Shown piece by piece: positions 1 through 64,000 of a stretch of 64,000 bases of DNA. Numbering within the stretch: the first letter of the stretch is position 1; the number at the start of each line of letters is the position of its first letter. The translations under genes were made by a program, and so were the position numbers. This stretch comes from Planctomycetota bacterium (lineage in GTDB: Bacteria; Planctomycetota; B15-G4), in NCBI GenBank assembly GCA_003644265.1, contig QNBX01000002.1, positions 15,785 through 79,784 of the forward strand, read 5' to 3'. A model generated the notes under the pieces. That model did no database searches and was not told where the DNA came from. It was given only the letters and a program-made list of their open reading frames with translations.

Positions 1-80
1 ACATGGCCGAGGTGCCCCAGCCCGAGGCCGAGCCGGTCAAGCGCGAGCTGCCGGTGGTCGACTTCGGAGCTGACGGCTGA
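1..80 (+). CDS. lemA: LemA family protein, C-terminal end (partial)
   Basis: The window opens inside this gene. The frame that ends in TGA at 78-80 gives only the last 25 residues, a Pro/Glu-rich stretch finishing in ELPVVDFGADG. LemA proteins are membrane-anchored helical proteins whose tails are commonly Pro/Ala/Glu-rich and end in a P-x-V-x-F-like motif. lemA followed directly by TPM-domain genes is a widespread operon order, and two TPM genes follow here. The call rests on that tail and on context, since the helical core lies outside the window. Confidence 0.55.
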   Translation, partial: MAEVPQPEAEPVKRELPVVDFGADG

Positions 81-844
81 GCACCGGCGCACAGCTCGCC
101 GCGCTGGTCCTGTGTCTGGGGCTCTGCTCGCCGGTGGTTGGGGCCCAGCAGGTGCCGCCGGCCAGCGGCTGGGTGGTCGATCAGGTCGGGCTGCTCGACG
201 CGGGCACGCGCGCGCGGCTCACCGAGCGCTGCGAGAGCTTCCGCCAGGGCAGCGGCCACGAGGTGGCCCTGCTGATCATCCCCGAGCTGACGGACAAGAG
301 CCTGGAGGGTTACGCCCTCGAGGTGGCCCGCGCCTGGGGCCTGGGCGGCGAGGACAAGCACGACGGCGCCCTGCTGCTGGTGGTCACCGAGAGCCGCAAG
401 CTGCGCATCGAGGTGGGTCGCGGGCTGGAGGGCTCGCTCACCGACGCGTTCTCCAACCGCATCCTCGACGACGTGATCTCGCCTCGCTTCGCGGCGGGCG
501 ATTTTGCTGAGGGCCTGGAGGCCGGGTTGGCGGCCATGCACGCGGCCATCGGCGGCGACTACGCACCGCTCCAGCAAGCCACCCGACAGCGGCAGCGCCC
601 GGGCTTCGGCGGACTCACCATGCTGTTGATGCTGCTGCTGTTCGGCGGCATGGGGGGCATGCGCGGGCGTCGCGGCGGCATGTCGGGCCTGGGCTGGATG
701 TTCCTGGGTAGCGCCCTGGGCGGCGGCCATCGCGGCGGCGGCTTCGGTGGCTTCGGTGGAGGGGGCGGCGGCGGCTTTGGCGGCTTTGGCGGCTTTGGCG
801 GCGGGGGTGGTTTCTCCGGCGGTGGCTCCTCGGGAGGATGGTGA
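77..844 (+). CDS. TPM domain protein, YgcG type, with glycine-rich tail
   Basis: This is an exported TPM-domain (TPM phosphatase fold) protein. The core spans roughly residues 30-165, with the family hallmarks WGLGGEDKHDGALLLV and RIEVGRGLEG. A Met/Leu-rich hydrophobic segment follows, then a Gly/Phe tail ending GGGFSGGGSSGGW, the usual YgcG ending. Start choice is difficult. The first conventional start, GTG at 134, would cut through a clear signal peptide (LAALVLCLGLCSPVVGA, cleavage before QQ). The frame is open only back to 74, and CTG at 77, overlapping the upstream TGA, is the only codon that keeps the whole leader. I therefore favour a rare CTG start coupled to lemA. The next gene overlaps the stop. 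TPM proteins have been linked to photosystem repair in plants and to envelope functions in bacteria; the exact role here is unknown. Confidence 0.8.
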   Translation: MSTGAQLAALVLCLGLCSPVVGAQQVPPASGWVVDQVGLLDAGTRARLTERCESFRQGSGHEVALLIIPELTDKSLEGYALEVARAWGLGGEDKHDGALLLVVTESRKLRIEVGRGLEGSLTDAFSNRILDDVISPRFAAGDFAEGLEAGLAAMHAAIGGDYAPLQQATRQRQRPGFGGLTMLLMLLLFGGMGGMRGRRGGMSGLGWMFLGSALGGGHRGGGFGGFGGGGGGGFGGFGGFGGGGGFSGGGSSGGW

Positions 845-1623
845 GCATGCACGCATGCCTGGCCTTGTCGGACGGATCCTGGAGCGAAGACACGGGGCTT
901 TGGGTGCACTTTGGCACCTGGGGGCCGTGGATCCTGGCGCTGGTGGCGCTGCTGCTGGTGCTGCGGGCCGTGTCGCGTCGCCATCGTTACCGCGCGCTGG
1001 ACGTGCTCGACCCGGCAGCCTGCGAGCGCGTGCACGAGGCCATCCGTCGCGCTGAGCTGCGCACCGTGGGCGAGATCGTGCCGGTGGTCCTGGAGCGCTC
1101 CGATCCGCACCCTGGGGCCTGCTGGCTGGCCGCCGTGACGACGCTGCTGTTGGGCTCGGCCCTGGCCATGCCGCTGCTGCCCTTCCATCAACCGGTGGCC
1201 CTGCTGCTGTGTCAGGTCGCGTTGGGCGCCGCGGGCTGGCTGGCCGCATTCCTGCTGCCCGACGTGCAGCGCCTGTTCATGCGCGAGTCCCGGGCCGACG
1301 CGGTGGTGGCCGAGCAGGCGCTGATCGAGTTCTACAGCCACGGCCTGCAGCGCACCGAGGCCGCCACCGGCGTGCTGCTCTTCGTGAGCCTGCTCGAGCA
1401 CCGCGTCGTCGTGCTGGGAGACGAGGGCATCGACGCCCACATGGGGCCCGAGCGCTGGGCCGAGGTGACCGGCGGCCTGCTGCGCGAGGTGGCCGCAGGG
1501 CGCCTGGGCGAGGGCCTCGTGGCCGCCGTCGACGCCGCCGGAGAGGCCCTGGCCGAGCATTTCCCCTGGGTCGACGGTGACCGCAACGAGCTGCCGGATC
1601 GGCTCATCGTGCGCCGCGAATAG
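838..1623 (+). CDS. Membrane TPM domain protein
   Basis: This is a second TPM-family protein (261 residues) that overlaps the 3' end of the previous gene by seven bases, so translation is probably coupled. A transmembrane helix near residues 30-45 (PWILALVALLLVLRAV) is followed by the N-terminal half of the TPM fold (AIRRAELRTVGEIVPVVLE). A two-helix hydrophobic insert follows around residues 98-142. The second half carries LLFVSLLEHRVVVLGDEGI and the closing segment GEGLVAAVDAAGEALAEHFP. This TM-TPM-TM-TPM layout matches the predicted membrane proteins of COG3762, which typically follow lemA and a YgcG-type gene. Together the three genes form one operon. Biochemical function is unknown. Confidence 0.8.
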   Translation: MVSMHACLALSDGSWSEDTGLWVHFGTWGPWILALVALLLVLRAVSRRHRYRALDVLDPAACERVHEAIRRAELRTVGEIVPVVLERSDPHPGACWLAAVTTLLLGSALAMPLLPFHQPVALLLCQVALGAAGWLAAFLLPDVQRLFMRESRADAVVAEQALIEFYSHGLQRTEAATGVLLFVSLLEHRVVVLGDEGIDAHMGPERWAEVTGGLLREVAAGRLGEGLVAAVDAAGEALAEHFPWVDGDRNELPDRLIVRRE

Positions 1624-1752
1624 CCCCTCCCGAGGCCCCGGCAGGGCGGGATCTCCAACTCGGAGACCCCGCATCGCCAAGCCTGTGGCATTATGTCGTT
1701 GCTGGCGCGACAAGCTGCCGGTGCCACACGGTCTGGCCAGGGAGGAATCGGC

Positions 1753-3417
1753 ATGCTCTCCGCAGTCCTGTTTGAAGCCGCGCTCGCGGCGTTGATGCTG
1801 CCCGGCACCCTGGACCCCGGCCCGATCTCTCCGGCGGCGCCGGTCGCCCTCGTCGCTGCCGAGGAGCAGCCCGCAGCCCTGGCGCGCTACGGTGAGATCG
1901 TGCTGGGCAGCGAGGAGGCCTTCCTCGATCTGGACGCCAGCGTCGAGACCACCTGGCGCTTGGTGCTCGAGCTGCTCGAGCTGGACGCCCCGGGCCTGCC
2001 CAACGCGGTGCTGGCCGACACCTGGCTGGTGCTCGACGACATGTGGCTGCGCCTGGAGTCCCTGCCCTGGACCTCGGGCGACTGGACCCGCGTGCGCCTG
2101 CGCGTGGGCACCATGGAGCGCGCCGAGGATGTGCAGCTGGCCGAGTCCATGCTGAGCGAACTGGCCCGCGGCCTCGATGGGCTGCGCGCCCAACAGGCCG
2201 CCGAGCGCGAGGCCGCCCTGGCCGGCGAACGCCTGGCCGCCCTGGCCGCCGAACGTCTGGCCGCCGAACAGAGCTCGTCGGGCTTCGGGCCGGACTCCTT
2301 CTGGGTGGCGCCGTACTGGGTCCCGTTCCATGCGTTGCTCAGCTACGACTGGTGGGGCTGGATGGACAGCGGCTCCTACGCCGAGTCGTACGACGCACCC
2401 TCCGGCGCCCCGACCTGGCTCTACGACCCGTGGGCCGACCTGCCGGACGACTGGGGGCAGCTTGGCGGCGGGGGAGGCGGCGGTGGTGGGTACGCCGGAG
2501 GTGACGACGGTCTGCCCGGCGGCAACGACGGCGGGGCGGGCGACGGCGCCGGCACGAACGGCGGGGGCGCGGGCGATGATGACGGCGTGGACCCGACCTT
2601 CGACGGGGACCTGCCGCCGCTCAACCCACGCATCGCCCACTGGTACGGCGGCACGCCGGCATCCCGCGCAGGGCCTATCGACGCCAACGCGCGCATCAAC
2701 GCCAAGGGCCTCTCGCAGGTGCGCGGCAGGTCCATCGTGCTGGCACCCAAGCCCGGCAGCTCAGCCAAGCCCGGCAGCTCAGCCAAGACGGGCTCGCGCA
2801 GCGTGGTGCTGCCGGCCTTGCCGCTCTCGGCGCTGCGTCCCCTGGGCAAGCTGACCATCGCCGGTTTCGGGGGAGGCTATGCCGGCCGGACGAGCGCGGG
2901 CAGCCTGGCCAGCGGGAGTTCGAGCGGCAGCTCGGGTTCTGCGTCGGGCGGCCTGTCCAGTTCGAGCGGTAGCTCGGTGAGCAGCCCGAACGGCAGCACG
3001 GCCCGCGGCTCATCAAGCCGCGGCTCCATCTTGTCGGTCACGCGACGCAGCGTCACCCCGTTGCCGCGCACGGTGTTTACGCGCGACGTCCCGGTCACGC
3101 GTTCGGCCGGCGCACGTTCGGCCGGTACAAGCTCCGCGCGCGGGAGCCTGTCGTCCGCGGGCCGAACCCTGCGTGGGACCAGCCACTCGCGGTCATCCGG
3201 GTTCAATTCGAGCTCCGGCCGCGCGTCGAGCATCAGCCGCTCCAAGCCCCAGTCGGGGTTCAGCAGCCGGAGCCCCACGCGCACGTCGGTGAAGGCCGCG
3301 CCGCGCGGCAAGAGCAGCAGCCGCAAGACGTCGAAGAGCCGGCCATCGACCAGCTCACGCAAGTCCTCCACGGGGAGCAAGTCGGTCCGCAAGTCCAAGA
3401 GCAAGGGCCGCCCGTAG
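1753..3417 (+). CDS. Exported hypothetical protein with Gly-rich linker and Ser/Arg/Lys-rich basic tail
   Basis: No known family recognised. The start is ATG at 1753, preceded by GGAGG at a good distance; an upstream in-frame ATG at 1693 lacks a ribosome site. The 554-residue product begins with a hydrophobic leader (about residues 1-30). An acidic helical region follows with Leu/Glu repeats and an Ala/Glu/Arg coiled-coil-like stretch (QQAAEREAALAGERLAALAA), then a Trp/Tyr-rich patch and a run of glycines with Asp/Asn. From about residue 300 on it is low complexity, dominated by Ser, Gly, Arg and Lys and ending in SKSVRKSKSKGRP. The strongly basic tail suggests binding to a polyanion such as cell-surface glycan or nucleic acid; this is a guess from composition only. 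Confidence 0.7.
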   Translation: MLSAVLFEAALAALMLPGTLDPGPISPAAPVALVAAEEQPAALARYGEIVLGSEEAFLDLDASVETTWRLVLELLELDAPGLPNAVLADTWLVLDDMWLRLESLPWTSGDWTRVRLRVGTMERAEDVQLAESMLSELARGLDGLRAQQAAEREAALAGERLAALAAERLAAEQSSSGFGPDSFWVAPYWVPFHALLSYDWWGWMDSGSYAESYDAPSGAPTWLYDPWADLPDDWGQLGGGGGGGGGYAGGDDGLPGGNDGGAGDGAGTNGGGAGDDDGVDPTFDGDLPPLNPRIAHWYGGTPASRAGPIDANARINAKGLSQVRGRSIVLAPKPGSSAKPGSSAKTGSRSVVLPALPLSALRPLGKLTIAGFGGGYAGRTSAGSLASGSSSGSSGSASGGLSSSSGSSVSSPNGSTARGSSSRGSILSVTRRSVTPLPRTVFTRDVPVTRSAGARSAGTSSARGSLSSAGRTLRGTSHSRSSGFNSSSGRASSISRSKPQSGFSSRSPTRTSVKAAPRGKSSSRKTSKSRPSTSSRKSSTGSKSVRKSKSKGRP

Positions 3418-3480
3418 TCCCGCCATAGGTCGCGGCCTCGCCCTGGTACCCTGCGCCGCTCCCCGCTGGAGCGGTCGTCC

Positions 3481-3951
3481 ATGGACATCCTCGTGCGCGC
3501 GACCACGCTTGCCGACCGCGATCTGCTGGTGGGCTTCAACCAGGCCATGGCGCAGGAGAGCGAGGGCCGCGCGCTGGACGGCGCCATCCTGCGGCGCGGC
3601 GTGGCAGCGGTGCTGGCCGACGCCGCGCGCGGCCGCTACCTGGTGGCCGAGCGCGAGGGGCTCCCGCTGGGTTGCCTGATGATCACGCGCGAGTGGAGCG
3701 ACTGGCGCGACGCCTGGATCTGGTGGATCCAATCGGTCTGGGTGCAGCCCGAGGCTCGCCGCCAGGGCGTTTACCGCGCCTTGCACCTTGAGGTGCAGGC
3801 GCGCGCGGCGCGAGCGGGCGATGTGCATACGCTGAGGCTGTACGTCGAGCGCGAGAACAGCGCGGCCCAGCGCACCTACGCGTCCGTGGGCATGAGCCCC
3901 TCGCGCTACCTGCTCTATGCGCAGGCGCTGGTGCCGGGCACAGACGACTGA
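3481..3951 (+). CDS. GNAT family N-acetyltransferase
   Basis: A 156-residue single-domain GNAT acyltransferase, the usual length for the family. Acetyl-CoA-binding motif A is visible as SVWVQPEARRQGVYRAL (about residues 82-98), corresponding to the consensus V-x-P-x-x-R-x-x-G-x-x. The C-terminal beta-bulge segment follows (TLRLYVERENSAAQRTYASVGM), in which N and the A-x-x-x-Y-x-x-x-G-F-like motif position the thiol. The acceptor substrate cannot be predicted. The gene stands alone, 63 bases after the preceding gene and convergent with the helicase gene downstream. Confidence 0.9.
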   Translation: MDILVRATTLADRDLLVGFNQAMAQESEGRALDGAILRRGVAAVLADAARGRYLVAEREGLPLGCLMITREWSDWRDAWIWWIQSVWVQPEARRQGVYRALHLEVQARAARAGDVHTLRLYVERENSAAQRTYASVGMSPSRYLLYAQALVPGTDD

Positions 3952-3985
3952 TCCGGTCGCGCGACTGCGCCAGCCCAGCTGCGAC

Positions 3986-6013
3986 TCAGCGCGCGGGGGT
4001 TCCGCGCCGCTTGCGCTTGGCGCCCGGGCGGCCGCCGCCCTTGCGCCCGCGTCCCTTGGGAGTCGAGCCCCAGGGTCGCCAGCCCTCGGGCGGGCTCTGG
4101 CCGGTCATCTCGAACAGGAAGCGGCTGGGCATGGACTCGGCGCGCGTGCCGTACTGGCTGCGGCTGGCGGTCAGGGTCAGCACCAGCCGACGCTTGGCCC
4201 GGGTGATGCCGACGTACATCAGGCGCCGCTCCTCATCGACGGTGTCCTCCTCGATCGAGCGCTTGTGCGGCAGCAGGCCCTCCTCGACCCCCGCCAGGTA
4301 GACCTCGTCGAACTCGAGGCCCTTGGCGGCGTGCAGCGTCATGAGCGTGACCAGATTGCGCTCCTTGCTGTCCTCCGGCGTGGTGTCGTCGTTGGCGGCC
4401 AGGGCCACGCGCTCCAGGAACTTGGCCAGCGTGGGCTTGGAGCTGCGCTTGACGTAGTGCTCCGCCATATCGAGCACCTCGAGCACGGCGGCCCAGCGGC
4501 TGGCGGCTTCGGAGGCGTCCTTGGTGCTGCGCTCGACCTCGGCCTTGTAGCTGACGGCCTCCAGCAGTGAGCCGATGCGCTGCACTAGGTCGCGGCCGGG
4601 GTCGTTGACGCCGAAGCGCGCCAGGATCTCGCGCAGCTCCAGCACGCCCGTCGCGGCGGCGGTGGGCAGCTCGCCCGCGTGGGCCGCGTCCTCGAAGGCC
4701 AGGGGCACGCTGCAGGTCTGGTCGCCGGCGCGGCTCAGGGCTCGGTCGATGGAGGTCTTGCCCACGCCGCGTGGGGGGCGGTTGACGATGCGCAGCCACG
4801 AGGACTCGTCGTCGCCGTTGGCCAGCAGGCGCATGTACGCCAGCACGTCGCGCACCTCCTTGCGATCAAAGAACGAGTTGCCGCCCACCAGCACGTAGGG
4901 CACCTGGCCCGCGCGCAGGGCCGTCTCCAGCGGACGCGGCTGTTGGCCGGTGCGGAACAGGATGGCCACGTCGCCCAGGCGACAGTGGTCCTTTTGCACG
5001 CGCCGCACCAGGTCGCGGACGATCCACTCGCCCTCGACGATCTCGTCCTCCAGCCGCTCGATGCTGGGGTGCAGGCCGGGGCCCAGGCCCGAGCGCAGGG
5101 TCTTCTCGTGTCGCTTGGTGTTGTGCGCGATGACGCGGTTGGCCGCGTCCAGGATGAAGCCGGTGCTGCGGTAGTTGGTCTCCAGGCGCACCACGACCGC
5201 GCCGGGGAAGTCGTGCTCAAAGCCCAGGATCTTGCTGACGTCGGCGCCGCGCCAACCGTAGATCGACTGGTCGTCGTCGCCCACCACGCACAGGTTGCGG
5301 TGGCCGCCGGCCAGGGCGCGGATGATCTCGTACTGCGGGCTGTTGGTGTCCTGGTACTCGTCGACCATGATCCAGCGGTAGCGCTCGGTGAACTCCTCGC
5401 GCGCGGCGGGGTGCTGCTCCAAGAGCTGCAAGGTCAGCAGCAGCAGGTCGTCGAAGTCGACCAGCGAGGCCCGCCGCAGCTGCTCGTCGTAGCGCTGCTG
5501 CACGCGCGCCACTAGCTCCTCGACGGCGTCGCTGGCGGCGTCCAGCGCGGCGCCGTGGGACAGGCGCTTGTTCTTGTTGAGCGACAGCTTGGCCTGCACC
5601 TGCCCGGGGCGGGCCAGGGCGTCGCTGACCTTGAGCTCGCGCATGACCGCGCGCACGGTGGCCAGCTGATCGGACGCGTCGCAGATGCTGAAACCGTCGC
5701 GCAGCCCCAGCAGCTTGCCGTGCGAGCGCAGGGCCTTGATGCAGAAGGCGTGAAAGGTGCCCACGGTCATCTCGCCCGCGGCGTCCTTGCCCACCAGCCC
5801 GGCCACGCGCGACTTCATCTCACGGGCCGCCTTGTTGGTGAAGGTCATGGCCAGCAGCTGGTCCGGGCGCGCGCCCTGCTGCAGCAGGTGGGCGATGCGG
5901 AACGTGATCACCCGCGTCTTGCCCGTGCCGGCGCCCGCCAGCACCAGCACCGGGCCCTCGGTGGTGGTGACGGCCAGGGCTTGCTCGGGGTTGAGGTGGG
6001 CCAGGATGTTCAC
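3986..6013 (-). CDS. UvrD/PcrA/Rep-type superfamily 1A DNA helicase
   Basis: An ATP-dependent 3'-5' DNA helicase acting in repair and replication. The GTG at 6013 is the first start that directly precedes the helicase core; upstream in-frame sequence is low-complexity non-coding. The 675-residue product shows all SF1A motifs: Q-motif NPEQ, Walker A GAGTGKT (residues 27-33), motif II VDEYQDTN, motif III GDDDQSIYGWRGA, motif IV LETNYRS, motif V TLHAAKGLEFDEVYLAG and motif VI EERRLMYVGITRAKRRL. It ends in a basic Gly/Arg/Lys tail, the position where PcrA proteins carry their RNA-polymerase-binding module, although I do not see a clear Tudor-like motif. It is somewhat shorter than typical PcrA (about 720-740). 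PcrA, UvrD or Rep cannot be separated by eye. Confidence 0.93.
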   Translation of the reverse strand: MNILAHLNPEQALAVTTTEGPVLVLAGAGTGKTRVITFRIAHLLQQGARPDQLLAMTFTNKAAREMKSRVAGLVGKDAAGEMTVGTFHAFCIKALRSHGKLLGLRDGFSICDASDQLATVRAVMRELKVSDALARPGQVQAKLSLNKNKRLSHGAALDAASDAVEELVARVQQRYDEQLRRASLVDFDDLLLLTLQLLEQHPAAREEFTERYRWIMVDEYQDTNSPQYEIIRALAGGHRNLCVVGDDDQSIYGWRGADVSKILGFEHDFPGAVVVRLETNYRSTGFILDAANRVIAHNTKRHEKTLRSGLGPGLHPSIERLEDEIVEGEWIVRDLVRRVQKDHCRLGDVAILFRTGQQPRPLETALRAGQVPYVLVGGNSFFDRKEVRDVLAYMRLLANGDDESSWLRIVNRPPRGVGKTSIDRALSRAGDQTCSVPLAFEDAAHAGELPTAAATGVLELREILARFGVNDPGRDLVQRIGSLLEAVSYKAEVERSTKDASEAASRWAAVLEVLDMAEHYVKRSSKPTLAKFLERVALAANDDTTPEDSKERNLVTLMTLHAAKGLEFDEVYLAGVEEGLLPHKRSIEEDTVDEERRLMYVGITRAKRRLVLTLTASRSQYGTRAESMPSRFLFEMTGQSPPEGWRPWGSTPKGRGRKGGGRPGAKRKRRGTPAR

Positions 6014-6136
6014 GGGCGTGGGCTGCTCAGGGGGGGCGGGAGGCGCCGATAATGGGGCCTGCGGCCGTCGGTGCAACGGCTTGAATCCCGGCGCGTGAAC
6101 GTGCTCTTGACCACGAAGTCCCCACGGGACAGTATG

Positions 6137-6157
6137 TATCCGTCCATCCGGATGAAA
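6137..6157. promoter_or_regulatory. Candidate operator upstream of the ArsR-methyltransferase gene
   Basis: The AT-richer stretch upstream of the ArsR-family gene contains a perfect 10-bp palindrome, CATCCGGATG (6145-6154). It is preceded by a second half-site, TATCCG (6137-6142), so that TATCCG and CGGATG form a larger imperfect inverted repeat. ArsR-family repressors bind short inverted repeats of this kind and often autoregulate. The assignment is inference from position and symmetry. Confidence 0.35.
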
Positions 6158-6211
6158 AGAACACACCTGCTGTGAGCTGCCGCCGCCAGGGCGGCCTGGA
6201 GCCCCGCCCCC

Positions 6212-7144
6212 GTGACGTTCGACCTGGACGCCGCTGTCTCCGCCGCGCGCCTGCTGGGTGACCCCACCCGGCTGCGCCTGTTGGCTCTGCTGGGGCAGGA
6301 GCCGCTCAGCGTGGCTGAGCTCACGGCGGCCACCGGCCTGCCCCAGAGCCGCGTCTCGACCCATCTGGCGCGCCTGCGCGATCAGGGGCTGGTGACGCCC
6401 CGGCGCGAGGGCACGCGCTCGGTCCAGGCCTTGGCGCCTGCCGATGCGGCCCGCGGGGGCGCGCTCTGGCAGGCCCTGCGTCCGACCCTGCGCGACGCCC
6501 TGCTCGATGAGGACACGCAGCGCCTGACGCGCCACCGCAGCCGTGCGGGGGGCACCTGGGCCGACGGCGTGGCCGGCCGCATGGCGCGCCACTACGCGCC
6601 GGGTCGCACCTGGGAATCGGCGGCGCGGGCTCTGGCCGGCGTGGCGCGCCTGGGCCGGCTGCTCGACGTGGCCTCGGGTGACGGCGCCCTGGCCGAGGTC
6701 TTGGCGCCGCGGGCTCGGCGCGTGACCTGCTTGGATCGCTCGGCCGCCGTGGTGCGCGCCGGCGCCGCGCGCAGTCCGGCTTTGCGCTTCGTGCGCGGTG
6801 ACATGCACGCCCTGCCGTTTGGGGACGACAGCTACGAGCACGTGCTGCTGCTCAACGCTCTCAGCTACGCCCGCGATCCCGGGCTGGTGGTGGCCGAGGC
6901 CACGCGCGTGCTGGCGCCCGGCGGCACGCTGGTGGCCGTGGCCCTGCGCACCCACGGCCACGCTGAGCTGGCGGCGCGCTACGACCACCTGTGCCTGGGC
7001 TTCGAGCCCGACGAGCTGGGCGAGCTGTTTACGGGCTGCGGCCTCGCGCTCGATCTGTGCGCTGTGACCTCGCGCGAGCGCCGCCCGCCGCACCTGTCCG
7101 TCATCACCGTCTACGCCCGACGCCCGCCGATCGGCGCCAGCTGA
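6212..7144 (+). CDS. ArsR-family HTH regulator fused to SAM-dependent methyltransferase
   Basis: A 310-residue fusion. Residues 1-90 form an ArsR/SmtB winged helix ([20 protein letters not shown], then the recognition helix [19 protein letters not shown]). About residues 140-300 form a class I methyltransferase domain with SAM motif [16 protein letters not shown], acidic motif II VTCLDRS, and the later motifs [11 protein letters not shown] and [13 protein letters not shown]. No ArsR metal-site Cys-x-Cys pair is seen in the HTH part. Proteins with this architecture are often encoded beside methionine-cycle genes. metH follows 145 bases downstream on the same strand, which supports a role in sensing S-adenosylmethionine or S-adenosylhomocysteine; that ligand is inferred. 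Start GTG at 6212. Confidence 0.88.
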
Positions 7145-7149
7145 GCGCC

Positions 7150-7176
7150 GAACACGTCGAACACGTCGAACACGTC
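7150..7176. repeat. Short tandem repeat, 3 x 9 bp, in the metH leader
   Basis: Three perfect copies of GAACACGTC lie just after the ArsR-methyltransferase stop codon, followed by degenerate CACACCGC-type repeats up to the metH start. The leader is C/A-rich on this strand and shows no obvious hairpin. It may be a regulator-binding array or simple slippage; nothing in the sequence decides. Confidence 0.6.
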
Positions 7177-7289
7177 GCACACCGCCCCTGGCACACCGCA
7201 CACCGCACTCGGCGCGAACACACGAACGCCCAGCACGCAAACACGCACGCACGCCCAGCTCATACGCCTCGCAGCACACCGGAGTCCCC

Positions 7290-10994
<3,705 letters not shown>

Positions 10995-11017
10995 GCGCAG
11001 GCCCGCGCGTCGCGCGC

Positions 11018-13485
<2,468 letters not shown>

Positions 13486-13486
<1 letters not shown>

Positions 13487-14124
13487 CAGTCGTCCTCCTC
13501 CGGCTGCTCCGCCTGCACCACCGTGGCCAGCTTGAGCAGCTGCGAACTCACGCTCAGACCGCGTCGCTCGGCCTCGTCCTTGTTGATCTCGAAGGCCGTC
13601 CGGCCCAGTCGGAAGTAGAAGCGCGCGACGCCGCCCGTGGTGGCGTAGTCATCGATCTCGCTCACGCAGAAGGTATGGCTCTTCTTTAGTGCGGGGCGGA
13701 TCAGCTTGAGGTGCTGCTGCTCTGAGTGGCTCACGAACAGCAGGTGCGCCGTGGCCGCGGCCTTGATGGAGTCGAAGCGTCTCAGCTCGACCTCGCGGCC
13801 GCCGACGGTCTTGCCCTTGAGCGTGGCGTCCAGGATGGGGCCGAAGGGGTCCTCGCCCAGGACGCCCACCACCAGCGGGGCGAGCTCGTCATCCTGGTCG
13901 TCAAAGGCCTGCTCGGGCCAGGTCACGTAGCGCGCGAAGTTGTACAGGAAGGCCGCCTTGACCTTGTACTCGAGGGAGTTGTCGAACCACGGCACCGCCG
14001 AACCGGTGCTCAGCAGGGCCGCCACGAACAGCACGGCCAGCAGGGCCAGGCGCCGGTTGGGTGCACCTGGATGCATCGTTCCAGTTGGCGTGGGGCGGGG
14101 GGTGGGGGCGTTGGGTCGGGCCAC
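13486..14124 (-). CDS. YfiR family periplasmic protein (DUF4154)
   Basis: A 212-residue exported protein of the YfiR family. After an N-terminal hydrophobic leader (RRLALLAVLFVAALLSTGSA) come the conserved features KVKAAFLYNFARYVTWPEQ, LVVGVLGEDPFGPILDATLKG and the strand VARFYFRLGRTAFEINKDEA. It ends SSQLLKLATVV, the usual family ending. YfiR proteins are periplasmic and, in the characterised Pseudomonas system, repress a membrane diguanylate cyclase. Here the partner is more likely the hybrid kinase encoded immediately downstream with overlapping stop and start. A TonB receptor gene lies 12 bases upstream. The order TonB receptor - DUF4154 - hybrid kinase recurs in Gram-negative bacteria. 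Confidence 0.9.
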
Positions 14125-14136
14125 GTCGATTGCCGA

Positions 14137-16200
14137 TCAGAAGCGTCGGGTGGCCCGCAGGTACGCGGCGGCTTCGACCGCCGCGATCTCGCTCTCCTGC
14201 TCGCCGTCGTGAAACAGGTTCACGATGCCAAGGGAGATCTCGGTGCGTTCGTCCGGGCGGTAGCCCAGGCGCACGTCGCCCTTCCAGTAGGACGGCACGC
14301 CGGTGCCCGCCAGCTCGTCCACGTGGTACAGGGTCCAGTCAAACTCCCACTGCTCGTTCAGGTCGTGGTAGCTGCGCAGCAGGAACACGCCCTGGGGCTC
14401 GTTCTTCTCGTCGTCCTTGGCCCACGGGACCGTGGTGGCGTTGTGCGTGTTGAAGTAGACGTCCATGTACGAGTAGCCGCTGGTCAGGCGCCAGCTCTCG
14501 CTGGCGGCGTATTCCACGGTGATCTCGCCGCCGCGCACGTAGCCCTCCATGGTGTTCATGGAGGCCAGAGGGAAGAGCACGGTGGTGGGGGGCAGGGCCT
14601 GCGGGGTCTGGTACTCGTCCGTCGCGAGGTTGCGGTAGTCGTGATAGAACGTCGCCACGTCCACGGTGAGCTCGTCGGTGGCGCGCATGCGCCAGCCCAG
14701 CTCGTAGGCGGTCAGGTTTTCGACGTCGAGGTCCTTGCCGGGCACAAAGGCCACCAGTCCGTCGAAGCCCTGGGTGCCGTCATCCGGAAAGCCCAGGGCG
14801 GCGATGAAGCCGTCGCGCTCCAGCGGTGAGGGCGTGCGCACGGCCTGGCTCACGGCGCCCCAGACGGTCTGCTCCTCGCTGGGGGTCCAGGCGAAGCGCC
14901 CGGTGGGCTGCGCCTCCCAGCCGGTGAAGGTGTTGTGCTCGAACTTGCTGCCCAGTGTGATGCTGAAGGTCTCGGGCACGATCGTGATCTCGTCCTGCAC
15001 GAACAGGTTGCCGATCGTGAGCTTGCGTCGCCGCGGGCTGAAGTTGAACTGGTTGGTGCCGCTGGTGCGGGCCTCGCTGCCGCGCCAGCCCGCGCCCCAG
15101 ACCACGTCGTGGGTGTCGGAGAGCTCGACGTGGTGGCTGAACTCCACGTCCACGGTGTCGCGGTCCTCGCGGTAGAACAGGTTGCTGCGCTCGGTGCGGT
15201 CGTAGTAGGCCTGCACCGTGAGCGTCTCGTCATCGGCCACCTGCGTGGTCCAGCGTCCCAACAGGTTGGTGCCGCCCTGGCGGCTGGTGACGTGCACCGG
15301 GTAGTCGCCGTTGATGTGGTCGGTCCACCAGCTGTCGTACTCGAGCTTGCCGTCGTAGACGTCGCCCTGCACGGTGACGCTCTCGTCCACCTCGGGGTCC
15401 CAGTCAGAACGGAAGCCAGCACGGCGGTGCCACCACTCGTCGTCGTTGTAGCCGGGTGCGAAGATGTCCTTGGACTGGTCGGCGTCGCGCATCTTGGCGT
15501 ACGCGCGCCAGGCGCCGTTCTCTTCGGCCGGGCCGAACTCGGCGCCGTGCCTCAAGCTGACCACGCGCTCGTTCTCGCTGACGTGGATCGAGCCCAGGCT
15601 GCCGAGGGTGTCTTTGGTCTTCTTGGTGATGATGTTGATCACGCCGTTGACGGCGTTGGCGCCCCAGACCGACGCGCCCGGACCGCGGATCACCTCGATA
15701 CGGTCCACGTCCTCGATCATGGTGTCCTGGATCTCCCAGAACGTGCCGCCGAACAGCGGCGCATAGACGGAGCGACCGTCGATCAACACCAGCAGCTTGT
15801 TGCTGCGGCCCGCGTTGAACCCGCGGATGCCCACGTCCCACAGGCTGCTGTCCGCGCGCGCGACGTGGACGCCTGGCACCAAACGCAAGGCCTCGGGCAA
15901 GCTGGTCACGCCGCTGCGGCGGATGTCCTCACTGTCGAGCACATACACGGCCGCCGGGGCCTTGAAGGGGTCCTGGGGCTTCTTGGCCAGCGAGGTGATC
16001 TCGACCTGGATGCCCATGAGCTGCTCGAGCGACAGGTCCGTCAGGTCCATGTCCTCGGGGTCGACGGCGGCCTGTGCGGAGGCGCCGCCGGTGGCGCAGG
16101 CCAGCAGCAACAGCACCAGCACAGCGCGCAGGCCGAGTCTCGAGCGCGGGGCGCCCGCTACCTGCACACGGGAGGCCTGGGGTGTGTCAGCCGGGGTCAT
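14137..16200 (-). CDS. TonB-dependent outer-membrane receptor
   Basis: Active transport of a scarce nutrient across the outer membrane using TonB energy. The ATG at 16200 has an AGAGGG ribosome site. A 687-residue precursor starts with a signal peptide (LGLRAVLVLLLLACATGGASA). The plug domain follows (about residues 90-200) with VYVLDSEDIRRSGVTSLPEALRLVPG-type sequence, the plug hallmark RGFNAGRSNKLLVLIDGRSVY, and EVIRGPGASVWGANAVNGVINI. The remaining 480 residues are barrel strands rich in aromatic residues, ending in a terminal Phe (YLRATRRF). No clear TonB box is visible. The following genes encode YfiR and a hybrid kinase, so uptake and signalling are probably linked. The ligand cannot be read from sequence. 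Confidence 0.94.
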   Translation of the reverse strand: MTPADTPQASRVQVAGAPRSRLGLRAVLVLLLLACATGGASAQAAVDPEDMDLTDLSLEQLMGIQVEITSLAKKPQDPFKAPAAVYVLDSEDIRRSGVTSLPEALRLVPGVHVARADSSLWDVGIRGFNAGRSNKLLVLIDGRSVYAPLFGGTFWEIQDTMIEDVDRIEVIRGPGASVWGANAVNGVINIITKKTKDTLGSLGSIHVSENERVVSLRHGAEFGPAEENGAWRAYAKMRDADQSKDIFAPGYNDDEWWHRRAGFRSDWDPEVDESVTVQGDVYDGKLEYDSWWTDHINGDYPVHVTSRQGGTNLLGRWTTQVADDETLTVQAYYDRTERSNLFYREDRDTVDVEFSHHVELSDTHDVVWGAGWRGSEARTSGTNQFNFSPRRRKLTIGNLFVQDEITIVPETFSITLGSKFEHNTFTGWEAQPTGRFAWTPSEEQTVWGAVSQAVRTPSPLERDGFIAALGFPDDGTQGFDGLVAFVPGKDLDVENLTAYELGWRMRATDELTVDVATFYHDYRNLATDEYQTPQALPPTTVLFPLASMNTMEGYVRGGEITVEYAASESWRLTSGYSYMDVYFNTHNATTVPWAKDDEKNEPQGVFLLRSYHDLNEQWEFDWTLYHVDELAGTGVPSYWKGDVRLGYRPDERTEISLGIVNLFHDGEQESEIAAVEAAAYLRATRRF

Positions 16201-16344
16201 GGTGCCCTCTGATCGGCACCCGGATCCGGCGGCATGAGTCGAATCCAAGCCCAGGCCTCAGGTCGGGTGGCGCTCGTTCCGACAGGGCTCGATGGGGCAA
16301 GAGATCGCTGCGGCTGACCGGCCTGCCGGGTTAGAACGGGCCCC

Positions 16345-19300
16345 ATGTGGGTCCCACGGCTCCAGCTCCTGTCGCTCGCGCTGCTGCTGCTCTGCGTGTC
16401 GCTGCCCGCCGCCTGCGGTCCGGACGCGATGGGCACGCGCCAACTGCAGTCCCTCTCCGGCGAGGGCTGGCAACTCTGGCTCGACGAGAGCGCCGACTGG
16501 GCGGACGAGCTGCCGCGCTTGCCGGACGTCGACCCGGCGTCCCTGCCGGTGCACGCGCCCAGCGGTGGCTGGCACGTGCCGGGCCGCGACGGGCGCAGCG
16601 TCCAGGTGCCTGGCACGGTGGAAGGCTACACCTGGCCCGAGCGCGGCGACTACGTGGGCGTGAGCTGGTGGAGCCGCTCGATCCAGATGCCCGCGTCGGC
16701 AGCCGGACGCGTGGCGCGCCTACGCTTCGACGCCGTGCGCCTGGCGGCCGAGATCTATCTGGACGGGCGGCTGGTGGGCTACGACGCCGTGGGGGGGACG
16801 CCCTTCGTGGTGCCGCTGGGCGACGCGGCCATCCCCGGCGCCACCCAGCGCTTGGACGTGCGCATCGTCGATCCGGGCGGCAACTTCGACTGGATCGACC
16901 ACAGCGCCCAGCGCTGGGGGCAGCAGACCATCCCGGCCTCGCACGGCTTCGGCGGCATCCTGGGCGACGTCTGGCTGGAGCTGGTGGACCCGCTCCACGT
17001 CGACGACATCTTCGTGCGCAACAGCGCCGAGCCCCGAACGCTTGAACTGCAGATCAAGCTGGCCGGCGCTCGGGACTACCGAGGCCCGGTCCAGCTGGAG
17101 CTGCTGCGCTGGGGAGGCGACGTGCTGCACGCCCAGGCGATCCCCGCGCCTCCTGACGGCTGGGAGCACGGGGCGCAGCTGCGGGTGAGCGTCCCCGCTG
17201 CCCAGCTGTGGTCGCCCGAGCAGCCGAGCCTGTACGAGGCGCGCGTGAGCTTGCCCGACGGCGACGCCCTGTCGGTGCGCTTCGGCTTCCGCTGGTTCGC
17301 GCCCGAGGGCCAGGGCGACGAGGCGCTGTTTCGGCTCAACGGCCGACGCGTGGTGCTGCGCTCGGCCATCTCCTGGGGCTTCTGGCCCGTGACGGGCGCG
17401 GTGCCCACGCGCGAGCTGGCTGCGGCTCAGGTTCGCAGCGCCAAGGACCTCGGGCTCAACACGCTCAACCACCACCGCAACATGGCCCATCCCTACGCCC
17501 TGGACGCCAGCGATGAGCTGGGCCTGCTGGCGCACCTGGAGCCGGGCGGCTACTGGGCGCAGGGCGGCGACGCCCGCTGCCGTGCCCTGGCGCGCGAGAA
17601 GTGGCTGCGCATGGTTCACGCCAACCGCAACCGCCCATCGGTGGTGATCCACAACATGATCAACGAGGCCAGCGAGCCGCCTTGGGAGGGCGCGCTCGAG
17701 GACCTGCTGGCCGCGCGGGCCATCGACCCCTCGCGCACGCTGACGTACACCTCGGCCTGGGCCGACGACGATGATCCGGCGCTCTCGCTGCACGCGCGGC
17801 CTCTGCCCTCGGGCCGCGACGAGCAAGGCGCTGGGCGCGAGGCTTTGGTCACGCGGGGCTGGCACGACCAGCACCGTGCGCCGGGGCCCGGCTGCTGGCG
17901 CGACTCCTTCTACAATGGCCCCGACGACTACCGCCTGCGCAGCGAGCGACGCGACACGCTGCTCTTGCGCGGAGAGGAGGCGGCCATCGCCGGGCCGCCG
18001 CGGCTGGCCGCCATGTCTGGGTCGTACGACGCCGCCGGCGGCGACGGCTGGGACGGCGGCGCCTATCGCGCCTGGGCCGCCGGCTGGAGCGCCGACCTCT
18101 CGGCCATGGGGCTGCTGCAGCGCCTGGGCGGGCTCGATGCTGTCACGCGCTCGGCGGCCATGCCGGCCCACAACCTCCACGCCCGCAGCATCGCCCTGGC
18201 CCGCGCGGCCGACGTGCTCGACGGATACGTCATCAACGGTTGGGAGTGCGAGCCGCTGGAGAACCACTCCGGCATCGTGGACATCTGGCGCCGGCCCAAG
18301 GCCGAGCCCTCGCCCCTGAGTGCGGCCAACGCGCCCGCTCTGGTGGTCATCACGCCGCACCAGCACGTACTGCACGGCGCCCGCAGGCGGGGCGGGGGTG
18401 TGCGCGCGCCAGCCATCGCCAAGCTCGACCTGTGGGTGGTCAACGAGCTCGACCTGCACGGTCCGCACGAGCTCACGCTGCGGGCGACCGACGTCAGCGG
18501 ACGCGAGCTGTTCGCCCGCAGCTGGCCGGTCTCGCTCACGGGTGGAGAGCGCTTCGGCGAGCTGCTGGTGGCGGACGTCACTCTGCAGCTCGACCTGATC
18601 GAGGGCCGCGTGGAGCTGCTGGCCGAGCTGCACCCAGCGGGCCCGGGCGCCGCCGTGGGCCAGCGCCGTGCGGACGCCGAGCCGCTGGCCCGCGGGGTCG
18701 ACCGGCTGCAGTTGGTGGACTGGCTGGGTCCGTCGCTGCGGTCGGATGGCGCCCTGCTGGGCTCGGCCCCGGTGATTGAGTCGTTCATCAAGAACGCCAA
18801 GCGCGTCGACATGCGCGCCTACGATCCGGCGGCGCCGGCTCCCGCCTGGGTGCTGGTGGCCGGCTCGGACCCCGAGCCGGCGTTCCAGCCCGGTGCCCGA
18901 GCCGCTGCTGCGACGGGCGCGGCGGCAGGGGCGGGTTCCGAATCCAGCGCGGGGCTCAGGTTCCCGGGGATCGAGACCTGGGAGCTGCGCACGGGCGAGG
19001 GCGCATGGATCCGTGGGCGCGCGGAGTTGGCCTCGTCGTTGATCTGGGGTGAGCCGAGTCTGCCCTCCCGACCGGACGGCGCCCCCGCCCAGCCCGCCGA
19101 AGCCTGGGAGCAGCGCTGGAGCGGCACGCTGCTGCCCCAACAGACCGGTCCCTACCGTTTTCATGTGCGCGCCAGCCTGGGCGCGCGTCTGCAGATCGAC
19201 GGCCAGCTCGTGCTCGACAGTGAGCACGACCGCGGGCCGCGGCGCATGACCTCGCGCAGCATCGAGCTCACGGCCGGCCAGCCCGTGCCCTTCAGCTTCT

Positions 19301-19917
19301 CGGTCCGGCAGGAGCAGCACGCGGCCGCCTACGCGCTCAGCGTCACGCCGCCCGCTGCCTCTGCGCCCTTCCGTCGCCTGGCCGCCAAGCTGCTGCGCCA
19401 GGTTGAACAGGACGGCACCACGCTGGTGGTGCTGGATCACACGGCTGCCTGGGCGCGGCTGCTCTCCGACCTCGGCGCGCTGGACTATCAGGGCGAGTTC
19501 AGCGTGGGGCGCTACTGGATGGGGGGCGGCTATCTGGCGGCGCCGCATCCGCTGTTGTCGGGGCTGCCAGCCGAGGGAGCCCTGGGGTGGCCCTGGCAAG
19601 AGCTGGTCGCCAGCGATCGCAGGCACAGCGGATTGCATCTCGGCGAGACCGTGCGGGACGCGGCCGACTCCGCGACCGGCGGCTCCGACGCGCACGGCCG
19701 CGGCGGACCGGGCGACGGGGGCGCGAGCACCGTCCAGACCGTGATCGCCGTGTGGAGCGACCACCAGCCCCGTCTGGCCAGCGCGCTGGCCGAGCTGCGC
19801 TGGGGCCGGGGGCGCATCATCCTGAGTACGCTCGACCTGATGGCGGGCCTGGATGCGCCTCCGGGCGCCGTGAGCGTGCCCCGGCGGCTGCTCTGCAACC
19901 TGCTGAACGCACGCTGA
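16345..19917 (+). CDS. Glycoside hydrolase family 2-like lipoprotein with PA14 domain
   Basis: A 1190-residue predicted lipoprotein (leader LALLLLCVSLPAAC, lipobox Cys near residue 25). The N-terminal half has the GH2 order. A sugar-binding jelly roll (VQVPGTVEGYTWPERGDYVG) is followed by an Ig-like segment and a TIM barrel containing RSAISWGFWP, LNTLNHHRNMAHP and VVIHNMINEASEPPW. The Asn-Glu pair in MINEAS matches the GH2 acid/base. A second Glu in VINGWECEPLENHSGI sits where the nucleophile is expected. About residues 920-1015 form a PA14 carbohydrate-binding domain (QTGPYRFHVRASLGARLQIDG). The last 170 residues resemble a class I glutamine-amidotransferase-like fold that closes many such enzymes. 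Activity (galactosidase, glucuronidase or other) is not assignable. It is divergent from the TonB receptor, suggesting a shared glycan theme, but no common regulator is seen. Confidence 0.82.
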   Translation: MWVPRLQLLSLALLLLCVSLPAACGPDAMGTRQLQSLSGEGWQLWLDESADWADELPRLPDVDPASLPVHAPSGGWHVPGRDGRSVQVPGTVEGYTWPERGDYVGVSWWSRSIQMPASAAGRVARLRFDAVRLAAEIYLDGRLVGYDAVGGTPFVVPLGDAAIPGATQRLDVRIVDPGGNFDWIDHSAQRWGQQTIPASHGFGGILGDVWLELVDPLHVDDIFVRNSAEPRTLELQIKLAGARDYRGPVQLELLRWGGDVLHAQAIPAPPDGWEHGAQLRVSVPAAQLWSPEQPSLYEARVSLPDGDALSVRFGFRWFAPEGQGDEALFRLNGRRVVLRSAISWGFWPVTGAVPTRELAAAQVRSAKDLGLNTLNHHRNMAHPYALDASDELGLLAHLEPGGYWAQGGDARCRALAREKWLRMVHANRNRPSVVIHNMINEASEPPWEGALEDLLAARAIDPSRTLTYTSAWADDDDPALSLHARPLPSGRDEQGAGREALVTRGWHDQHRAPGPGCWRDSFYNGPDDYRLRSERRDTLLLRGEEAAIAGPPRLAAMSGSYDAAGGDGWDGGAYRAWAAGWSADLSAMGLLQRLGGLDAVTRSAAMPAHNLHARSIALARAADVLDGYVINGWECEPLENHSGIVDIWRRPKAEPSPLSAANAPALVVITPHQHVLHGARRRGGGVRAPAIAKLDLWVVNELDLHGPHELTLRATDVSGRELFARSWPVSLTGGERFGELLVADVTLQLDLIEGRVELLAELHPAGPGAAVGQRRADAEPLARGVDRLQLVDWLGPSLRSDGALLGSAPVIESFIKNAKRVDMRAYDPAAPAPAWVLVAGSDPEPAFQPGARAAAATGAAAGAGSESSAGLRFPGIETWELRTGEGAWIRGRAELASSLIWGEPSLPSRPDGAPAQPAEAWEQRWSGTLLPQQTGPYRFHVRASLGARLQIDGQLVLDSEHDRGPRRMTSRSIELTAGQPVPFSFSVRQEQHAAAYALSVTPPAASAPFRRLAAKLLRQVEQDGTTLVVLDHTAAWARLLSDLGALDYQGEFSVGRYWMGGGYLAAPHPLLSGLPAEGALGWPWQELVASDRRHSGLHLGETVRDAADSATGGSDAHGRGGPGDGGASTVQTVIAVWSDHQPRLASALAELRWGRGRIILSTLDLMAGLDAPPGAVSVPRRLLCNLLNAR

Positions 19918-20136
19918 CCCGGCGCGTGTCGACCCTGCGCGCGGGTCGCGGGGCGCTCAGGGCGCTTGAAGCGGCATGCATGGGGCGTGCCTCCGGTCTG
20001 TGGCCTCTCAAGCGTGGCCACTTGCCCCCCGATCACAGAACCCGGTGTATTCTGATGCGAGCTTCGTCCCGAACGACTGGCTGCCACCCTCCCCAGGTGG
20101 CGCACCGTCTCTCTCCCGCTGCAACCGGAGGCACCC

Positions 20137-21870
20137 TTGGGATCATTCTCCAGGCTTCTTGCATTCATCCTCTGTTCGGCCCCGCTGTTCGCTCAAGTCG
20201 GCCCCGAGTACGTGCGCGATGGCGCGAACTGGCTGCGCCTCGAGCAGGGCACCTGGTTCCGAGTGGACGAGCAGGTGATCAGCGCACGCTTCGCCAGCCC
20301 TGTGACCGACCACGCTGGTCTGCTGGACGGTCTCCGCGGCGAGGCCGCCGGGCTCACGCTGCTGCGCACCAACCGGCTGGGCGTGTCCGACCTGGCGCTG
20401 CCCGCGGGCGCCGACCCCCTGGCCGCCGTGGCCGGCCTGCGCAGCAGCGGCAGCGTGGTCTGGGCCGAGGAGAACACCGTGGGCGTGTACACCGCCACGC
20501 CCAACGACCCGCTGTACTCCAGCCAGTGGAGCCTGGAGAACAGCGGCCAGACCGGCGGCAGCAGCGACGCCGACGTCGACGCCGCGGCGGCTTGGGAGAT
20601 CGAGGACGGGGACCCGTCCGTGATCGTGGCCGTGCTCGACAGCGGCTCCGATCACACGCACCCCGACCTCAGCGGCAACATCTGGACCAACCCAGGTGAG
20701 ATCGCTGGCAACGGCCTGGACGACGACGGCAACGGCAAGATCGACGACACCATGGGTTGGGACTTTGACGGCAACGACAATGACCCCAACGGCAGCTTCT
20801 TCCACGGCACCGCGGTGGCCAGCGTGATCGGCGCCGTGGGCAACAACGGCATCCAGACGGTGGGACTGGCGGGCGGCGCGGTGGACGGTCAGGGCGTCAG
20901 CATCATGCCCTGCAACGTCGGCAGCTTCGGGCCCATTGGCGCGGTGCTCGATGACGCCATCATCTACGCCGCCGACAACGGCGCGCGCGTCATCACCATG
21001 AGCCTGACCGTGCCCAGCAGCCAGGCCATCATAGACGCCATCGACTATGCCTGGAACACAAAGGGTGTCTTCATCGACAACGCGGCCGGCAACTCCTTCG
21101 GCGGCGCGGTGAGCTTTCCCGCCAACGTGGCTGACGTGGTGGCTGTGGCCTCGACCGACCACAACGACAACCGCAGCGGCTTCGGCGCGGTGGGTCCTGA
21201 GGTGGAGATCTCCGCGCCCGGCACCGCCATCCTCATGCTGACCCTGGGAGGCGGCACCACCGTGTCGGACGGCACGTCGTTCGCTTCTCCGCATGTGGCG
21301 GCCCTGGCGGGCCTGCTGTTCTCGGCCAACCCGGCCCTGACCAACGACCAGGTGCGCGCGGTGCTGCGCAACACGGCCGATGACGTCGCGACCCCGGGCT
21401 ACGACGAGGGCACCGGTGACGGCCGGATCAACGCCGCGGCGGCCCTGGCTTCAGTGGTGGACGGCTTCGTCGCGGGTGAGGTGTTGGCCTACGGCGCCGG
21501 CTTGGCGGGAGGCAGCGGCGCGGTGCCCGTGGCGTCCACCGTCGGCGACGCCGTGCCCACCAAGGGTGATGCCGGTTTTGCGCTCCGCCTCCTTGACGCC
21601 GCGCCCAACGCGACGGCCTATACCTTGATCGGGTTTGCCCCCGCCAACCTGCCCTTCAAGGGCGGCGCGCTGCTGGTGGATGTCTTGGGGCTGTACCTGC
21701 TACACAGCACCAGCGTCAGCGCCAGCGGCCGCGCCGTGGATGCCCTGCCTGTGCCGGACAGCGACCTGGTGGTCGGGGAGTCGGTCTTCGTGCAGTGGGT
21801 CGTGGACGACGCAGGCGCGCAGGCTGGCTTCGCCATGAGCGGCGGGCTGGAGCTCGTGATCGGTTCCTGA
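20137..21870 (+). CDS. S8 (subtilisin-like) serine protease with shared C-terminal module
   Basis: A secreted subtilase of 577 residues. It starts at TTG 20137, eight bases after GGAGG; this start alone yields a signal peptide (RLLAFILCSAPLFA before QVG). An N-terminal prodomain-like segment (about 20-120) precedes the catalytic domain. The triad is Asp168 in VAVLDSGSDHTHPDL, His223 in FHGTAVASVIGA and Ser381 in DGTSFASPHVAALAGL. From about residue 445 the protein carries a 130-residue beta-rich module with LPFKGGALLVDVLGLYLLH and QWVVDDAGAQAGFAMSGGL. The same module ends two other exported proteins in this window and survives as fragments elsewhere. That position suggests sorting or anchoring, although this is inferred. 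A weak -10 (TATTCT, 20048-20053) is the only promoter hint. Confidence 0.93.
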   Translation: MGSFSRLLAFILCSAPLFAQVGPEYVRDGANWLRLEQGTWFRVDEQVISARFASPVTDHAGLLDGLRGEAAGLTLLRTNRLGVSDLALPAGADPLAAVAGLRSSGSVVWAEENTVGVYTATPNDPLYSSQWSLENSGQTGGSSDADVDAAAAWEIEDGDPSVIVAVLDSGSDHTHPDLSGNIWTNPGEIAGNGLDDDGNGKIDDTMGWDFDGNDNDPNGSFFHGTAVASVIGAVGNNGIQTVGLAGGAVDGQGVSIMPCNVGSFGPIGAVLDDAIIYAADNGARVITMSLTVPSSQAIIDAIDYAWNTKGVFIDNAAGNSFGGAVSFPANVADVVAVASTDHNDNRSGFGAVGPEVEISAPGTAILMLTLGGGTTVSDGTSFASPHVAALAGLLFSANPALTNDQVRAVLRNTADDVATPGYDEGTGDGRINAAAALASVVDGFVAGEVLAYGAGLAGGSGAVPVASTVGDAVPTKGDAGFALRLLDAAPNATAYTLIGFAPANLPFKGGALLVDVLGLYLLHSTSVSASGRAVDALPVPDSDLVVGESVFVQWVVDDAGAQAGFAMSGGLELVIGS

Positions 21871-21880
21871 GCCGCTGCTT

Positions 21881-21918
21881 GCCGTGCCGCGTCACCCGCG
21901 CGGGTGACGCGGCACGGC
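21881..21918. terminator. Perfect 38-nt palindrome between convergent genes (bidirectional terminator)
   Basis: A perfect 38-nt GC-rich palindrome with arms GCCGTGCCGCGTCACCCG and its exact complement around a CGCG centre. It fills the gap between the protease stop codon and the convergent thiC stop codon. There is no U-tract on either strand, so it is an atypical intrinsic terminator, but placement and strength fit a two-way transcription stop. Confidence 0.7.
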
Positions 21919-21923
21919 GGCGC

Positions 21924-23687
21924 TCAGTTCGCTTCGGCCTGGACCTGCTGGGCCGACCGGGCGTCCGCCACGTCGCTGTGGCAGGCCGCCTGGGAGCCGG
22001 CGTCCGCGCCGACCCGGTGGGCGGTCTTGTTGGCCAGTCGGCTCAGCTCGTCGGGGCTCAGCACGCCGCGCTGCTCCAGGATGCGTCGCTGCTCCGGCGT
22101 GAGCGCGGCCGAGACCTTGGCGCCCGCCGTGGCGTTGGCGGCGCTCTTGCCGCTGGCGAACTGCTGGATCTCCTTGCTGATGCGCACCGAGCACCAGTCG
22201 TGGCCGCACATGGCGCAGAAGTCGGTGTCCACGTCCAGGTCCTCGTCGTGGAACGCGCGCGCCGTGTCGGTGTCGAAGGCCAGCTCGAAGTGGCGCTCCC
22301 AGTTGAGCGCCGCGCGGGCCTGGGTCAGCTCGTCGTCGTGGTCGCGCGTGCCCGGGATGCCGAGGGCGATGTCGGCGGCGTGGGCCGCGATGCGGTAGGC
22401 GATGCAGCCCTGCTTGACGTCCTCCCGCTTGGGCAGCCCGAGGTGCTCCTTGGGCGTGACGTAGCAGAGCATGGAGGCGCCGTGCCAGGCGGCCTGGGTG
22501 GCGCCGATGCTGGAGGTGATGTGGTCGTAGCCCGGGAAGATGTCGGTCACCAGCGGCCCCAGCACGTAGAACGGCGCGCCGTGGCACAGCCGTCGCTGCA
22601 GCTTCATGTTCCACTCGATCTGATCGAGGGACATGTGGCCCGGGCCCTCGATCATGACCTGCACGCCGCAGCGCCAGGCCCGTTCGGTGAGGCGTCCGAG
22701 TTCCTCCAACTCGCCGATCTGCGCGGGGTCGGAGGCGTCGCCCAGCCCCCCCGGGCGCAGGCCGTCGCCGATGGAGAAGGTCACGTCGTGACGGCGCATG
22801 ACGGCGCAGATGTCTTCCCACAGCGTGTTCATGAGGTTCTGGCGCTGGTGCTCGATCATCCACTTGGCCAGCAACGAGCCGCCGCGGGAGACGATGCCGA
22901 TCAGGCGCTGCTGCACCAGCGGCAGGTGCTCCCAGAGCAGGCCGGCGTGGATCGTGAAGTAGTCCACGCCCTGCCGGGCCTGGTGCTCGAGCGTCTCCAG
23001 CACCATGGACTCGTCCAGCTCTTCGATGCTGCGCCCGATGATCATGGAGTAGATCGGCACGGTGCCGATGGGCAGGGTCGAGGCGTCGATGATGGCCTGG
23101 CGCGTGGCGTCGAGGTCGCCGCCGGTGGACAGGTCCATGACCGTGTCCGCGCCCCAGCGCTGGGCCCAGGTCAGCTTGTCGACCTCGTCCTCGCTGGATG
23201 AGGCCACCGGCGAGGCGCCCATGTTGGCGTTGACCTTGGTCTTGGACGCACGGCCGATGGCCATGGGGTCGAGGCCCTTGGCCAGGTGCTTCACGTTGGC
23301 GGGGATGACCATGCGACCGGCGGCCAGCTCGTCACGCACCTGCTCCGGCGTGAGGTGGCCTTCGCGCTCGGCCACGCGCGTCATGCACGCAGTGATCGTG
23401 CCCTGGCGTGCGTGCTCCAGCTGCGTGACGGCCACGAAGCCTGCGGGTGCGCTCCAGCCTGCGGCCTCGCCGCGGCGGCGTTCGTCGACGCAGTCCCAGT
23501 CGGGGGGCATGAAGTCCCAGGCCGTGAGCGACGACGGCGCCGGCATGTGCGGCGTGTCCGGCGACGAGAAGCTCCAGGGAGAGCCGATGCGCGCCGGGTT
23601 GGCGAAGCTGCCTGGGTTGGTTCCCAGCCGGGTGCTGGCCGGGTTGCCGCCGTGGTTCGGCGGGCGGGTCGGCAGAATCTCGGTCAT
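21924..23687 (-). CDS. thiC: Phosphomethylpyrimidine synthase
   Basis: Radical-SAM enzyme that rearranges 5-aminoimidazole ribotide to hydroxymethylpyrimidine phosphate in thiamine synthesis. ATG at 23687 is preferred because GGAG lies seven bases upstream; a GTG two codons earlier is the alternative. The 587-residue length is normal. Family signatures include VNANMGASPVAS, WGADTVMDLSTGG, TVPIYSMI, SRGGSLLAKWM, EGPGHMSLDQIEWNM and the C-terminal cluster motif CAMCGHDWCSVRI (C-x2-C-x4-C). An N-terminal extension carries the ThiC-associated domain (WDFMPPDWDCVDERRRGEA). A TPP riboswitch lies directly upstream, so expression should fall when thiamine pyrophosphate is plentiful. No other thiamine genes are adjacent. 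Confidence 0.97.
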   Translation of the reverse strand: MTEILPTRPPNHGGNPASTRLGTNPGSFANPARIGSPWSFSSPDTPHMPAPSSLTAWDFMPPDWDCVDERRRGEAAGWSAPAGFVAVTQLEHARQGTITACMTRVAEREGHLTPEQVRDELAAGRMVIPANVKHLAKGLDPMAIGRASKTKVNANMGASPVASSSEDEVDKLTWAQRWGADTVMDLSTGGDLDATRQAIIDASTLPIGTVPIYSMIIGRSIEELDESMVLETLEHQARQGVDYFTIHAGLLWEHLPLVQQRLIGIVSRGGSLLAKWMIEHQRQNLMNTLWEDICAVMRRHDVTFSIGDGLRPGGLGDASDPAQIGELEELGRLTERAWRCGVQVMIEGPGHMSLDQIEWNMKLQRRLCHGAPFYVLGPLVTDIFPGYDHITSSIGATQAAWHGASMLCYVTPKEHLGLPKREDVKQGCIAYRIAAHAADIALGIPGTRDHDDELTQARAALNWERHFELAFDTDTARAFHDEDLDVDTDFCAMCGHDWCSVRISKEIQQFASGKSAANATAGAKVSAALTPEQRRILEQRGVLSPDELSRLANKTAHRVGADAGSQAACHSDVADARSAQQVQAEAN

Positions 23688-23742
23688 GGCCACGCTCCAT
23701 GGGGGAGGCTGCGGAGGCGGCGCGGGCTGCGACAGGCAGTCA

Positions 23743-23862
23743 ACGCTTCCCTACGCAGCCGGCCGGTGTGCGCGTTGCGGCGCCCGGCGTCTTCTGGTCA
23801 GGTTCGAAGGGTATGTCTCAGCCCGCCTCGCGGCTGCGGAGGCGGACACCCCTAGCGAACCG
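23743..23862 (-). promoter_or_regulatory. TPP riboswitch (THI element) controlling thiC
   Basis: Read on the minus strand, the leader contains the conserved THI-box blocks in order. These are CTAGGGGTGTCC (near 23855), GGCTGAGACATACCCTTCGA (near 23810), GAACCTGACC (near 23800) and GGCTGCGTAGGGAAGCG (23759-23743). The GCC-rich segments GTCCGCCTCC and GGCGGGC can pair. The segment between the last two blocks is longer than usual and could extend the P3/P4 helices. About 56 bases separate it from the thiC start and could hold the expression platform. Both position and motifs match, so the assignment is secure; only the exact ends are approximate. Confidence 0.9.
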
Positions 23863-23986
23863 CAGTGTACCGATCGGAGCTGGGCGATCGGCAGGCCGCC
23901 GGGCGGGCTTCTGCTGCACGCGGGGCGCGAGAAGCGTGGGGGGGGGCGTCACCCGGCGGATCGAGCCACGGGCCCGGTGCGCGTGT

Positions 23987-24541
23987 TCAGGCCGCTTTGG
24001 CCAGGGCCTTGAGCAGCCGCTTGCGCAGCCCGTCGGCCTCGATGGCTCGCCACTGCTCCAGGATGCGCCCGTGCAACTCGGCACGCTGCCGTGCCAGGCG
24101 CAGCAGGACCAGGGCCAGGCCGGCCACCGGGATTTCGCCGGCGTCATGGGCCGCTGTCAGCGCCGCACGGGCCAGCCCGGGGTGCGCCGCCCCCGCGCCC
24201 TGAACGGACCCGAGGGTGTGCTGGAGCTGGTGCCCGTGCTCGCTCAGCAACTCCAGCAGGCCGTCGGCCCGCAGGTCGAGGTCGTGCAGCTCTCCCAGCC
24301 GGTTCTGCAGCCTCCGGAAGCGTCTGATGGCCTTGGCGGCCCGCGGCGGCAGGCAGTCCTGCCAGGCCTCGAGTTCGTAGCGCAGCCCCTTGACCGCGAT
24401 GCGCAGCTCATGGTGAGCCGCCGTGGCGGCGGGGTCGGGCAGGCGCTTGGCCGCGGCCCAGACCAGACGCAGGTGCGGCGCCACCAGCGCGTGCAACTGG
24501 CTGACGAGGGGCTGCTCGGCATCGAGTGTGTGGCGGCTCAT
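23987..24541 (-). CDS. CHAD domain, C-terminal half, as a separate gene
   Basis: A 184-residue helical protein that matches only the second half of a CHAD domain. Its conserved histidine/arginine helix is HHELRIAVKGLRYELEAWQD, followed by AIRRFRRLQNRLGELHDLD, the usual second-half motif pair. Its ATG overlaps the stop codon of the upstream gene (ATGA), which encodes the first half, so the two are made from one message in a 1:1-like manner. CHAD domains bind inorganic polyphosphate through these conserved basic residues. A Ppx/GppA phosphatase gene stands divergently next door, which supports polyphosphate binding. Whether the split is natural or a recent frameshift is discussed separately. 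Confidence 0.8.
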   Translation of the reverse strand: MSRHTLDAEQPLVSQLHALVAPHLRLVWAAAKRLPDPAATAAHHELRIAVKGLRYELEAWQDCLPPRAAKAIRRFRRLQNRLGELHDLDLRADGLLELLSEHGHQLQHTLGSVQGAGAAHPGLARAALTAAHDAGEIPVAGLALVLLRLARQRAELHGRILEQWRAIEADGLRKRLLKALAKAA

Positions 24542-25296
24542 GAGGCCTTGCGCGGCGGGGGCAAGAGGGGTGAGGGCGGCTGCGCAGGCTCGCGCGCGGT
24601 GGGCATTGCGGCGGGCTTGGCTGCTTGCGTCTTGCGCGCGGGTGCGGGTGCGGGTGCGGGTGCGGGTGCGGGTGCGGGTGCGGGTGCGGCCAGCGGCTGC
24701 TGCGGCGCGGGCTGGGTCCGGCGCCTCAGGTCGATGGGGCGCGTCGCGAACAGCTTGCTCAGGCGTCGCGGCCAGCCCTCCTCGTCGAAGCGGGCCACGG
24801 CCTGAGCCAACCGGGGCTGCTCGGCGTGGCGCGCCTGAGCGGCTCGGGCCCAGAGCCAGCGCAGGGCCTGCTCTTCGGCGGGAGATGCGTGTTCCAGCGC
24901 GGCGGTCAGCTGCTGCAGCTCCACGTCCAGATCGCGCGCCCGGCCGCAGCCCCGCGCCAGCTGGCGCAGGGCCCGGGTCGCCGGCGCGATGCGCTTCTTG
25001 GGCCAGAGCTGCGCCAGCCCGGAGAGCAGGCTGCGCATGCGACGGCAGGCCACCCGCAGCTGATGCAGGGCCTCGACGTCGTCGCCCCGCGCCACGGCCT
25101 GTCGTGCGCTCAGCAGCGCCGAGAGGTGCTGCAGCAGCAGCACCTGCGCGGCGCCAGCGAGCGGCCACTCAGCCTGGACAGAGGCCGTCTCCGCGGCGCG
25201 CAGGGCGGCCCCCACGCCAGCGGCCAGCGACGGCTCGGGAGCCCGCGCAGAGAGGTCGGAATTGCGGTCGGAATCACGCTCGCCCATGTCCACCAT
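24538..25296 (-). CDS. CHAD domain, N-terminal half, with (Ala-Pro)n tail
   Basis: A 252-residue protein carrying only the first half of a CHAD domain. The signature helix EALHQLRVACRRMRSLLSGL lies near residue 80, followed by LRQLARGCGRARDLDVELQQL. After about residue 190 the protein leaves the fold and enters an Ala-Pro repeat, then a short basic Pro-rich tail, ending AS-stop. The downstream gene begins on the same four bases (ATGA) and supplies the missing half. Start is uncertain: ATG 25296 is used, ATG 25287 is equally possible, and TTG 25308 is too close to its GGGAG. The ribosome site and promoter lie in the short gap shared with the divergent ppx-like gene. Confidence 0.78.
   Translation of the reverse strand: MVDMGERDSDRNSDLSARAPEPSLAAGVGAALRAAETASVQAEWPLAGAAQVLLLQHLSALLSARQAVARGDDVEALHQLRVACRRMRSLLSGLAQLWPKKRIAPATRALRQLARGCGRARDLDVELQQLTAALEHASPAEEQALRWLWARAAQARHAEQPRLAQAVARFDEEGWPRRLSKLFATRPIDLRRRTQPAPQQPLAAPAPAPAPAPAPAPAPARKTQAAKPAAMPTAREPAQPPSPLLPPPRKAS
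24638..24685. repeat. Hexanucleotide tandem repeat, 8 x GCGGGT
   Basis: Eight perfect copies of a 6-bp unit inside the N-terminal half-CHAD gene encode the Ala-Pro linker. Because the unit is a multiple of three, gain or loss of copies changes linker length but not reading frame. Confidence 0.85.
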
Positions 25297-25369
25297 GTCG
25301 TAGCACAATCTCCCCGATCCGGCAGCCCGGCCGGCTCACTCGCCCCTCCCCCCCTGCCAGGAGACGTCG

Positions 25370-26878
25370 ATGTCCGCTTCCGAGCCCACGGGACTGGCCG
25401 CGGTCGACCTGGGCAGCAACAGCTTCCACATGGTCCTGGCGCAGCTCGTGGATGGCGAGCCGCTGGTGGTGGACCGGCTGCGCGAGCAGGTGCAGCTGGC
25501 CGAGGGTCTGGAGCCCGATGGCTCGCTGGCAGGCGACGCCCGGCGGCGGGCCCTGGCCTGCCTGGAGCGCTTTGGAGAACGCCTGCGTCACGCTCCCGGC
25601 GTGCGCGTGCGCGCGGTGGGCACCAACACCCTGCGCGTGGCCTCCAACGCGCGGCAGTTCCTGGTGGCGGCGGAGGCCGCGCTGGGCTGGCCCATCGAGG
25701 TGGTCAGCGGGCAGGAGGAGGCGCGGCTGATCTACCTGGGCGCGGCCCACTCGGCGTCGGACGACGCGGGGCACAGGCTGGTGGTGGACATCGGCGGCGG
25801 CTCCACCGAGTGCATCCTGGGCCAGCGCTTCGAGATCCTGTCGGTGCACAGCCTCTTCATGGGTTGCGTGCAGTACAGCCGGCGCTTCTTCCGCGACGGT
25901 CGCATCACCAAGCGCGCGCTGAGCCAGGCGGAGCTGGCGGCGGGGCGCGAGCTGCTCGCGCTGCAGCATGGCCTGCGCGAGCTGGGCTGGCAGGAGGCGG
26001 TGGGCTGTAGCGGCACCATCCGCGCCTGCGAGTCGGTGTTGGTGGCCAACGACTGGAGCAGCGGCGGCGTCACGCGTGACGGCCTGCAGCGGCTGCGCGA
26101 GGCGCTGCTGGCGGCCGGTCACAGCTCGCGCCTGGAGCTGCCCGGATTGAAGCCCGAGCGCGCGCCGGTGTTGGCTGGCGGCGTGGCCATCCTGCTGGCC
26201 GTGTTCAACGCGCTGAAACTCGACCTCATGCACGTGGCTCAGGGCGCGCTGCGCGAGGGCGTGCTCTACGACCTGCTGGGCCGCATCCGTCACGAGGACG
26301 TGCGCGAGCGCACCATCCGTCTGTTCCAGGAGCGCTACCACGTCGACCGCGATCAGGCCGCGCGGGTCGAGGCCACGGCGCTCGCGCTGTTCGAGCAGGT
26401 GGCGGCGCCATGGAAGCTGCAGCCACGGCCCGCGGGCGCTTTCCTGAGCTGGGCTGCACGGCTGCACGAGGTGGGCCTGGGCGTGTCGTTCCGGCACCAC
26501 CATCGCCACGGTGCGTACCTGTTGAGCGAGTCCGACATGCCCGGTCTCTCGCGCGACGACCAGCGCCTGCTGGCCGCCGTGGTGGGGGCCCATCGGCGGC
26601 GGGTGGGGACGGACGCCTTCGCCTGCCTGATGCGCAAGGGGCGCTCGAAGCTGGCGCGCAAGCTGGCCGTGCTGCTGCGCCTGGCGGTGGTGCTCAACCG
26701 CCCGCGCTCCGGCGCGAACCACGCCGACCCGCGCCTGGAGGTGGACGGCGAGGGCCTCAAGCTGACCTTGCCCGAGGCCTGGCTGCGCAGTCGGCCGCTC
26801 ACCCGCAGCGACCTGGAGCACGAGGTCAAGGCCCTGCGCGACCTGGGCAGCCGGCTGGAGCTGGCCATATCGAGCTGA
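25370..26878 (+). CDS. Ppx/GppA family phosphatase
   Basis: Exopolyphosphatase or guanosine-pentaphosphate phosphatase of the actin-like ATPase (ASKHA) superfamily, 502 residues. Phosphate 1 motif: AAVDLGSNSFHMVLAQL (about residues 9-25). The conserved VGTNTLRVASNARQFL and VVSGQEEARLIYLG segments precede phosphate 2 motif VVDIGGGSTECILG. A C-terminal HD-like helical region follows (about 310-500), as in the longer Ppx form. It starts 74 bases from the divergent half-CHAD gene. CHAD proteins bind polyphosphate, so the three genes plausibly form a polyphosphate module, although no polyphosphate kinase is in the window. Ppx and GppA cannot be told apart by eye. Confidence 0.92.
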   Translation: MSASEPTGLAAVDLGSNSFHMVLAQLVDGEPLVVDRLREQVQLAEGLEPDGSLAGDARRRALACLERFGERLRHAPGVRVRAVGTNTLRVASNARQFLVAAEAALGWPIEVVSGQEEARLIYLGAAHSASDDAGHRLVVDIGGGSTECILGQRFEILSVHSLFMGCVQYSRRFFRDGRITKRALSQAELAAGRELLALQHGLRELGWQEAVGCSGTIRACESVLVANDWSSGGVTRDGLQRLREALLAAGHSSRLELPGLKPERAPVLAGGVAILLAVFNALKLDLMHVAQGALREGVLYDLLGRIRHEDVRERTIRLFQERYHVDRDQAARVEATALALFEQVAAPWKLQPRPAGAFLSWAARLHEVGLGVSFRHHHRHGAYLLSESDMPGLSRDDQRLLAAVVGAHRRRVGTDAFACLMRKGRSKLARKLAVLLRLAVVLNRPRSGANHADPRLEVDGEGLKLTLPEAWLRSRPLTRSDLEHEVKALRDLGSRLELAISS

Positions 26879-26965
26879 GCGCGGGAAGATGACCGCGCCC
26901 GTTGCCGTCGCAATCCGAGGGCTCCGGCCGCGCCCTGACCGCCCCGATCTCGGAGATCGCGTCCC

Positions 26966-27625
26966 ATGCCCCTGCGTTCACTCAGCGTCCTGACCCTGCT
27001 GCTGCTCCTGCTGGCCGCGTCGCCCACCCAGGACGCCGCGGGGGTCACATCGTCCAGCCAGAGCGACGGGCTGGGCGTGGTGCCCGGCCAGGAGTTCGTG
27101 CTGCGCCTGTCGGCCCATGACGACCTGCGGGCCGGCGTCGACTTCGAGGCGGCGTCCTACGGCGTCGACCTGGAGGGCGCGCAGCTCGGGCTGGATCGCG
27201 CCGAGCTGGTGTACGGCCTGCTGCAGGAGAACCGCCTCAGCTTCGGCTTCCGCGACAAGGAGCAGGCGCGCGTGGTGGACCTGGGCGACTTCCGCGTGCC
27301 CGCCACCGCGTTGGTGCGGGACAGCGCGCCGAGGCCCCCGGCCTCCGTGATGCACACGCTGCAGCTGGAGTCGCGCAAGGTGACCTACCGCGCGCCGGTG
27401 GACAAGCGCCTCAACCTGCGCGAGGCGGCGTCCATCACGGCCATCCTGCCCGAATCGGGCGTGGCCCACGTGCAGCCGCAGCTCGGCCACGTGTACCTGC
27501 TGCGCTACCGCGGCGTGCCCGAGGTGTCCGACGCCTGGGGGCGGCTGGTGGCGTTCGAGGTGGTGGAGCTGCAGCCGGCTCAGAGCGTGACGCTGCGCTG
27601 CCGCATCCTGCCGGGCTCTCCCTGA
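26966..27625 (+). CDS. Exported hypothetical protein
   Basis: No family recognised. The 219-residue product begins with a typical signal peptide (SLSVLTLLLLLLAASPTQDAAG). The mature part is mostly predicted beta-strand with alternating hydrophobic residues (GQEFVLRLSAHDD, HVYLLRYRGVPEVSDAWGR, LVAFEVVELQPAQSVTLRCR), consistent with a small soluble beta protein in the periplasm. It follows the ppx-like gene by 87 bases on the same strand and may be co-transcribed; a weak hairpin (GCGCGG/CCGCGC, 26879-26898) lies between them. It is convergent with the PEBP-like gene. Confidence 0.7.
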   Translation: MPLRSLSVLTLLLLLLAASPTQDAAGVTSSSQSDGLGVVPGQEFVLRLSAHDDLRAGVDFEAASYGVDLEGAQLGLDRAELVYGLLQENRLSFGFRDKEQARVVDLGDFRVPATALVRDSAPRPPASVMHTLQLESRKVTYRAPVDKRLNLREAASITAILPESGVAHVQPQLGHVYLLRYRGVPEVSDAWGRLVAFEVVELQPAQSVTLRCRILPGSP

Positions 27626-27735
27626 GCGCGCAGCGCGCGGCGTGACGCCCGCGCCGCGGCGCGCTGTGTCGCGCACGTTGGACCGCACACGTTGGACCGC
27701 GCGGCGTTCGGGCGCGCGGCGTCACGCGGCGCCGC

Positions 27736-28365
27736 TCAGCTCAGCGACGCCGGGTTGTTGCTGTAGGTGCCGGTCAGCTCGGTGGAGGCCAGCACGTGAC
27801 CCTGCATGGCCGCCTGCACATCGGCAGCCGTGAACGCGCCCTGCACCGGCAGGCTGTCCACGTCCAGGGCATACAACCGGAAGTGGTAGTGGTGCAGGCG
27901 CTCGTCGTTCCAGGGCGGGCAGGGGCCGTCGTAGCCCAGCCAGGTGCCGGCCATCTCGTCATCGCCGGCGAACCAGGCCGTGTAGTCGTTGACGCCCTGG
28001 CGTGAGCCGCTGGGGCCGGCGGGGTCGGGCTTGCCGTGGGGCACCACGCCCGCGCCGCAGCTGCCCGCGTCCAGGCCGCAGCAGGTGGCCGGGATGTCGA
28101 CCATGACCCAGTGATGGAAGTCGCCCCGGGGCAGCTCGGGGGCCAGCGTGCGGCCCTCCTGGTTGACGTCGTCGGCCACCGTGGGCGCGTCCGGGTCCAC
28201 GCAGATCAGCACCAGGCTGGCGGTGCCCGCGGGCAACTCGCTCCAGCTCAGCTGCGGGCTCTTGTTGTCGGACAGCGTCAGGTGCTCGCTGGGGTGTGGC
28301 CTGGCAAAGGCCAGCTCGGGAGGGATGGGCTGACCGTCTTCGAAGTGGGAGCTGGTGAGCTGCAC
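27736..28365 (-). CDS. YbhB/YbcL family (PEBP-like) protein
   Basis: A 209-residue phosphatidylethanolamine-binding-protein-like fold. Conserved features are SPQLSWSELPAGTASLVLIC, VDPDAP (anion-binding pocket), HHWVMVDIP, GVNDYTAWFAG and the YDGPCPPWNDERLHHYHFRLYALD block with its Pro-Pro and H-x-Y-H-F. It ends with the usual helix carrying MQGHVLASTELTGTY. No signal peptide is present, so it should act in the cytoplasm. Bacterial members have no settled biochemical role; the pocket is thought to bind small anionic ligands. It is divergently arranged with the epimerase gene and convergent with an unrelated exported protein gene. Confidence 0.93.
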   Translation of the reverse strand: MQLTSSHFEDGQPIPPELAFARPHPSEHLTLSDNKSPQLSWSELPAGTASLVLICVDPDAPTVADDVNQEGRTLAPELPRGDFHHWVMVDIPATCCGLDAGSCGAGVVPHGKPDPAGPSGSRQGVNDYTAWFAGDDEMAGTWLGYDGPCPPWNDERLHHYHFRLYALDVDSLPVQGAFTAADVQAAMQGHVLASTELTGTYSNNPASLS

Positions 28366-28551
28366 GAGTTCTCTCCGTGGTCGGGGCGTCGCTGCATTCT
28401 AGTGATCCGGACCCGCTCGTGATCCAGGCCGGCGTGCTGTGGGCCGGGCTGCCGATTGTGCGCGCGGGCGCCCGGCCCGGGGCTACCCATCCCGCGCTGA
28501 GCCTGCCACCATCGGGACCTTGCAGCCCGCCGCGCCGATTCCTCCCCCGGA

Positions 28552-29427
28552 ATGCGTCCCATGTTCGCCGCCCCTGTCCTCGGTGTCTGTTCGTGGTCGC
28601 TGCAACCGGCGAGCCCCGACGAGCTGCTCGAGAAGCTGGCGCAGACCGGGCTGTCGGCGCTGCAGCTGGCGCTCAAGCCGTTTCATGGGGGCGGGCTGCT
28701 CGGCGCGCGCGGCTGGCCCCTGGCTGCCACCGCCTCGCGCCTGGCCGATCAGGGCGTCGTGCTGCGCTCGGCCATGTTCGCCACGCGCGGCGAGGACTAC
28801 ACCTCGCTGGCGAGCATCCGTGAGACGGGCGGCCTGCGCGCCGACGCGCACTGGCGCGCCAACGCCCGGCTGGCGCGAGAGGACGCGGCGCGCTGCGCCG
28901 AGCTGGGTCTGTCGCTGGTGAGCTTCCACGCGGGCTTCCTTCCGCATGAGCCGGACGACCCGCTGCGCGTGGTCATGCTCGAGCGCCTGGCCGAGGTCGT
29001 GGGCAGCTTCGCCGAGCAGGGCGTCTCGGTGGCCTTCGAGACCGGTCAGGAGTCCGCCGCGACCCTGCTGGGCGTGCTGGAGCAGCTCGACTGCCCGACC
29101 GCGGGCGTGAACTTCGACCCGGCCAACATGCTGCTCTACGGCATGGGCGATCCCGTGGCCGCGCTCAACGCGCTGCTGCCCTGGGTGCGCCAGCTGCACG
29201 TCAAGGACGCGCGGCCCGCCGTGCGACCCGGCGAGTGGGGTCTCGAGGTCGCCGTGGGCGAGGGCGAGGTGGACTGGGATGGCATCTTCGCGGCCCTGGC
29301 CCGGGCGCCGCGCACGATCGACCTGATGATCGAGCGCGAAGCCGGCGAGCAGCGCGTGGCCGACGTGCGACAGGCGATCGAGCACGTGGCGCCGCGGCTG
29401 GCCGCGTTGCGCGAGGCCCGGCCATGA
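28552..29427 (+). CDS. Sugar phosphate isomerase/epimerase family TIM-barrel protein
   Basis: A 291-residue xylose-isomerase-like TIM barrel (AP endonuclease family 2 fold). Barrel strands are visible at VLGVCSWSLQ, LSALQLALKPFHGG, LVSFHAGFLPHEPDD, VSVAFETGQES and AGVNFDPANMLLYG. The metal and substrate residues Glu (FETG), Asp (NFDPANM) and His/Lys (LHVKDARP) are in the expected order. ATG 28552 is used; ATG 28561 is a possible alternative. The next gene, an NAD(P)-dependent oxidoreductase, overlaps its stop (ATGA). This pair is common in pathways that oxidise and epimerise sugars or inositols in the cytoplasm; the substrate is not predictable. Confidence 0.9.
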   Translation: MRPMFAAPVLGVCSWSLQPASPDELLEKLAQTGLSALQLALKPFHGGGLLGARGWPLAATASRLADQGVVLRSAMFATRGEDYTSLASIRETGGLRADAHWRANARLAREDAARCAELGLSLVSFHAGFLPHEPDDPLRVVMLERLAEVVGSFAEQGVSVAFETGQESAATLLGVLEQLDCPTAGVNFDPANMLLYGMGDPVAALNALLPWVRQLHVKDARPAVRPGEWGLEVAVGEGEVDWDGIFAALARAPRTIDLMIEREAGEQRVADVRQAIEHVAPRLAALREARP

Positions 29428-30527
29428 GCGGCGCGAAGCCGGGCGCGGGGTCTGCCGTGAACTCGGGCGCACAGTCAGGCGCGAGCGCCCGCACGGGTCC
29501 GGGGCCCGGCGTCGGCGTGATCGGTCTGGGATTCATGGGTCGTACGCACCTGGCCGCCTGGCAGCGCGCGGCGGACGAGGGCCACCCCTGCCGGCTGGTT
29601 GCCGGCTGCGACCGCGACCCGTCGCTGCTCGACGCGCGCCCCGCGGACGCCGCGGCCTTGCCCCCCTTTGAGCTGGCCTTCGACCCGGCGCGCATGCGCG
29701 CCTGCCGCGAGGTCCCCGAGCTGCTGGCCGACCCGGCCGTCGAGCTGGTGAGCATCACCACGCCCACCGACTCCCACGTCGAGCTGACGCTGGCCGCGCT
29801 GGAGGCCGGCAAGCACGTGCTGGTGGAGAAGCCCGTGGCCCTGGCCAGCGCCGACATCGCGCGCCTGGCCGACGCCGCGCGCGGCAGCGGGCGCCTGGTC
29901 ATGCCGGCACTGTGCATCCGCTTCTGGCCCGGCTGGTCGTGGCTGCGGCAGACCGTGGCCTCGGGCGAACTGGGCGCGCTGCGCAGCTTGTCGCTGCGGC
30001 GCCTGGCCCCACGCCCGCGCTGGAACGACGCCTTCTACGGCGACCCGGCCCGCAGTGGTGGCGCGCTGATCGACCTGCACCTGCACGACAGCGACCTGGT
30101 GCGCTGGTGCCTGGGCGAGCCCGACGAGGTGACCACGCTGGGCGACGATGATCACGTCTCCACGCTCTACCGCTACGCCGACGCGGCGAGCCCCACCCAT
30201 GTGCTGGCCGAGGGCGGCTGGGACCTGGCGGCCGGCCGCTCGTTCCGCATGTGCTACGAGGCGGTGTTCGAGGGCGGCAGCGCTGAGTACCGTTCGGGGC
30301 GTGAGCACCCGCTGCACCTGTGGCGTGGCGCGGCGGTCGCGGTGCCCGTGCCGCTGCCGGATTTGAGCGGCTACGACGTGCAGTGCCGCGCCCTGCTTGC
30401 CGCCCTGGCCGCGGGCGCATCGCACCCGCCGGTCACCCTGGGGGAGGCCTTTGCCACGGCGCGCCTGCTCGAGGCCGAGCAGCAGAGTCTTCGCAGCGGC
30501 CGGCCGGTGGAGCTGGCGCGCGACTGA
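29424..30527 (+). CDS. Gfo/Idh/MocA family oxidoreductase (cytoplasmic)
   Basis: A 367-residue NAD(P)-dependent sugar or inositol dehydrogenase. ATG 29424 overlaps the epimerase stop codon. After a flexible Ser/Gly-rich N-terminus comes the Rossmann motif VGVIGLGFMGRTHLAAW, then ITTPTDSHVELTLAALEAGK, the EKP catalytic motif in HVLVEKPVALAS, and the C-terminal alpha/beta domain with GGALIDLHLHDSDLVRW, which places the His/Asp pair used by the family. No Tat or Sec signal is present, unlike the second Gfo/Idh/MocA protein in this window. Its last 20 codons (AEQQSLRSGRP) recur almost unchanged as an isolated fragment near 60.6 kb. Confidence 0.93.
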   Translation: MSGAKPGAGSAVNSGAQSGASARTGPGPGVGVIGLGFMGRTHLAAWQRAADEGHPCRLVAGCDRDPSLLDARPADAAALPPFELAFDPARMRACREVPELLADPAVELVSITTPTDSHVELTLAALEAGKHVLVEKPVALASADIARLADAARGSGRLVMPALCIRFWPGWSWLRQTVASGELGALRSLSLRRLAPRPRWNDAFYGDPARSGGALIDLHLHDSDLVRWCLGEPDEVTTLGDDDHVSTLYRYADAASPTHVLAEGGWDLAAGRSFRMCYEAVFEGGSAEYRSGREHPLHLWRGAAVAVPVPLPDLSGYDVQCRALLAALAAGASHPPVTLGEAFATARLLEAEQQSLRSGRPVELARD

Positions 30528-30683
30528 GCCGGAAGGCGGCGACAGCCGGCACCGGGTCCCGCGCTGTACGTCCAGGAAGCGCGCCCGAAGAGCGCGCCCG
30601 AGCAGTGCGCCAGCGGGAGACCGTCGCGCTTGGGTAGGGGCGGCTTGAGCAGCCCGGTCTGAGTCGACCAGCGCGCGTGGATC
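30528..30683. other. Intergenic stretch without recognisable gene
   Basis: GC-rich sequence between the oxidoreductase stop and the module remnant. No promoter, hairpin or open frame of interest was seen. It forms the 5' part of a 628-base gap that is otherwise filled by the decayed C-terminal module. Confidence 0.5.
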
Positions 30684-31061
30684 TTGGTCCTGCCCGGTCT
30701 GGCTCACGTTGGTGAAGCTGGCGCGGGCCGGATCCGTGAGATCTGCTGCAAGGAGCTCGCCCGAGCTGACGACGTCGAGCCCGTGGGCTTCACGCTCACG
30801 AGTGGGCTGGAGGGGGCGAGCGGCAGCTACGTGCTCGGGGCCGGCGAGCTGGGCGCAGCCTTCAAGGCTGTCGTGCTGGTGCCCACGGCCGGCGTCATCG
30901 CGGCCATCGTCACGGGCTCAGACGGCGAGAGCTTGATCGTGTTCCCCTGGCCCGCGAGCGTGCTCGGCGGCTTCTCGTTGTACGTCCAGGTCTGGCTGTC
31001 GGACCCGGACGGCCCGCTCGGCTACAGCGCGTCGAACGCCGTGCGGCTCGACGTGCCCTGA
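30684..31061 (+). pseudogene. Remnant of an exported protein: isolated C-terminal module
   Basis: The open frame encodes about 125 residues. Its second half matches the C-terminal module of the S8 protease and the 853-residue exported protein: FKAVVLVPTAGVIAAI (aligned to the PFKGG block), then VLGGFSLYVQVWLSDPDGPL and GYSASNAVRLDVP-stop. No signal peptide, ribosome site or N-terminal functional domain precedes it. The only start is a poor TTG, and the beginning reads like out-of-frame sequence. I take it as the surviving 3' end of a lost secreted-protein gene. An alternative is a functional small protein without its own export signal, which seems unlikely. Confidence 0.6.
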
Positions 31062-31155
31062 CGGCGGGGCATCCCGGCTGCACGACCGCGCAGCCGGAAT
31101 GGTGCGGCCTGGCCCCTTCGTGGAGGGGGGCTTGCCGCCGCCGGTTGGCGCGGCG

Positions 31156-31434
31156 TCACGCCCGCACGATCGTCCACACGCCGATGAGGATGAAGCCTGC
31201 GCCGGCCACGTAGGACAGCGTGCGCGCTTCGACGTGTCGGGCGATCCAGCCGCCGACCAGCACGGCCACCAGCACGGAGGCCACCAGCGCCGCCGATGCG
31301 CCCAGGAAGACCGCGGTTCTTGAGTGTTTGCCGTCCGCGGCGTAGAGCAACGTGGCGAGCTGGGTCTTGTCGCCCAGCTCGGCAACGAAGACCGTGGCGA
31401 ACACGGTGAGGAAAGTGGACCACATAGGTGCCAT
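31156..31434 (-). CDS. Half-size UPF0016/GDT1 family membrane transporter
   Basis: A 92-residue protein with three predicted helices: STFLTVFATVFVAELGDKTQ, AVFLGASAALVASVLVAVLV and SYVAGAGFILIGVWTIV. The family signature E-L-G-D-K-T-Q is intact at about residues 19-25. Members of UPF0016 (TMEM165/GDT1/MneA) move Mn2+ or Ca2+, and the acidic signature occurs twice in full-length proteins. Bacterial half-size members with one copy are thought to act as dimers. No second half-gene lies next to it, so a homodimer or a distant partner is expected. ATG 31434 or 31425 could be the start. Confidence 0.85.
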   Translation of the reverse strand: MAPMWSTFLTVFATVFVAELGDKTQLATLLYAADGKHSRTAVFLGASAALVASVLVAVLVGGWIARHVEARTLSYVAGAGFILIGVWTIVRA

Positions 31435-31508
31435 CCGCTCCGGCGGGGTCTCGATCCTGCGGATTATACGGCTCAGCCGTCGAGCGGGAGGCCCACGCCG
31501 ATGCCGCG

Positions 31509-31733
31509 ATGGGGGGGGTGAAACGCCTATCCACGCTCGGCGATTCCCTCGACGCGGTGCTCGTTACGCTCGATCGAGGCTACCGCGACGAGCTGCCGGT
31601 GACCGACGGCGACATTCTGAAGGGCACGATGCGCATCGAGGACGAGATAGCCCACTACGAGTAAGGAGCTGCTCAAGCGCGAGCTGGAGCGGGAGCCCGA
31701 GGGGGTGGACGCGTCAAGCTGAGCCGCGGTCGG
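31509..31733 (+). pseudogene. Short, probably frameshifted open frame of unknown function
   Basis: An ATG followed by eight G residues opens a 51-codon frame: GDSLDAVLVTLDRGYRDELP, then DILKGTMRIEDEIAHYE and TAA at 31662-31664. In the +1 frame the sequence continues smoothly as SKELLKRELEREPEGVDASS before a TGA at 31731-31733. That reads like the charged helical tail of the same small protein. A GTG at 31518 directly after the G-run is an alternative start. No family is recognised. It could be a decayed small gene or a short real one that ends at the TAA. Confidence 0.35.
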
Positions 31734-31745
31734 ATGGCGATGGCA

Positions 31746-31790
31746 GCTCCCGGACCGTGGCTCCCGTGAAGGCGACCACGGTCCGGGAGC
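31746..31790 (-). terminator. Strong hairpin downstream of the 853-residue exported protein gene
   Basis: A perfect 15-bp stem, GCTCCCGGACCGTGG with its complement at 31776-31790, encloses a 15-nt loop. It starts 18 bases past the stop codon of the minus-strand gene. There is no T-run, but size and position fit a terminator for that transcript. Confidence 0.75.
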
Positions 31791-31807
31791 GTTGCCTGGC
31801 TTGAGCG

Positions 31808-34369
31808 TCAGGGAGCGATCAACACGTCGAGGGCGTTCGAGAGAGCGAAGCCCCCAATGGCGCTGGCGTCACTGAGTGCGAACTGGGCGAAGATCTCCAG
31901 GGGGCCGCCGCCGCCGGCCACGGGGACGGCGAGGGCGCCGTCGCCATCCGTCGTGAACGGCAGGGCCTCGATGGCTCCGGCGGGCACCAGGATGCCTCCC
32001 TTGAACGGAGTCTCCGCCGCGGTGAGGGAGAGGACCAACCACGCCGTGGTGGACGGTGTGCCGTCCGCCAGCGAGAACGTCGCCGTACCGCCGGTGGCGA
32101 GGGACCCGGCAGCGCTGAAGAACGGCACCTTCCCCGAGATCGCGAGGGTGCCGTGACCCAGGTTCACCGCGGGAGCAGTGGTCGGTTCAAACGTGGGGTG
32201 CGGCGAGAAGATCGCGTTGTCATGGTAGAGGTCGTCGAATTGGTAGAAGACCTGGCCCGAGCAGCGAGGTTGCTCCACGGTGGCCGACAGTCCCAAGCCC
32301 GGCGCGATGGGTGCACCGTGGCTGTAGGTCAGGTCGGCCCAGGCCCCTTGGGACGGATCGCTCGGATCGAGCCAGAGCGTCCCGTTGGTCGGGTTGATCC
32401 ACAGGAAGGGCTTCCACGCTGGCGTGGGCGGGATGATGTCGCCGCCCGACACGGGATCCGGATTCCGCAGGAAGGGAGGGAACCAGAGGGCGTCGTTCAC
32501 GCCGTTGCCGTCGCTGTCGGCGTTGAGCACGCCGTGTGGGTTGAAGCACCCGATGTCCGTCTCGCAGAAGCCGCCGAGCGGATGGTCGACGTGGCTGCAC
32601 ATCTTGGCCACTCCGTACCCCTCGGTGTGCTGGCCGATGACGAGGCCGTCGACGCGGCCGCCCTCCTGGAGCCGCTGCAGGCTCGGGTGAGCGGGGCTCT
32701 CGATGATGAAGTTCGGCGGGTTGAACACGAAGTCGCCGCCGCGAGCCGCCTCGCTGTACTGCCAGCCGAAGTACATCCCACCGCTGCCGTCGTAGTAGTG
32801 GCGCCAGAGGGCCCTGTCTGCGTTCCGCGGAAACACGTCGGGCTGCTGAATCACGTCGAAGTGCGGCCTGAATCCCCAGCCCGCGCGCCACTGCATCTCG
32901 GCCACCTTGGGCGCACCGTAGGTGGGCTTGAAGTTCATGATCTCGAAGCTGTGGCTGCCCGCCGAGAAGCCGCCAGAGATGATGTCGTCGTGGAGCTTCG
33001 GACCGAAGTCCACGTTCCGGAAGTAGTGGGTGTGCTCATCCAGGTTGATCAGCTTGACCTGGAAGCTGTCGCCCTGGCGCCAACCCGTGATCTTGGCCTT
33101 GTCGACGGCGCCACGGCCGTACATCTCGTTGTTCATGTAGACCGAGATGAACCGGTAGTGCCCGAACTGTCCCTTGGGCAGTCCGTCTTCCGCGGCGAGC
33201 ACGTCCCAGGCCTCGTCGGGGATCTCGAGCTGGTCCTGTGCCAGGTCGGCCCAGTCCTGCCAGGTGCCTCGGGGCGCGGTGCCCGGGTCGTCGAGCATGG
33301 CAGCGACGGCCGCGGTGCCGGCGCCGGTGAGTGCGGCCTGGCAGGCCTCCCACATCTTCTTCTCGGGCGCGGCGGCGCCGATGTCGTCGATGGAGAGCAT
33401 GCGGTTGCGCTCGACGAAGCTGCGACCTTGGGGCTCCAACTCCACCTGCCCGGTGTGGGCGTTGACCATCTCGTACACGGGCTGGAGGAACTGGATGCGC
33501 GGCGGGTGCTCGCGCCAGCCCCACGTGTAGACGCCGCGCAGCAGCCGCAGCGGAGGGTAGTCCACGCTGAGCTGGGTGACCTTCGATCCTCCGACCTTGG
33601 TCCAGACCGAATCGAGGCCCTTGTACGGGAACTGCACGCTGCCCTCGAGTCGATGATCGAGCAGGACTGCGGTTGGTGAGAAGTCCTCGCCCTCCAGACT
33701 GTAGAAGGTGTAGTTCACGCGCAGCTCGTCGAACGCGTGGGCCTCCACGGGCACCTTCATCAGGAAGGTGTCGGCGTCGAACTGGCCGTCGTACCAGAGG
33801 AACGCGACGTCGAGCTCCCAGATGCGTCGCGGTTGGCCGTCGATGCCGACGGTAGTCTGACCGGAGTCGACGAGCGTCTTGAGCTTGTACTCGCCCGGTT
33901 CGTGGTCCGGGAGATAAGCCCCACGGTTGTAGTTGAGCATGGCGAAGCCATCGAAGATCTCGCCCTGGGTCGTGCCCAGCAGGATCGCCTCCAGCGAGGC
34001 GGCGGCCGACGTCATGGCGGCGGAGTCATCCGAGCTGGCGGCGCTGGCCATGGCGTCGAGCTCGTCGCTCATGGCGTCGTGGGGGCTGCGGACGGTGGTG
34101 ATCGGATGCCCCATGAGACTGTTGGCGCCGAGGGCGTCCTGCTCCACTTGGGAGCCCACCAGATTGAGGAGTGTCGAGCCCTGGGCCTGGTCGGTGTGGG
34201 GGATGCGCGTCTCAACGCCCGTGGTGGCGGTCAGCGCAGGCTCCAGGATGCCGGGGTCGTTGGGGTCCGCCGGCTGCGCGTGGGCCGCCCCCTGAACGCC
34301 TATGAGCAGCACGGTGGCCACCAGCCAGGGCTGGCGGGAGGATGGACGGTGAGAAGCGTGGACGGTCAT
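31808..34369 (-). CDS. Large exported protein of unknown function with shared C-terminal module
   Basis: An 853-residue exported protein. ATG 34369 gives a clean signal peptide (WLVATVLLIGVQGAAHA before QPAD). The roughly 620-residue central region is rich in Trp, Tyr, His and Asp (FLWYDGQFDADTF, LNYNRGAYLPDHEPGEY, VKLINLDEHTHYFRNVDFGP, MCSHVDHPLGGFCETDIGCF). It resembles no family I can name. The clustered His and Cys residues near the last motif could bind metal. The last 130 residues are the shared module (AETPFKGGILVPAGAIEALP, then FAQFALSDASAIGGFALSNAL). Expression is predicted to be sigma-54-dependent from the promoter 80 bases upstream with its palindromic activator site. The cupredoxin-propeller gene upstream on the same strand has the same type of promoter, suggesting joint use. 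Confidence 0.75.
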   Translation of the reverse strand: MTVHASHRPSSRQPWLVATVLLIGVQGAAHAQPADPNDPGILEPALTATTGVETRIPHTDQAQGSTLLNLVGSQVEQDALGANSLMGHPITTVRSPHDAMSDELDAMASAASSDDSAAMTSAAASLEAILLGTTQGEIFDGFAMLNYNRGAYLPDHEPGEYKLKTLVDSGQTTVGIDGQPRRIWELDVAFLWYDGQFDADTFLMKVPVEAHAFDELRVNYTFYSLEGEDFSPTAVLLDHRLEGSVQFPYKGLDSVWTKVGGSKVTQLSVDYPPLRLLRGVYTWGWREHPPRIQFLQPVYEMVNAHTGQVELEPQGRSFVERNRMLSIDDIGAAAPEKKMWEACQAALTGAGTAAVAAMLDDPGTAPRGTWQDWADLAQDQLEIPDEAWDVLAAEDGLPKGQFGHYRFISVYMNNEMYGRGAVDKAKITGWRQGDSFQVKLINLDEHTHYFRNVDFGPKLHDDIISGGFSAGSHSFEIMNFKPTYGAPKVAEMQWRAGWGFRPHFDVIQQPDVFPRNADRALWRHYYDGSGGMYFGWQYSEAARGGDFVFNPPNFIIESPAHPSLQRLQEGGRVDGLVIGQHTEGYGVAKMCSHVDHPLGGFCETDIGCFNPHGVLNADSDGNGVNDALWFPPFLRNPDPVSGGDIIPPTPAWKPFLWINPTNGTLWLDPSDPSQGAWADLTYSHGAPIAPGLGLSATVEQPRCSGQVFYQFDDLYHDNAIFSPHPTFEPTTAPAVNLGHGTLAISGKVPFFSAAGSLATGGTATFSLADGTPSTTAWLVLSLTAAETPFKGGILVPAGAIEALPFTTDGDGALAVPVAGGGGPLEIFAQFALSDASAIGGFALSNALDVLIAP

Positions 34370-34448
34370 GGCCGGGTCTCCGAGATTTCCTGTTGCGGCC
34401 GGGGTGTTGCGTCGAGAGCGCAGCGAAGGCCCGGCGATGCTGAGACTG

Positions 34449-34464
34449 AGCAAGCGCCGTGCCA
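34449..34464 (-). promoter_or_regulatory. Sigma-54 (-24/-12) promoter P1
   Basis: On the minus strand: TGGCACG-GCGC-TTGCT, a perfect match to the consensus TGGCACG-N4-TTGCW. Predicted start of transcription is near 34438, about 70 bases ahead of the exported protein's ATG at 34369. The palindromic activator site centred at 34523 lies 85 bases upstream of that start. Confidence 0.85.
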
Positions 34465-34513
34465 TCGGTGGAGGCGTCCGAGTGACCCGTCCCCCGGGTG
34501 CTGTGCTGGACGG

Positions 34514-34532
34514 CTGTCCAGGATCTGGACAG
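34514..34532. promoter_or_regulatory. Palindromic activator-binding site U1
   Basis: CTGTCCAG-GAT-CTGGACAG, a perfect 8+8 inverted repeat with a 3-base centre, positioned like an enhancer for promoter P1. An extra half-site, CTGGAC, lies just outside at 34506-34511. The same palindrome type recurs at four other intergenic places in the window. Confidence 0.75.
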
Positions 34533-34860
34533 TGCTGTAATCGCTGAGACAGCCCGTGCGGCAACCCAACCTACGGTGGGGTCGGTTGCTCCATGCTCCT
34601 GCGGGACAGGGGCGTGCGGCCATGGGCGAGAGAGTCCGCGGCCCGCCAGGATCCCAGGGGAGCTGCCATGACGTGCTTGGTGCGGGCCGACGAGAACGAG
34701 CGCATCGTCCAGCGCCTCCTGTCCCTCGGCGTGGAGTCGGGGGCTCGGCAGCACTTGCAGCCGGGGATCGACTCACGAAGCGCTGCCGATGCCGCGGTGC
34801 TGAGGGGCTTTGACACGCCTTTTCGCAGCGCAGACGGTTCGAGCATGCGAGCTCTCGCGC

Positions 34861-34941
34861 ACGGCACACGCGGCCGAGGCACGGCGCCACGCAGCGTGGT
34901 GGCCAAGCGGGATGAACCGGAAGCGTGGTCCGCTGCGAGGG
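34861..34941. repeat. Direct repeat R1 (81 bp), paired with R2
   Basis: Starts ACGGCACACGCGGCCGAGGC and is about 89% identical to R2 at 37594-37675 in the same orientation. It abuts the stop codon of the cupredoxin-propeller gene. On the minus strand both copies can be read in one frame as LA-A-x-H-A-S-G-S-S-R-L-A-T-T-L, with few amino-acid changes, so they may be pieces of a former coding sequence. Confidence 0.75.
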
Positions 34942-34942
34942 G

Positions 34943-37123
34943 TCAATGCACGACGTGGCTCACCGTGTTGGACAGGATGGAGTGGTCGCCCGCCGCGACG
35001 GCGGCCTGGAAGTGGGCCGCCAGTCCCGCGGCGGCTGCCGGCACGGTGAGGGTGAAGTTGGCCAGGCCGACGCCGTCGGCGGGCAGACTGGTCAGGATCT
35101 CGAATGGCGCAAGGAGTTCGAGGCACTGGCCACCCAGCACCCCGAAGCATGGCCCCGCGCCCGTCCCCGCCAGGCTGAAAAGGAAGTGGACGGTCTGGCT
35201 CGGCTCGGCACCCAGGGCGGAGAAGGTCGCCGGCGCCCCGGCAAGGAGCGGGTCGACGGTCAGGTTCAGTTCGTCGTGATGGCTCTCGGGGTTCAGTTGA
35301 TCGGGGGTCAGTAGCCCGATCCACCCCTCCACCTCTGCGGACAGCAGCCCGCTGCCGAGCATGGCGGCCGTCTGCTGCACCCAGCCGTCGTGGGTCAGGG
35401 GCAGCGGCTTGACGCCCTGCCCGCCTACGCCGTCGGTGACGCCCGCGCCATCGCTGCCGTTGGCCAGGAGCAGGGTGCCCACCGCGGCTGCGTCGCTGCC
35501 GTCGCCGTCGCCGTTGGGGTCGGGATCGATGATGGTGAGCACGTTGGCGTGCTGGTTGGTGACGTAGGCGTAGTAGCCGCCGCCGAGCTTGGCGCCCCAG
35601 TTCACACCGTGGGTGCCGGCCGGCGTGGGCACGTAGGCCACCACTTCGTTGAGCGATGTGTCGATGATGGCGACGTGGTCCGCCGAACCGGTGGTCGACG
35701 TGGGCACCGTCGTGAATGCCAGCACGGCCGTGGCGACCCACTGCTCGCTCGGGCTGACCGGCGTCTGGATGGGTACCTGCAGCGTGTGGTACAGGTCCTG
35801 GCCGCTCTGCCCGTCCGGCGTGAGCGTGACCGGGATGTTCGTCACCAGCGACAACTCGTCCACGTCGACGACGGTCACGAAGCCCGAGACGGCGTTGGCC
35901 ACGTAGGCCGTGTTCACCCCGTCCACGTGGCACTCGCCTACCGCCAGTGGCATGAGCAGGGCGGAGCGGAGCGTGTCGTCGGCGTCATACTCGAACTCGG
36001 CCAGCACCTGACCGCTGATGGTGTCCAGCACGCTGATTGAGCCCGCGGGGCCCATGCCCTTGAAGACGTTCGGCACGATGGCGCGATCACCCAGCCCGCA
36101 GGTGAGCCAGTGACCGTGCGGGTGCGTCTTGCCCGAGCCGGTGTCCACGCTGTCCTGGATGTCCAGACCGTCGGGGCCGTCCTCCACCTTGACCATGTCC
36201 TTGTCGGCGCTGAGCGGGACGGTCAGCCACCCGAACTCGGGCGACCCGGGCACGGGGATGGTGATGATGTGGGTGGGCGCCTCGCCCACCTTGATGCTGT
36301 CCACGATCTCGCCGCTCTCGCGGTCGATCTTGTTGATCCACTTCCCGAACCAGTTGCTGTTGTAGATCGTCTCGAGGCGGAAGTCGGCCCACATGTTGTG
36401 GGGGTTGTTCCACATGCCGTCGGCTTCGAGACCGTTGATCTCGCGTTCCACGGTCATGCTTGCGGCGTCCACCACCGTGATCGTCCCCGGCTTGGCCACG
36501 CCGCGGTCATCGGTCTGGCCCGGCACCGTCTCGAACTGGGTGTTGATCCAGACTTCGCCAACGCCGGGTACGCTCGGAATCACCTCGTCCTCAGGGCCGA
36601 GGATGTCCCACTTGGCGAGCTTGTCCTCGTCTGTGGCCGCCACGGTCGTCATGACCGCGAGCACGTCGAGGGCGGGAAGGGACGCCACCCCCAGGTGGCC
36701 CAGGTAGGGCAGCGAGCCCGAGGTGACATCGGGGATGTCCCCGTTGCCGTCGGTGACGGCCACGACTGCCGTCATGTACGGGTGGATCTTGCAGATGAGC
36801 ACGTACACGCCGGGCAGATCGAACTCAGCCGAGAGCGTCCCCTTCTGCGAGCTGTCCTGGTCGATATCGGCCGTGCTGCCCTCGGGCTTCACGAGCAGGG
36901 TGACCGTGTGTCGTGTGTTGGTGCAGCAGTTGCCGATCTTGAAGTCGACGCGATCGCCCGGCGTGATGACGCTCAGGGGCGAGCCGGTGGTGTCGCTGCG
37001 GAACCAGTTCCCCGGTTCGTCCGTGAGATGCATGGTGTCCGCGGCGCCCTGGGCCCACAGCGCGGCGGGAGTGGCTGCGACCATCATGGCGATACGCCAA
37101 GCGGCCTGGAACGGGATCCTCAT
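34943..37123 (-). CDS. Exported cupredoxin - beta-propeller fusion protein
   Basis: A 726-residue precursor. ATG 37123 has AGGAGG at ideal spacing, and a signal peptide ends near AALWAQG. Residues 28-125 are a cupredoxin-like domain with a complete type I copper ligand set: His72 (NTRHTV), Cys111, His114 and Met117 (LICKIHPYM). From about 150 to 610 runs a YVTN/YncE-like seven-bladed propeller (MWADFRLETIYNSNWFGKWI, VAYVPTPAGTHGVNWG, GGYYAYVTNQHANVLTIID). The end (LPADGVGLANFTLTVP and HFQAAVAAGDHSILSNTVSHV) looks like a diverged form of the module found in its neighbours. The domain set recalls nitrous oxide reductase with the order reversed, but the Cu-Z histidine pattern is not evident, so I do not assign that activity. 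Sigma-54 promoter P2 lies about 100 bases upstream. Confidence 0.82.
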   Translation of the reverse strand: MRIPFQAAWRIAMMVAATPAALWAQGAADTMHLTDEPGNWFRSDTTGSPLSVITPGDRVDFKIGNCCTNTRHTVTLLVKPEGSTADIDQDSSQKGTLSAEFDLPGVYVLICKIHPYMTAVVAVTDGNGDIPDVTSGSLPYLGHLGVASLPALDVLAVMTTVAATDEDKLAKWDILGPEDEVIPSVPGVGEVWINTQFETVPGQTDDRGVAKPGTITVVDAASMTVEREINGLEADGMWNNPHNMWADFRLETIYNSNWFGKWINKIDRESGEIVDSIKVGEAPTHIITIPVPGSPEFGWLTVPLSADKDMVKVEDGPDGLDIQDSVDTGSGKTHPHGHWLTCGLGDRAIVPNVFKGMGPAGSISVLDTISGQVLAEFEYDADDTLRSALLMPLAVGECHVDGVNTAYVANAVSGFVTVVDVDELSLVTNIPVTLTPDGQSGQDLYHTLQVPIQTPVSPSEQWVATAVLAFTTVPTSTTGSADHVAIIDTSLNEVVAYVPTPAGTHGVNWGAKLGGGYYAYVTNQHANVLTIIDPDPNGDGDGSDAAAVGTLLLANGSDGAGVTDGVGGQGVKPLPLTHDGWVQQTAAMLGSGLLSAEVEGWIGLLTPDQLNPESHHDELNLTVDPLLAGAPATFSALGAEPSQTVHFLFSLAGTGAGPCFGVLGGQCLELLAPFEILTSLPADGVGLANFTLTVPAAAAGLAAHFQAAVAAGDHSILSNTVSHVVH

Positions 37124-37230
37124 CGACTCGTCCTCCTGCAAGGCGGGTCGGCACCCTGGCCGCCCGCGTGTCCGGAGAGCCGCACACGACCACGTCGCGA
37201 GTGACACGCCTCTCCCGGTGGAGAAAGGGG

Positions 37231-37246
37231 AGCAAATGGTGTGCCG
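37231..37246 (-). promoter_or_regulatory. Sigma-54 (-24/-12) promoter P2
   Basis: On the minus strand: CGGCACA-CCAT-TTGCT. The invariant GG of the -24 element and GC of the -12 element are present at correct spacing, with two deviations from TGGCACG. Predicted start near 37220, about 97 bases before the cupredoxin gene's ATG. Palindrome U2 is centred 85 bases upstream, exactly as at P1. Confidence 0.72.
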
Positions 37247-37297
37247 ATGCCGAACGGGCCCCTCCGGGCCGGTCGATCGGGCCCGCGCGAGGGCCGC

Positions 37298-37312
37298 GTC
37301 CACGATGTGGAC
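37298..37312. promoter_or_regulatory. Palindromic activator-binding site U2 (variant)
   Basis: GTCCAC-GAT-GTGGAC, a perfect 6+6 inverted repeat with the same GAT centre as U1 but with C/G swapped at the innermost arm position. Placement relative to promoter P2 equals that of U1 relative to P1, which is the main reason to treat it as the same kind of site. Confidence 0.55.
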
Positions 37313-37470
37313 CGCCGTCTCGAATCCACACGGAGCTTCAGGGGCCCGATGTCACGCCACCGGAGCACCTCGCTCCCGGTCGGCGGGACGGTCCGTCGAT
37401 CAGCGAGCTGACCGATCAAGCGTGAGAGCAGCCGGTCCGGGCTCCGCCGGCCTCGTCCTCCGGCCGCCAC

Positions 37471-37602
37471 CTACGACGTGGTCGCGGACAGCCCGTTCGA
37501 CGCTGCGAAGCCCTTGGGGCGCCGGCGGTCGCGATCCAGTGCTGGATCCACACCGACATGCCTCCGGCGGATAGGAAGTCCAGCGCCCCGGGAACGGTCA
37601 CA
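37471..37602 (-). pseudogene. Remnant of a C-terminal module with a one-base frameshift
   Basis: On the minus strand one frame gives VTVPGALDFLSAGG then MSVWIQHWIATAGAP. After a single-base shift in the CCCC run near 37517 the next frame gives KGFAASNGLSATTS and TAG at 37471. Q-x-W, D/T-A-G-A-P and G-F-A-A-S-N-G-L are the landmarks of the module that ends the S8 protease and the 853-residue protein. No upstream domain remains; repeat R2 overlaps the 5' edge. It is the tail of another lost exported-protein gene. Confidence 0.65.
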
Positions 37603-37675
37603 CGCGGCCGAGGCAGGGCGCCAGGCAGCGTGGTGGCCAGACGGGACGAACCGGAAGCGTGGCCCGCTGCTAGGG
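37594..37675. repeat. Direct repeat R2 (82 bp), paired with R1
   Basis: About 89% identical to R1, same orientation. R1 and R2 bracket a 2.65-kb unit consisting of the cupredoxin-propeller gene, its sigma-54 promoter and its palindrome. Both copies lie 3' of minus-strand genes (R2 is 125 bases past the sulfatase-like gene). Unequal crossing over between them would delete or amplify the unit. Confidence 0.75.
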
Positions 37676-37800
37676 CATGGACGGGGCCGCGGTGTTCGCG
37701 GGGAGGGGCAGCGGGGCGGCCCGCGCGAGGGCGACGCGGGGCGGACGGTGTGTGGCCATGAGCTGGTCGCAGAGAATGGTCGGGCCGTGGTGGTCGTTCA

Positions 37801-39807
37801 TTATCGCACGTATCCCAGAGCGCGCAGGGCGGCCACGTCGTCCCCGCTGAGAGCGGATCCTTCCTGCGTGGACCAGGCGTTGTGTGTCGTCAGTTCGCGG
37901 CCGAGCGCATCGAGGCGTCGGGCCAGTTCCGCCAGCTCGCCCTGCTCCGCCTGCCCGTGTGTGCTGGCGCCGAGCACCTCGAGCACGGGCGCGCTCTCCC
38001 CTGGATCCTGCGCCAGGTCGAACAGACGCGACATCACGCGGTAGCCCTCGCTGACGGCGCCGTCGCCCCCGAGTTCGAGCAGCTTGGCCACCTCGGAACG
38101 GGACAAGAGCGGGTCGGCGTGCTGGGCGGGCAGCTGCTTGAACTGCGTCCGGGCGTCGAACAGCACCGGGATGCCGCCGATCCAGGCCGTACCGCCGCCG
38201 CTCTCGTCGACCACCAAGCGGCTCAGCGCTCCTCGCAGCTCCACATCGATGCGCTCTGCTTGTGCGTAGCCCTTGGCGCTCTGCACGGCGAACACGCCGT
38301 CCATCAGCTCGCCCCTGAGCTTGAGCGCGCGGCCGGGGCCCAGGTCTGCCAGCACGGCCAGCGAACCGCCCAGGCGCACATCGGCGGACCAGCGCACCGG
38401 GACGCCGGCCAGGCTCATGCCCCCGTCGGTCGCGAGCAGGAATCCCTTGAGTTCCGTGGGATCGTCTTCGTCCTCGTCGCGCAGCTTGAGTGCTCGCGCC
38501 CGACGCGGCGAGAGCCCGGGTTCCAGTTCGGCCTCCCAGCGCCCGCCCCGGCGCAGCCGGGCCACACCGGCCGACTCACGTGCTCCTGGCGGCGGGCGGA
38601 AGCTGCGCACGAGTTTGAGGTCGCCCACGCGCAGCGCCTGCAGGTAGACATCGTCACCCTTATGCTCGGAGAACAGCTCGGTCTGGCGTCGCGGGTGGCG
38701 CAGTCGGTCCGTGGACCAGCGCTGCGCCGCTTGCCCTGCCGTCAGGCCGGCGGCTGACAGCAGCGTGGCGTACACGTCGGTGAGCCGGACGGGTTGCTCG
38801 ATCTCAGCGTGCGGGATGCCCGGTCCCGACAGAAGGAACACGGCGTGGGTCAGGTTCTGCCACAGGGCGTGGCCGTGTCCCAGGCGGCCGTGCTCAAGGA
38901 ACTCCTCGCCATGGTCGGAGACCACGGCCACGATCGGGCGGCGCTCGGGCGTGCGCTGCTGCAGAGCAGCGAACAGCAGCCCCAGCTGGTCGTCCACGTA
39001 GCGCAGGGCGCCGTCGTACAGGTCTGTGAGCTGGCCGAGCTCCGTCTCGCTCAACTTCAGCTCGCCGTCGTTGATGGCATCGTGCGTGGCGCGCCACTCG
39101 TCGTGTCGCACCAGGGCCAGGGTCTTCTCGTCGGTAAAGCGCAGCGCGGCCTCGTCCGGCACGTCGTAGGGCCAGTGGGCGTCCAGGATGTGCAGGTACA
39201 GGAACCAGGGGCGATCCCCTTCGCGCTGGTCGAGCCAGGCCAGCGCGGCGGCGCGGATGTCGGCCGCGTCGCCGGCGCGATCGACGTACACATCGAAGCC
39301 CTGCTCGAAGCCCAGGCCCGTGCGCAGCTGCGCGTTGCGTACGAAGGCCGCCGTGGCGTATCCGGCCTCGGAGAAGGCCTCGGCCAGGGTGTGCGCTTCG
39401 GGCCCCAGCACGTCGGTGGTCAGCACGCCCTGCCGACGGGTGCTGCCCTCGTACACGCCGTGGATGGCGGGGTGGGTCCCGGTCAGGAAGGACGGCACCG
39501 AGGGCTTGGTCCAGCCTGATGAGGCCACGGCCTGCCGGAACATCAGCCCCTGCGCGGCGAGAGCGTCCAGCGTGGGCGTGGTGTTGTGCTCGCTGTAGCC
39601 GGAACAGCCCAGGTGATCGGCGCGCACCGTGTCAAGGCAGATCAGCAGCACGTCGGGCTGGCGCATGGCAGCTGCGGTGGGCGTGGAAGACTCGGTGTCG
39701 CAGCTCGCGAGCGTGCCCAGCAGGCACGCGAGCAGGGTGGCGGCCCTGGTTGCGGGCCGAAGTGCGCGCAGGGCACGCGCTTCCGTCGAGGGCGCTGCCG
39801 CGTTCAT
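37801..39807 (-). CDS. Sulfatase-like (alkaline phosphatase superfamily) lipoprotein
   Basis: A 668-residue predicted lipoprotein (ATLLACLLGTLASC, lipobox Cys36). The alkaline-phosphatase-superfamily core is clear: metal site VLLICLDTVRADHLG (Asp59), the nucleophile loop SSGWTKPSVPSFLTG, LYLHILDAHWPYDVP and second metal site VVSDHGEEFLEHG. True sulfatases have Cys or Ser in C/S-x-P-x-R, modified to formylglycine. Here the position is Thr100 in T-K-P-S-V, with Val replacing the conserved Arg. A phosphatase, phosphodiesterase or phosphotransferase using Thr as nucleophile is therefore more likely than sulfatase activity. It overlaps the beta-helix lipoprotein gene by four bases (ATGA) and is the last gene of the sigma-54 operon from P3. 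Confidence 0.85.
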   Translation of the reverse strand: MNAAAPSTEARALRALRPATRAATLLACLLGTLASCDTESSTPTAAAMRQPDVLLICLDTVRADHLGCSGYSEHNTTPTLDALAAQGLMFRQAVASSGWTKPSVPSFLTGTHPAIHGVYEGSTRRQGVLTTDVLGPEAHTLAEAFSEAGYATAAFVRNAQLRTGLGFEQGFDVYVDRAGDAADIRAAALAWLDQREGDRPWFLYLHILDAHWPYDVPDEAALRFTDEKTLALVRHDEWRATHDAINDGELKLSETELGQLTDLYDGALRYVDDQLGLLFAALQQRTPERRPIVAVVSDHGEEFLEHGRLGHGHALWQNLTHAVFLLSGPGIPHAEIEQPVRLTDVYATLLSAAGLTAGQAAQRWSTDRLRHPRRQTELFSEHKGDDVYLQALRVGDLKLVRSFRPPPGARESAGVARLRRGGRWEAELEPGLSPRRARALKLRDEDEDDPTELKGFLLATDGGMSLAGVPVRWSADVRLGGSLAVLADLGPGRALKLRGELMDGVFAVQSAKGYAQAERIDVELRGALSRLVVDESGGGTAWIGGIPVLFDARTQFKQLPAQHADPLLSRSEVAKLLELGGDGAVSEGYRVMSRLFDLAQDPGESAPVLEVLGASTHGQAEQGELAELARRLDALGRELTTHNAWSTQEGSALSGDDVAALRALGYVR

Positions 39808-42098
39808 GGCTGGGGCTCCGGGTCGAGGGGCAGGGCCACGGGGGCGTCCAGCGGCAGGCCATCCAGTGAGCGCAGCTCCCTGTGCAGCTCCAGCACCAGC
39901 GCGCCGCTCGGCCAGCCTCCGGCGGGAGGCGCGATGTGCACCTGGCCGGCCTGCACGAAGGCAGAGGTCGCCAGCACGCCGTCGGCACTCGTGCGCACCA
40001 CCACGCTGGCGGCGTGTACCGAGGCGGGGTCGGGCTCGCCGCCCGAGAATCCGAGCATCAGCGTTTCGCCAGGGCCCAGGCCGTCCGGGAGCGGCGGGGT
40101 GAGGGAGGCCAGGAAGAAGGGCGGGGGCGTCCGGCCCGGCGCGCCCACGCTGCCGGGGCGACGGACGGGGGCGATGTCCACGCTCGGCCCGCCGGGCGCG
40201 GCCATGCCCGTGTCGTCCGCGAGGCCGCCTGGCAGTGCGCGGTAGTCCTCCACCACCCCGGCGCCGGGAGCGAAGGCGCTCAGGACGGCGGGGGGCACCA
40301 CGCTGGTGGGGGCGGGGGCCACGAGGATCTCACCCACGGCGCCCAGGCCCACCAAAGCCCGCGCCACGCCGTCATCCGACAGCTCAAGCGGGCCGCTCCC
40401 GTCAGGCTCCTCTTGCACCGTCAACAGCTCGGGTGTGTCGGGCGACCAGTCTGTGACCCGGGTGTACAGCAGCGGCAGGCGCGCCAGGGCCGGAGCGCTG
40501 GCCTCCTCCAGGGCGAGGCTGCGGTGCGCGTTGCCCTGCTCCCAGGCTGACACTTGCAGCCACCCGTGGGTCGAGACCGCCATCACTTTGGAGGCACCCT
40601 CGCCCAGCAGGCCTGCCTGAGCGTTGCCGGCCAGCAGCGCTCCGCTCAACAGCAGTGCGCCGCGGCCCTCCGAGGCCCGGGCCCCGGCGCCGCCGTTGGC
40701 GGTCAGCGCGCAGTCGGCGGCGGTCAGCAGCACGTCCGCGTCGGCCGAGGTGAGCGAGAGGCCGTCGCCGCCGTTGCCGTGGGCGAGCAGCGTGGACAGG
40801 TTGGCCTGTGACGGCCCGTCCAGGTCGAGCTGCAGCCCGTGCCCGAGATTCTCCCGGCACACCAGGCCCTCGAGCAGCAGCGTGGCACGGCCGCCCGAGG
40901 CCGCGTCGAAGTCGACGTCGACGAGGCAGCCCGCGGCGCCGTTGCGCTCGAAGCGGTTGCCTTTCAGGGTCACCTCGAAGCGTCCGATGCCGACCGTCAG
41001 CGTGGGCGCCATGTCGAGGTCGAGCCCTTCGGTGCCGTTGCCGGCGAAGCGGCTGTCGCAGATCACCACATGCCCCACATGCGCGGCGCCCACCCTCAGG
41101 TCGTCGATGTCCAGGCCTTCTTGCACGTTGCTATCGAAGCGGCAAGCGCGCACGTCCAGATCGAAGGAGCCGTTGGCGGAGAAACCCTCGGCGCCGTTGC
41201 CGACCGAGAGGCTGCCGAGCACCACCACGGGCACCGGCGCCACGAAGGGCACGCCCTTCCAGCGCAGGCCGGGTCCGGCGGCGCCGACCATGGCGCACAT
41301 GCGCACTTCCAGCGGGGCGTCCAGGCCTTGCAAGCCCGAGCTGGCGACGCCGCGGCCGTCCAGCACCAGGCCGTCCAGGATCACGAGCCCGGCTCCCGAT
41401 GCGGCGGCGACGGGCTGGCCGGGCACGCCCTGCAGCACGGTCAGGTGCAGCTCCGGGTCGCGGGTGGCCAACTCGAAGCCCGGGGCGAAGCCGCCGTAGA
41501 CGGCGCTGAGCGGGAACATGGGGTAGGCGCCGGGCGGGTAGATGCCCTCGGCCACCCAGAGGTTGGCGCCGCCCATGAGCAGGCTGTCGATCAGCGCAGG
41601 GAACAGGCCGTTGTACGCCCTGGCGGGTGAGCTGCCGTCGCCGCCGTCGGCCGCGGCGATGTCCACAAACACAGGCGGCGCCAGGCGCGCGCTGAGTACG
41701 GCGCCTGCGGGCAGCCAGTCGCCGTCGTCCTGACCCAGCCCAAGACCCACACGCAGCTCATCCCCGGGCGAGAAACCCGTGACGATCAGGCCGTTTCCCT
41801 CCAGCGGAGAGAGCAGCGGCTCGCGCTCGTACAGCGGCTCGCCGGGCGCAGCCACGAAGAGCCCCAGGATCAGCGTGTCGTCCTGCGCCACCCAGCGCAC
41901 GGCCAGGCGATCGGCGGCCGGCACCAGCGAGACCACGGTGGCGGCGGACGGCGGCGGCGCCGGGTTGAGGGGCGGCAGGGTCACTCCCGCCTGGACCTGG
42001 ACGCTGGAGCCGCCGCCGCTCCCTGAGAGCCGGCCGCACGCGACCAGCGACCAGGGAAGCAGCGCCAAGAGCAACAGGGCCTGTGCTCGTCGGTTCAC
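39804..42098 (-). CDS. Right-handed beta-helix lipoprotein
   Basis: A 764-residue predicted lipoprotein (LLLLALLPWSLVAC, lipobox Cys21). After a Pro-rich linker and a fibronectin-like segment (about 50-140) comes a sequence typical of parallel beta-helix proteins. It begins VFVDIAAADGGDGSSPARAY and LWVAEGIYPPGAYPMF, followed by repeated coils such as VVICDSRFAGNGTEGLDLDM and GNRFERNGAAGCLVDVDFD. No polysaccharide lyase catalytic motif is recognisable. The C-terminus has a beta-sandwich-like stretch (SVVVRTSADGVLATSAFVQA). It lies 16 bases after the Carboxypeptidase-regulatory-repeat gene and overlaps the sulfatase-like gene. It is probably a cell-surface scaffold or polysaccharide-binding protein. 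Confidence 0.8.
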   Translation of the reverse strand: MNRRAQALLLLALLPWSLVACGRLSGSGGGSSVQVQAGVTLPPLNPAPPPSAATVVSLVPAADRLAVRWVAQDDTLILGLFVAAPGEPLYEREPLLSPLEGNGLIVTGFSPGDELRVGLGLGQDDGDWLPAGAVLSARLAPPVFVDIAAADGGDGSSPARAYNGLFPALIDSLLMGGANLWVAEGIYPPGAYPMFPLSAVYGGFAPGFELATRDPELHLTVLQGVPGQPVAAASGAGLVILDGLVLDGRGVASSGLQGLDAPLEVRMCAMVGAAGPGLRWKGVPFVAPVPVVVLGSLSVGNGAEGFSANGSFDLDVRACRFDSNVQEGLDIDDLRVGAAHVGHVVICDSRFAGNGTEGLDLDMAPTLTVGIGRFEVTLKGNRFERNGAAGCLVDVDFDAASGGRATLLLEGLVCRENLGHGLQLDLDGPSQANLSTLLAHGNGGDGLSLTSADADVLLTAADCALTANGGAGARASEGRGALLLSGALLAGNAQAGLLGEGASKVMAVSTHGWLQVSAWEQGNAHRSLALEEASAPALARLPLLYTRVTDWSPDTPELLTVQEEPDGSGPLELSDDGVARALVGLGAVGEILVAPAPTSVVPPAVLSAFAPGAGVVEDYRALPGGLADDTGMAAPGGPSVDIAPVRRPGSVGAPGRTPPPFFLASLTPPLPDGLGPGETLMLGFSGGEPDPASVHAASVVVRTSADGVLATSAFVQAGQVHIAPPAGGWPSGALVLELHRELRSLDGLPLDAPVALPLDPEPQP

Positions 42099-42113
42099 GG
42101 AACGTGTGCTCGC

Positions 42114-43661
42114 TCAGTCACAGAAGCTGATCGAGACCGCGTTGCTGAACGCGAGCCCGAAGGGAGTGACGCCCGCGTCTTGCACCACGAACTGGGTGTA
42201 GGCTGTGGCGCCGAGGAACGAGAGGTCGTTGGGAACGGCTGCGGGAATGCTCAGGGCGCCTGCGCCGGGTGCGCCCGGCGCACCGCCCAGCGGCAGGAAG
42301 GACAGGAAGAACGGCAGGCTCATGTCCACCAGCAGGGTGCCGCCCTTGAAGGGCACGGCGGACGGACCGAAGCCGAGAATCCAGCCGACGGTTGAAGCGC
42401 CCACGCCGTTCGACAGCTCCAGCGTGTAGTCGGGGTTGCCCAGGCGGGGCGCGCCGCCGGAGCTGCCGTACACGGGGACGAACCCGCCGGTGCCGGGCGT
42501 GCCGGCGCCATAGGCGCTGTGGAAGGCGCAGTCGCCCAGGGTGCCGTTGAGCGTGGTGCTGCCCGCCACGAGCACCGATGTCTGCTCCAGCGTGCTGTAG
42601 GGCAGGGCGTAGGGCGGCTCGAACTCGACGTTCCAGGTTCCGTTGGGGACGACGACCTGGTAGTGCCCGCCGCCGTCGGTCTTGTCATTGCAGGTGGTGA
42701 GCTTGAACCCTGTCGCGCTGTCACGCACGTCGATGTCGACGCCGGCCAACCCGCCGCCGCCCGGGGCGCTGACGGTGCCCTGAAGCACCACGCCGAACTG
42801 GAGCAGGGTCAGGCCCAGGTTCACGTCGGCGCCGGCCACCACCACGGGGAACGACTGCCCCACCAGCTGCGAGCCAAACGTGGGGCAGACCTCGAACTCG
42901 TAGATTCCGTCGGGCACCACCACGGAGGCCAGCCCCGCGGCGCTCGTGTTGTCCTGGGGCGTGTAGAGCGTCTGGCCTGTGACGGTGTCGACGGTGTCGG
43001 TGTCGGCTCCCGGGACCGGCAGTCCACCCGGCCTCTGCACCAGGGTGATGATGCGGTGACCGTCCGGCAGCACCACGTCGCCGAGGTTGAAGTCGACGCT
43101 GGCGGCGACATCCAGAGCTTGTGACGCCAGCGTGGTGAACGTCACGGGTGTGGTGTCGAATCGGATCTCGAGCGCGCCCAGCGGAACGGCCAGGATGAAG
43201 TTGCCGAGCGCATCGGTGTTGTCACCGATCAGGTCGAGGTTGGTCCCCGTGGCCAGGTCGATCACGTCGAGGTTGACGCCTGCCACCGGCACGCCCTGGG
43301 CCGTCACGCAGCGTCCGGTCATGGTCACGCCCTGGAGCAACTCGACCGTGCCCAGGTTGCTTGTGCCCGCGACGGTGACGTCGACCAGGGTCGTGATGAG
43401 GTTGGGCGGGCTCGGGATGAAGACGATGTTGAACACACCTCCGGGGATGACGGTCGTGCTGAAGCTGCCGTTGAGGTCCGTGCCGCCGTTGAAGACGTCG
43501 GGGTCGCCCCCGCTGCCCTCGTTGCACACGTTGATGTTCACTCCGGCCTGGGGCACGCCCAGGGCATCGACCACAACTCCGGTGATGAGCTGGGCTGGGA
43601 CGCCGCCAGCGAGGGCGGCCAGGGCGAGGGCCCCGAGGGCAAACTGGGAGAGGGGGCGCAT
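42114..43661 (-). CDS. Exported protein with Carboxypeptidase-regulatory-like repeats and shared C-terminal module
   Basis: A 515-residue exported protein (signal peptide LGALALAALAGGVPA before QLITG). It contains about four tandem CarboxypepD_reg-like beta-sandwich repeats of roughly 85-100 residues. Each has a V-x-G-V-P-V-A-G-V-x-V-core and a Y/F-x-V-x-P-P closing strand (GRCVTAQGVPVAGVNLDVID, GHYQVVVPNGTWNVEFEPPY). The last 130 residues are the shared module (SAVPFKGGTLLVDMSLP, then TQFVVQDAGVTPFGLAFSNA). Such repeats usually bind sugars or act as spacers. First gene of a three-gene operon driven by sigma-54 promoter P3. Confidence 0.82.
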   Translation of the reverse strand: MRPLSQFALGALALAALAGGVPAQLITGVVVDALGVPQAGVNINVCNEGSGGDPDVFNGGTDLNGSFSTTVIPGGVFNIVFIPSPPNLITTLVDVTVAGTSNLGTVELLQGVTMTGRCVTAQGVPVAGVNLDVIDLATGTNLDLIGDNTDALGNFILAVPLGALEIRFDTTPVTFTTLASQALDVAASVDFNLGDVVLPDGHRIITLVQRPGGLPVPGADTDTVDTVTGQTLYTPQDNTSAAGLASVVVPDGIYEFEVCPTFGSQLVGQSFPVVVAGADVNLGLTLLQFGVVLQGTVSAPGGGGLAGVDIDVRDSATGFKLTTCNDKTDGGGHYQVVVPNGTWNVEFEPPYALPYSTLEQTSVLVAGSTTLNGTLGDCAFHSAYGAGTPGTGGFVPVYGSSGGAPRLGNPDYTLELSNGVGASTVGWILGFGPSAVPFKGGTLLVDMSLPFFLSFLPLGGAPGAPGAGALSIPAAVPNDLSFLGATAYTQFVVQDAGVTPFGLAFSNAVSISFCD

Positions 43662-43746
43662 GGGGAGACTCCGTAGAGGCGATGGGGTCCGCCGTTGGGG
43701 CGGTGGTGAGGGGCGCGGTTGGTGGCGCTTGTCCGCTGGTCCAAGT

Positions 43747-43762
43747 AGCAATGCCCGTGCCA
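43747..43762 (-). promoter_or_regulatory. Sigma-54 (-24/-12) promoter P3
   Basis: On the minus strand: TGGCACG-GGCA-TTGCT, a perfect consensus match. Predicted start near 43736, 75 bases ahead of the first gene of the secreted-protein operon. Palindrome U3 is centred 118 bases upstream. Confidence 0.85.
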
Positions 43763-43844
43763 GAGCGGGTGCGGGGCCTCACCGAGCCGCTTCAGCCCAC
43801 AGCGCCCGATCCAGGCGGCGGGGGCGCATGTGGACTCCCCGCGG

Positions 43845-43863
43845 GTGACCAAATTCTGGACAC
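43845..43863. promoter_or_regulatory. Palindromic activator-binding site U3 between divergent sigma-54 promoters
   Basis: GTGACCAA-ATT-CTGGACAC; on the other strand GTGTCCAG-AAT-TTGGTCAC. One arm is consensus and the other has two changes. Its centre is 118 bases from the predicted start of P3 and 117 from that of P4, so a single activator complex could serve both operons. Confidence 0.65.
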
Positions 43864-43944
43864 GCCCACTGGAACGTGGACGAAGCGGCCGTTTCCAGCC
43901 CCTCCAACGGCGGGCGGCGGGCCCGGAGACCGTTCTTGGCTGAT

Positions 43945-43960
43945 TGGCACCGGGGTTGCT
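43945..43960 (+). promoter_or_regulatory. Sigma-54 (-24/-12) promoter P4 of the surface-glycan operon
   Basis: TGGCACC-GGGG-TTGCT, one base from consensus, with correct spacing of the GG and GC pairs. Predicted start near 43971, 46 bases ahead of the ATG of the first glycosyltransferase gene. Confidence 0.8.
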
Positions 43961-44016
43961 GTAAGAGCTGCTTGAGCCCGGAGAGGCTCCGCTCCCCACC
44001 CCCTTGGCTGCTTCCC

Positions 44017-45186
44017 ATGCGCATCCTGCTCTACAGCCACGACTCCTACGGGCTGGGCCACCTGCGTCGCTCCATGACCCTGGCCCAGGCCTTGGTGCAG
44101 GAACTGGCCAGCGCCTCGGTGCTGGTGGTGACCGGGTCTCCCTGCGCCACGCACTTCGCCCCGCCGCCGGGGGTGGAAGTGGTCAAGCTGCCCTCCATCA
44201 CCAAGGACGATGCCGGTGTGCTGGTCCCGCGCACGCTGCGCGCCCACCTGGACGACGTGCTGGCCCTGCGGCGGGCCCTGCTGGGCGAGGCCTTTCGTGC
44301 CTTCGCGCCGGAGCTGCTGGTGGTGGATCACCGCATCGTGGGTCTGGGCGAGGAGCTGACCGGTGTGCTGGAGGCCGCGCGCCGCTCCGACGTGGCCACC
44401 ATCCTGGGTCTGCGCGATGTGATCGACAGCCCGGAGGCCGTAGCGCGGGAGTGGAGTCAACCCGCCGCGCGCAAGGCCCTGCGCAGCAGCTACGACCGCA
44501 TCTGCATCTACGGCTGGCCCACGCTGTTCGATCATCGGCGCGAGTACCCGCTGCCCGCCGAGGTCGTGCCGCGGGTGGAGTTCACCGGCCTGGTGGTGCG
44601 CAATCCGCCGCGCCTGCGCATCCGTCCCTTGCCGCCCAGCCGCATGTCGGTGCTGGTGACCGTGGGCGGCGGCCAGGACGGGGGCTCCTCCATCGAGCGC
44701 TACATGTCCGCGTTGGAGCTGGATCCGCCTGACTGGGACAGCCGCATCCTGCTGGGGCCGCTGCTGTGCCGGGACGTGGCGCGTCGGGTGCGCCGGCGCG
44801 CCCGCATGCTGGGCGGCGTGGCCGTGCACGAGTTCAAGTCGGACGTGCCGCGTCTCTTGGCGGAGAGCGACGCGGTGGTGGCCATGGCCGGCTACAACAC
44901 CACCGCCGAGATTCTGCAGAGCGGCACCCCCGCGGTGCTGCTGCCGCGCCTGGCTCCGCGTCGCGAGCAGCTCATCCGGGCCCAGCGCCTGGGGCGGCTG
45001 GGGTTGGTGCAGCCGCTGCCGCACGCCACGGCCGAGACCCTGCGAGGCGCGCTGGAGACCGCGCTGGCGCGCCCACGTCGTCCCGTGAGCAGCGTCCCGC
45101 TCGACGGCGCCGCGCGCTTCGTGCAGGTGGTCAAGGAGCTCATGGGCGCCAGCATCACCCCGATCAAGGAGGCCGCCTCGGCATGA
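44017..45186 (+). CDS. MurG-like glycosyltransferase (COG4671 type)
   Basis: A 389-residue GT-B fold enzyme. ATG 44017 begins MRILLYSHDSYGLGHLRRSM, with the G-L-G-H motif that opens MurG-like and COG4671 proteins. The C-terminal half has the nucleotide-binding loop LVTVGGGQDGGSSIERYM, then HEFKSDVPRLLAESDAVVAM and AGYNTTAEILQSGTPAVLLP with RREQLIRAQRL, the donor-binding pattern of this group. No signal or membrane helix; it would work at the inner face of the membrane. The gene opens the operon from sigma-54 promoter P4 and overlaps the next gene by four bases. Acceptor and donor are unknown; a lipid-linked saccharide precursor is plausible from the downstream exporter. Confidence 0.87.
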   Translation: MRILLYSHDSYGLGHLRRSMTLAQALVQELASASVLVVTGSPCATHFAPPPGVEVVKLPSITKDDAGVLVPRTLRAHLDDVLALRRALLGEAFRAFAPELLVVDHRIVGLGEELTGVLEAARRSDVATILGLRDVIDSPEAVAREWSQPAARKALRSSYDRICIYGWPTLFDHRREYPLPAEVVPRVEFTGLVVRNPPRLRIRPLPPSRMSVLVTVGGGQDGGSSIERYMSALELDPPDWDSRILLGPLLCRDVARRVRRRARMLGGVAVHEFKSDVPRLLAESDAVVAMAGYNTTAEILQSGTPAVLLPRLAPRREQLIRAQRLGRLGLVQPLPHATAETLRGALETALARPRRPVSSVPLDGAARFVQVVKELMGASITPIKEAASA

Positions 45187-46433
45187 CCGCACCCAAAGTG
45201 ACGTACCTGCTCAAGAAATTCCCGCGGCTCTCGGAGACCTTCATCCTGAACGAGCTGCTGGCGCTACAGGGCCAGGGGCTGGAGCTGTCGGTGCTCTCCC
45301 GGCGCGAGCCCGACGACGAGCCGCGCCACCCCGAGCTGGCCGGCCTCGGCGCGCCCGTGGATGTGCTCCCCAGCTGGCGCTCGCTCGACCCTTGGAGCCT
45401 GCTGTTCGGCGCCGACGTCGAGCTGCGTGAAGCGCTCGCCACGCGGCTCCCGGGCGTGTTGGCCAGCTTCGGCGCCTTCGGCCACCCGCGCATGCCGTCG
45501 CTGTTGGCTGAGGCCGTGTACCTGTTCGGCCGCTGTCGCGAGCAGGGCGTGCGGCATCTGCACGTGCACTTCGCTACCGATGCCGCCGTGGTGGCCTGCT
45601 TGCTGGAGGCGTTGGGCGGTCCCGGCTACAGCCTGACCCTGCACGCCAAGGACATCTACCGCGAGACGGTCGATCCGGCGCTGTTGGCGCGCCTGGTCGG
45701 CAACTCGCGCTTCAGCGTGACCGTGTGCGACGCCAACGTGCGCCACATCACGCAGTTGCTGGGCGAGGCGGCCGCGCGCCGCCTGCGACGGCACTACAAC
45801 GGCATCGACGTGTCCGCCTTGTCGGACGCGCCCACCCACCCGGGCGCGCGCGACGCCGAACACATCCTCGCGGTGGGCCGGCTGGTGCCCAAGAAGGGCT
45901 TCTCATACCTGCTGGAGGCGATGTCGCAGCTGCTCCCGCGGCGCCCCGGGCTGCGCCTGACCCTGGTGGGCGACGGCGACGATCGCCCTGCGCTGGAGGC
46001 CCGCTCGGCCGAGCTGGGGCTGTCGTCCGTCGTGACCTTCACGGGTGCCCGGGACCAGGGCGAGGTACGCAAGCTGCTGTCCCACGCCACGCTCATGGCC
46101 CTGCCCTGCGTGGTGGCCGAGGACGGCAACCGCGACGCCCTGCCCACCGTGCTGCTGGAGGCCCTGGCCGCGGGGCTGCCCGTGGTGAGTACGCCGGTGA
46201 CCGGCATCCCGGAGATCGTGGACGACGGCCGCGCCGGGCGCCTGGTGCCCGAGCGTGATGTCGCCGGCTTGGCCCGGGCCCTGGACGAGCTGTTGAGCGA
46301 CGCCGACGAACGCGGGCGCCTGGCGCGGGCCGGGCGGCAGCGCGCGCGACAGCTCTTCAACATGCACAGCAATGCCAGCGTGCTGGCGGAGTGGTTCCGC
46401 CACGCGGTCCCCGAGAGGGCCGCAGTGTGCTGA
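45183..46433 (+). CDS. Family 4-type glycosyltransferase
   Basis: A 416-residue GT-B enzyme. ATG 45183 overlaps the previous stop (ATGA). The start VTYLLKKFPRLSETFILNEL is diagnostic for exopolysaccharide GT4 enzymes of the WcaL/colanic-acid type. It continues with HLHVHFATDAAVVACLL, then ILAVGRLVPKKGFSYLLEAM, LTLVGDGDDRPALE, and the E-x7-E-like motif in EDGNRDALPTVLLEALAAGL followed by PVVSTPVTGIPEIV. Such enzymes transfer sugars to growing surface polysaccharide on the cytoplasmic side. It is coupled to both neighbours: the next start codon lies inside its last three codons. Confidence 0.92.
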   Translation: MTAPKVTYLLKKFPRLSETFILNELLALQGQGLELSVLSRREPDDEPRHPELAGLGAPVDVLPSWRSLDPWSLLFGADVELREALATRLPGVLASFGAFGHPRMPSLLAEAVYLFGRCREQGVRHLHVHFATDAAVVACLLEALGGPGYSLTLHAKDIYRETVDPALLARLVGNSRFSVTVCDANVRHITQLLGEAAARRLRRHYNGIDVSALSDAPTHPGARDAEHILAVGRLVPKKGFSYLLEAMSQLLPRRPGLRLTLVGDGDDRPALEARSAELGLSSVVTFTGARDQGEVRKLLSHATLMALPCVVAEDGNRDALPTVLLEALAAGLPVVSTPVTGIPEIVDDGRAGRLVPERDVAGLARALDELLSDADERGRLARAGRQRARQLFNMHSNASVLAEWFRHAVPERAAVC

Positions 46434-47470
46434 TCGCGTCGGTCAACCAGGACCGTGGCATCAAGCCGGGCGCCGACAAGGGCGCCGCGGTGCACCAGGC
46501 CGCCATGCGCGCCGCGCTGGCGGGCTGCGGCGCGCGCGTGCTCGAGGTGGACGCCAGCGACGACGCCGCCGTGGCCGCCGCGTTGGAGCAGGCCGAGGGC
46601 CTCAACCTGGTCTACGAGCGCTACGCCTTGGGCTGCGGTGTGGCCGGTCGGGTGGCGGCCGACTTGGGTGTGCCGCACGTGCTGGAGGTGAACGCGCCGC
46701 TCCTGGACGAGGCCGCGCGCCATCGCGGCGCGCTGGCGGACGCGGCCGCGCGACAGCGCGAGCAAGAGATCCTGCGTCGTGCCACGATTCTGCTGGCGGT
46801 CTCGAGCGAGGTGGCGCGCTGGCTCAAGCAGGAGGGCGTGTCGCCCGAGCGCGTGCGCGTGCGCCCCAACGGCGTGGACCCGCAGCGCTTTCACCCCGGG
46901 CTGCGGACGCGAGACGACGACACCTTCGTGCTGGGCTTCCACGGCCGGCTGCGTCCCTGGCACGGCTTCGAACACCTGGTGGACGTGTTCGCGCGCTTGG
47001 TGTCACGAGGCCTGCCCGTGCGCTTGGAGGTGGTGGGCCGCGGCGACTACGCCGAACTGCTCGCCGCCCGGCTGCCCCCGGAGTCCTGGCGTGTGACGCC
47101 CTGGGTTCCGCACGCGGAGGTCGGGGCGCATGTGGCGCGCTTCGACGCCCTGGCGCTGACCTACTCCCCCGATGGCCCCTGCTACTTCTCCCCGCTCAAG
47201 CTGCTGGAGGCCATGGCGGTGGGTGCGGTGCCGCTGGTGCCCGACCTGGGTGATCTGCCGGCGCTCGTGCGCCACGGTCGCGACGGTGTCGTCTACCTGG
47301 CGGGCGACTGGGACGGGCTCGAGCAAGCGCTGACTGGTCTCATTCTGCGCCGCGAGTGGCGCGATGAGCTGGGCGCCGCCGCCGCCGCCAGCGCCCGCGG
47401 TCGCACCTGGGAGGCCCTGGCCCAGGAGGTGCTGGAGCTGGTCCCGGCGCGGCGGAGCGCGGCTCCATGA
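46427..47470 (+). CDS. Glycosyltransferase (GT4-like)
   Basis: A 347-residue glycosyltransferase. GTG 46427, which overlaps the previous stop by seven bases and has GAGAGG upstream, gives the natural Rossmann start LIASVNQDRGIKPGADKGAA. It contains the two-domain GT-B pattern: VPHVLEVNAPLLDEAARHR and AVSSEVARWLKQEGVSPERV in the acceptor half. LGFHGRLRPWHGFEHLVDVF, then ALTYSPDGPCYFSPLKLLEA and AVGAVPLVPDLGDLP form the donor half. The E-x7-E motif is degenerate. It is followed immediately (ATGA overlap) by the ABC exporter gene. Confidence 0.88.
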   Translation: MLIASVNQDRGIKPGADKGAAVHQAAMRAALAGCGARVLEVDASDDAAVAAALEQAEGLNLVYERYALGCGVAGRVAADLGVPHVLEVNAPLLDEAARHRGALADAAARQREQEILRRATILLAVSSEVARWLKQEGVSPERVRVRPNGVDPQRFHPGLRTRDDDTFVLGFHGRLRPWHGFEHLVDVFARLVSRGLPVRLEVVGRGDYAELLAARLPPESWRVTPWVPHAEVGAHVARFDALALTYSPDGPCYFSPLKLLEAMAVGAVPLVPDLGDLPALVRHGRDGVVYLAGDWDGLEQALTGLILRREWRDELGAAAAASARGRTWEALAQEVLELVPARRSAAP

Positions 47471-49254
47471 AGCTGTTCGGCGACGGGCTTCGCTCGCTGG
47501 CGGTGGCGCGGCGCTTTGTCCCGTGGCTGGCGGAGCATCGGCTGCGCCTGGCAGGTGTCGCCGGAGCCGGGTTGGCGGCTGCGGCGCTGGAGGTGCTACG
47601 GCCCTGGCCGATTCAGGCCTTGTTCGACTACGCCCTGGTGCCCTCGGGGGAACCGCCTCTGCCCTTCGGCAGCGTGGTCGCGTTGTGCGTGTCGGCGTCG
47701 CTGCTGGTGATCGCAGCCCGCGCCGCGGTGGAGTACTGGGGCGCGCTGCGCCAGGCCGAGGTGGCCCACGACGTGACCCGCAGCCTGCGCCGCCACGTGT
47801 TCGAGCAGCTCACCAAGCTACCCCTCTCGTTTCATGCCGCCAACAAGTCCGGCGACATGATCGTGCGGCTCATGGGCGACGTGCCCATGCTGCGCACCAT
47901 GCTGGTGGACTCGGCCGTTGCGTTGCTCTCGCGCGTGATGCTGGTGCTGGCCACGCTCGGCGTCATGCTGGCCATGGACCCGCTGTTGACGCTGGTCATC
48001 TGCGCCGTGATCCCCGTGCTGTTCCTGGTGGTGCGGATGATCTCGCGCCGTATCACCAGCGCGGTGCGCAAGCAGCGCAAGAAGGAAGGCGCCATGGCCG
48101 ACTGGCTGCACGAGGCCGTGGCCGGCGTGGCGGTGATCCAATCGCTGGGGCGGGGGCCGGACGCCGTGCGGCGCTTTGCACGCAGCAGCCGCTCAGAGGC
48201 CCGCGCCGGCCTCAAGGCCATGCGTCTCGCCGCGCGGCTCTCGTTCACCGTGGAGTCGCTGTTGGCCGCGGCCTTCGCCGGCACTCTGGGGCTGGGTGCC
48301 TGGCGCGTGTCCCAGGGCCGTCTGAGCCCGGGCGAGCTGCTGGTGTTCCTGAGCTACGTGCGCGGCATGCTCAAGCCCATTCGCGCGGTCTCGCGTCACG
48401 CGGAGCGCATCGCCCGAGGCACGGCCTGCGGCGAGCGCATCCTGTCGGTACTGGACGCCTCGGTCGACGTCAGCTCGCCACCGGGCGCGCCCCGGGCGCC
48501 TGAGCACCCGCGCGAGCTGGCCTACGACGGCGTGGGCTTCCGCTACGGTGACGGGCCCCTGGTGTTGTCCGATGTCAACATCGTCTTCAGGCCCGGCGAG
48601 CTCACCGGGCTGTTCGGCCGCAGCGGCGCGGGCAAGTCGACGCTGACGTCGCTGGCGCTGAGGCTGGCAGACCCCAGCGAAGGCGTCTTGCGTCTGGACG
48701 GCATCGACCTGACCAGCCTTGACCTGGATTCGCTGCGCGCCCGCTTCGGGCTGTGCCTGCAGGAGACCGTGCTGTTCGGCGATAGCGTGCGCGAGAACCT
48801 GGCGCTGGGTGCGCCGGATGCCAGCGACGATGATCTCTGGCGCGCGCTGGCCGCCGTGGCTGCCGACGACGTGGTGCGCGCGCTGCCCGACGGCCTGGAG
48901 CACGTGCTGGGCTCGATCGGAACGGGGCTGTCCGGTGGTCAACGCCGGCGCCTGACCCTGGCGCGCACGCTGCTACGCGACCCGCCTGTGTTGTTGGTGG
49001 ATGAACCCTTCGCGGGCCTGGACCGACCGGCGGCCCGGACGGTGTTGGCTACCTTGAAGGCCCACGCCGAGCACGCCATCGTCCTGGTGGTCTGTCACGA
49101 GCTCGATCACCTCGAGGCCTTCGACCGCATCGTGTTCCTGGAGCGAGGCCGGGTGGTTGGCGATGACAGCCACGCCCACTTGCAGGCCTCGTGTCCGGCC
49201 TACGCCGAGCTGGTGGCCCGCACGGCGCTCGACGAGTCCGAGGTGCTGCTGTGA
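47467..49254 (+). CDS. ABC transporter, fused permease and ATPase (exporter type)
   Basis: A 595-residue half-transporter expected to work as a homodimer in the inner membrane. Residues 1-330 hold six helices of the type I exporter fold, with the coupling-helix region GDMIVRLMGDVPMLRTMLVD. The ATPase domain (340-595) has Walker A GRSGAGKST, Q-loop CLQETVLFGDSVREN, signature LSGGQRRR, Walker B VLLVDEPFAGLD and the switch His in VCHELDHLE. Among ABC exporters, relatives flip lipid-linked oligosaccharides, lipid A or peptides. The surrounding glycosyltransferases and AlgE-like barrel suggest a glycan or glycolipid substrate. Start and stop overlap both neighbours. Confidence 0.93.
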   Translation: MKLFGDGLRSLAVARRFVPWLAEHRLRLAGVAGAGLAAAALEVLRPWPIQALFDYALVPSGEPPLPFGSVVALCVSASLLVIAARAAVEYWGALRQAEVAHDVTRSLRRHVFEQLTKLPLSFHAANKSGDMIVRLMGDVPMLRTMLVDSAVALLSRVMLVLATLGVMLAMDPLLTLVICAVIPVLFLVVRMISRRITSAVRKQRKKEGAMADWLHEAVAGVAVIQSLGRGPDAVRRFARSSRSEARAGLKAMRLAARLSFTVESLLAAAFAGTLGLGAWRVSQGRLSPGELLVFLSYVRGMLKPIRAVSRHAERIARGTACGERILSVLDASVDVSSPPGAPRAPEHPRELAYDGVGFRYGDGPLVLSDVNIVFRPGELTGLFGRSGAGKSTLTSLALRLADPSEGVLRLDGIDLTSLDLDSLRARFGLCLQETVLFGDSVRENLALGAPDASDDDLWRALAAVAADDVVRALPDGLEHVLGSIGTGLSGGQRRRLTLARTLLRDPPVLLVDEPFAGLDRPAARTVLATLKAHAEHAIVLVVCHELDHLEAFDRIVFLERGRVVGDDSHAHLQASCPAYAELVARTALDESEVLL

Positions 49255-50540
49255 CCGGTCTGCGGACGTGGCGACGCGATGCGCAGCTGCCGGCTCGCGC
49301 GGGCCAGCCCGAGCTCTGCCCGCCCCATGAGGCGCAGCTGCTTGAGCTGGTGCTGGCCCATGCCCTGCGGCCCGGATGCGCCGCCCCGCAGGCCGCGCGC
49401 TGGGTCTACGCGCGCTGGAAGCCGGGCGTCTCCCTGTGCGCGGCGTACGAGCTGGAGTTCCTGGACGGGCGCAGCGAACTGGTGGTGCTCAAGCGTTACC
49501 GCACGGGCAAGGCGGCGTCCCTGGCTCTGCGCGGAGCGCGCGCTGAGCCGTGTGACCCCGACACACAGGAGCAGGGCTGCCCGTTGCTCCCCTCGGTGCT
49601 GTTGCCCGACCAGAGTCTGCACCTCTGGCATGAGCACAGCGACCGCAAGCTCCCCGGGCTGCAGCGCCTGTCCGACATGCGCCGCACCAAGCGCCTGCTC
49701 CAGTCTCGGGGCGTGTTCTCGCCTTGGCGCCTGCGCAGCCACCGCTGCGAGCTGACGCGCCTGCGCTACCGCCCGGAGCGACGCGCCGTGCAGCGGCTTG
49801 ACGCCGTGCTGGTGGACGCTACCGGCGCTCGACGTCGAGCCCGGCTGGCCGTTCGAGCGCTGGTGCCGTCGACCGCTACCCGGGTCGCGGGACATCGGCG
49901 GGCCCTGGGCCAGCTGGAGTTGCTGCCGCAGCTTCGAGTCTGTGAGGCGCGCACCGGCTTGCTGTTCGAGGACTGGATCGACGATCTCACGCCCGTGCCC
50001 CGCGCGCGCCTCAATGCGGTGGCCGCCGAGTCCCTGATGCGCCTGCATCGGCGCCCGTGCCAGCCCGGTGTGGAGCAGACTGCGCGCAGCAGCAACGCGG
50101 CGCTGTTCGATTGGCACGCCGGCTTGGCCTCACGCGTGCAGAGCGCCTGGTGCGCCCTGCCAAGCGCTACCGCACCGGCGCGCTGGCTGCACGGCGACTT
50201 CCACGCTGATCAGTTGGCGCTGCGGCCGGGCGGACAGCCGGTGCTGCTCGACCTCGACGGCCTGCGGCCCGGCGATCCGGCCGAGGACCTGGCCAGCTGG
50301 ATCGCCGACGAGCTGTGCGAGCGCGACTCCGTGCTGTGCGAGGGCTCCTCCGTGCTCGACGCCTATCGGGACGTGGGTGGCGTGGTCCCGCCGGCCGCGA
50401 CGTTGGATGCGCTGGTGCGCCGCGCGCTGGTGGATCGAGCGGCGGCATGCCTGCGACGTCTGGAGCACGGCGCTGAGGACCGCGCCGAGCGACTGTTGGG
50501 TCTGGCCGCAGCCCGCGTCGTCGGGGCGCAGGGCGCATGA
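49251..50540 (+). CDS. Aminoglycoside-phosphotransferase-fold (APH-like) kinase, first copy
   Basis: A 429-residue protein with the APH/choline-kinase fold. GTG 49251 overlaps the exporter stop codon. The N-lobe has a candidate ATP-binding Lys in RSELVVLKRYRTGKA. The C-lobe has the Brenner-type catalytic loop WLHGDFHADQLALRPGG (His-Gly-Asp) and the metal-binding strand VLLDLDGLRPGDPAEDLASW. Substrate cannot be an antibiotic on context alone. Within a glycan operon a sugar, lipid carrier or amino-alcohol is more plausible. A second, shorter APH-like gene follows with four bases of overlap, which suggests the two act on related substrates or as a pair. Confidence 0.85.
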   Translation: MTGLRTWRRDAQLPARAGQPELCPPHEAQLLELVLAHALRPGCAAPQAARWVYARWKPGVSLCAAYELEFLDGRSELVVLKRYRTGKAASLALRGARAEPCDPDTQEQGCPLLPSVLLPDQSLHLWHEHSDRKLPGLQRLSDMRRTKRLLQSRGVFSPWRLRSHRCELTRLRYRPERRAVQRLDAVLVDATGARRRARLAVRALVPSTATRVAGHRRALGQLELLPQLRVCEARTGLLFEDWIDDLTPVPRARLNAVAAESLMRLHRRPCQPGVEQTARSSNAALFDWHAGLASRVQSAWCALPSATAPARWLHGDFHADQLALRPGGQPVLLDLDGLRPGDPAEDLASWIADELCERDSVLCEGSSVLDAYRDVGGVVPPAATLDALVRRALVDRAAACLRRLEHGAEDRAERLLGLAAARVVGAQGA

Positions 50541-51583
50541 GCTCAGAGCCCCCTCTTCCTCCGCTCGCGAACTCCCAGGTCCTGTTGCGCGTCGATCCCC
50601 GTCGGGGCGGCGTGGTGTTCCGGCAGTCCGGGCAGCCCACGGGCGAAGCGTTGTGGACACGCGAGCTCGACGGCGAGTCGCGGCTCACGGCGCCGGAGGA
50701 CGACGAGCGCCTGCCGCTCGGCCGCGCGCTGCCCGAGCTGCGCCGCCACGCGGACGTGCGCGTGCTGGCCTACCGCCCTGAGCGCCGGCTGGTGCTGCGG
50801 GTGGATGACGGTCAGGCAGCACGGGTCCTCAAGGGCTACCGGCGCAAGCAGCTGGAGACGGCCTTCACGCGCCACGAGTGGGCAGCGGGAGTGCTGTCAG
50901 ACGGGCCGCTGCGGGCGCCGCCGTCGCCGGAGCTGGACGAGTCCCTGTGCGCCCTGCGCTGGCCTGCGCTGTCGGGCCGCGCCCTCGATCTGCACCCGTC
51001 GGGCAGCGCCATGTTGTTTCGCCTGGGCGCGGGGCTGGCGCAGTTTCAGCAGGGCACCCCCTGGCCCGACGCGCAGCAACATGATGTCCGCTCCGAGGTG
51101 GCCGTCACCGATCGCATGGCCGAGCTGATGGGGCGCGCCGAGATGGCTCTGCCCGCGGGCTGGCGCAGCGTGCGCCAGGGGCTCGTGCCAGGCCCCGAGC
51201 ACGCCGGCGTGAGCCTCGTGCCGACCCACCGGGACCTGCACGACGGCCAGCTCCTGGTGACACCCGACGGGCTGGTGCTGCTCGACTACGACCTGCTCTG
51301 CCTGGCCGACCCCGTGCTCGACCTGGCCAATCTGATCGCGCACCTTCGGCTGCGGGAGCTGCAAGGTCATGCCGGCGCCACCGACGCCAGCGTCGATCAG
51401 TGCGGCCGGGAGCTGCTGGATGGATTCGGTGCGGAGGCGACGCACGGATTGCGCCGCCGTCTGCGCTTCTACCAGGCCAGCAGCTTCCTGCGCCTGGCGC
51501 TGGTGTACGCCCTGCGCCCGCCCTGGCGGCACCTCTCGCGCGAACTCGTCGCGGTGGGGGAGCATTGCCTCCACGAGGTGTGA
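50537..51583 (+). CDS. Aminoglycoside-phosphotransferase-fold (APH-like) kinase, second copy
   Basis: A 348-residue APH-like protein. The N-lobe includes VLAYRPERRLVLRVDDGQAA and RVLKGYRRKQLETAF (candidate ATP-binding Lys). The catalytic loop is THRDLHDGQLLVTPDG (His-Arg-Asp instead of His-Gly-Asp), with VLLDYDLLCLADPVLDLANL supplying the metal-binding Asp. The two APH-like products are clearly related in fold but diverged in sequence, so the duplication is old. The next gene starts two bases after its stop, at a TTG. Confidence 0.85.
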   Translation: MSSEPPLPPLANSQVLLRVDPRRGGVVFRQSGQPTGEALWTRELDGESRLTAPEDDERLPLGRALPELRRHADVRVLAYRPERRLVLRVDDGQAARVLKGYRRKQLETAFTRHEWAAGVLSDGPLRAPPSPELDESLCALRWPALSGRALDLHPSGSAMLFRLGAGLAQFQQGTPWPDAQQHDVRSEVAVTDRMAELMGRAEMALPAGWRSVRQGLVPGPEHAGVSLVPTHRDLHDGQLLVTPDGLVLLDYDLLCLADPVLDLANLIAHLRLRELQGHAGATDASVDQCGRELLDGFGAEATHGLRRRLRFYQASSFLRLALVYALRPPWRHLSRELVAVGEHCLHEV

Positions 51584-51584
51584 G

Positions 51585-53540
51585 TTGCGCCTGGCCCTCG
51601 CTCTGCTCGCCGTGGTGCTGCTGCCCCTTCCGGGTTGGGCCCAGGACGGCGTCGGCACGCAAGAGCCTGATGACCCGAGCGCGGAGGACATCGCCGGGGA
51701 TCTCGCCGAGGACGGCGTGGTCGACCCGAATGGCAGCGCGGCTGCTGACGCGGGCGATGACGCGCCCCAGGGCGCCGCCGGTCCAGGCGCGCCGGGCAAC
51801 GGTCCGGGGGATTCTCGAGCGCTGGGCATGAGTGCTGACGAACTGCGCGACGCGCTGGCGATAGGCCACTGGGTGCGCGTCAAGGGGCAGCTCGACCGAC
51901 TCGGTTGGTTCGTGGCCCAGGAACTGGAGATCCGGCAGCCCGAGGGCGAGGAGGTGCTGATCGGCAAGGTGGGGCTGGTGGTGAAACGGGTCGATCGCTT
52001 CCGAGTGTTCGGCCTGCCCATCCACGTCACCGAGCGCACGAACATGCAGGGCATCGACTGGGACGGTCTGCGCGGCGCGCGCGTCAAGGTCGAGGGGCAC
52101 TACCGCGGCCCCTCCAAGTTCTCGGCGCGCGAGGTCACGCCGCGACCAGGCGGCGGGCGCGACCGCATCGAGGGGCGCGTGGACGCCATCGAACGTCGCG
52201 GCGAGGCGCTCGTGCTGCGCATCATGGCCTTCGAGGTGCTGCTGCCCGCGGACGCGTTGATCGAGTCCGAGGATCTGATCACCAGTCTGGGCCTGGCGCC
52301 CGCTCCGGACGTGCTCCTGCCACCTGTGCAGAGGGACGACCCCGAGAACTACATCCCCATCAGCATCGCCCTGACCGAGACCCTGGGGCTCGGTATCCAG
52401 ATCGAGTCGAAGGAGGCCCACGAGCGCAACTTCGACCTCGACCGGGACAAGCCGGGCAACAAGCGCCAAGCACAGCTGTCGGCCAAGGCGCAGCTGGTCT
52501 GGCAGCCCAGCGCCGACGGCTTCGCCCTGGCGCGCTTTCGCTGGGATCGCGGCCGTGTGCGCGACCAGGACGACCCCAACACGTCGTTCCGCGATGGCGA
52601 CGTGTCCGAGCTATATGGCTATCTGCGACAGCCCTTCGGCGGCGGCGTCGACCTGCAGGTGGGGCGCCAGGACTTCGACGACCCGCGCGAGTGGATCTAC
52701 GACGAGAACCTGGACGCGGTGCGCGTGCACGTGCTGCGGCAGGACTTCCGGCTGGAGCTGTCGAGCAGCACGCGCCTGACCGAGAGCAGCCGCGCCAACC
52801 GTGAGACCGACAACTGGATCGCGTACCTGTCCAACGACGACGTGGAGCGTCACCTGGCCGCGTGGGTGGTGGACCGCCGCCGCTCGGGCGAAGAGCGCTC
52901 CAAGCCACTGCACGCGGGCGTGCGCATGCTGGGTCAGTGGCTCCCGCAGCAGTCGGTCTGGGCCGAGCTGTCCGCGGTGCGTGGCTATGAGGAGGGTGTC
53001 GATCTCCGGGGCTGGGCCGTGGACCTGGGTACCACCTGGGATCTGGAGCCGTACTACGTCACGCTCGGTTTCGCCCACGGCTCGGGGGACGATGACCCCT
53101 TCGACGACGTCGACACGTCGCACCGGCAGACCGGGCTGCACGACAACAACGGCCGCTTCGGCGGCGTGACGTCGTTCAAGTACTACGGCGAGGTGCTGGA
53201 GCCCGAGCTCTCCAACCTGGACGTCTACACGGCTGGCCTGGGCATGCGTGTGGGGCGTCGCTCGTCGCTCGACTTGGTGCTGCATAAGTACCGGCTGGTC
53301 GAGACGTATCAACTGCCGCCGGGTTCCACGGCCTCGTCGCCGCTGCTGAACTCGAGCCTGCGCGCGCGCCCCGACGGGATCCACGACGACCTGGGCTGGG
53401 AGGCCGACTTGGTGCTCGGCAGCCGCGAGTTGAAGGACTGGGACCTGGAGCTGGTGCTGGGCTGGTTCTCGCCTGGCGATGCCTTTCCGGGGGCCGATCC
53501 GGCCTGGGTCTGGCGCACCCAGCTGCGCTACCGCTTCTGA
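51585..53540 (+). CDS. AlgE-like (alginate export family) outer-membrane barrel with N-terminal OB-like domain
   Basis: A 651-residue precursor. The TTG at 51585, with GAGGTG five bases upstream, is the only start that yields the signal peptide RLALALLAVVLLPLPGWA before QDG. About residues 75-250 form a DUF5666-like beta domain (VRVKGQLDRLGWFVAQELEI, VKVEGHYRGPSKFSAREV). From about 280 to the end come amphipathic strands typical of the alginate export family (LYGYLRQPFGGGVDLQVGRQ, RVHVLRQDFRLELSSSTRL, SLDLVLHKYRLVETYQLP). It ends in Phe (WRTQLRYRF) as barrels do. It probably conducts the glycan across the outer membrane, completing the pathway from the ABC exporter. Confidence 0.85.
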   Translation: MRLALALLAVVLLPLPGWAQDGVGTQEPDDPSAEDIAGDLAEDGVVDPNGSAAADAGDDAPQGAAGPGAPGNGPGDSRALGMSADELRDALAIGHWVRVKGQLDRLGWFVAQELEIRQPEGEEVLIGKVGLVVKRVDRFRVFGLPIHVTERTNMQGIDWDGLRGARVKVEGHYRGPSKFSAREVTPRPGGGRDRIEGRVDAIERRGEALVLRIMAFEVLLPADALIESEDLITSLGLAPAPDVLLPPVQRDDPENYIPISIALTETLGLGIQIESKEAHERNFDLDRDKPGNKRQAQLSAKAQLVWQPSADGFALARFRWDRGRVRDQDDPNTSFRDGDVSELYGYLRQPFGGGVDLQVGRQDFDDPREWIYDENLDAVRVHVLRQDFRLELSSSTRLTESSRANRETDNWIAYLSNDDVERHLAAWVVDRRRSGEERSKPLHAGVRMLGQWLPQQSVWAELSAVRGYEEGVDLRGWAVDLGTTWDLEPYYVTLGFAHGSGDDDPFDDVDTSHRQTGLHDNNGRFGGVTSFKYYGEVLEPELSNLDVYTAGLGMRVGRRSSLDLVLHKYRLVETYQLPPGSTASSPLLNSSLRARPDGIHDDLGWEADLVLGSRELKDWDLELVLGWFSPGDAFPGADPAWVWRTQLRYRF

Positions 53541-53569
53541 GCCAGGAGCCCGAGCGGACTGGCGGGCTT

Positions 53570-53585
53570 GGCCGGCCAGCCGGCC
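53570..53585. terminator. Hairpin after the surface-glycan operon
   Basis: GGCCGGC-CA-GCCGGCC, a perfect 7-bp stem with a 2-base centre, 29 bases past the AlgE-like stop codon, within a run of further GCCGG inverted repeats. No T-run. A plausible but weak transcription stop between the glycan operon and the regulator gene. Confidence 0.45.
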
Positions 53586-53684
53586 GGAGCGCCGGAGGGA
53601 CAGGCGGGGTGGCGGGTCTGCTGCCGTGCGCACCCTGGCATCCGGCGCTTCTCTGGCGCGTGTCTTGAAATCAGTCAAGGACTG

Positions 53685-53713
53685 TTGACAGATCGTGTCC
53701 AGATGTTAGACAT
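53685..53713 (+). promoter_or_regulatory. Promoter of the activator gene with palindrome U4 between -35 and -10
   Basis: A perfect -35 hexamer TTGACA (53685-53690) is followed at 16-17 bases by an extended -10-like TG-T-TAGACA (53704-53712). The palindrome GTGTCCAG-ATG-TTAGACAT (53695-53713) fills the spacer and -10. Protein bound there would block RNA polymerase, so this looks like an autorepression site of the same protein that uses U1-U5. The gene start is 31 bases downstream. Confidence 0.6.
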
Positions 53714-53743
53714 AAACATCTCGATCCTCGTGGAGTCAGCCAG

Positions 53744-56700
53744 ATGGGCAAGGCTCTGCCCGCCGGTGTGCCCGACGACCTGTCGCTCGCGTCGGTGCTG
53801 TCTGAGACCGACCGTGGACAGGTCTTGGAGGTGCAACGAGGCGATTGCCGGCTGGTGCTGCGCATCGAGCAGGGCGGCGGCAGCCTCGCGGCGGGCGTGC
53901 TGGCCGCGCTCCAGGCGCCGGGCTTCGTGCCGCCGCTGGAGTCGGGCCTGACCGACGACGGCCGTCCTTGGGCCCTGCGTGTCTTCGTGCCGGGGCGGCC
54001 CTTAGATCAGGCTGTGGATGGCGAGCAGGTCAGCCAGGTGGCGAGCTGGCTCACCTCGCTGCTCGAGTCCCTGGCGACTCTGCACGAGGCCGGCTTCGTG
54101 CATCGCGACATCAAGGCCTCCAACGTCATCGTGGGGTCGGACGGGCCCATGTTGGTGGACCTCGACCTGGCGTCGTGGGCCGGAGCGGGCGCTGGGGCCA
54201 CCGGCTCTCGAGGCCACATCGCTCCCGAGGTGCTGCTGGGCCATCCGTGCACGCCGGCCTCTGACCTGTTCGCCGTGGGCGCCATGCTGGCCTTCGCTTT
54301 CTGCGGTGCCCCTGATCCTGGCTTCGATCATCACTTCCCGCAGCAGGCGTTCTGGGAGGCGGCGGGGCTGGACTCCGCGGCCATCCCGGTCGAGTTCGGG
54401 GCGCTGGTACGGCAGCTCGTGCGTCGACATCCGGGCGACCGGCCGTTCGATGCGCGCAGCGCCGCCGCGCGCCTCGGCGACGGGAACGGCTCGCTGCCGC
54501 CGCGGCGCCTGAGCTTCGTGGGCGGGCGCGACACGGCCCTGCGCCGCCTGCTCAGTGCGCTCGATCCGGGCGCTGGCGGGCGGCACGTGGTGCTGGTCAC
54601 CGTGGCCGACCCCGAGGAGCGGGTGGAACTGCTCGATACGCTGCACCTGGGTCTGGCCATGGGCGGGCAGCGCGTGCTGCGCGAGCACTTCGCCGACCCG
54701 CTGGACCAGGCTATCGACCGTGTGGCTGGCAGTGACGCCGACTGCGTCTTGCTGGCGGCGACCGACGGCGCAGCCGGCTCGGCGGCACGCTTGGCCGAGT
54801 TGGTGGTGGCCTACGGCGGCGCCGAGAGCCGGCCTCGCGGCGTGCTGGCGTTGGTACTGGAGGAGGATCTGGCCGCGCGGGTCAGCGAGAGACTGCGCGG
54901 GCGCGAGCTGGCAGAGGACGCCGCGCCGGTGCGCCACCATCCCTGGCCCCGCGTGCCGGTCGTGGCCTTGTCCCGCCACCTCGACCGGCTCTCGGGCGGG
55001 GCGGCTCCCGAGGTGGCCCGGCGCCTGGCCAGCTCCCTGCATCGCCTCACCATCGGTCGGCGCAGTGACATCGACCGGGCCCTGGGTCACGCGCTGGACG
55101 CCGGCGTCATGCGGCCGGACCCGCCGCGCTACACCCTGCTGCGCGATGAGTGGCCGGCGGAGGCCGCGGGCTTCGGGGACGACGTCGCCGCGAGCTGCGC
55201 GCGTCTGCCCTCCGCTGCACGAGCACTGCTGGCCGGCCTGCACGCGTGCAGCTGGTCGCCGTCCCTGCCCGAGCTGATCACCGTGCTCGCAGGCGAGCCC
55301 CCTGATCTGGCGGCCAGCCTCGAGTCGCTGCAGGCCAGCGCGGTGGTGCGCCGCCCACTCGGTCCCTGGGGGCCGGTGGAGGTGCTCGACCGTCGCTGGA
55401 CCGCCGCGAGCTCCGCGGCCCTGGATGCTGATGCGCAGCGCACGCTGAGCGAACGCGCGCTGGTGGCCTGCGGTGACACGCCGCAGCGTCAGGATGTACG
55501 CGCACGGCAGCTGCTCTCCCTGGCGCAGAGCGCTGACGATCTGGCGCCGGTGTTGGACGCCGCGGGCGCGTTGCTGGAGCACGGGCGTCTGGGTGCCGCG
55601 CGGGCCCTGGTGCAGGGCGCGGCGGCGCTGGCCGAGGCAGACGTAGAAGACCGCAGGCGCCTGCTCGAGGCCCGGGTGGAGCTGGCTCAGGGCGCGGCCG
55701 ATCGGGCCCTGGCCGCGTTGGTCGCGCGCTGGGGCGAGGCGCTGCAAGACGCTGACGGAGCCACGCTGCAGGTGGCGGCCCACGCCGCCGAGCTGTGCGG
55801 CCGTCGCGAGCTGGGCCGGGCGCTCAACGAACGGCTGCTGGCGAATCCTCCCGATCGCACGACCCTGCTGCGCGCCACGGTCGGCTTGGCCTACGCGCTG
55901 CTGCTGGACGGTGACCTGGATGGCGCCGCCGCACGCGTGGCTGTCGCGCTGCAGCCGGACGATGACGACAGCGCGGCCGCCGGCGTGCTCAACCTCACGG
56001 CCATCATCGACACCCGCCAGGGTCGCGAGGCCCAGGCCAGCGCGGGCTACGGCCGGGCGCTGGAACGGGCGCGAGCGGCGGGCGACCCGCTGCTGGCGGC
56101 GCGCATCGAGCTGAACCGCGCGCACCACGATCGCCGGCACGGCCGCACGGCGGAGGCGGTGGCCGCGCTTGAGCGCTCGGGGGCGGCGTTCGCCGACGCG
56201 GGCAACGTGCAGGGGCGCGCGCTGGCGCTCAACAACCTGGGCGTGTTGCAGCGCGACCTGGGGGAGCTCAAGACCTGCCGCGCGCGCCTGCGCGAGGCGT
56301 TGGGCCTGCGTCGTCGGGTGGGAGACGCTCACGGCGCGGCCTCCAGCCTGGGTAGCCTCGCAGCGGCCGAGCTCGAGGCTGGGCACGTGGGCGTGGCGCT
56401 TGAGCTCGTGGGGCAGGCGCGACGCGCGTTCGCCAAGGGCGGTCACGCCCGGGAGCTCGCGTTCCTTGATGTGCAGGAGTCCATGGCCCTGGCGCTGGCC
56501 GGGCGTCACCGGGAGGCGGCCGAGCGCCTCGACGAGCAGCGTCTGGACGCGCTGCGCGCCGAGAGCCCCGTGTTGGTGGGGCGCGCCGAGGCCATGCTCC
56601 AGCTGTTGGGCAACGATCGCGCCGCGGCCGGCACCACGCTGGATGCCGCGCTGACCCATGCCCGGGTGCAGGGGGACGCGGCCGAGAGTTTCCGCTGCGC

Positions 56701-58609
56701 CGCGCTGCTGTGTTCGGTCCGTCCCCGGGACCCCGAGGCGCTGGCGGCCCTGAGCGAGGCGGCCCAGGCACTGGACTCGCCGGTGCGCGTCGCCGAGGCG
56801 GCTTGGCGCGCTGCCAGCGACGACGAGCTCGACCAGGCCGATCAGCTGAGCGCTTGGCTGGAGCTGTTCGAGCAGGCTGGGCGTACGGACCTGGCCGCGG
56901 CCGTGGCGCTGCGCCTGGCCCAGGCCCTGGACGCCGCGGGTGACCGCGCCGGCCGCCGGGTGGCCCGGGCGCGCGCGGGGCAGGCAGGCGACGCTCTCTC
57001 CGACGGCCTGCTGCCCGTGGAGCGCGAGGCCTGTCTCGAGCGCATCTCCCGGCTCTCCGGTCCGCGCCCTTCGGCCCTCACCCGCCACCGGAGCCTGGGC
57101 GTCGATTGGCTCCTGAGCTGCAACCGTCGGATGGCCACAGAGTCCGATCTCGAGGGCTTGCTGTTGGCCATCGTGGACATGGCGCTGGAGCTCACGGGCT
57201 CGCGTCGCGGTTTCCTGGTGCTCACACAGGAGGAGCAGGCGGAGGTGCATGTGGCGCGCAACTTCGAGCTGCGCGACATGCCCCCGGACGAGGTGCGCTT
57301 CTCACGCACGGTCGTTTCCCAGGCGGTGGCCAAGGGGCTGCCGGTGCTCACCACGGACGCCGGTGCGGACGAGCGCTTTGCCGGTGTGCAGAGCGTGAGC
57401 AATCTGGCCCTGCGCTCTGTGCTGTGCGTGCCCTTGCCGGGCGTGGACGGCGGAGGCGCGCTGTACCTGGATGACGATCAGCGCCTCGCAGCCTTCGATG
57501 AGACCGACGTGGAGCGCGTGGCGGCGCTTGCCGACCAAGCGGCCCTGGCCATCAACCAGCTTCGTCGCCAGCGCGAGATCGTCGCCCTCAACGCGCGCCT
57601 CTCGCAGCGGGTGGCGTTCGCCGAGCAGGAGCTCGTTCAGGCCCGCACAGCTCTGCGACAACGGGGCGAGATCGCTCCCGTGTCCGGCATGGTGGGTGAG
57701 GCCGAGTGCATGCGCGAGGTGTTCGAGCTGGTGGCCCGCGTGGCGCCCACGTCGCTGAGCGTGCTCGTCACGGGTCCCAGCGGCGCCGGCAAGGATCTGG
57801 TGGCGCGGGCCCTGCACGAGCGCAGCGATCGCGCCGACGGGCCGCTCATCATCGAGAACGTCGCCGCCGTGCCCGCCAACCTGCTCGAGTCGGAGATGTT
57901 CGGCCACGCCCGCGGCGCGTTCACCGGGGCCGACCGCGAGCGCCACGGGCTGTTCGCGGAGGCCGATGGCGGTACCTTCGTGCTGGATGAGATTGGCGAG
58001 CTGCCGCTCGAACTCCAGCCCAAGCTGTTGCGCGTGCTGGAGACCGGAGAGTACCGCCCCGTGGGCTCGCGCCGCGTCCAACAGGTGGACGTGCGTATCG
58101 TGGCCGCGACCAACTGCGACCTGTTGGAGTGCGTGCGCGAGGGCAGCTTCCGCGAGGACCTCTATTACCGCCTCAACGCCGTGGAGATCTGCCTGCCCGG
58201 TCTCGACCAGCGGCTGAGCGACGTGCCGCTGCTGGTGCAGCACGCCCTGCATGAGCTCAACCGCAAGCACGGCACGGACAAGCTCATCACCGAAGATGTA
58301 CTGGCCAGCTTCACGCGGCGAAGCTGGCCCGGACAGGTGCGCGAGCTGCTCAACGAAGTGAGCCGCGTGTATTTCCTGAGCGACGAGCAGCTGAATCGCC
58401 CCCAGCTCGTGCGCGCGGCCGCGCAGAGCAGGGACAACGACTTCGACCCCATGCCGCGCTCGCTCAAGCTCGAGGACGTGGAGCGCGCCGCCATCGAGCG
58501 CGCGTTGCGGGCGGCCGACGGGCGCAAGGAGCAGGCCGCGCGCCTGTTGGGCATCAGTCGCGCGGGACTCTACGCCAAGATCCGGAGGCTGGAGATCGAG
58601 ACCGGGTGA
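53744..58609 (+). CDS. Sigma-54 activator with protein-kinase-like, TPR and GAF domains
   Basis: A 1621-residue regulator. Residues 1-250 form a Ser/Thr-kinase-like domain with catalytic loop FVHRDIKASNVIV (Asp near 122) and LVDLDLA in place of DFG. The Gly-rich loop is missing and the usual Lys is Arg (LVLRIEQGG), so activity is doubtful. An AAA/STAND-like region (about 250-560) and TPR-type helices (about 600-1100, ALNNLGVLQRDLGELKTCRA) follow. Next is a GAF domain (about 1130-1290). The sigma-54 AAA+ domain (about 1305-1545) has Walker A GPSGAGKD, GAFTGA near 1391 and Walker B GGTFVLDEIGEL. A Fis-type HTH closes the protein (QAARLLGISRAGLYAKIRRL). GAFTGA shows that it contacts sigma-54. 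It is the natural candidate to bind the palindromes U1-U5. Confidence 0.92.
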   Translation: MGKALPAGVPDDLSLASVLSETDRGQVLEVQRGDCRLVLRIEQGGGSLAAGVLAALQAPGFVPPLESGLTDDGRPWALRVFVPGRPLDQAVDGEQVSQVASWLTSLLESLATLHEAGFVHRDIKASNVIVGSDGPMLVDLDLASWAGAGAGATGSRGHIAPEVLLGHPCTPASDLFAVGAMLAFAFCGAPDPGFDHHFPQQAFWEAAGLDSAAIPVEFGALVRQLVRRHPGDRPFDARSAAARLGDGNGSLPPRRLSFVGGRDTALRRLLSALDPGAGGRHVVLVTVADPEERVELLDTLHLGLAMGGQRVLREHFADPLDQAIDRVAGSDADCVLLAATDGAAGSAARLAELVVAYGGAESRPRGVLALVLEEDLAARVSERLRGRELAEDAAPVRHHPWPRVPVVALSRHLDRLSGGAAPEVARRLASSLHRLTIGRRSDIDRALGHALDAGVMRPDPPRYTLLRDEWPAEAAGFGDDVAASCARLPSAARALLAGLHACSWSPSLPELITVLAGEPPDLAASLESLQASAVVRRPLGPWGPVEVLDRRWTAASSAALDADAQRTLSERALVACGDTPQRQDVRARQLLSLAQSADDLAPVLDAAGALLEHGRLGAARALVQGAAALAEADVEDRRRLLEARVELAQGAADRALAALVARWGEALQDADGATLQVAAHAAELCGRRELGRALNERLLANPPDRTTLLRATVGLAYALLLDGDLDGAAARVAVALQPDDDDSAAAGVLNLTAIIDTRQGREAQASAGYGRALERARAAGDPLLAARIELNRAHHDRRHGRTAEAVAALERSGAAFADAGNVQGRALALNNLGVLQRDLGELKTCRARLREALGLRRRVGDAHGAASSLGSLAAAELEAGHVGVALELVGQARRAFAKGGHARELAFLDVQESMALALAGRHREAAERLDEQRLDALRAESPVLVGRAEAMLQLLGNDRAAAGTTLDAALTHARVQGDAAESFRCAALLCSVRPRDPEALAALSEAAQALDSPVRVAEAAWRAASDDELDQADQLSAWLELFEQAGRTDLAAAVALRLAQALDAAGDRAGRRVARARAGQAGDALSDGLLPVEREACLERISRLSGPRPSALTRHRSLGVDWLLSCNRRMATESDLEGLLLAIVDMALELTGSRRGFLVLTQEEQAEVHVARNFELRDMPPDEVRFSRTVVSQAVAKGLPVLTTDAGADERFAGVQSVSNLALRSVLCVPLPGVDGGGALYLDDDQRLAAFDETDVERVAALADQAALAINQLRRQREIVALNARLSQRVAFAEQELVQARTALRQRGEIAPVSGMVGEAECMREVFELVARVAPTSLSVLVTGPSGAGKDLVARALHERSDRADGPLIIENVAAVPANLLESEMFGHARGAFTGADRERHGLFAEADGGTFVLDEIGELPLELQPKLLRVLETGEYRPVGSRRVQQVDVRIVAATNCDLLECVREGSFREDLYYRLNAVEICLPGLDQRLSDVPLLVQHALHELNRKHGTDKLITEDVLASFTRRSWPGQVRELLNEVSRVYFLSDEQLNRPQLVRAAAQSRDNDFDPMPRSLKLEDVERAAIERALRAADGRKEQAARLLGISRAGLYAKIRRLEIETG

Positions 58610-58623
58610 CACGGGCGCGCGTG

Positions 58624-58649
58624 GCGCTCGGGTTGCGCGGGCCGAGCGC
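58624..58649. terminator. Bidirectional hairpin between the activator gene and the propeller gene
   Basis: GCGCTCGG (58624-58631) pairs perfectly with CCGAGCGC (58642-58649) around a 10-base loop, directly between the two convergent stop codons. No T-run on either strand. Confidence 0.6.
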
Positions 58650-60404
58650 TCAGGGCGTCAGCGCAAAGCCCACGCCCTTGGGCACGGCCAGCTTCTGGGC
58701 TGCGGCGGCCTGGGGGAAGGCGCCGAAGATGTAGGGCCCGCCGGCAACGCCGAGGCCCGCCAGCAGCTGCCCGTCGGTCGAGAAACCAAGCGCCGAGGTG
58801 ACATCGAAGGGCTGGTCCCATGCGAGGGACAGCAGCCCCGATGGCAGGGCCACTCGCACCAACAACTCAAGGCCCGGTCCGGCGCTGGCCACCAGCGCGG
58901 CGCTGGTCCCATCGCGACTGGCCACCATGCGGTCCAGCGTCACGCCCGGGGGCACGCTGCCCAGCACCATCGGCGCGCCGCCCGCAGGGCTCAGCACCAA
59001 CTGCTGCGTTGGGTCGCCGCTGGGCAGCTCCGGCTCGGTGATCAGCAGCACGTGCTCTCCGGCGGCCAGCAGGATGGGTGAGGCCAGCAGGGGCCCGGTC
59101 AGTCCGCTGACGCTCTGCGCTCCGCCCAGCGGTACCGACAGCATGGCCACGTCGCCGCCGTCCGGGTCGACCTCCAACAGCAGCCGACTGGAGTCAGGGC
59201 TCAGCGTGGCGGCCTGGATCTCGAGCTCACCCGCCACCAGGAAGGGCGGCAGGGTCTGGCCCGAGGTGCCGGTGAGGTTGGTCAGATCCTGAGTGGCGGT
59301 GTCCATCAGGAACACGTCGGCTGAGCCCACCGAGGTGAGTGGGTCGCCCAGGCCGGGCAACTCGCCGGCGCTGAATACCAGCAACGTGTCGGCGATGAAC
59401 CCGAGCACGCCGACATTGTCGATCGTGTCCGTGAAGTTGGCGTCGGACGTGACCTGCACGGGTGTGGGCGCCTGGTCGAGGCGCTGCACGAAGAGTTCGC
59501 GCGCGTCCATCTGCGTGCGGCGCCAAGCGACGCACAGCGCGTCGTCGGACAGGACCAGCAGGGGGCCGGTCGGGTCGTCGTAGCCGGGCGTGTCCAGCGG
59601 CCCCGGGTTGCCGGAGATGATGCTCACCGCGCCCGCCGAATCCACCACCATGAGGCGTCGCCGGTTGGCGCTGAGTTCGGTGACCACGGCCACGCCGCGG
59701 CCGTCGCCGCTGACGGCCAGTTCGGGCAGCAGCACCTCGCCCGTCTGGAGTGGGAGTGCGATCGGTTGCGCGTTGGTGTTCGACAAGAGGTCGACGTGGT
59801 AGAGCGCGCCCTCGGCCACGAACCACGCGCCGTCCGCTCCCACGCGCAGCGAGTCGGGGGCGACATCGAGCGGTACGAGCAGCGCGGTCAGGTTGACGGC
59901 CGGGGCGTCGGTGCCGAGGTCGAGCAACAGCACGTCGCCGCCCGAGGCCACGGGCGTGGCCAGCAAGGCGCGGCTACCGGTCGTGTCGATCCCGACTCCC
60001 GGGAGCAGGCCGGGGCCGTCCACCTCGGCGGTCGACGCGCGCAGCGAAGCACTGCCGTCGGTGCGCAAGTGCAGCATGGCCGTGACGCCGGCCCGGGTCA
60101 CGCGGTGCAGGCTGCCGTGCAGGGGCAATCGGATGCCGGGCGCCGGACCATCCAGGCTCCACGGGCGATCGCTGCGCAGTCGCGCGGAGACCGGATGGCC
60201 CACCAGCGGCGTGGGCAGGAACGCGAGCTGGGAGGTCGCGATGCTGGCGTCGCCCGTGGTCAGATCGATGGCGTACAGGGAGTACGAGCCGTTGACGTGC
60301 TGACGCACGACGAAGGCGGTCTGGGCGCCGGCGCTCGGGGCCCAGGCCGCGAGCAGCGCGAGGCACAGCCCGGCACACAGCATGGACAGGCGGGCGAACG
60401 ACAT
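58650..60404 (-). CDS. Exported beta-propeller protein (TolB/PD40-like repeats)
   Basis: A 584-residue exported protein. ATG 60404 has GAGGTG seven bases upstream and gives the signal peptide LCLALLAAWAPSAGA before QTAF. The mature part is a series of WD40/PD40-like blades with the pattern D-G-x-x-x-x-V/L-x-x-x-D-x-x-T/S (AVSGDGRGVAVVTELSANRR, TLSPDSSRLLLEVDPDGGDV, FSTDGQLLAGLGVAGGPYIF). Such proteins are usually periplasmic or surface-located scaffolds. It lacks the module seen in other secreted proteins of the window. Expression is predicted from sigma-54 promoter P5 with palindrome U5, placing it in the same regulon as the glycan operon. Confidence 0.78.
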   Translation of the reverse strand: MSFARLSMLCAGLCLALLAAWAPSAGAQTAFVVRQHVNGSYSLYAIDLTTGDASIATSQLAFLPTPLVGHPVSARLRSDRPWSLDGPAPGIRLPLHGSLHRVTRAGVTAMLHLRTDGSASLRASTAEVDGPGLLPGVGIDTTGSRALLATPVASGGDVLLLDLGTDAPAVNLTALLVPLDVAPDSLRVGADGAWFVAEGALYHVDLLSNTNAQPIALPLQTGEVLLPELAVSGDGRGVAVVTELSANRRRLMVVDSAGAVSIISGNPGPLDTPGYDDPTGPLLVLSDDALCVAWRRTQMDARELFVQRLDQAPTPVQVTSDANFTDTIDNVGVLGFIADTLLVFSAGELPGLGDPLTSVGSADVFLMDTATQDLTNLTGTSGQTLPPFLVAGELEIQAATLSPDSSRLLLEVDPDGGDVAMLSVPLGGAQSVSGLTGPLLASPILLAAGEHVLLITEPELPSGDPTQQLVLSPAGGAPMVLGSVPPGVTLDRMVASRDGTSAALVASAGPGLELLVRVALPSGLLSLAWDQPFDVTSALGFSTDGQLLAGLGVAGGPYIFGAFPQAAAAQKLAVPKGVGFALTP

Positions 60405-60474
60405 GGTGGGCACCTCGACGCGCGAAATGAGCTTGGCAGGACGGCAATTCTAGCCCATCCACGAGAGACTGGCA

Positions 60475-60490
60475 TGCAACCGGCGTGCCA
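60475..60490 (-). promoter_or_regulatory. Sigma-54 (-24/-12) promoter P5
   Basis: On the minus strand: TGGCACG-CCGG-TTGCA, a perfect consensus match. Predicted start near 60464, 60 bases ahead of the propeller gene. Palindrome U5 is centred 125 bases upstream. Confidence 0.85.
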
Positions 60491-60579
60491 AACCGGCGAG
60501 CCCTCTCGTGCTCGCGGAAGCACGCTCTCAGGCCGTTCGTGCGGCCCAGGTGCTGCGTTTGGCGCGAATCGTGGATGGT

Positions 60580-60598
60580 CTGTCCAGATGCTGGACTC
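60580..60598. promoter_or_regulatory. Palindromic activator-binding site U5
   Basis: CTGTCCAG-ATG-CTGGACTC: the left arm and seven of eight bases of symmetry match U1, with the right arm imperfect at its last two positions. Positioned upstream of promoter P5. Confidence 0.65.
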
Positions 60599-60665
60599 GC
60601 GCCTGCTCATGGCCGAGCAGCAGAGCCTGCGCAGCGGCCGGACGGTGGCGCTGGCGCGGAGCTGA
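60597..60665 (+). pseudogene. Isolated C-terminal fragment of a Gfo/Idh/MocA oxidoreductase gene
   Basis: The frame SRLLMAEQQSLRSGR-TVALARS-stop is nearly identical to the last 22 residues of the cytoplasmic oxidoreductase at 29.4-30.5 kb (ARLLEAEQQSLRSGR-PVELARD-stop), with high identity also at the DNA level. Nothing upstream of it resembles the rest of that gene; palindrome U5 abuts its left edge. It is a 3'-end remnant of a duplicated copy. Confidence 0.75.
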
Positions 60666-60679
60666 CGTGAGCGCAGGCC

Positions 60680-61984
60680 TCAGATGAGCTGCGTCTTGCC
60701 CGGCACCGCCACCTCGCCCACGGCGACCTCGCCGAACGCGTAGCGCTCGGGACCCAGGCGCTCGTTGCTGGCCATGGCCTGCTCCCAGGTCACCGTGTGC
60801 CCGGTGTAGGCCGACATGCGCAGCATGATTGCCAGCATGCTCGAGCGCGTCATCCACTCGCCGTCGTTGACCGGCGCGCCCGCGCGGATGGATGCGAACA
60901 ACTCGTCGTGCTCGGCCTGGTACATGTCGTTGCCTGGGCCCTCGTAGATCCACGGGTCGGGGCCCTGCAGCGCGTGCAGCGGCGCCCAGCCGTTGATGAT
61001 GCCGCTGCCCTTCTCGCCCATGATGTAGTCGTTGTTCTCGAAGTCGCAGCCGTCCATCTGCCGCGACTGGTGAAACGCCAGCACGCCGTCGCCGTAGTCA
61101 TAGCTGGCGCTGAAGTGATCGAAGACCACGCCGCGCTCGTCGCCGCGGTGGTTCTGGCGCCCGCCCATGGCCGTGACTGAGAGCGGCGGCCGGTCCTCGA
61201 AACACCAGCCCTGCTTGTCGAGGCTGTGCACGGCCTGCTCCACCACGTGGTCGCCGCTGAGCCAGGGAAAGTGGTGCCAGTTCTTGAGCTGGAACTCCAT
61301 GTCGCTCCACTCGGGCTGGCGCTTGTGCGTGCCGATGGGCGAGGCCAGGTAGGTGGAGTGGAAGCCACGGATCTCGCCGATGCGGCCGGCGTGCAGCTGC
61401 TCGAAGAAGGCCTTGTGGCGCACGTTGCGGCGCCAGCAGAAGCCCGACATGAGCCCCAGGCCCGCGGCCTTGGCGGCGGCCGCCGTCTGCATCACCGAGC
61501 GGATGCCGGGGCCGTCCACGGCCATGGGCTTCTCGGTGAAGATGTGCTTGCCGGCGGCCACCGCGGCGGCCAGCTGCACGGGGCGGAAGTGGGGCGGCGT
61601 GCACAGCAGCACCACGTCGATGTCGCTGGCCAGCACGTGCTGGTAGGCGTCAAAGCCCGTGAAGCGCCGCTCGGGGTCGACCTGGATGCGGTCGGCGGCC
61701 TCGCCCATGGCGTTGGTCAAGTGTTGCAGGCTGCCCGCCAAGCGCTCGGGAAACAGATCGCCCATGGCGGTCAGTACGATGCTGCCGTTCTCGGCTCGCA
61801 GGGCGTTGGCGGCGGCGCCGGTGCCGCGACCTCCACAGCCCACCAGCCCGACGCGCAGCACGTCGGGGTCGCCAACGGTCAGGGCGCGGGCGCTGGGGAT
61901 GGGCAGGGCGCTCAGCGCGCCCAGGGCCGCGCCGGTGCGCAGCAGCTGACGCCGCGACGGCCGCGTGGGGAGGGCAGGGGCCAT
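60680..61984 (-). CDS. Tat-exported Gfo/Idh/MocA family oxidoreductase
   Basis: A 434-residue protein. ATG 61984 has GGAG at seven bases and opens a twin-arginine signal, RPSRRQLLRTGAALGALSAL, followed by IPSARALT. The Rossmann domain shows VGLVGCGGRGTGAAANAL; the catalytic EKP is in HIFTEKPMAVDG. The C-terminal domain has the aromatic planctomycete-type segment NWHHFPWLSGDHVVEQAVHS, in which DHVVEQAVH carries the catalytic His. Family members of this Tat-exported type fold in the cytoplasm with bound NAD(P) and act on sugars in the periplasm. Divergent from the ThuA-DUF1080 gene, a frequent partner in glycan breakdown. Confidence 0.93.
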   Translation of the reverse strand: MAPALPTRPSRRQLLRTGAALGALSALPIPSARALTVGDPDVLRVGLVGCGGRGTGAAANALRAENGSIVLTAMGDLFPERLAGSLQHLTNAMGEAADRIQVDPERRFTGFDAYQHVLASDIDVVLLCTPPHFRPVQLAAAVAAGKHIFTEKPMAVDGPGIRSVMQTAAAAKAAGLGLMSGFCWRRNVRHKAFFEQLHAGRIGEIRGFHSTYLASPIGTHKRQPEWSDMEFQLKNWHHFPWLSGDHVVEQAVHSLDKQGWCFEDRPPLSVTAMGGRQNHRGDERGVVFDHFSASYDYGDGVLAFHQSRQMDGCDFENNDYIMGEKGSGIINGWAPLHALQGPDPWIYEGPGNDMYQAEHDELFASIRAGAPVNDGEWMTRSSMLAIMLRMSAYTGHTVTWEQAMASNERLGPERYAFGEVAVGEVAVPGKTQLI

Positions 61985-62188
61985 GAGCTCGCTCCGTGGG
62001 TGTGGCGGGGTCGGCTGCGCCAAGCCGGCGTACGAACACGCATGCCCGGCGCGAACAGCCGGCGGCGAGTGTAGCAGTCGATCCGCGGGGCGGGGCGGCG
62101 GCGCGGCGGCCTCCTGAACGCCGTGGGTGGCGCAAGGCTGCGCTCAGGATGCTTGCCCAGGCCCGCCCGGAGGCCGAGAATCGACGCC

Positions 62189-63769
<1,581 letters not shown>

Positions 63770-63787
63770 GGCGACGCGCGCGAGGGT

Positions 63788-64000
63788 TCAGCGACGGTCG
63801 CCGTCGCCATCGCGAGCGTCGTCACCGTTATCGCCGTCGCCGTCGCTGTCGCTGTCGCTGTCGCCGTCGCTGTCGCCGCCGCTGTCGCCGCCGCTGTCGC
63901 TGACACCGCGGGTGTCGCCGCTGCTGACGGCGGGGCCCCGCAGCGGCCCGTCGCAGACCACGCGCAGGCCGATGAAGCTGCCGTCGGCCAACCACCAGAC
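63788..64000 (-). CDS. Formylglycine-generating-enzyme-like (SUMF1) protein, C-terminal end with Asp-rich tail (partial)
   Basis: The gene runs off the right edge; only its last 70 codons are visible. The segment VWWLADGSFIGLRVVCDGP matches the end of FGE-sulfatase (SUMF1) domains, where a strand of the form G-F-R-V-V closes the fold. After that the protein continues about 50 residues with a Gly-Asp-Ser repeat (GDSDGDSDSDSDGDGDNGDD), a low-complexity acidic tail encoded by hexamers (63832-63901). The tail may bind Ca2+. Whether the catalytic cysteines are present cannot be seen, so activity as a formylglycine generator or as a kinase-associated relative is open. Confidence 0.7.
   Translation of the reverse strand, partial: VWWLADGSFIGLRVVCDGPLRGPAVSSGDTRGVSDSGGDSGGDSDGDSDSDSDGDGDNGDDARDGDGDRR
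63832..63901. repeat. Degenerate GC(T/C)GTC hexamer array
   Basis: About a dozen imperfect copies of a 6-bp unit near the right edge, encoding the Asp-Ser/Asp-Gly tail of the SUMF1-like protein on the minus strand. Confidence 0.8.

Follow-up and report, generated by a model that had tools for sequence, protein, structure and literature searches.

Evidence for a candidate sigma-54 regulon of secreted proteins and a glycan operon marked by a shared palindrome in Planctomycetota

Gene content of the locus

The DNA analysed here is a stretch of 64,000 nucleotides (the window) with a G+C content of 71%. Its features are collected in Table 1. The glycan genes, which comprise two GT4s, a GT28-like enzyme, an MsbA-like exporter, two small kinases and an AlgE-like barrel, are referred to below as the putative glycan export machine; no polymerase was seen in this gene set. 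The six target products are those encoded at 31808-34564, 34943-37303, 37801-39807, 39804-42098, 42114-43751 and 58650-60413, and their signal peptides, lipoboxes and C-termini were judged by eye. PEP-CTERM gave no Pfam match in the six targets and no NCBIfam match in the three that were scanned, with the C-termini inspected by eye, and a Pfam scan of 30 window proteins gave neither an exosortase nor a PEP-CTERM family.

Table 1. Promoter elements, palindromes and genes of the window.
Feature	Position	Strand	Remarks
U1 -24/-12 element	34449..34464	-	Perfect match; precedes secreted-protein gene, likely ATG about 34369
U2 -24/-12 element	37231..37246	-	Two mismatches; precedes 34943-37303, likely ATG about 37123
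U3 -24/-12 element	43747..43762	-	Perfect; secreted-protein operon 43751-37801
U4 -24/-12 element	43945..43960	+	One mismatch; glycan operon
U5 -24/-12 element	60475..60490	-	Perfect; propeller-like secreted-protein gene
Palindrome TGTCCAGGATCTGGACA for U1	34515..34531		0 mismatches
Palindrome CGTCCACGATGTGGACC for U2	37297..37313		15.5 bits, rank five in window; 4 mismatches to strict consensus (hand count)
Palindrome TGACCAAATTCTGGACA common to U3 and U4	43846..43862		2 mismatches
Palindrome TGTCCAGATGCTGGACT for U5	60581..60597		1 mismatch
Palindrome TGTCCAGATGTTAGACA	53696..53712		2 mismatches; centre 40 bp before activator ATG; probable autoregulatory site
U1 target, secreted, without Pfam family	31808..34564	-	
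U2 target, secreted, without Pfam family	34943..37303	-	
Sulfatase-family protein	37801..39807	-	Lipobox-like N-terminus
Weak beta-helix match	39804..42098	-	Lipobox-like N-terminus
Secreted protein with CarboxypepD_reg domain	42114..43751	-	First gene behind U3
GT28-like glycosyltransferase	44020..45183	+	Glycan operon gene 1; Pfam on longer ORF 43876-45186; NCBIfam matches weak
Two GT4 glycosyltransferases (EpsE-like and related)	44766..47470	+	Pfam, NCBIfam
MsbA-like ABC exporter	47467..49254	+	Pfam, NCBIfam
Two APH-type small-molecule kinase-like genes	49191..51583	+	Second weakly similar; Pfam, NCBIfam
Alginate_exp-type outer-membrane barrel	51369..53540	+	Pfam
Probable cognate activator	53744..58609	+	1621 aa; kinase-like, TPR, GAF, sigma-54 AAA (GAFTGA), Fis-type HTH; Pfam and aligned motifs
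Secreted all-beta propeller-like protein	58650..60413	-	Convergent with activator; basis: fold

The AAA domain of the activator (PF00158, E=1.1e-64) has both the Walker A motif GPSGAGK and GAFTGA, and the C-terminus carries a Fis-type HTH (PF02954, E=7.6e-13); Pfam gave no Response_reg match in 53744-58609. GAFTGA is not universal among the relatives: it is present in 14 of the 19 rows of alignment A1, the window protein included. Among 16 ORFs of relatives chosen by their HTH, one of which (L268) is the G352 ORF again, 12 have GAFTGA, three have GAYTG[AS] and one (L003) has neither. Proteins P0015-P0019 keep the HTH and lack both GAFTGA and the Walker A lysine, and sigma-54-independent forms of the activator therefore probably exist. 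In the kinase-like domain, for which the Pfam match begins only at profile position 98, an Arg aligns with the beta-3 lysine in all 12 sequences that cover the site. The window protein retains HRDIKASN and has DLD in place of DFG, while three relatives (G356, G162b and G392b) have DFG and lack the HRD arginine. An N-terminal kinase-like domain without the usual ATP-anchoring lysine probably serves sensing rather than phosphorylation.

Promoter elements and palindromes

The first-pass annotation had placed five candidate sigma-54 promoters at 34449, 37231, 43747, 43945 and 60475, four of them perfect or one base off. All five are present, with 0, 2, 0, 1 and 0 mismatches to TGGCACG-N4-TTGCW, in keeping with the GG at -24, GC at -12 and conserved spacing by which sigma-54-dependent promoters are recognised. 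When two mismatches are allowed, the 14 sites found in the window are not above chance (mean of 12.7 in shuffles); the three perfect sites are, against a mean of 0.01 in 100 shuffles.

A palindrome does lie upstream of every element, 50-90 bp away, and its centre distances of 85, 85, 118, 117 and 125 bases from the predicted starts agree with our hand calculation from the site coordinates. The palindromes are not five separate sites, since U3 and U4 share one, which leaves four palindromes for five promoters. The window has 4 palindromes with up to 2 mismatches, and 100 shuffles gave 0.35 on average. It also has 4 pairs of a palindrome (at most 2 mismatches) and a sigma-54 site (at most 1 mismatch) at a gap of 30-120, where none of 200 shuffles gave any. 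U2 falls outside these four pairs, and on sequence alone it is the weakest of the five sites.

The palindrome at 53696-53712, before the probable activator gene, had been overlooked in the first-pass annotation. Its position near the start codon probably allows self-regulation. Because no -24/-12 element was seen between this palindrome and the gene, such self-regulation would most likely be by repression. A palindrome match (shuffle p<0.05) also precedes the activator in 11 of 12 regions from relatives, two of which are common with the propeller gene.

Conservation in other Planctomycetota

A matrix was built from the five window sites, the U2 palindrome being one of its own training sites, and scored on 36 homologous regions that lie upstream of genes in other Planctomycetota. 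It was significant (p<0.05) in 31 of them; five miss the threshold and one further region passes by rounding only (0.050). The 36 regions are not independent, since some belong to closely related genomes and two intergenic regions are shared, and eight come from genomes that the motif search itself had indicated. With these left out, 23 of 28 remain significant. Compared with random windows from the same loci, 27 of 34 regions score above the 95th percentile.

A dyad search that made no use of the window was run on the 24 regions not reached via the motif. The outer part of the palindrome, TGTC-N9-GACA, ranks first there, with 5 regions against 0.14 expected (z of 6.1 compared with a maximum of 5.2 among 100 shuffles), and GTCC-N7-GGAC ranks fourth (4 regions, 0.33 expected); the latter ranks first, in 11 of 34, when motif-led regions are included. 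In 16 of the 36 regions the palindrome is accompanied by a second one at a spacing of 19-21 bp, where 2.2 such regions would be expected; in the window such a tandem occurs at U3/U4 only.

In the nearest relative, G006, the counterparts of U1-U5 each have both signals, that of U2 on a separate contig. The U1 gene homologue (74%) has a perfect element, and its palindrome is weaker, at 11.0 bits (p=0.028). The U2 gene homologue, on contig C20, matches at 76% over 498 residues in a comparison that stops within the gene, and it is preceded by a palindrome and by an element with a single mismatch. Gene 34943-37303 had no match in the loci first compared; the homologue in L154 supports the conservation of U2.

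Among 392 sampled genomes, at least 11 have the cluster of glycan and secreted-protein genes, and 10 of 11 relatives having it show the divergent arrangement of the U3/U4 type; in 7 of 11 the sulfatase-family homologue comes after the glycan operon. A full-length activator relative is found in 10 of 11 cluster genomes compared with 6 of 79 in the phylum sample, a base rate that may be too low because six candidates were scored per genome; G330 has a partial activator match only. The most constant neighbour of the activator is the propeller gene, a homologue of which adjoins it in 13 of 14 relatives' loci (the exception is G352). Nothing in four genomes (G001-G004) matches gene 1 of the glycan operon, yet there the palindrome accompanies the activator and propeller genes. 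No convincing -24/-12 element for the propeller gene was seen in L003, G004a, G103, G380 or G336, and in G001 a good element in the propeller region points toward the divergent gene.

Genome-wide scans

A genome-wide scan had been named beforehand as a possible refutation of the regulon, and part of it was carried out, on relatives. The palindrome alone is not enriched: in five relatives it was counted 27, 4, 16, 16 and 43 times and the reversed pattern 58, 22, 38, 23 and 55 times, and a global regulon defined by the palindrome alone was rejected. Strict palindrome-promoter pairs are more frequent than reversed controls, with 14 against 2 in 392 genomes. A loose search for GTCC-N7-GGAC with GGC-N7-TTGC in 15 genomes gave 56 matches, of which 30 were forward and 26 reverse; the controls gave 44 (17 forward and 27 reverse), and the pattern was dropped as too loose. 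For all 40 near-consensus sigma-54 sites of G006, many of which are probably due to chance because the reversed pattern yields 51, a palindrome match (p<0.03) lies within 200 bp upstream in 8 and one of that score downstream in 2. Two of the eight upstream matches (L164 and L169) have odd spacing and may be chance.

Proposed regulon and alternative explanations

The computation shows the sites, their pairing, their conservation and the gene content. From these we infer binding, the direction of regulation and the signal. It is likely that the palindromes are enhancer (UAS) sites of the 53744-58609 activator, by which U1-U5 would be switched on jointly via sigma-54. Dimers of the Fis-type HTH would bind TGTCCA-N5-TGGACA, frequently paired two helical turns apart, and the GAFTGA-bearing AAA domain would remodel sigma-54 polymerase at the elements downstream. 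The glycan synthesis and export operon (U4), the divergent secreted and lipid-anchored operon (U3) and the three single secreted-protein genes (U1, U2, U5) would thus be activated together, with the activator controlling itself through the site near its own start codon. The comparative evidence supports the original proposal, in which a single activator serves the glycan operon together with six or more proteins that are secreted or lipid-anchored: other Planctomycetota have the same class of operator, the same type of promoter and the same targets, and a relative of the activator lies next to them or at another place in the genome.

The strongest competitor, though an unlikely one, keeps the sigma-54 promoters and the enhancer and assigns the binding to another GAF-AAA-Fis activator encoded elsewhere, the neighbour being merely linked. 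Such activators are plentiful, with 3 to 30 matches per genome at E<=1e-60 in the nine genomes searched, and G214 has similar pairs without a full-length relative of the window activator (P0001), one of them directly behind a shorter activator gene. However, the palindrome lies before the activator gene itself in nearly all the regions compared, it follows the activator and its usual partner even where the glycan cluster is missing, and nearly every cluster genome has an activator relative.

There is only a slight probability that a repressor or another sigma-70-type regulator uses the palindrome as its operator and that the -24/-12 matches arose by accident. Two-mismatch sigma-54 matches at chance level, the activator gene's palindrome with no element behind it, and the HTH of P0015-P0019, kept without the Walker A lysine and GAFTGA, are in line with that reading. 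On the other hand, the excess of perfect elements in the window, the joint recurrence of palindrome and promoter in homologous intergenic regions and the intact Walker A and GAFTGA of the window activator speak against it. Chance or a composition artefact of the G+C-rich window could draw on single 2-mismatch palindromes, which are common genome-wide and below their reversed control, but the dinucleotide shuffles, the comparison with random windows and the dyad search made without the window all oppose it; the conservation tests make it very unlikely, and we give it almost no weight.

Beyond the likely binding of the enhancer sites by the 53744-58609 activator, a wider proposal is possible but rather doubtful. 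It holds that the Planctomycetota have long conserved a switch whose pseudokinase-TPR-GAF sigma-54 activator on a tandem GTCC-N7-GGAC enhancer drives a previously undescribed glycan export machine and its secreted partners, while a side branch (P0015-P0019) that lost the sigma-54 motor might use the same DNA sites otherwise.

Comparison with known systems

Proteins P0038-P0040 of Sorangium have the same kinase, TPR, GAF, AAA and Fis families and a similar length; the alignment covers about 31% of the query, with an identity of 41-42%. We know of no operator or target for these Sorangium-type kinase/GAF/AAA/Fis proteins. A kinase-fused sigma-54 activator gains a candidate operator, promoter set and target list, and a conserved uncharacterised glycan cluster is tied to its secreted partner proteins. 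Operator, activator and targets are now open to direct testing. No description of the palindrome was found in the open-licence literature searched.

Sigma-54 has been surveyed in general as a controller of the bacterial exterior (Francke 2011, PMC3162934), and the polysaccharide, lipoprotein and surface genes treated there are a theme common with our locus; 'planctomycet' has 0 occurrences in its main text. A comparison of sigma-54 regulons across phyla covers promoters and activators and includes Planctomycetota (PMC12316311), and states that activator specificity is lacking for some of the organisms it compares. It cites Studholme and Dixon 2004 on Pirellula sp. strain 1, and 'palindrom' has 0 occurrences in PMC12316311. 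In Aquincola tertiaricarbonis, an RpoN-dependent PEP-CTERM gene was established experimentally, with a predicted enhancer upstream (PMC9850573); sigma-54 control of a surface-related protein is shared with our case, whereas that system is a proteobacterial PEP-CTERM one.

The closest parallel is PrsK/PrsR, where PEP-CTERM genes of Proteobacteria have a 17-nt activator motif, sometimes repeated, at a mean of 63 nt before the -24/-12 element (Haft 2006, PMC1569441). The motif ends in TTTACA and is described there only from Proteobacteria, and the activator PrsR is a response regulator paired with a histidine kinase (PMC1569441). Membership of our locus in the PEP-CTERM/PrsR system was rejected, as the activator has no receiver domain and the target C-termini have no PEP-CTERM signal. 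Both systems have a motif and a -24/-12 element ahead of exported-protein genes, associated exopolysaccharide genes and a Fis-type sigma-54 activator; they differ in the GGACA palindrome and kinase-like/TPR/GAF activator here, against the TTTACA motif and PEP-CTERM targets there (PMC1569441). The best reading is a dedicated, partly dispersed sigma-54 regulon under the putative control of the 53744-58609 activator, resembling PrsR/PEP-CTERM with a different regulator and operator.

Promoter elements and palindromes in the window

The five -24/-12 elements (U1-U5) proposed in the first-pass annotation were confirmed at their positions in the window, which has a G+C content of 71% over its 64,000 bases. 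It had also been claimed that a palindrome of the type TGTCCAG-N3-CTGGACA lies ahead of every element; each element does have one, but U3 and U4 have theirs in common. When palindromes with at most 2 mismatches were paired with sigma sites with at most 1 mismatch at a distance of 30-120 bp, 4 pairs were found in the window, compared with 0 in 200 dinucleotide-preserving shuffles of it. U2 is outside these four pairs, and its support comes from the matrix score and from conservation. A further palindrome stands 40 bp ahead of the start codon of the activator gene, which suggests that the activator would regulate its own expression.

Features of the window discussed in this analysis
Feature	Position	Detail
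U1	34449	-24/-12 element, 0 mismatches
U2	37231	-24/-12 element, 2 mismatches
U3	43747	-24/-12 element, 0 mismatches
U4	43945	-24/-12 element, 1 mismatch
U5	60475	-24/-12 element, 0 mismatches
Palindrome	34515	U1
Palindrome	37297	U2
Palindrome	43846	U3, U4
Palindrome	60581	U5
Additional palindrome	53696-53712	upstream of activator ATG at 53744
Activator gene	53744-58609	
Propeller-like protein gene	58650-60413	preceded by U5
U3 genes		CarboxypepD_reg protein, protein with weak beta-helix match, sulfatase-family protein
U4 operon		GT28-like and two GT4 glycosyltransferases, MsbA-like exporter, two APH-like proteins, Alginate_exp-type barrel

U1, U2 and U5 are each ahead of one secreted-protein gene (signal peptides judged by eye), and the beta-helix-match and sulfatase-family proteins after U3 have N-termini that look lipobox-like, also by eye. 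The predicted structure of the U5 protein is all-beta with a mean pLDDT of 83; tricorn and DPP-IV, both peptidases with propellers, are among its top structural matches, whose TM-scores are low (0.28-0.44 by query). The glycan cluster at 44020-53540 is conserved and carries an MsbA-like exporter and an AlgE-like barrel, and no polymerase or chain-length gene is among the families found there. Elsewhere in the window, one run of genes (11018-16248) resembles a YfiR-type signalling cluster: it encodes a TonB-dependent receptor, a protein like YfiR/HmsC, and a hybrid histidine kinase of the CHASE8-HAMP type that also carries receiver domains.

Conservation of the palindrome in other genomes

A matrix from the five window palindromes was scored on 36 homologous upstream regions, with 500 shuffles each, and 31 of them reached p<0.05. 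The Fisher combined value over the 36 regions is 1.5e-36, an overstatement, since the set includes close relatives and two intergenic regions that are shared. The regions that fail are the divergent region of G352 (0.130), the propeller regions of G004b (0.104), L003 (0.118) and G380 (0.146), and the activator region of G001 (0.112), while the activator region of G352 passes only at a rounded 0.050. All 8 regions from the three genomes reached via the motif pattern (G356, G392 and G162) pass, and without these genomes 23 of 28 regions do so. A control with 5,000 random windows drawn from these loci puts 27 of 34 regions above the 95th percentile.

The same signal was obtained by a dyad search free of the window, in which GTCC-N7-GGAC ranked 1st of 3,840 over 34 regions, several of which had been reached via the motif. 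When the search was rerun on the 24 regions without motif-reached ones, TGTC-N9-GACA, the outer part of the palindrome, came 1st (5 regions vs 0.14 expected; z 6.1, with a maximum of 5.2 in 100 shuffles), GGCA-N7-TGCC, which reflects the -24/-12 element, came 3rd, and GTCC-N7-GGAC came 4th (4 regions vs 0.33). Across 392 genomes a strict palindrome-promoter pattern was found 14 times, in 8 of them, compared with 2 occurrences for reversed controls; part of the 14 overlap one another as tandem copies, and the G108 and G321 occurrences look unlike promoters of secreted-protein genes. In G006, the nearest relative, the best matrix sites include two loci on other contigs, L160 and L154, the latter being the homologue of the U2 target. 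At L160 (contig C65, 1451-1687) divergent sigma-54-like elements flank a single palindrome, GGTCCAGAATCTGGACG, and the products on either side look secreted, with no match among the window genes compared.

In a set of 36 regions made up of 31 from relatives and 5 from the window, 16 carry a weaker companion palindrome at 19-21 bp from the best-scoring one, compared with 2.2 under a uniform expectation. The companion's score is low in several of the 16. The best-side mean score has its maximum at 20 bp. For the plain mean, the sole higher value is at 12 bp, where both copies overlap. A spacing of about 20 bp would fit a pair of dimers bound to the same face of the helix. Upstream of the activator, most regions have other spacings, from 22 to 47, with one at 21, and within the window the tandem spacing is found at U3/U4 only.

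The activator and its relatives

The activator consists of kinase-like, TPR, GAF, AAA and HTH regions. Its Walker A and GAFTGA motifs are both present, and from established knowledge of the family it would be expected to act on sigma-54 polymerase. The best genome-contig matches are mostly MAGs labelled Planctomycetota, and 18 protein relatives (P0002-P0019), with identities of 41-65%, show similarity along 95-100% of the activator. A propeller-like homologue adjoins the activator in all seven loci of the six genomes of the first set (G001, G002, G003, two loci of G004, L003, and G006, split across two contigs) and in 6 of 7 further loci, the exception being G352. The glycan operon is found in G006 as well, together with the CarboxypepD_reg gene divergent from it. 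One MAG, OFTM221, has two full-length activator copies (L034 and L001), each adjoined by its own propeller homologue.

GAFTGA is present in 14 of the 19 rows of the activator alignment. In P0015-P0019 (41-44% identity) both GAFTGA and the Walker A lysine are gone and the HTH is retained; a pattern search of the L003 activator ORF (10001-14722) likewise found neither, and upstream of the L003 propeller gene no good -24/-12 element and no significant palindrome were seen. The contigs that carry P0017 and L003 have one and the same length, 75,727. This single locus fits a loss of sigma-54 control where the motor is lost. P0015-P0019 and L003 make up a side branch with a Fis-type HTH and without the sigma-54 motor motifs, which suggests sigma-54-independent forms that may act on related DNA sites.

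In the kinase-like domain, Arg replaces the ATP-anchoring Lys in all 12 sequences covering that position, and the window protein has DLD instead of DFG; from these residues we infer, with moderate confidence, a pseudokinase sensor. The recognition-helix region of most closer relatives reads SRAGLY, then A/T/K/E, then K, with SRGGLYAK in one closer relative and SRSGLYTK or SRAK[IV]YQR in remoter ones.

Distribution of the cluster

At a cut-off of E<=1e-30, the first glycan gene has relatives in 44 of 392 sampled Planctomycetota genomes, and a score gap sets 11 of these apart (E<=1e-93). The check for the cluster, that is, the glycan operon with the secreted-protein genes, covered these 11 and found it in all of them, except that G330 has no match to gene 49191-50540 and that the secreted genes of G368 are collinear with the operon rather than divergent. 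G005 (L182) provides a twelfth copy. Ten of these 11 genomes carry a full-length activator relative (G006 on two contigs, G356, G392, G162, G103, G380, G352, G360, G294 and G368), while the match in G330 is limited to residues 1128-1615. Identity is 33-38% in most of them and higher in G006 and parts of G380. In the phylum sample an activator relative at E<=1e-110 occurs in 6 of 79 genomes, the centre G002 counted, and the comparison of 10/11 with 6/79 is approximate, as six candidates were scored per genome in that sample.

G001-G004 have no match to the first glycan gene, yet the palindrome is still near their activator and propeller genes. Palindrome-promoter pairs of the same class are also seen at two loci of G214 (L194 on contig C481 and L187 on C28), a genome without a full-length activator relative. 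The C481 pair sits directly downstream of a shorter activator gene, and therefore shorter relatives may share the operator.

Comparison with known systems

No published account of this palindrome was found in the open-licence literature, as covered by titles and some passages. Membership of the PrsR system was considered and rejected, both on the receiver domain and on the targets. The arrangement in the window would operate along the lines of the PEP-CTERM motif 1/motif 2 system and its regulator PrsR (PMC1569441), and it matches the theme of sigma-54 and the cell exterior (PMC3162934). On these grounds it is probably a regulon of a known type, in which sigma-54 controls genes of the cell exterior, here through a distinct operator and an activator of unusual build.
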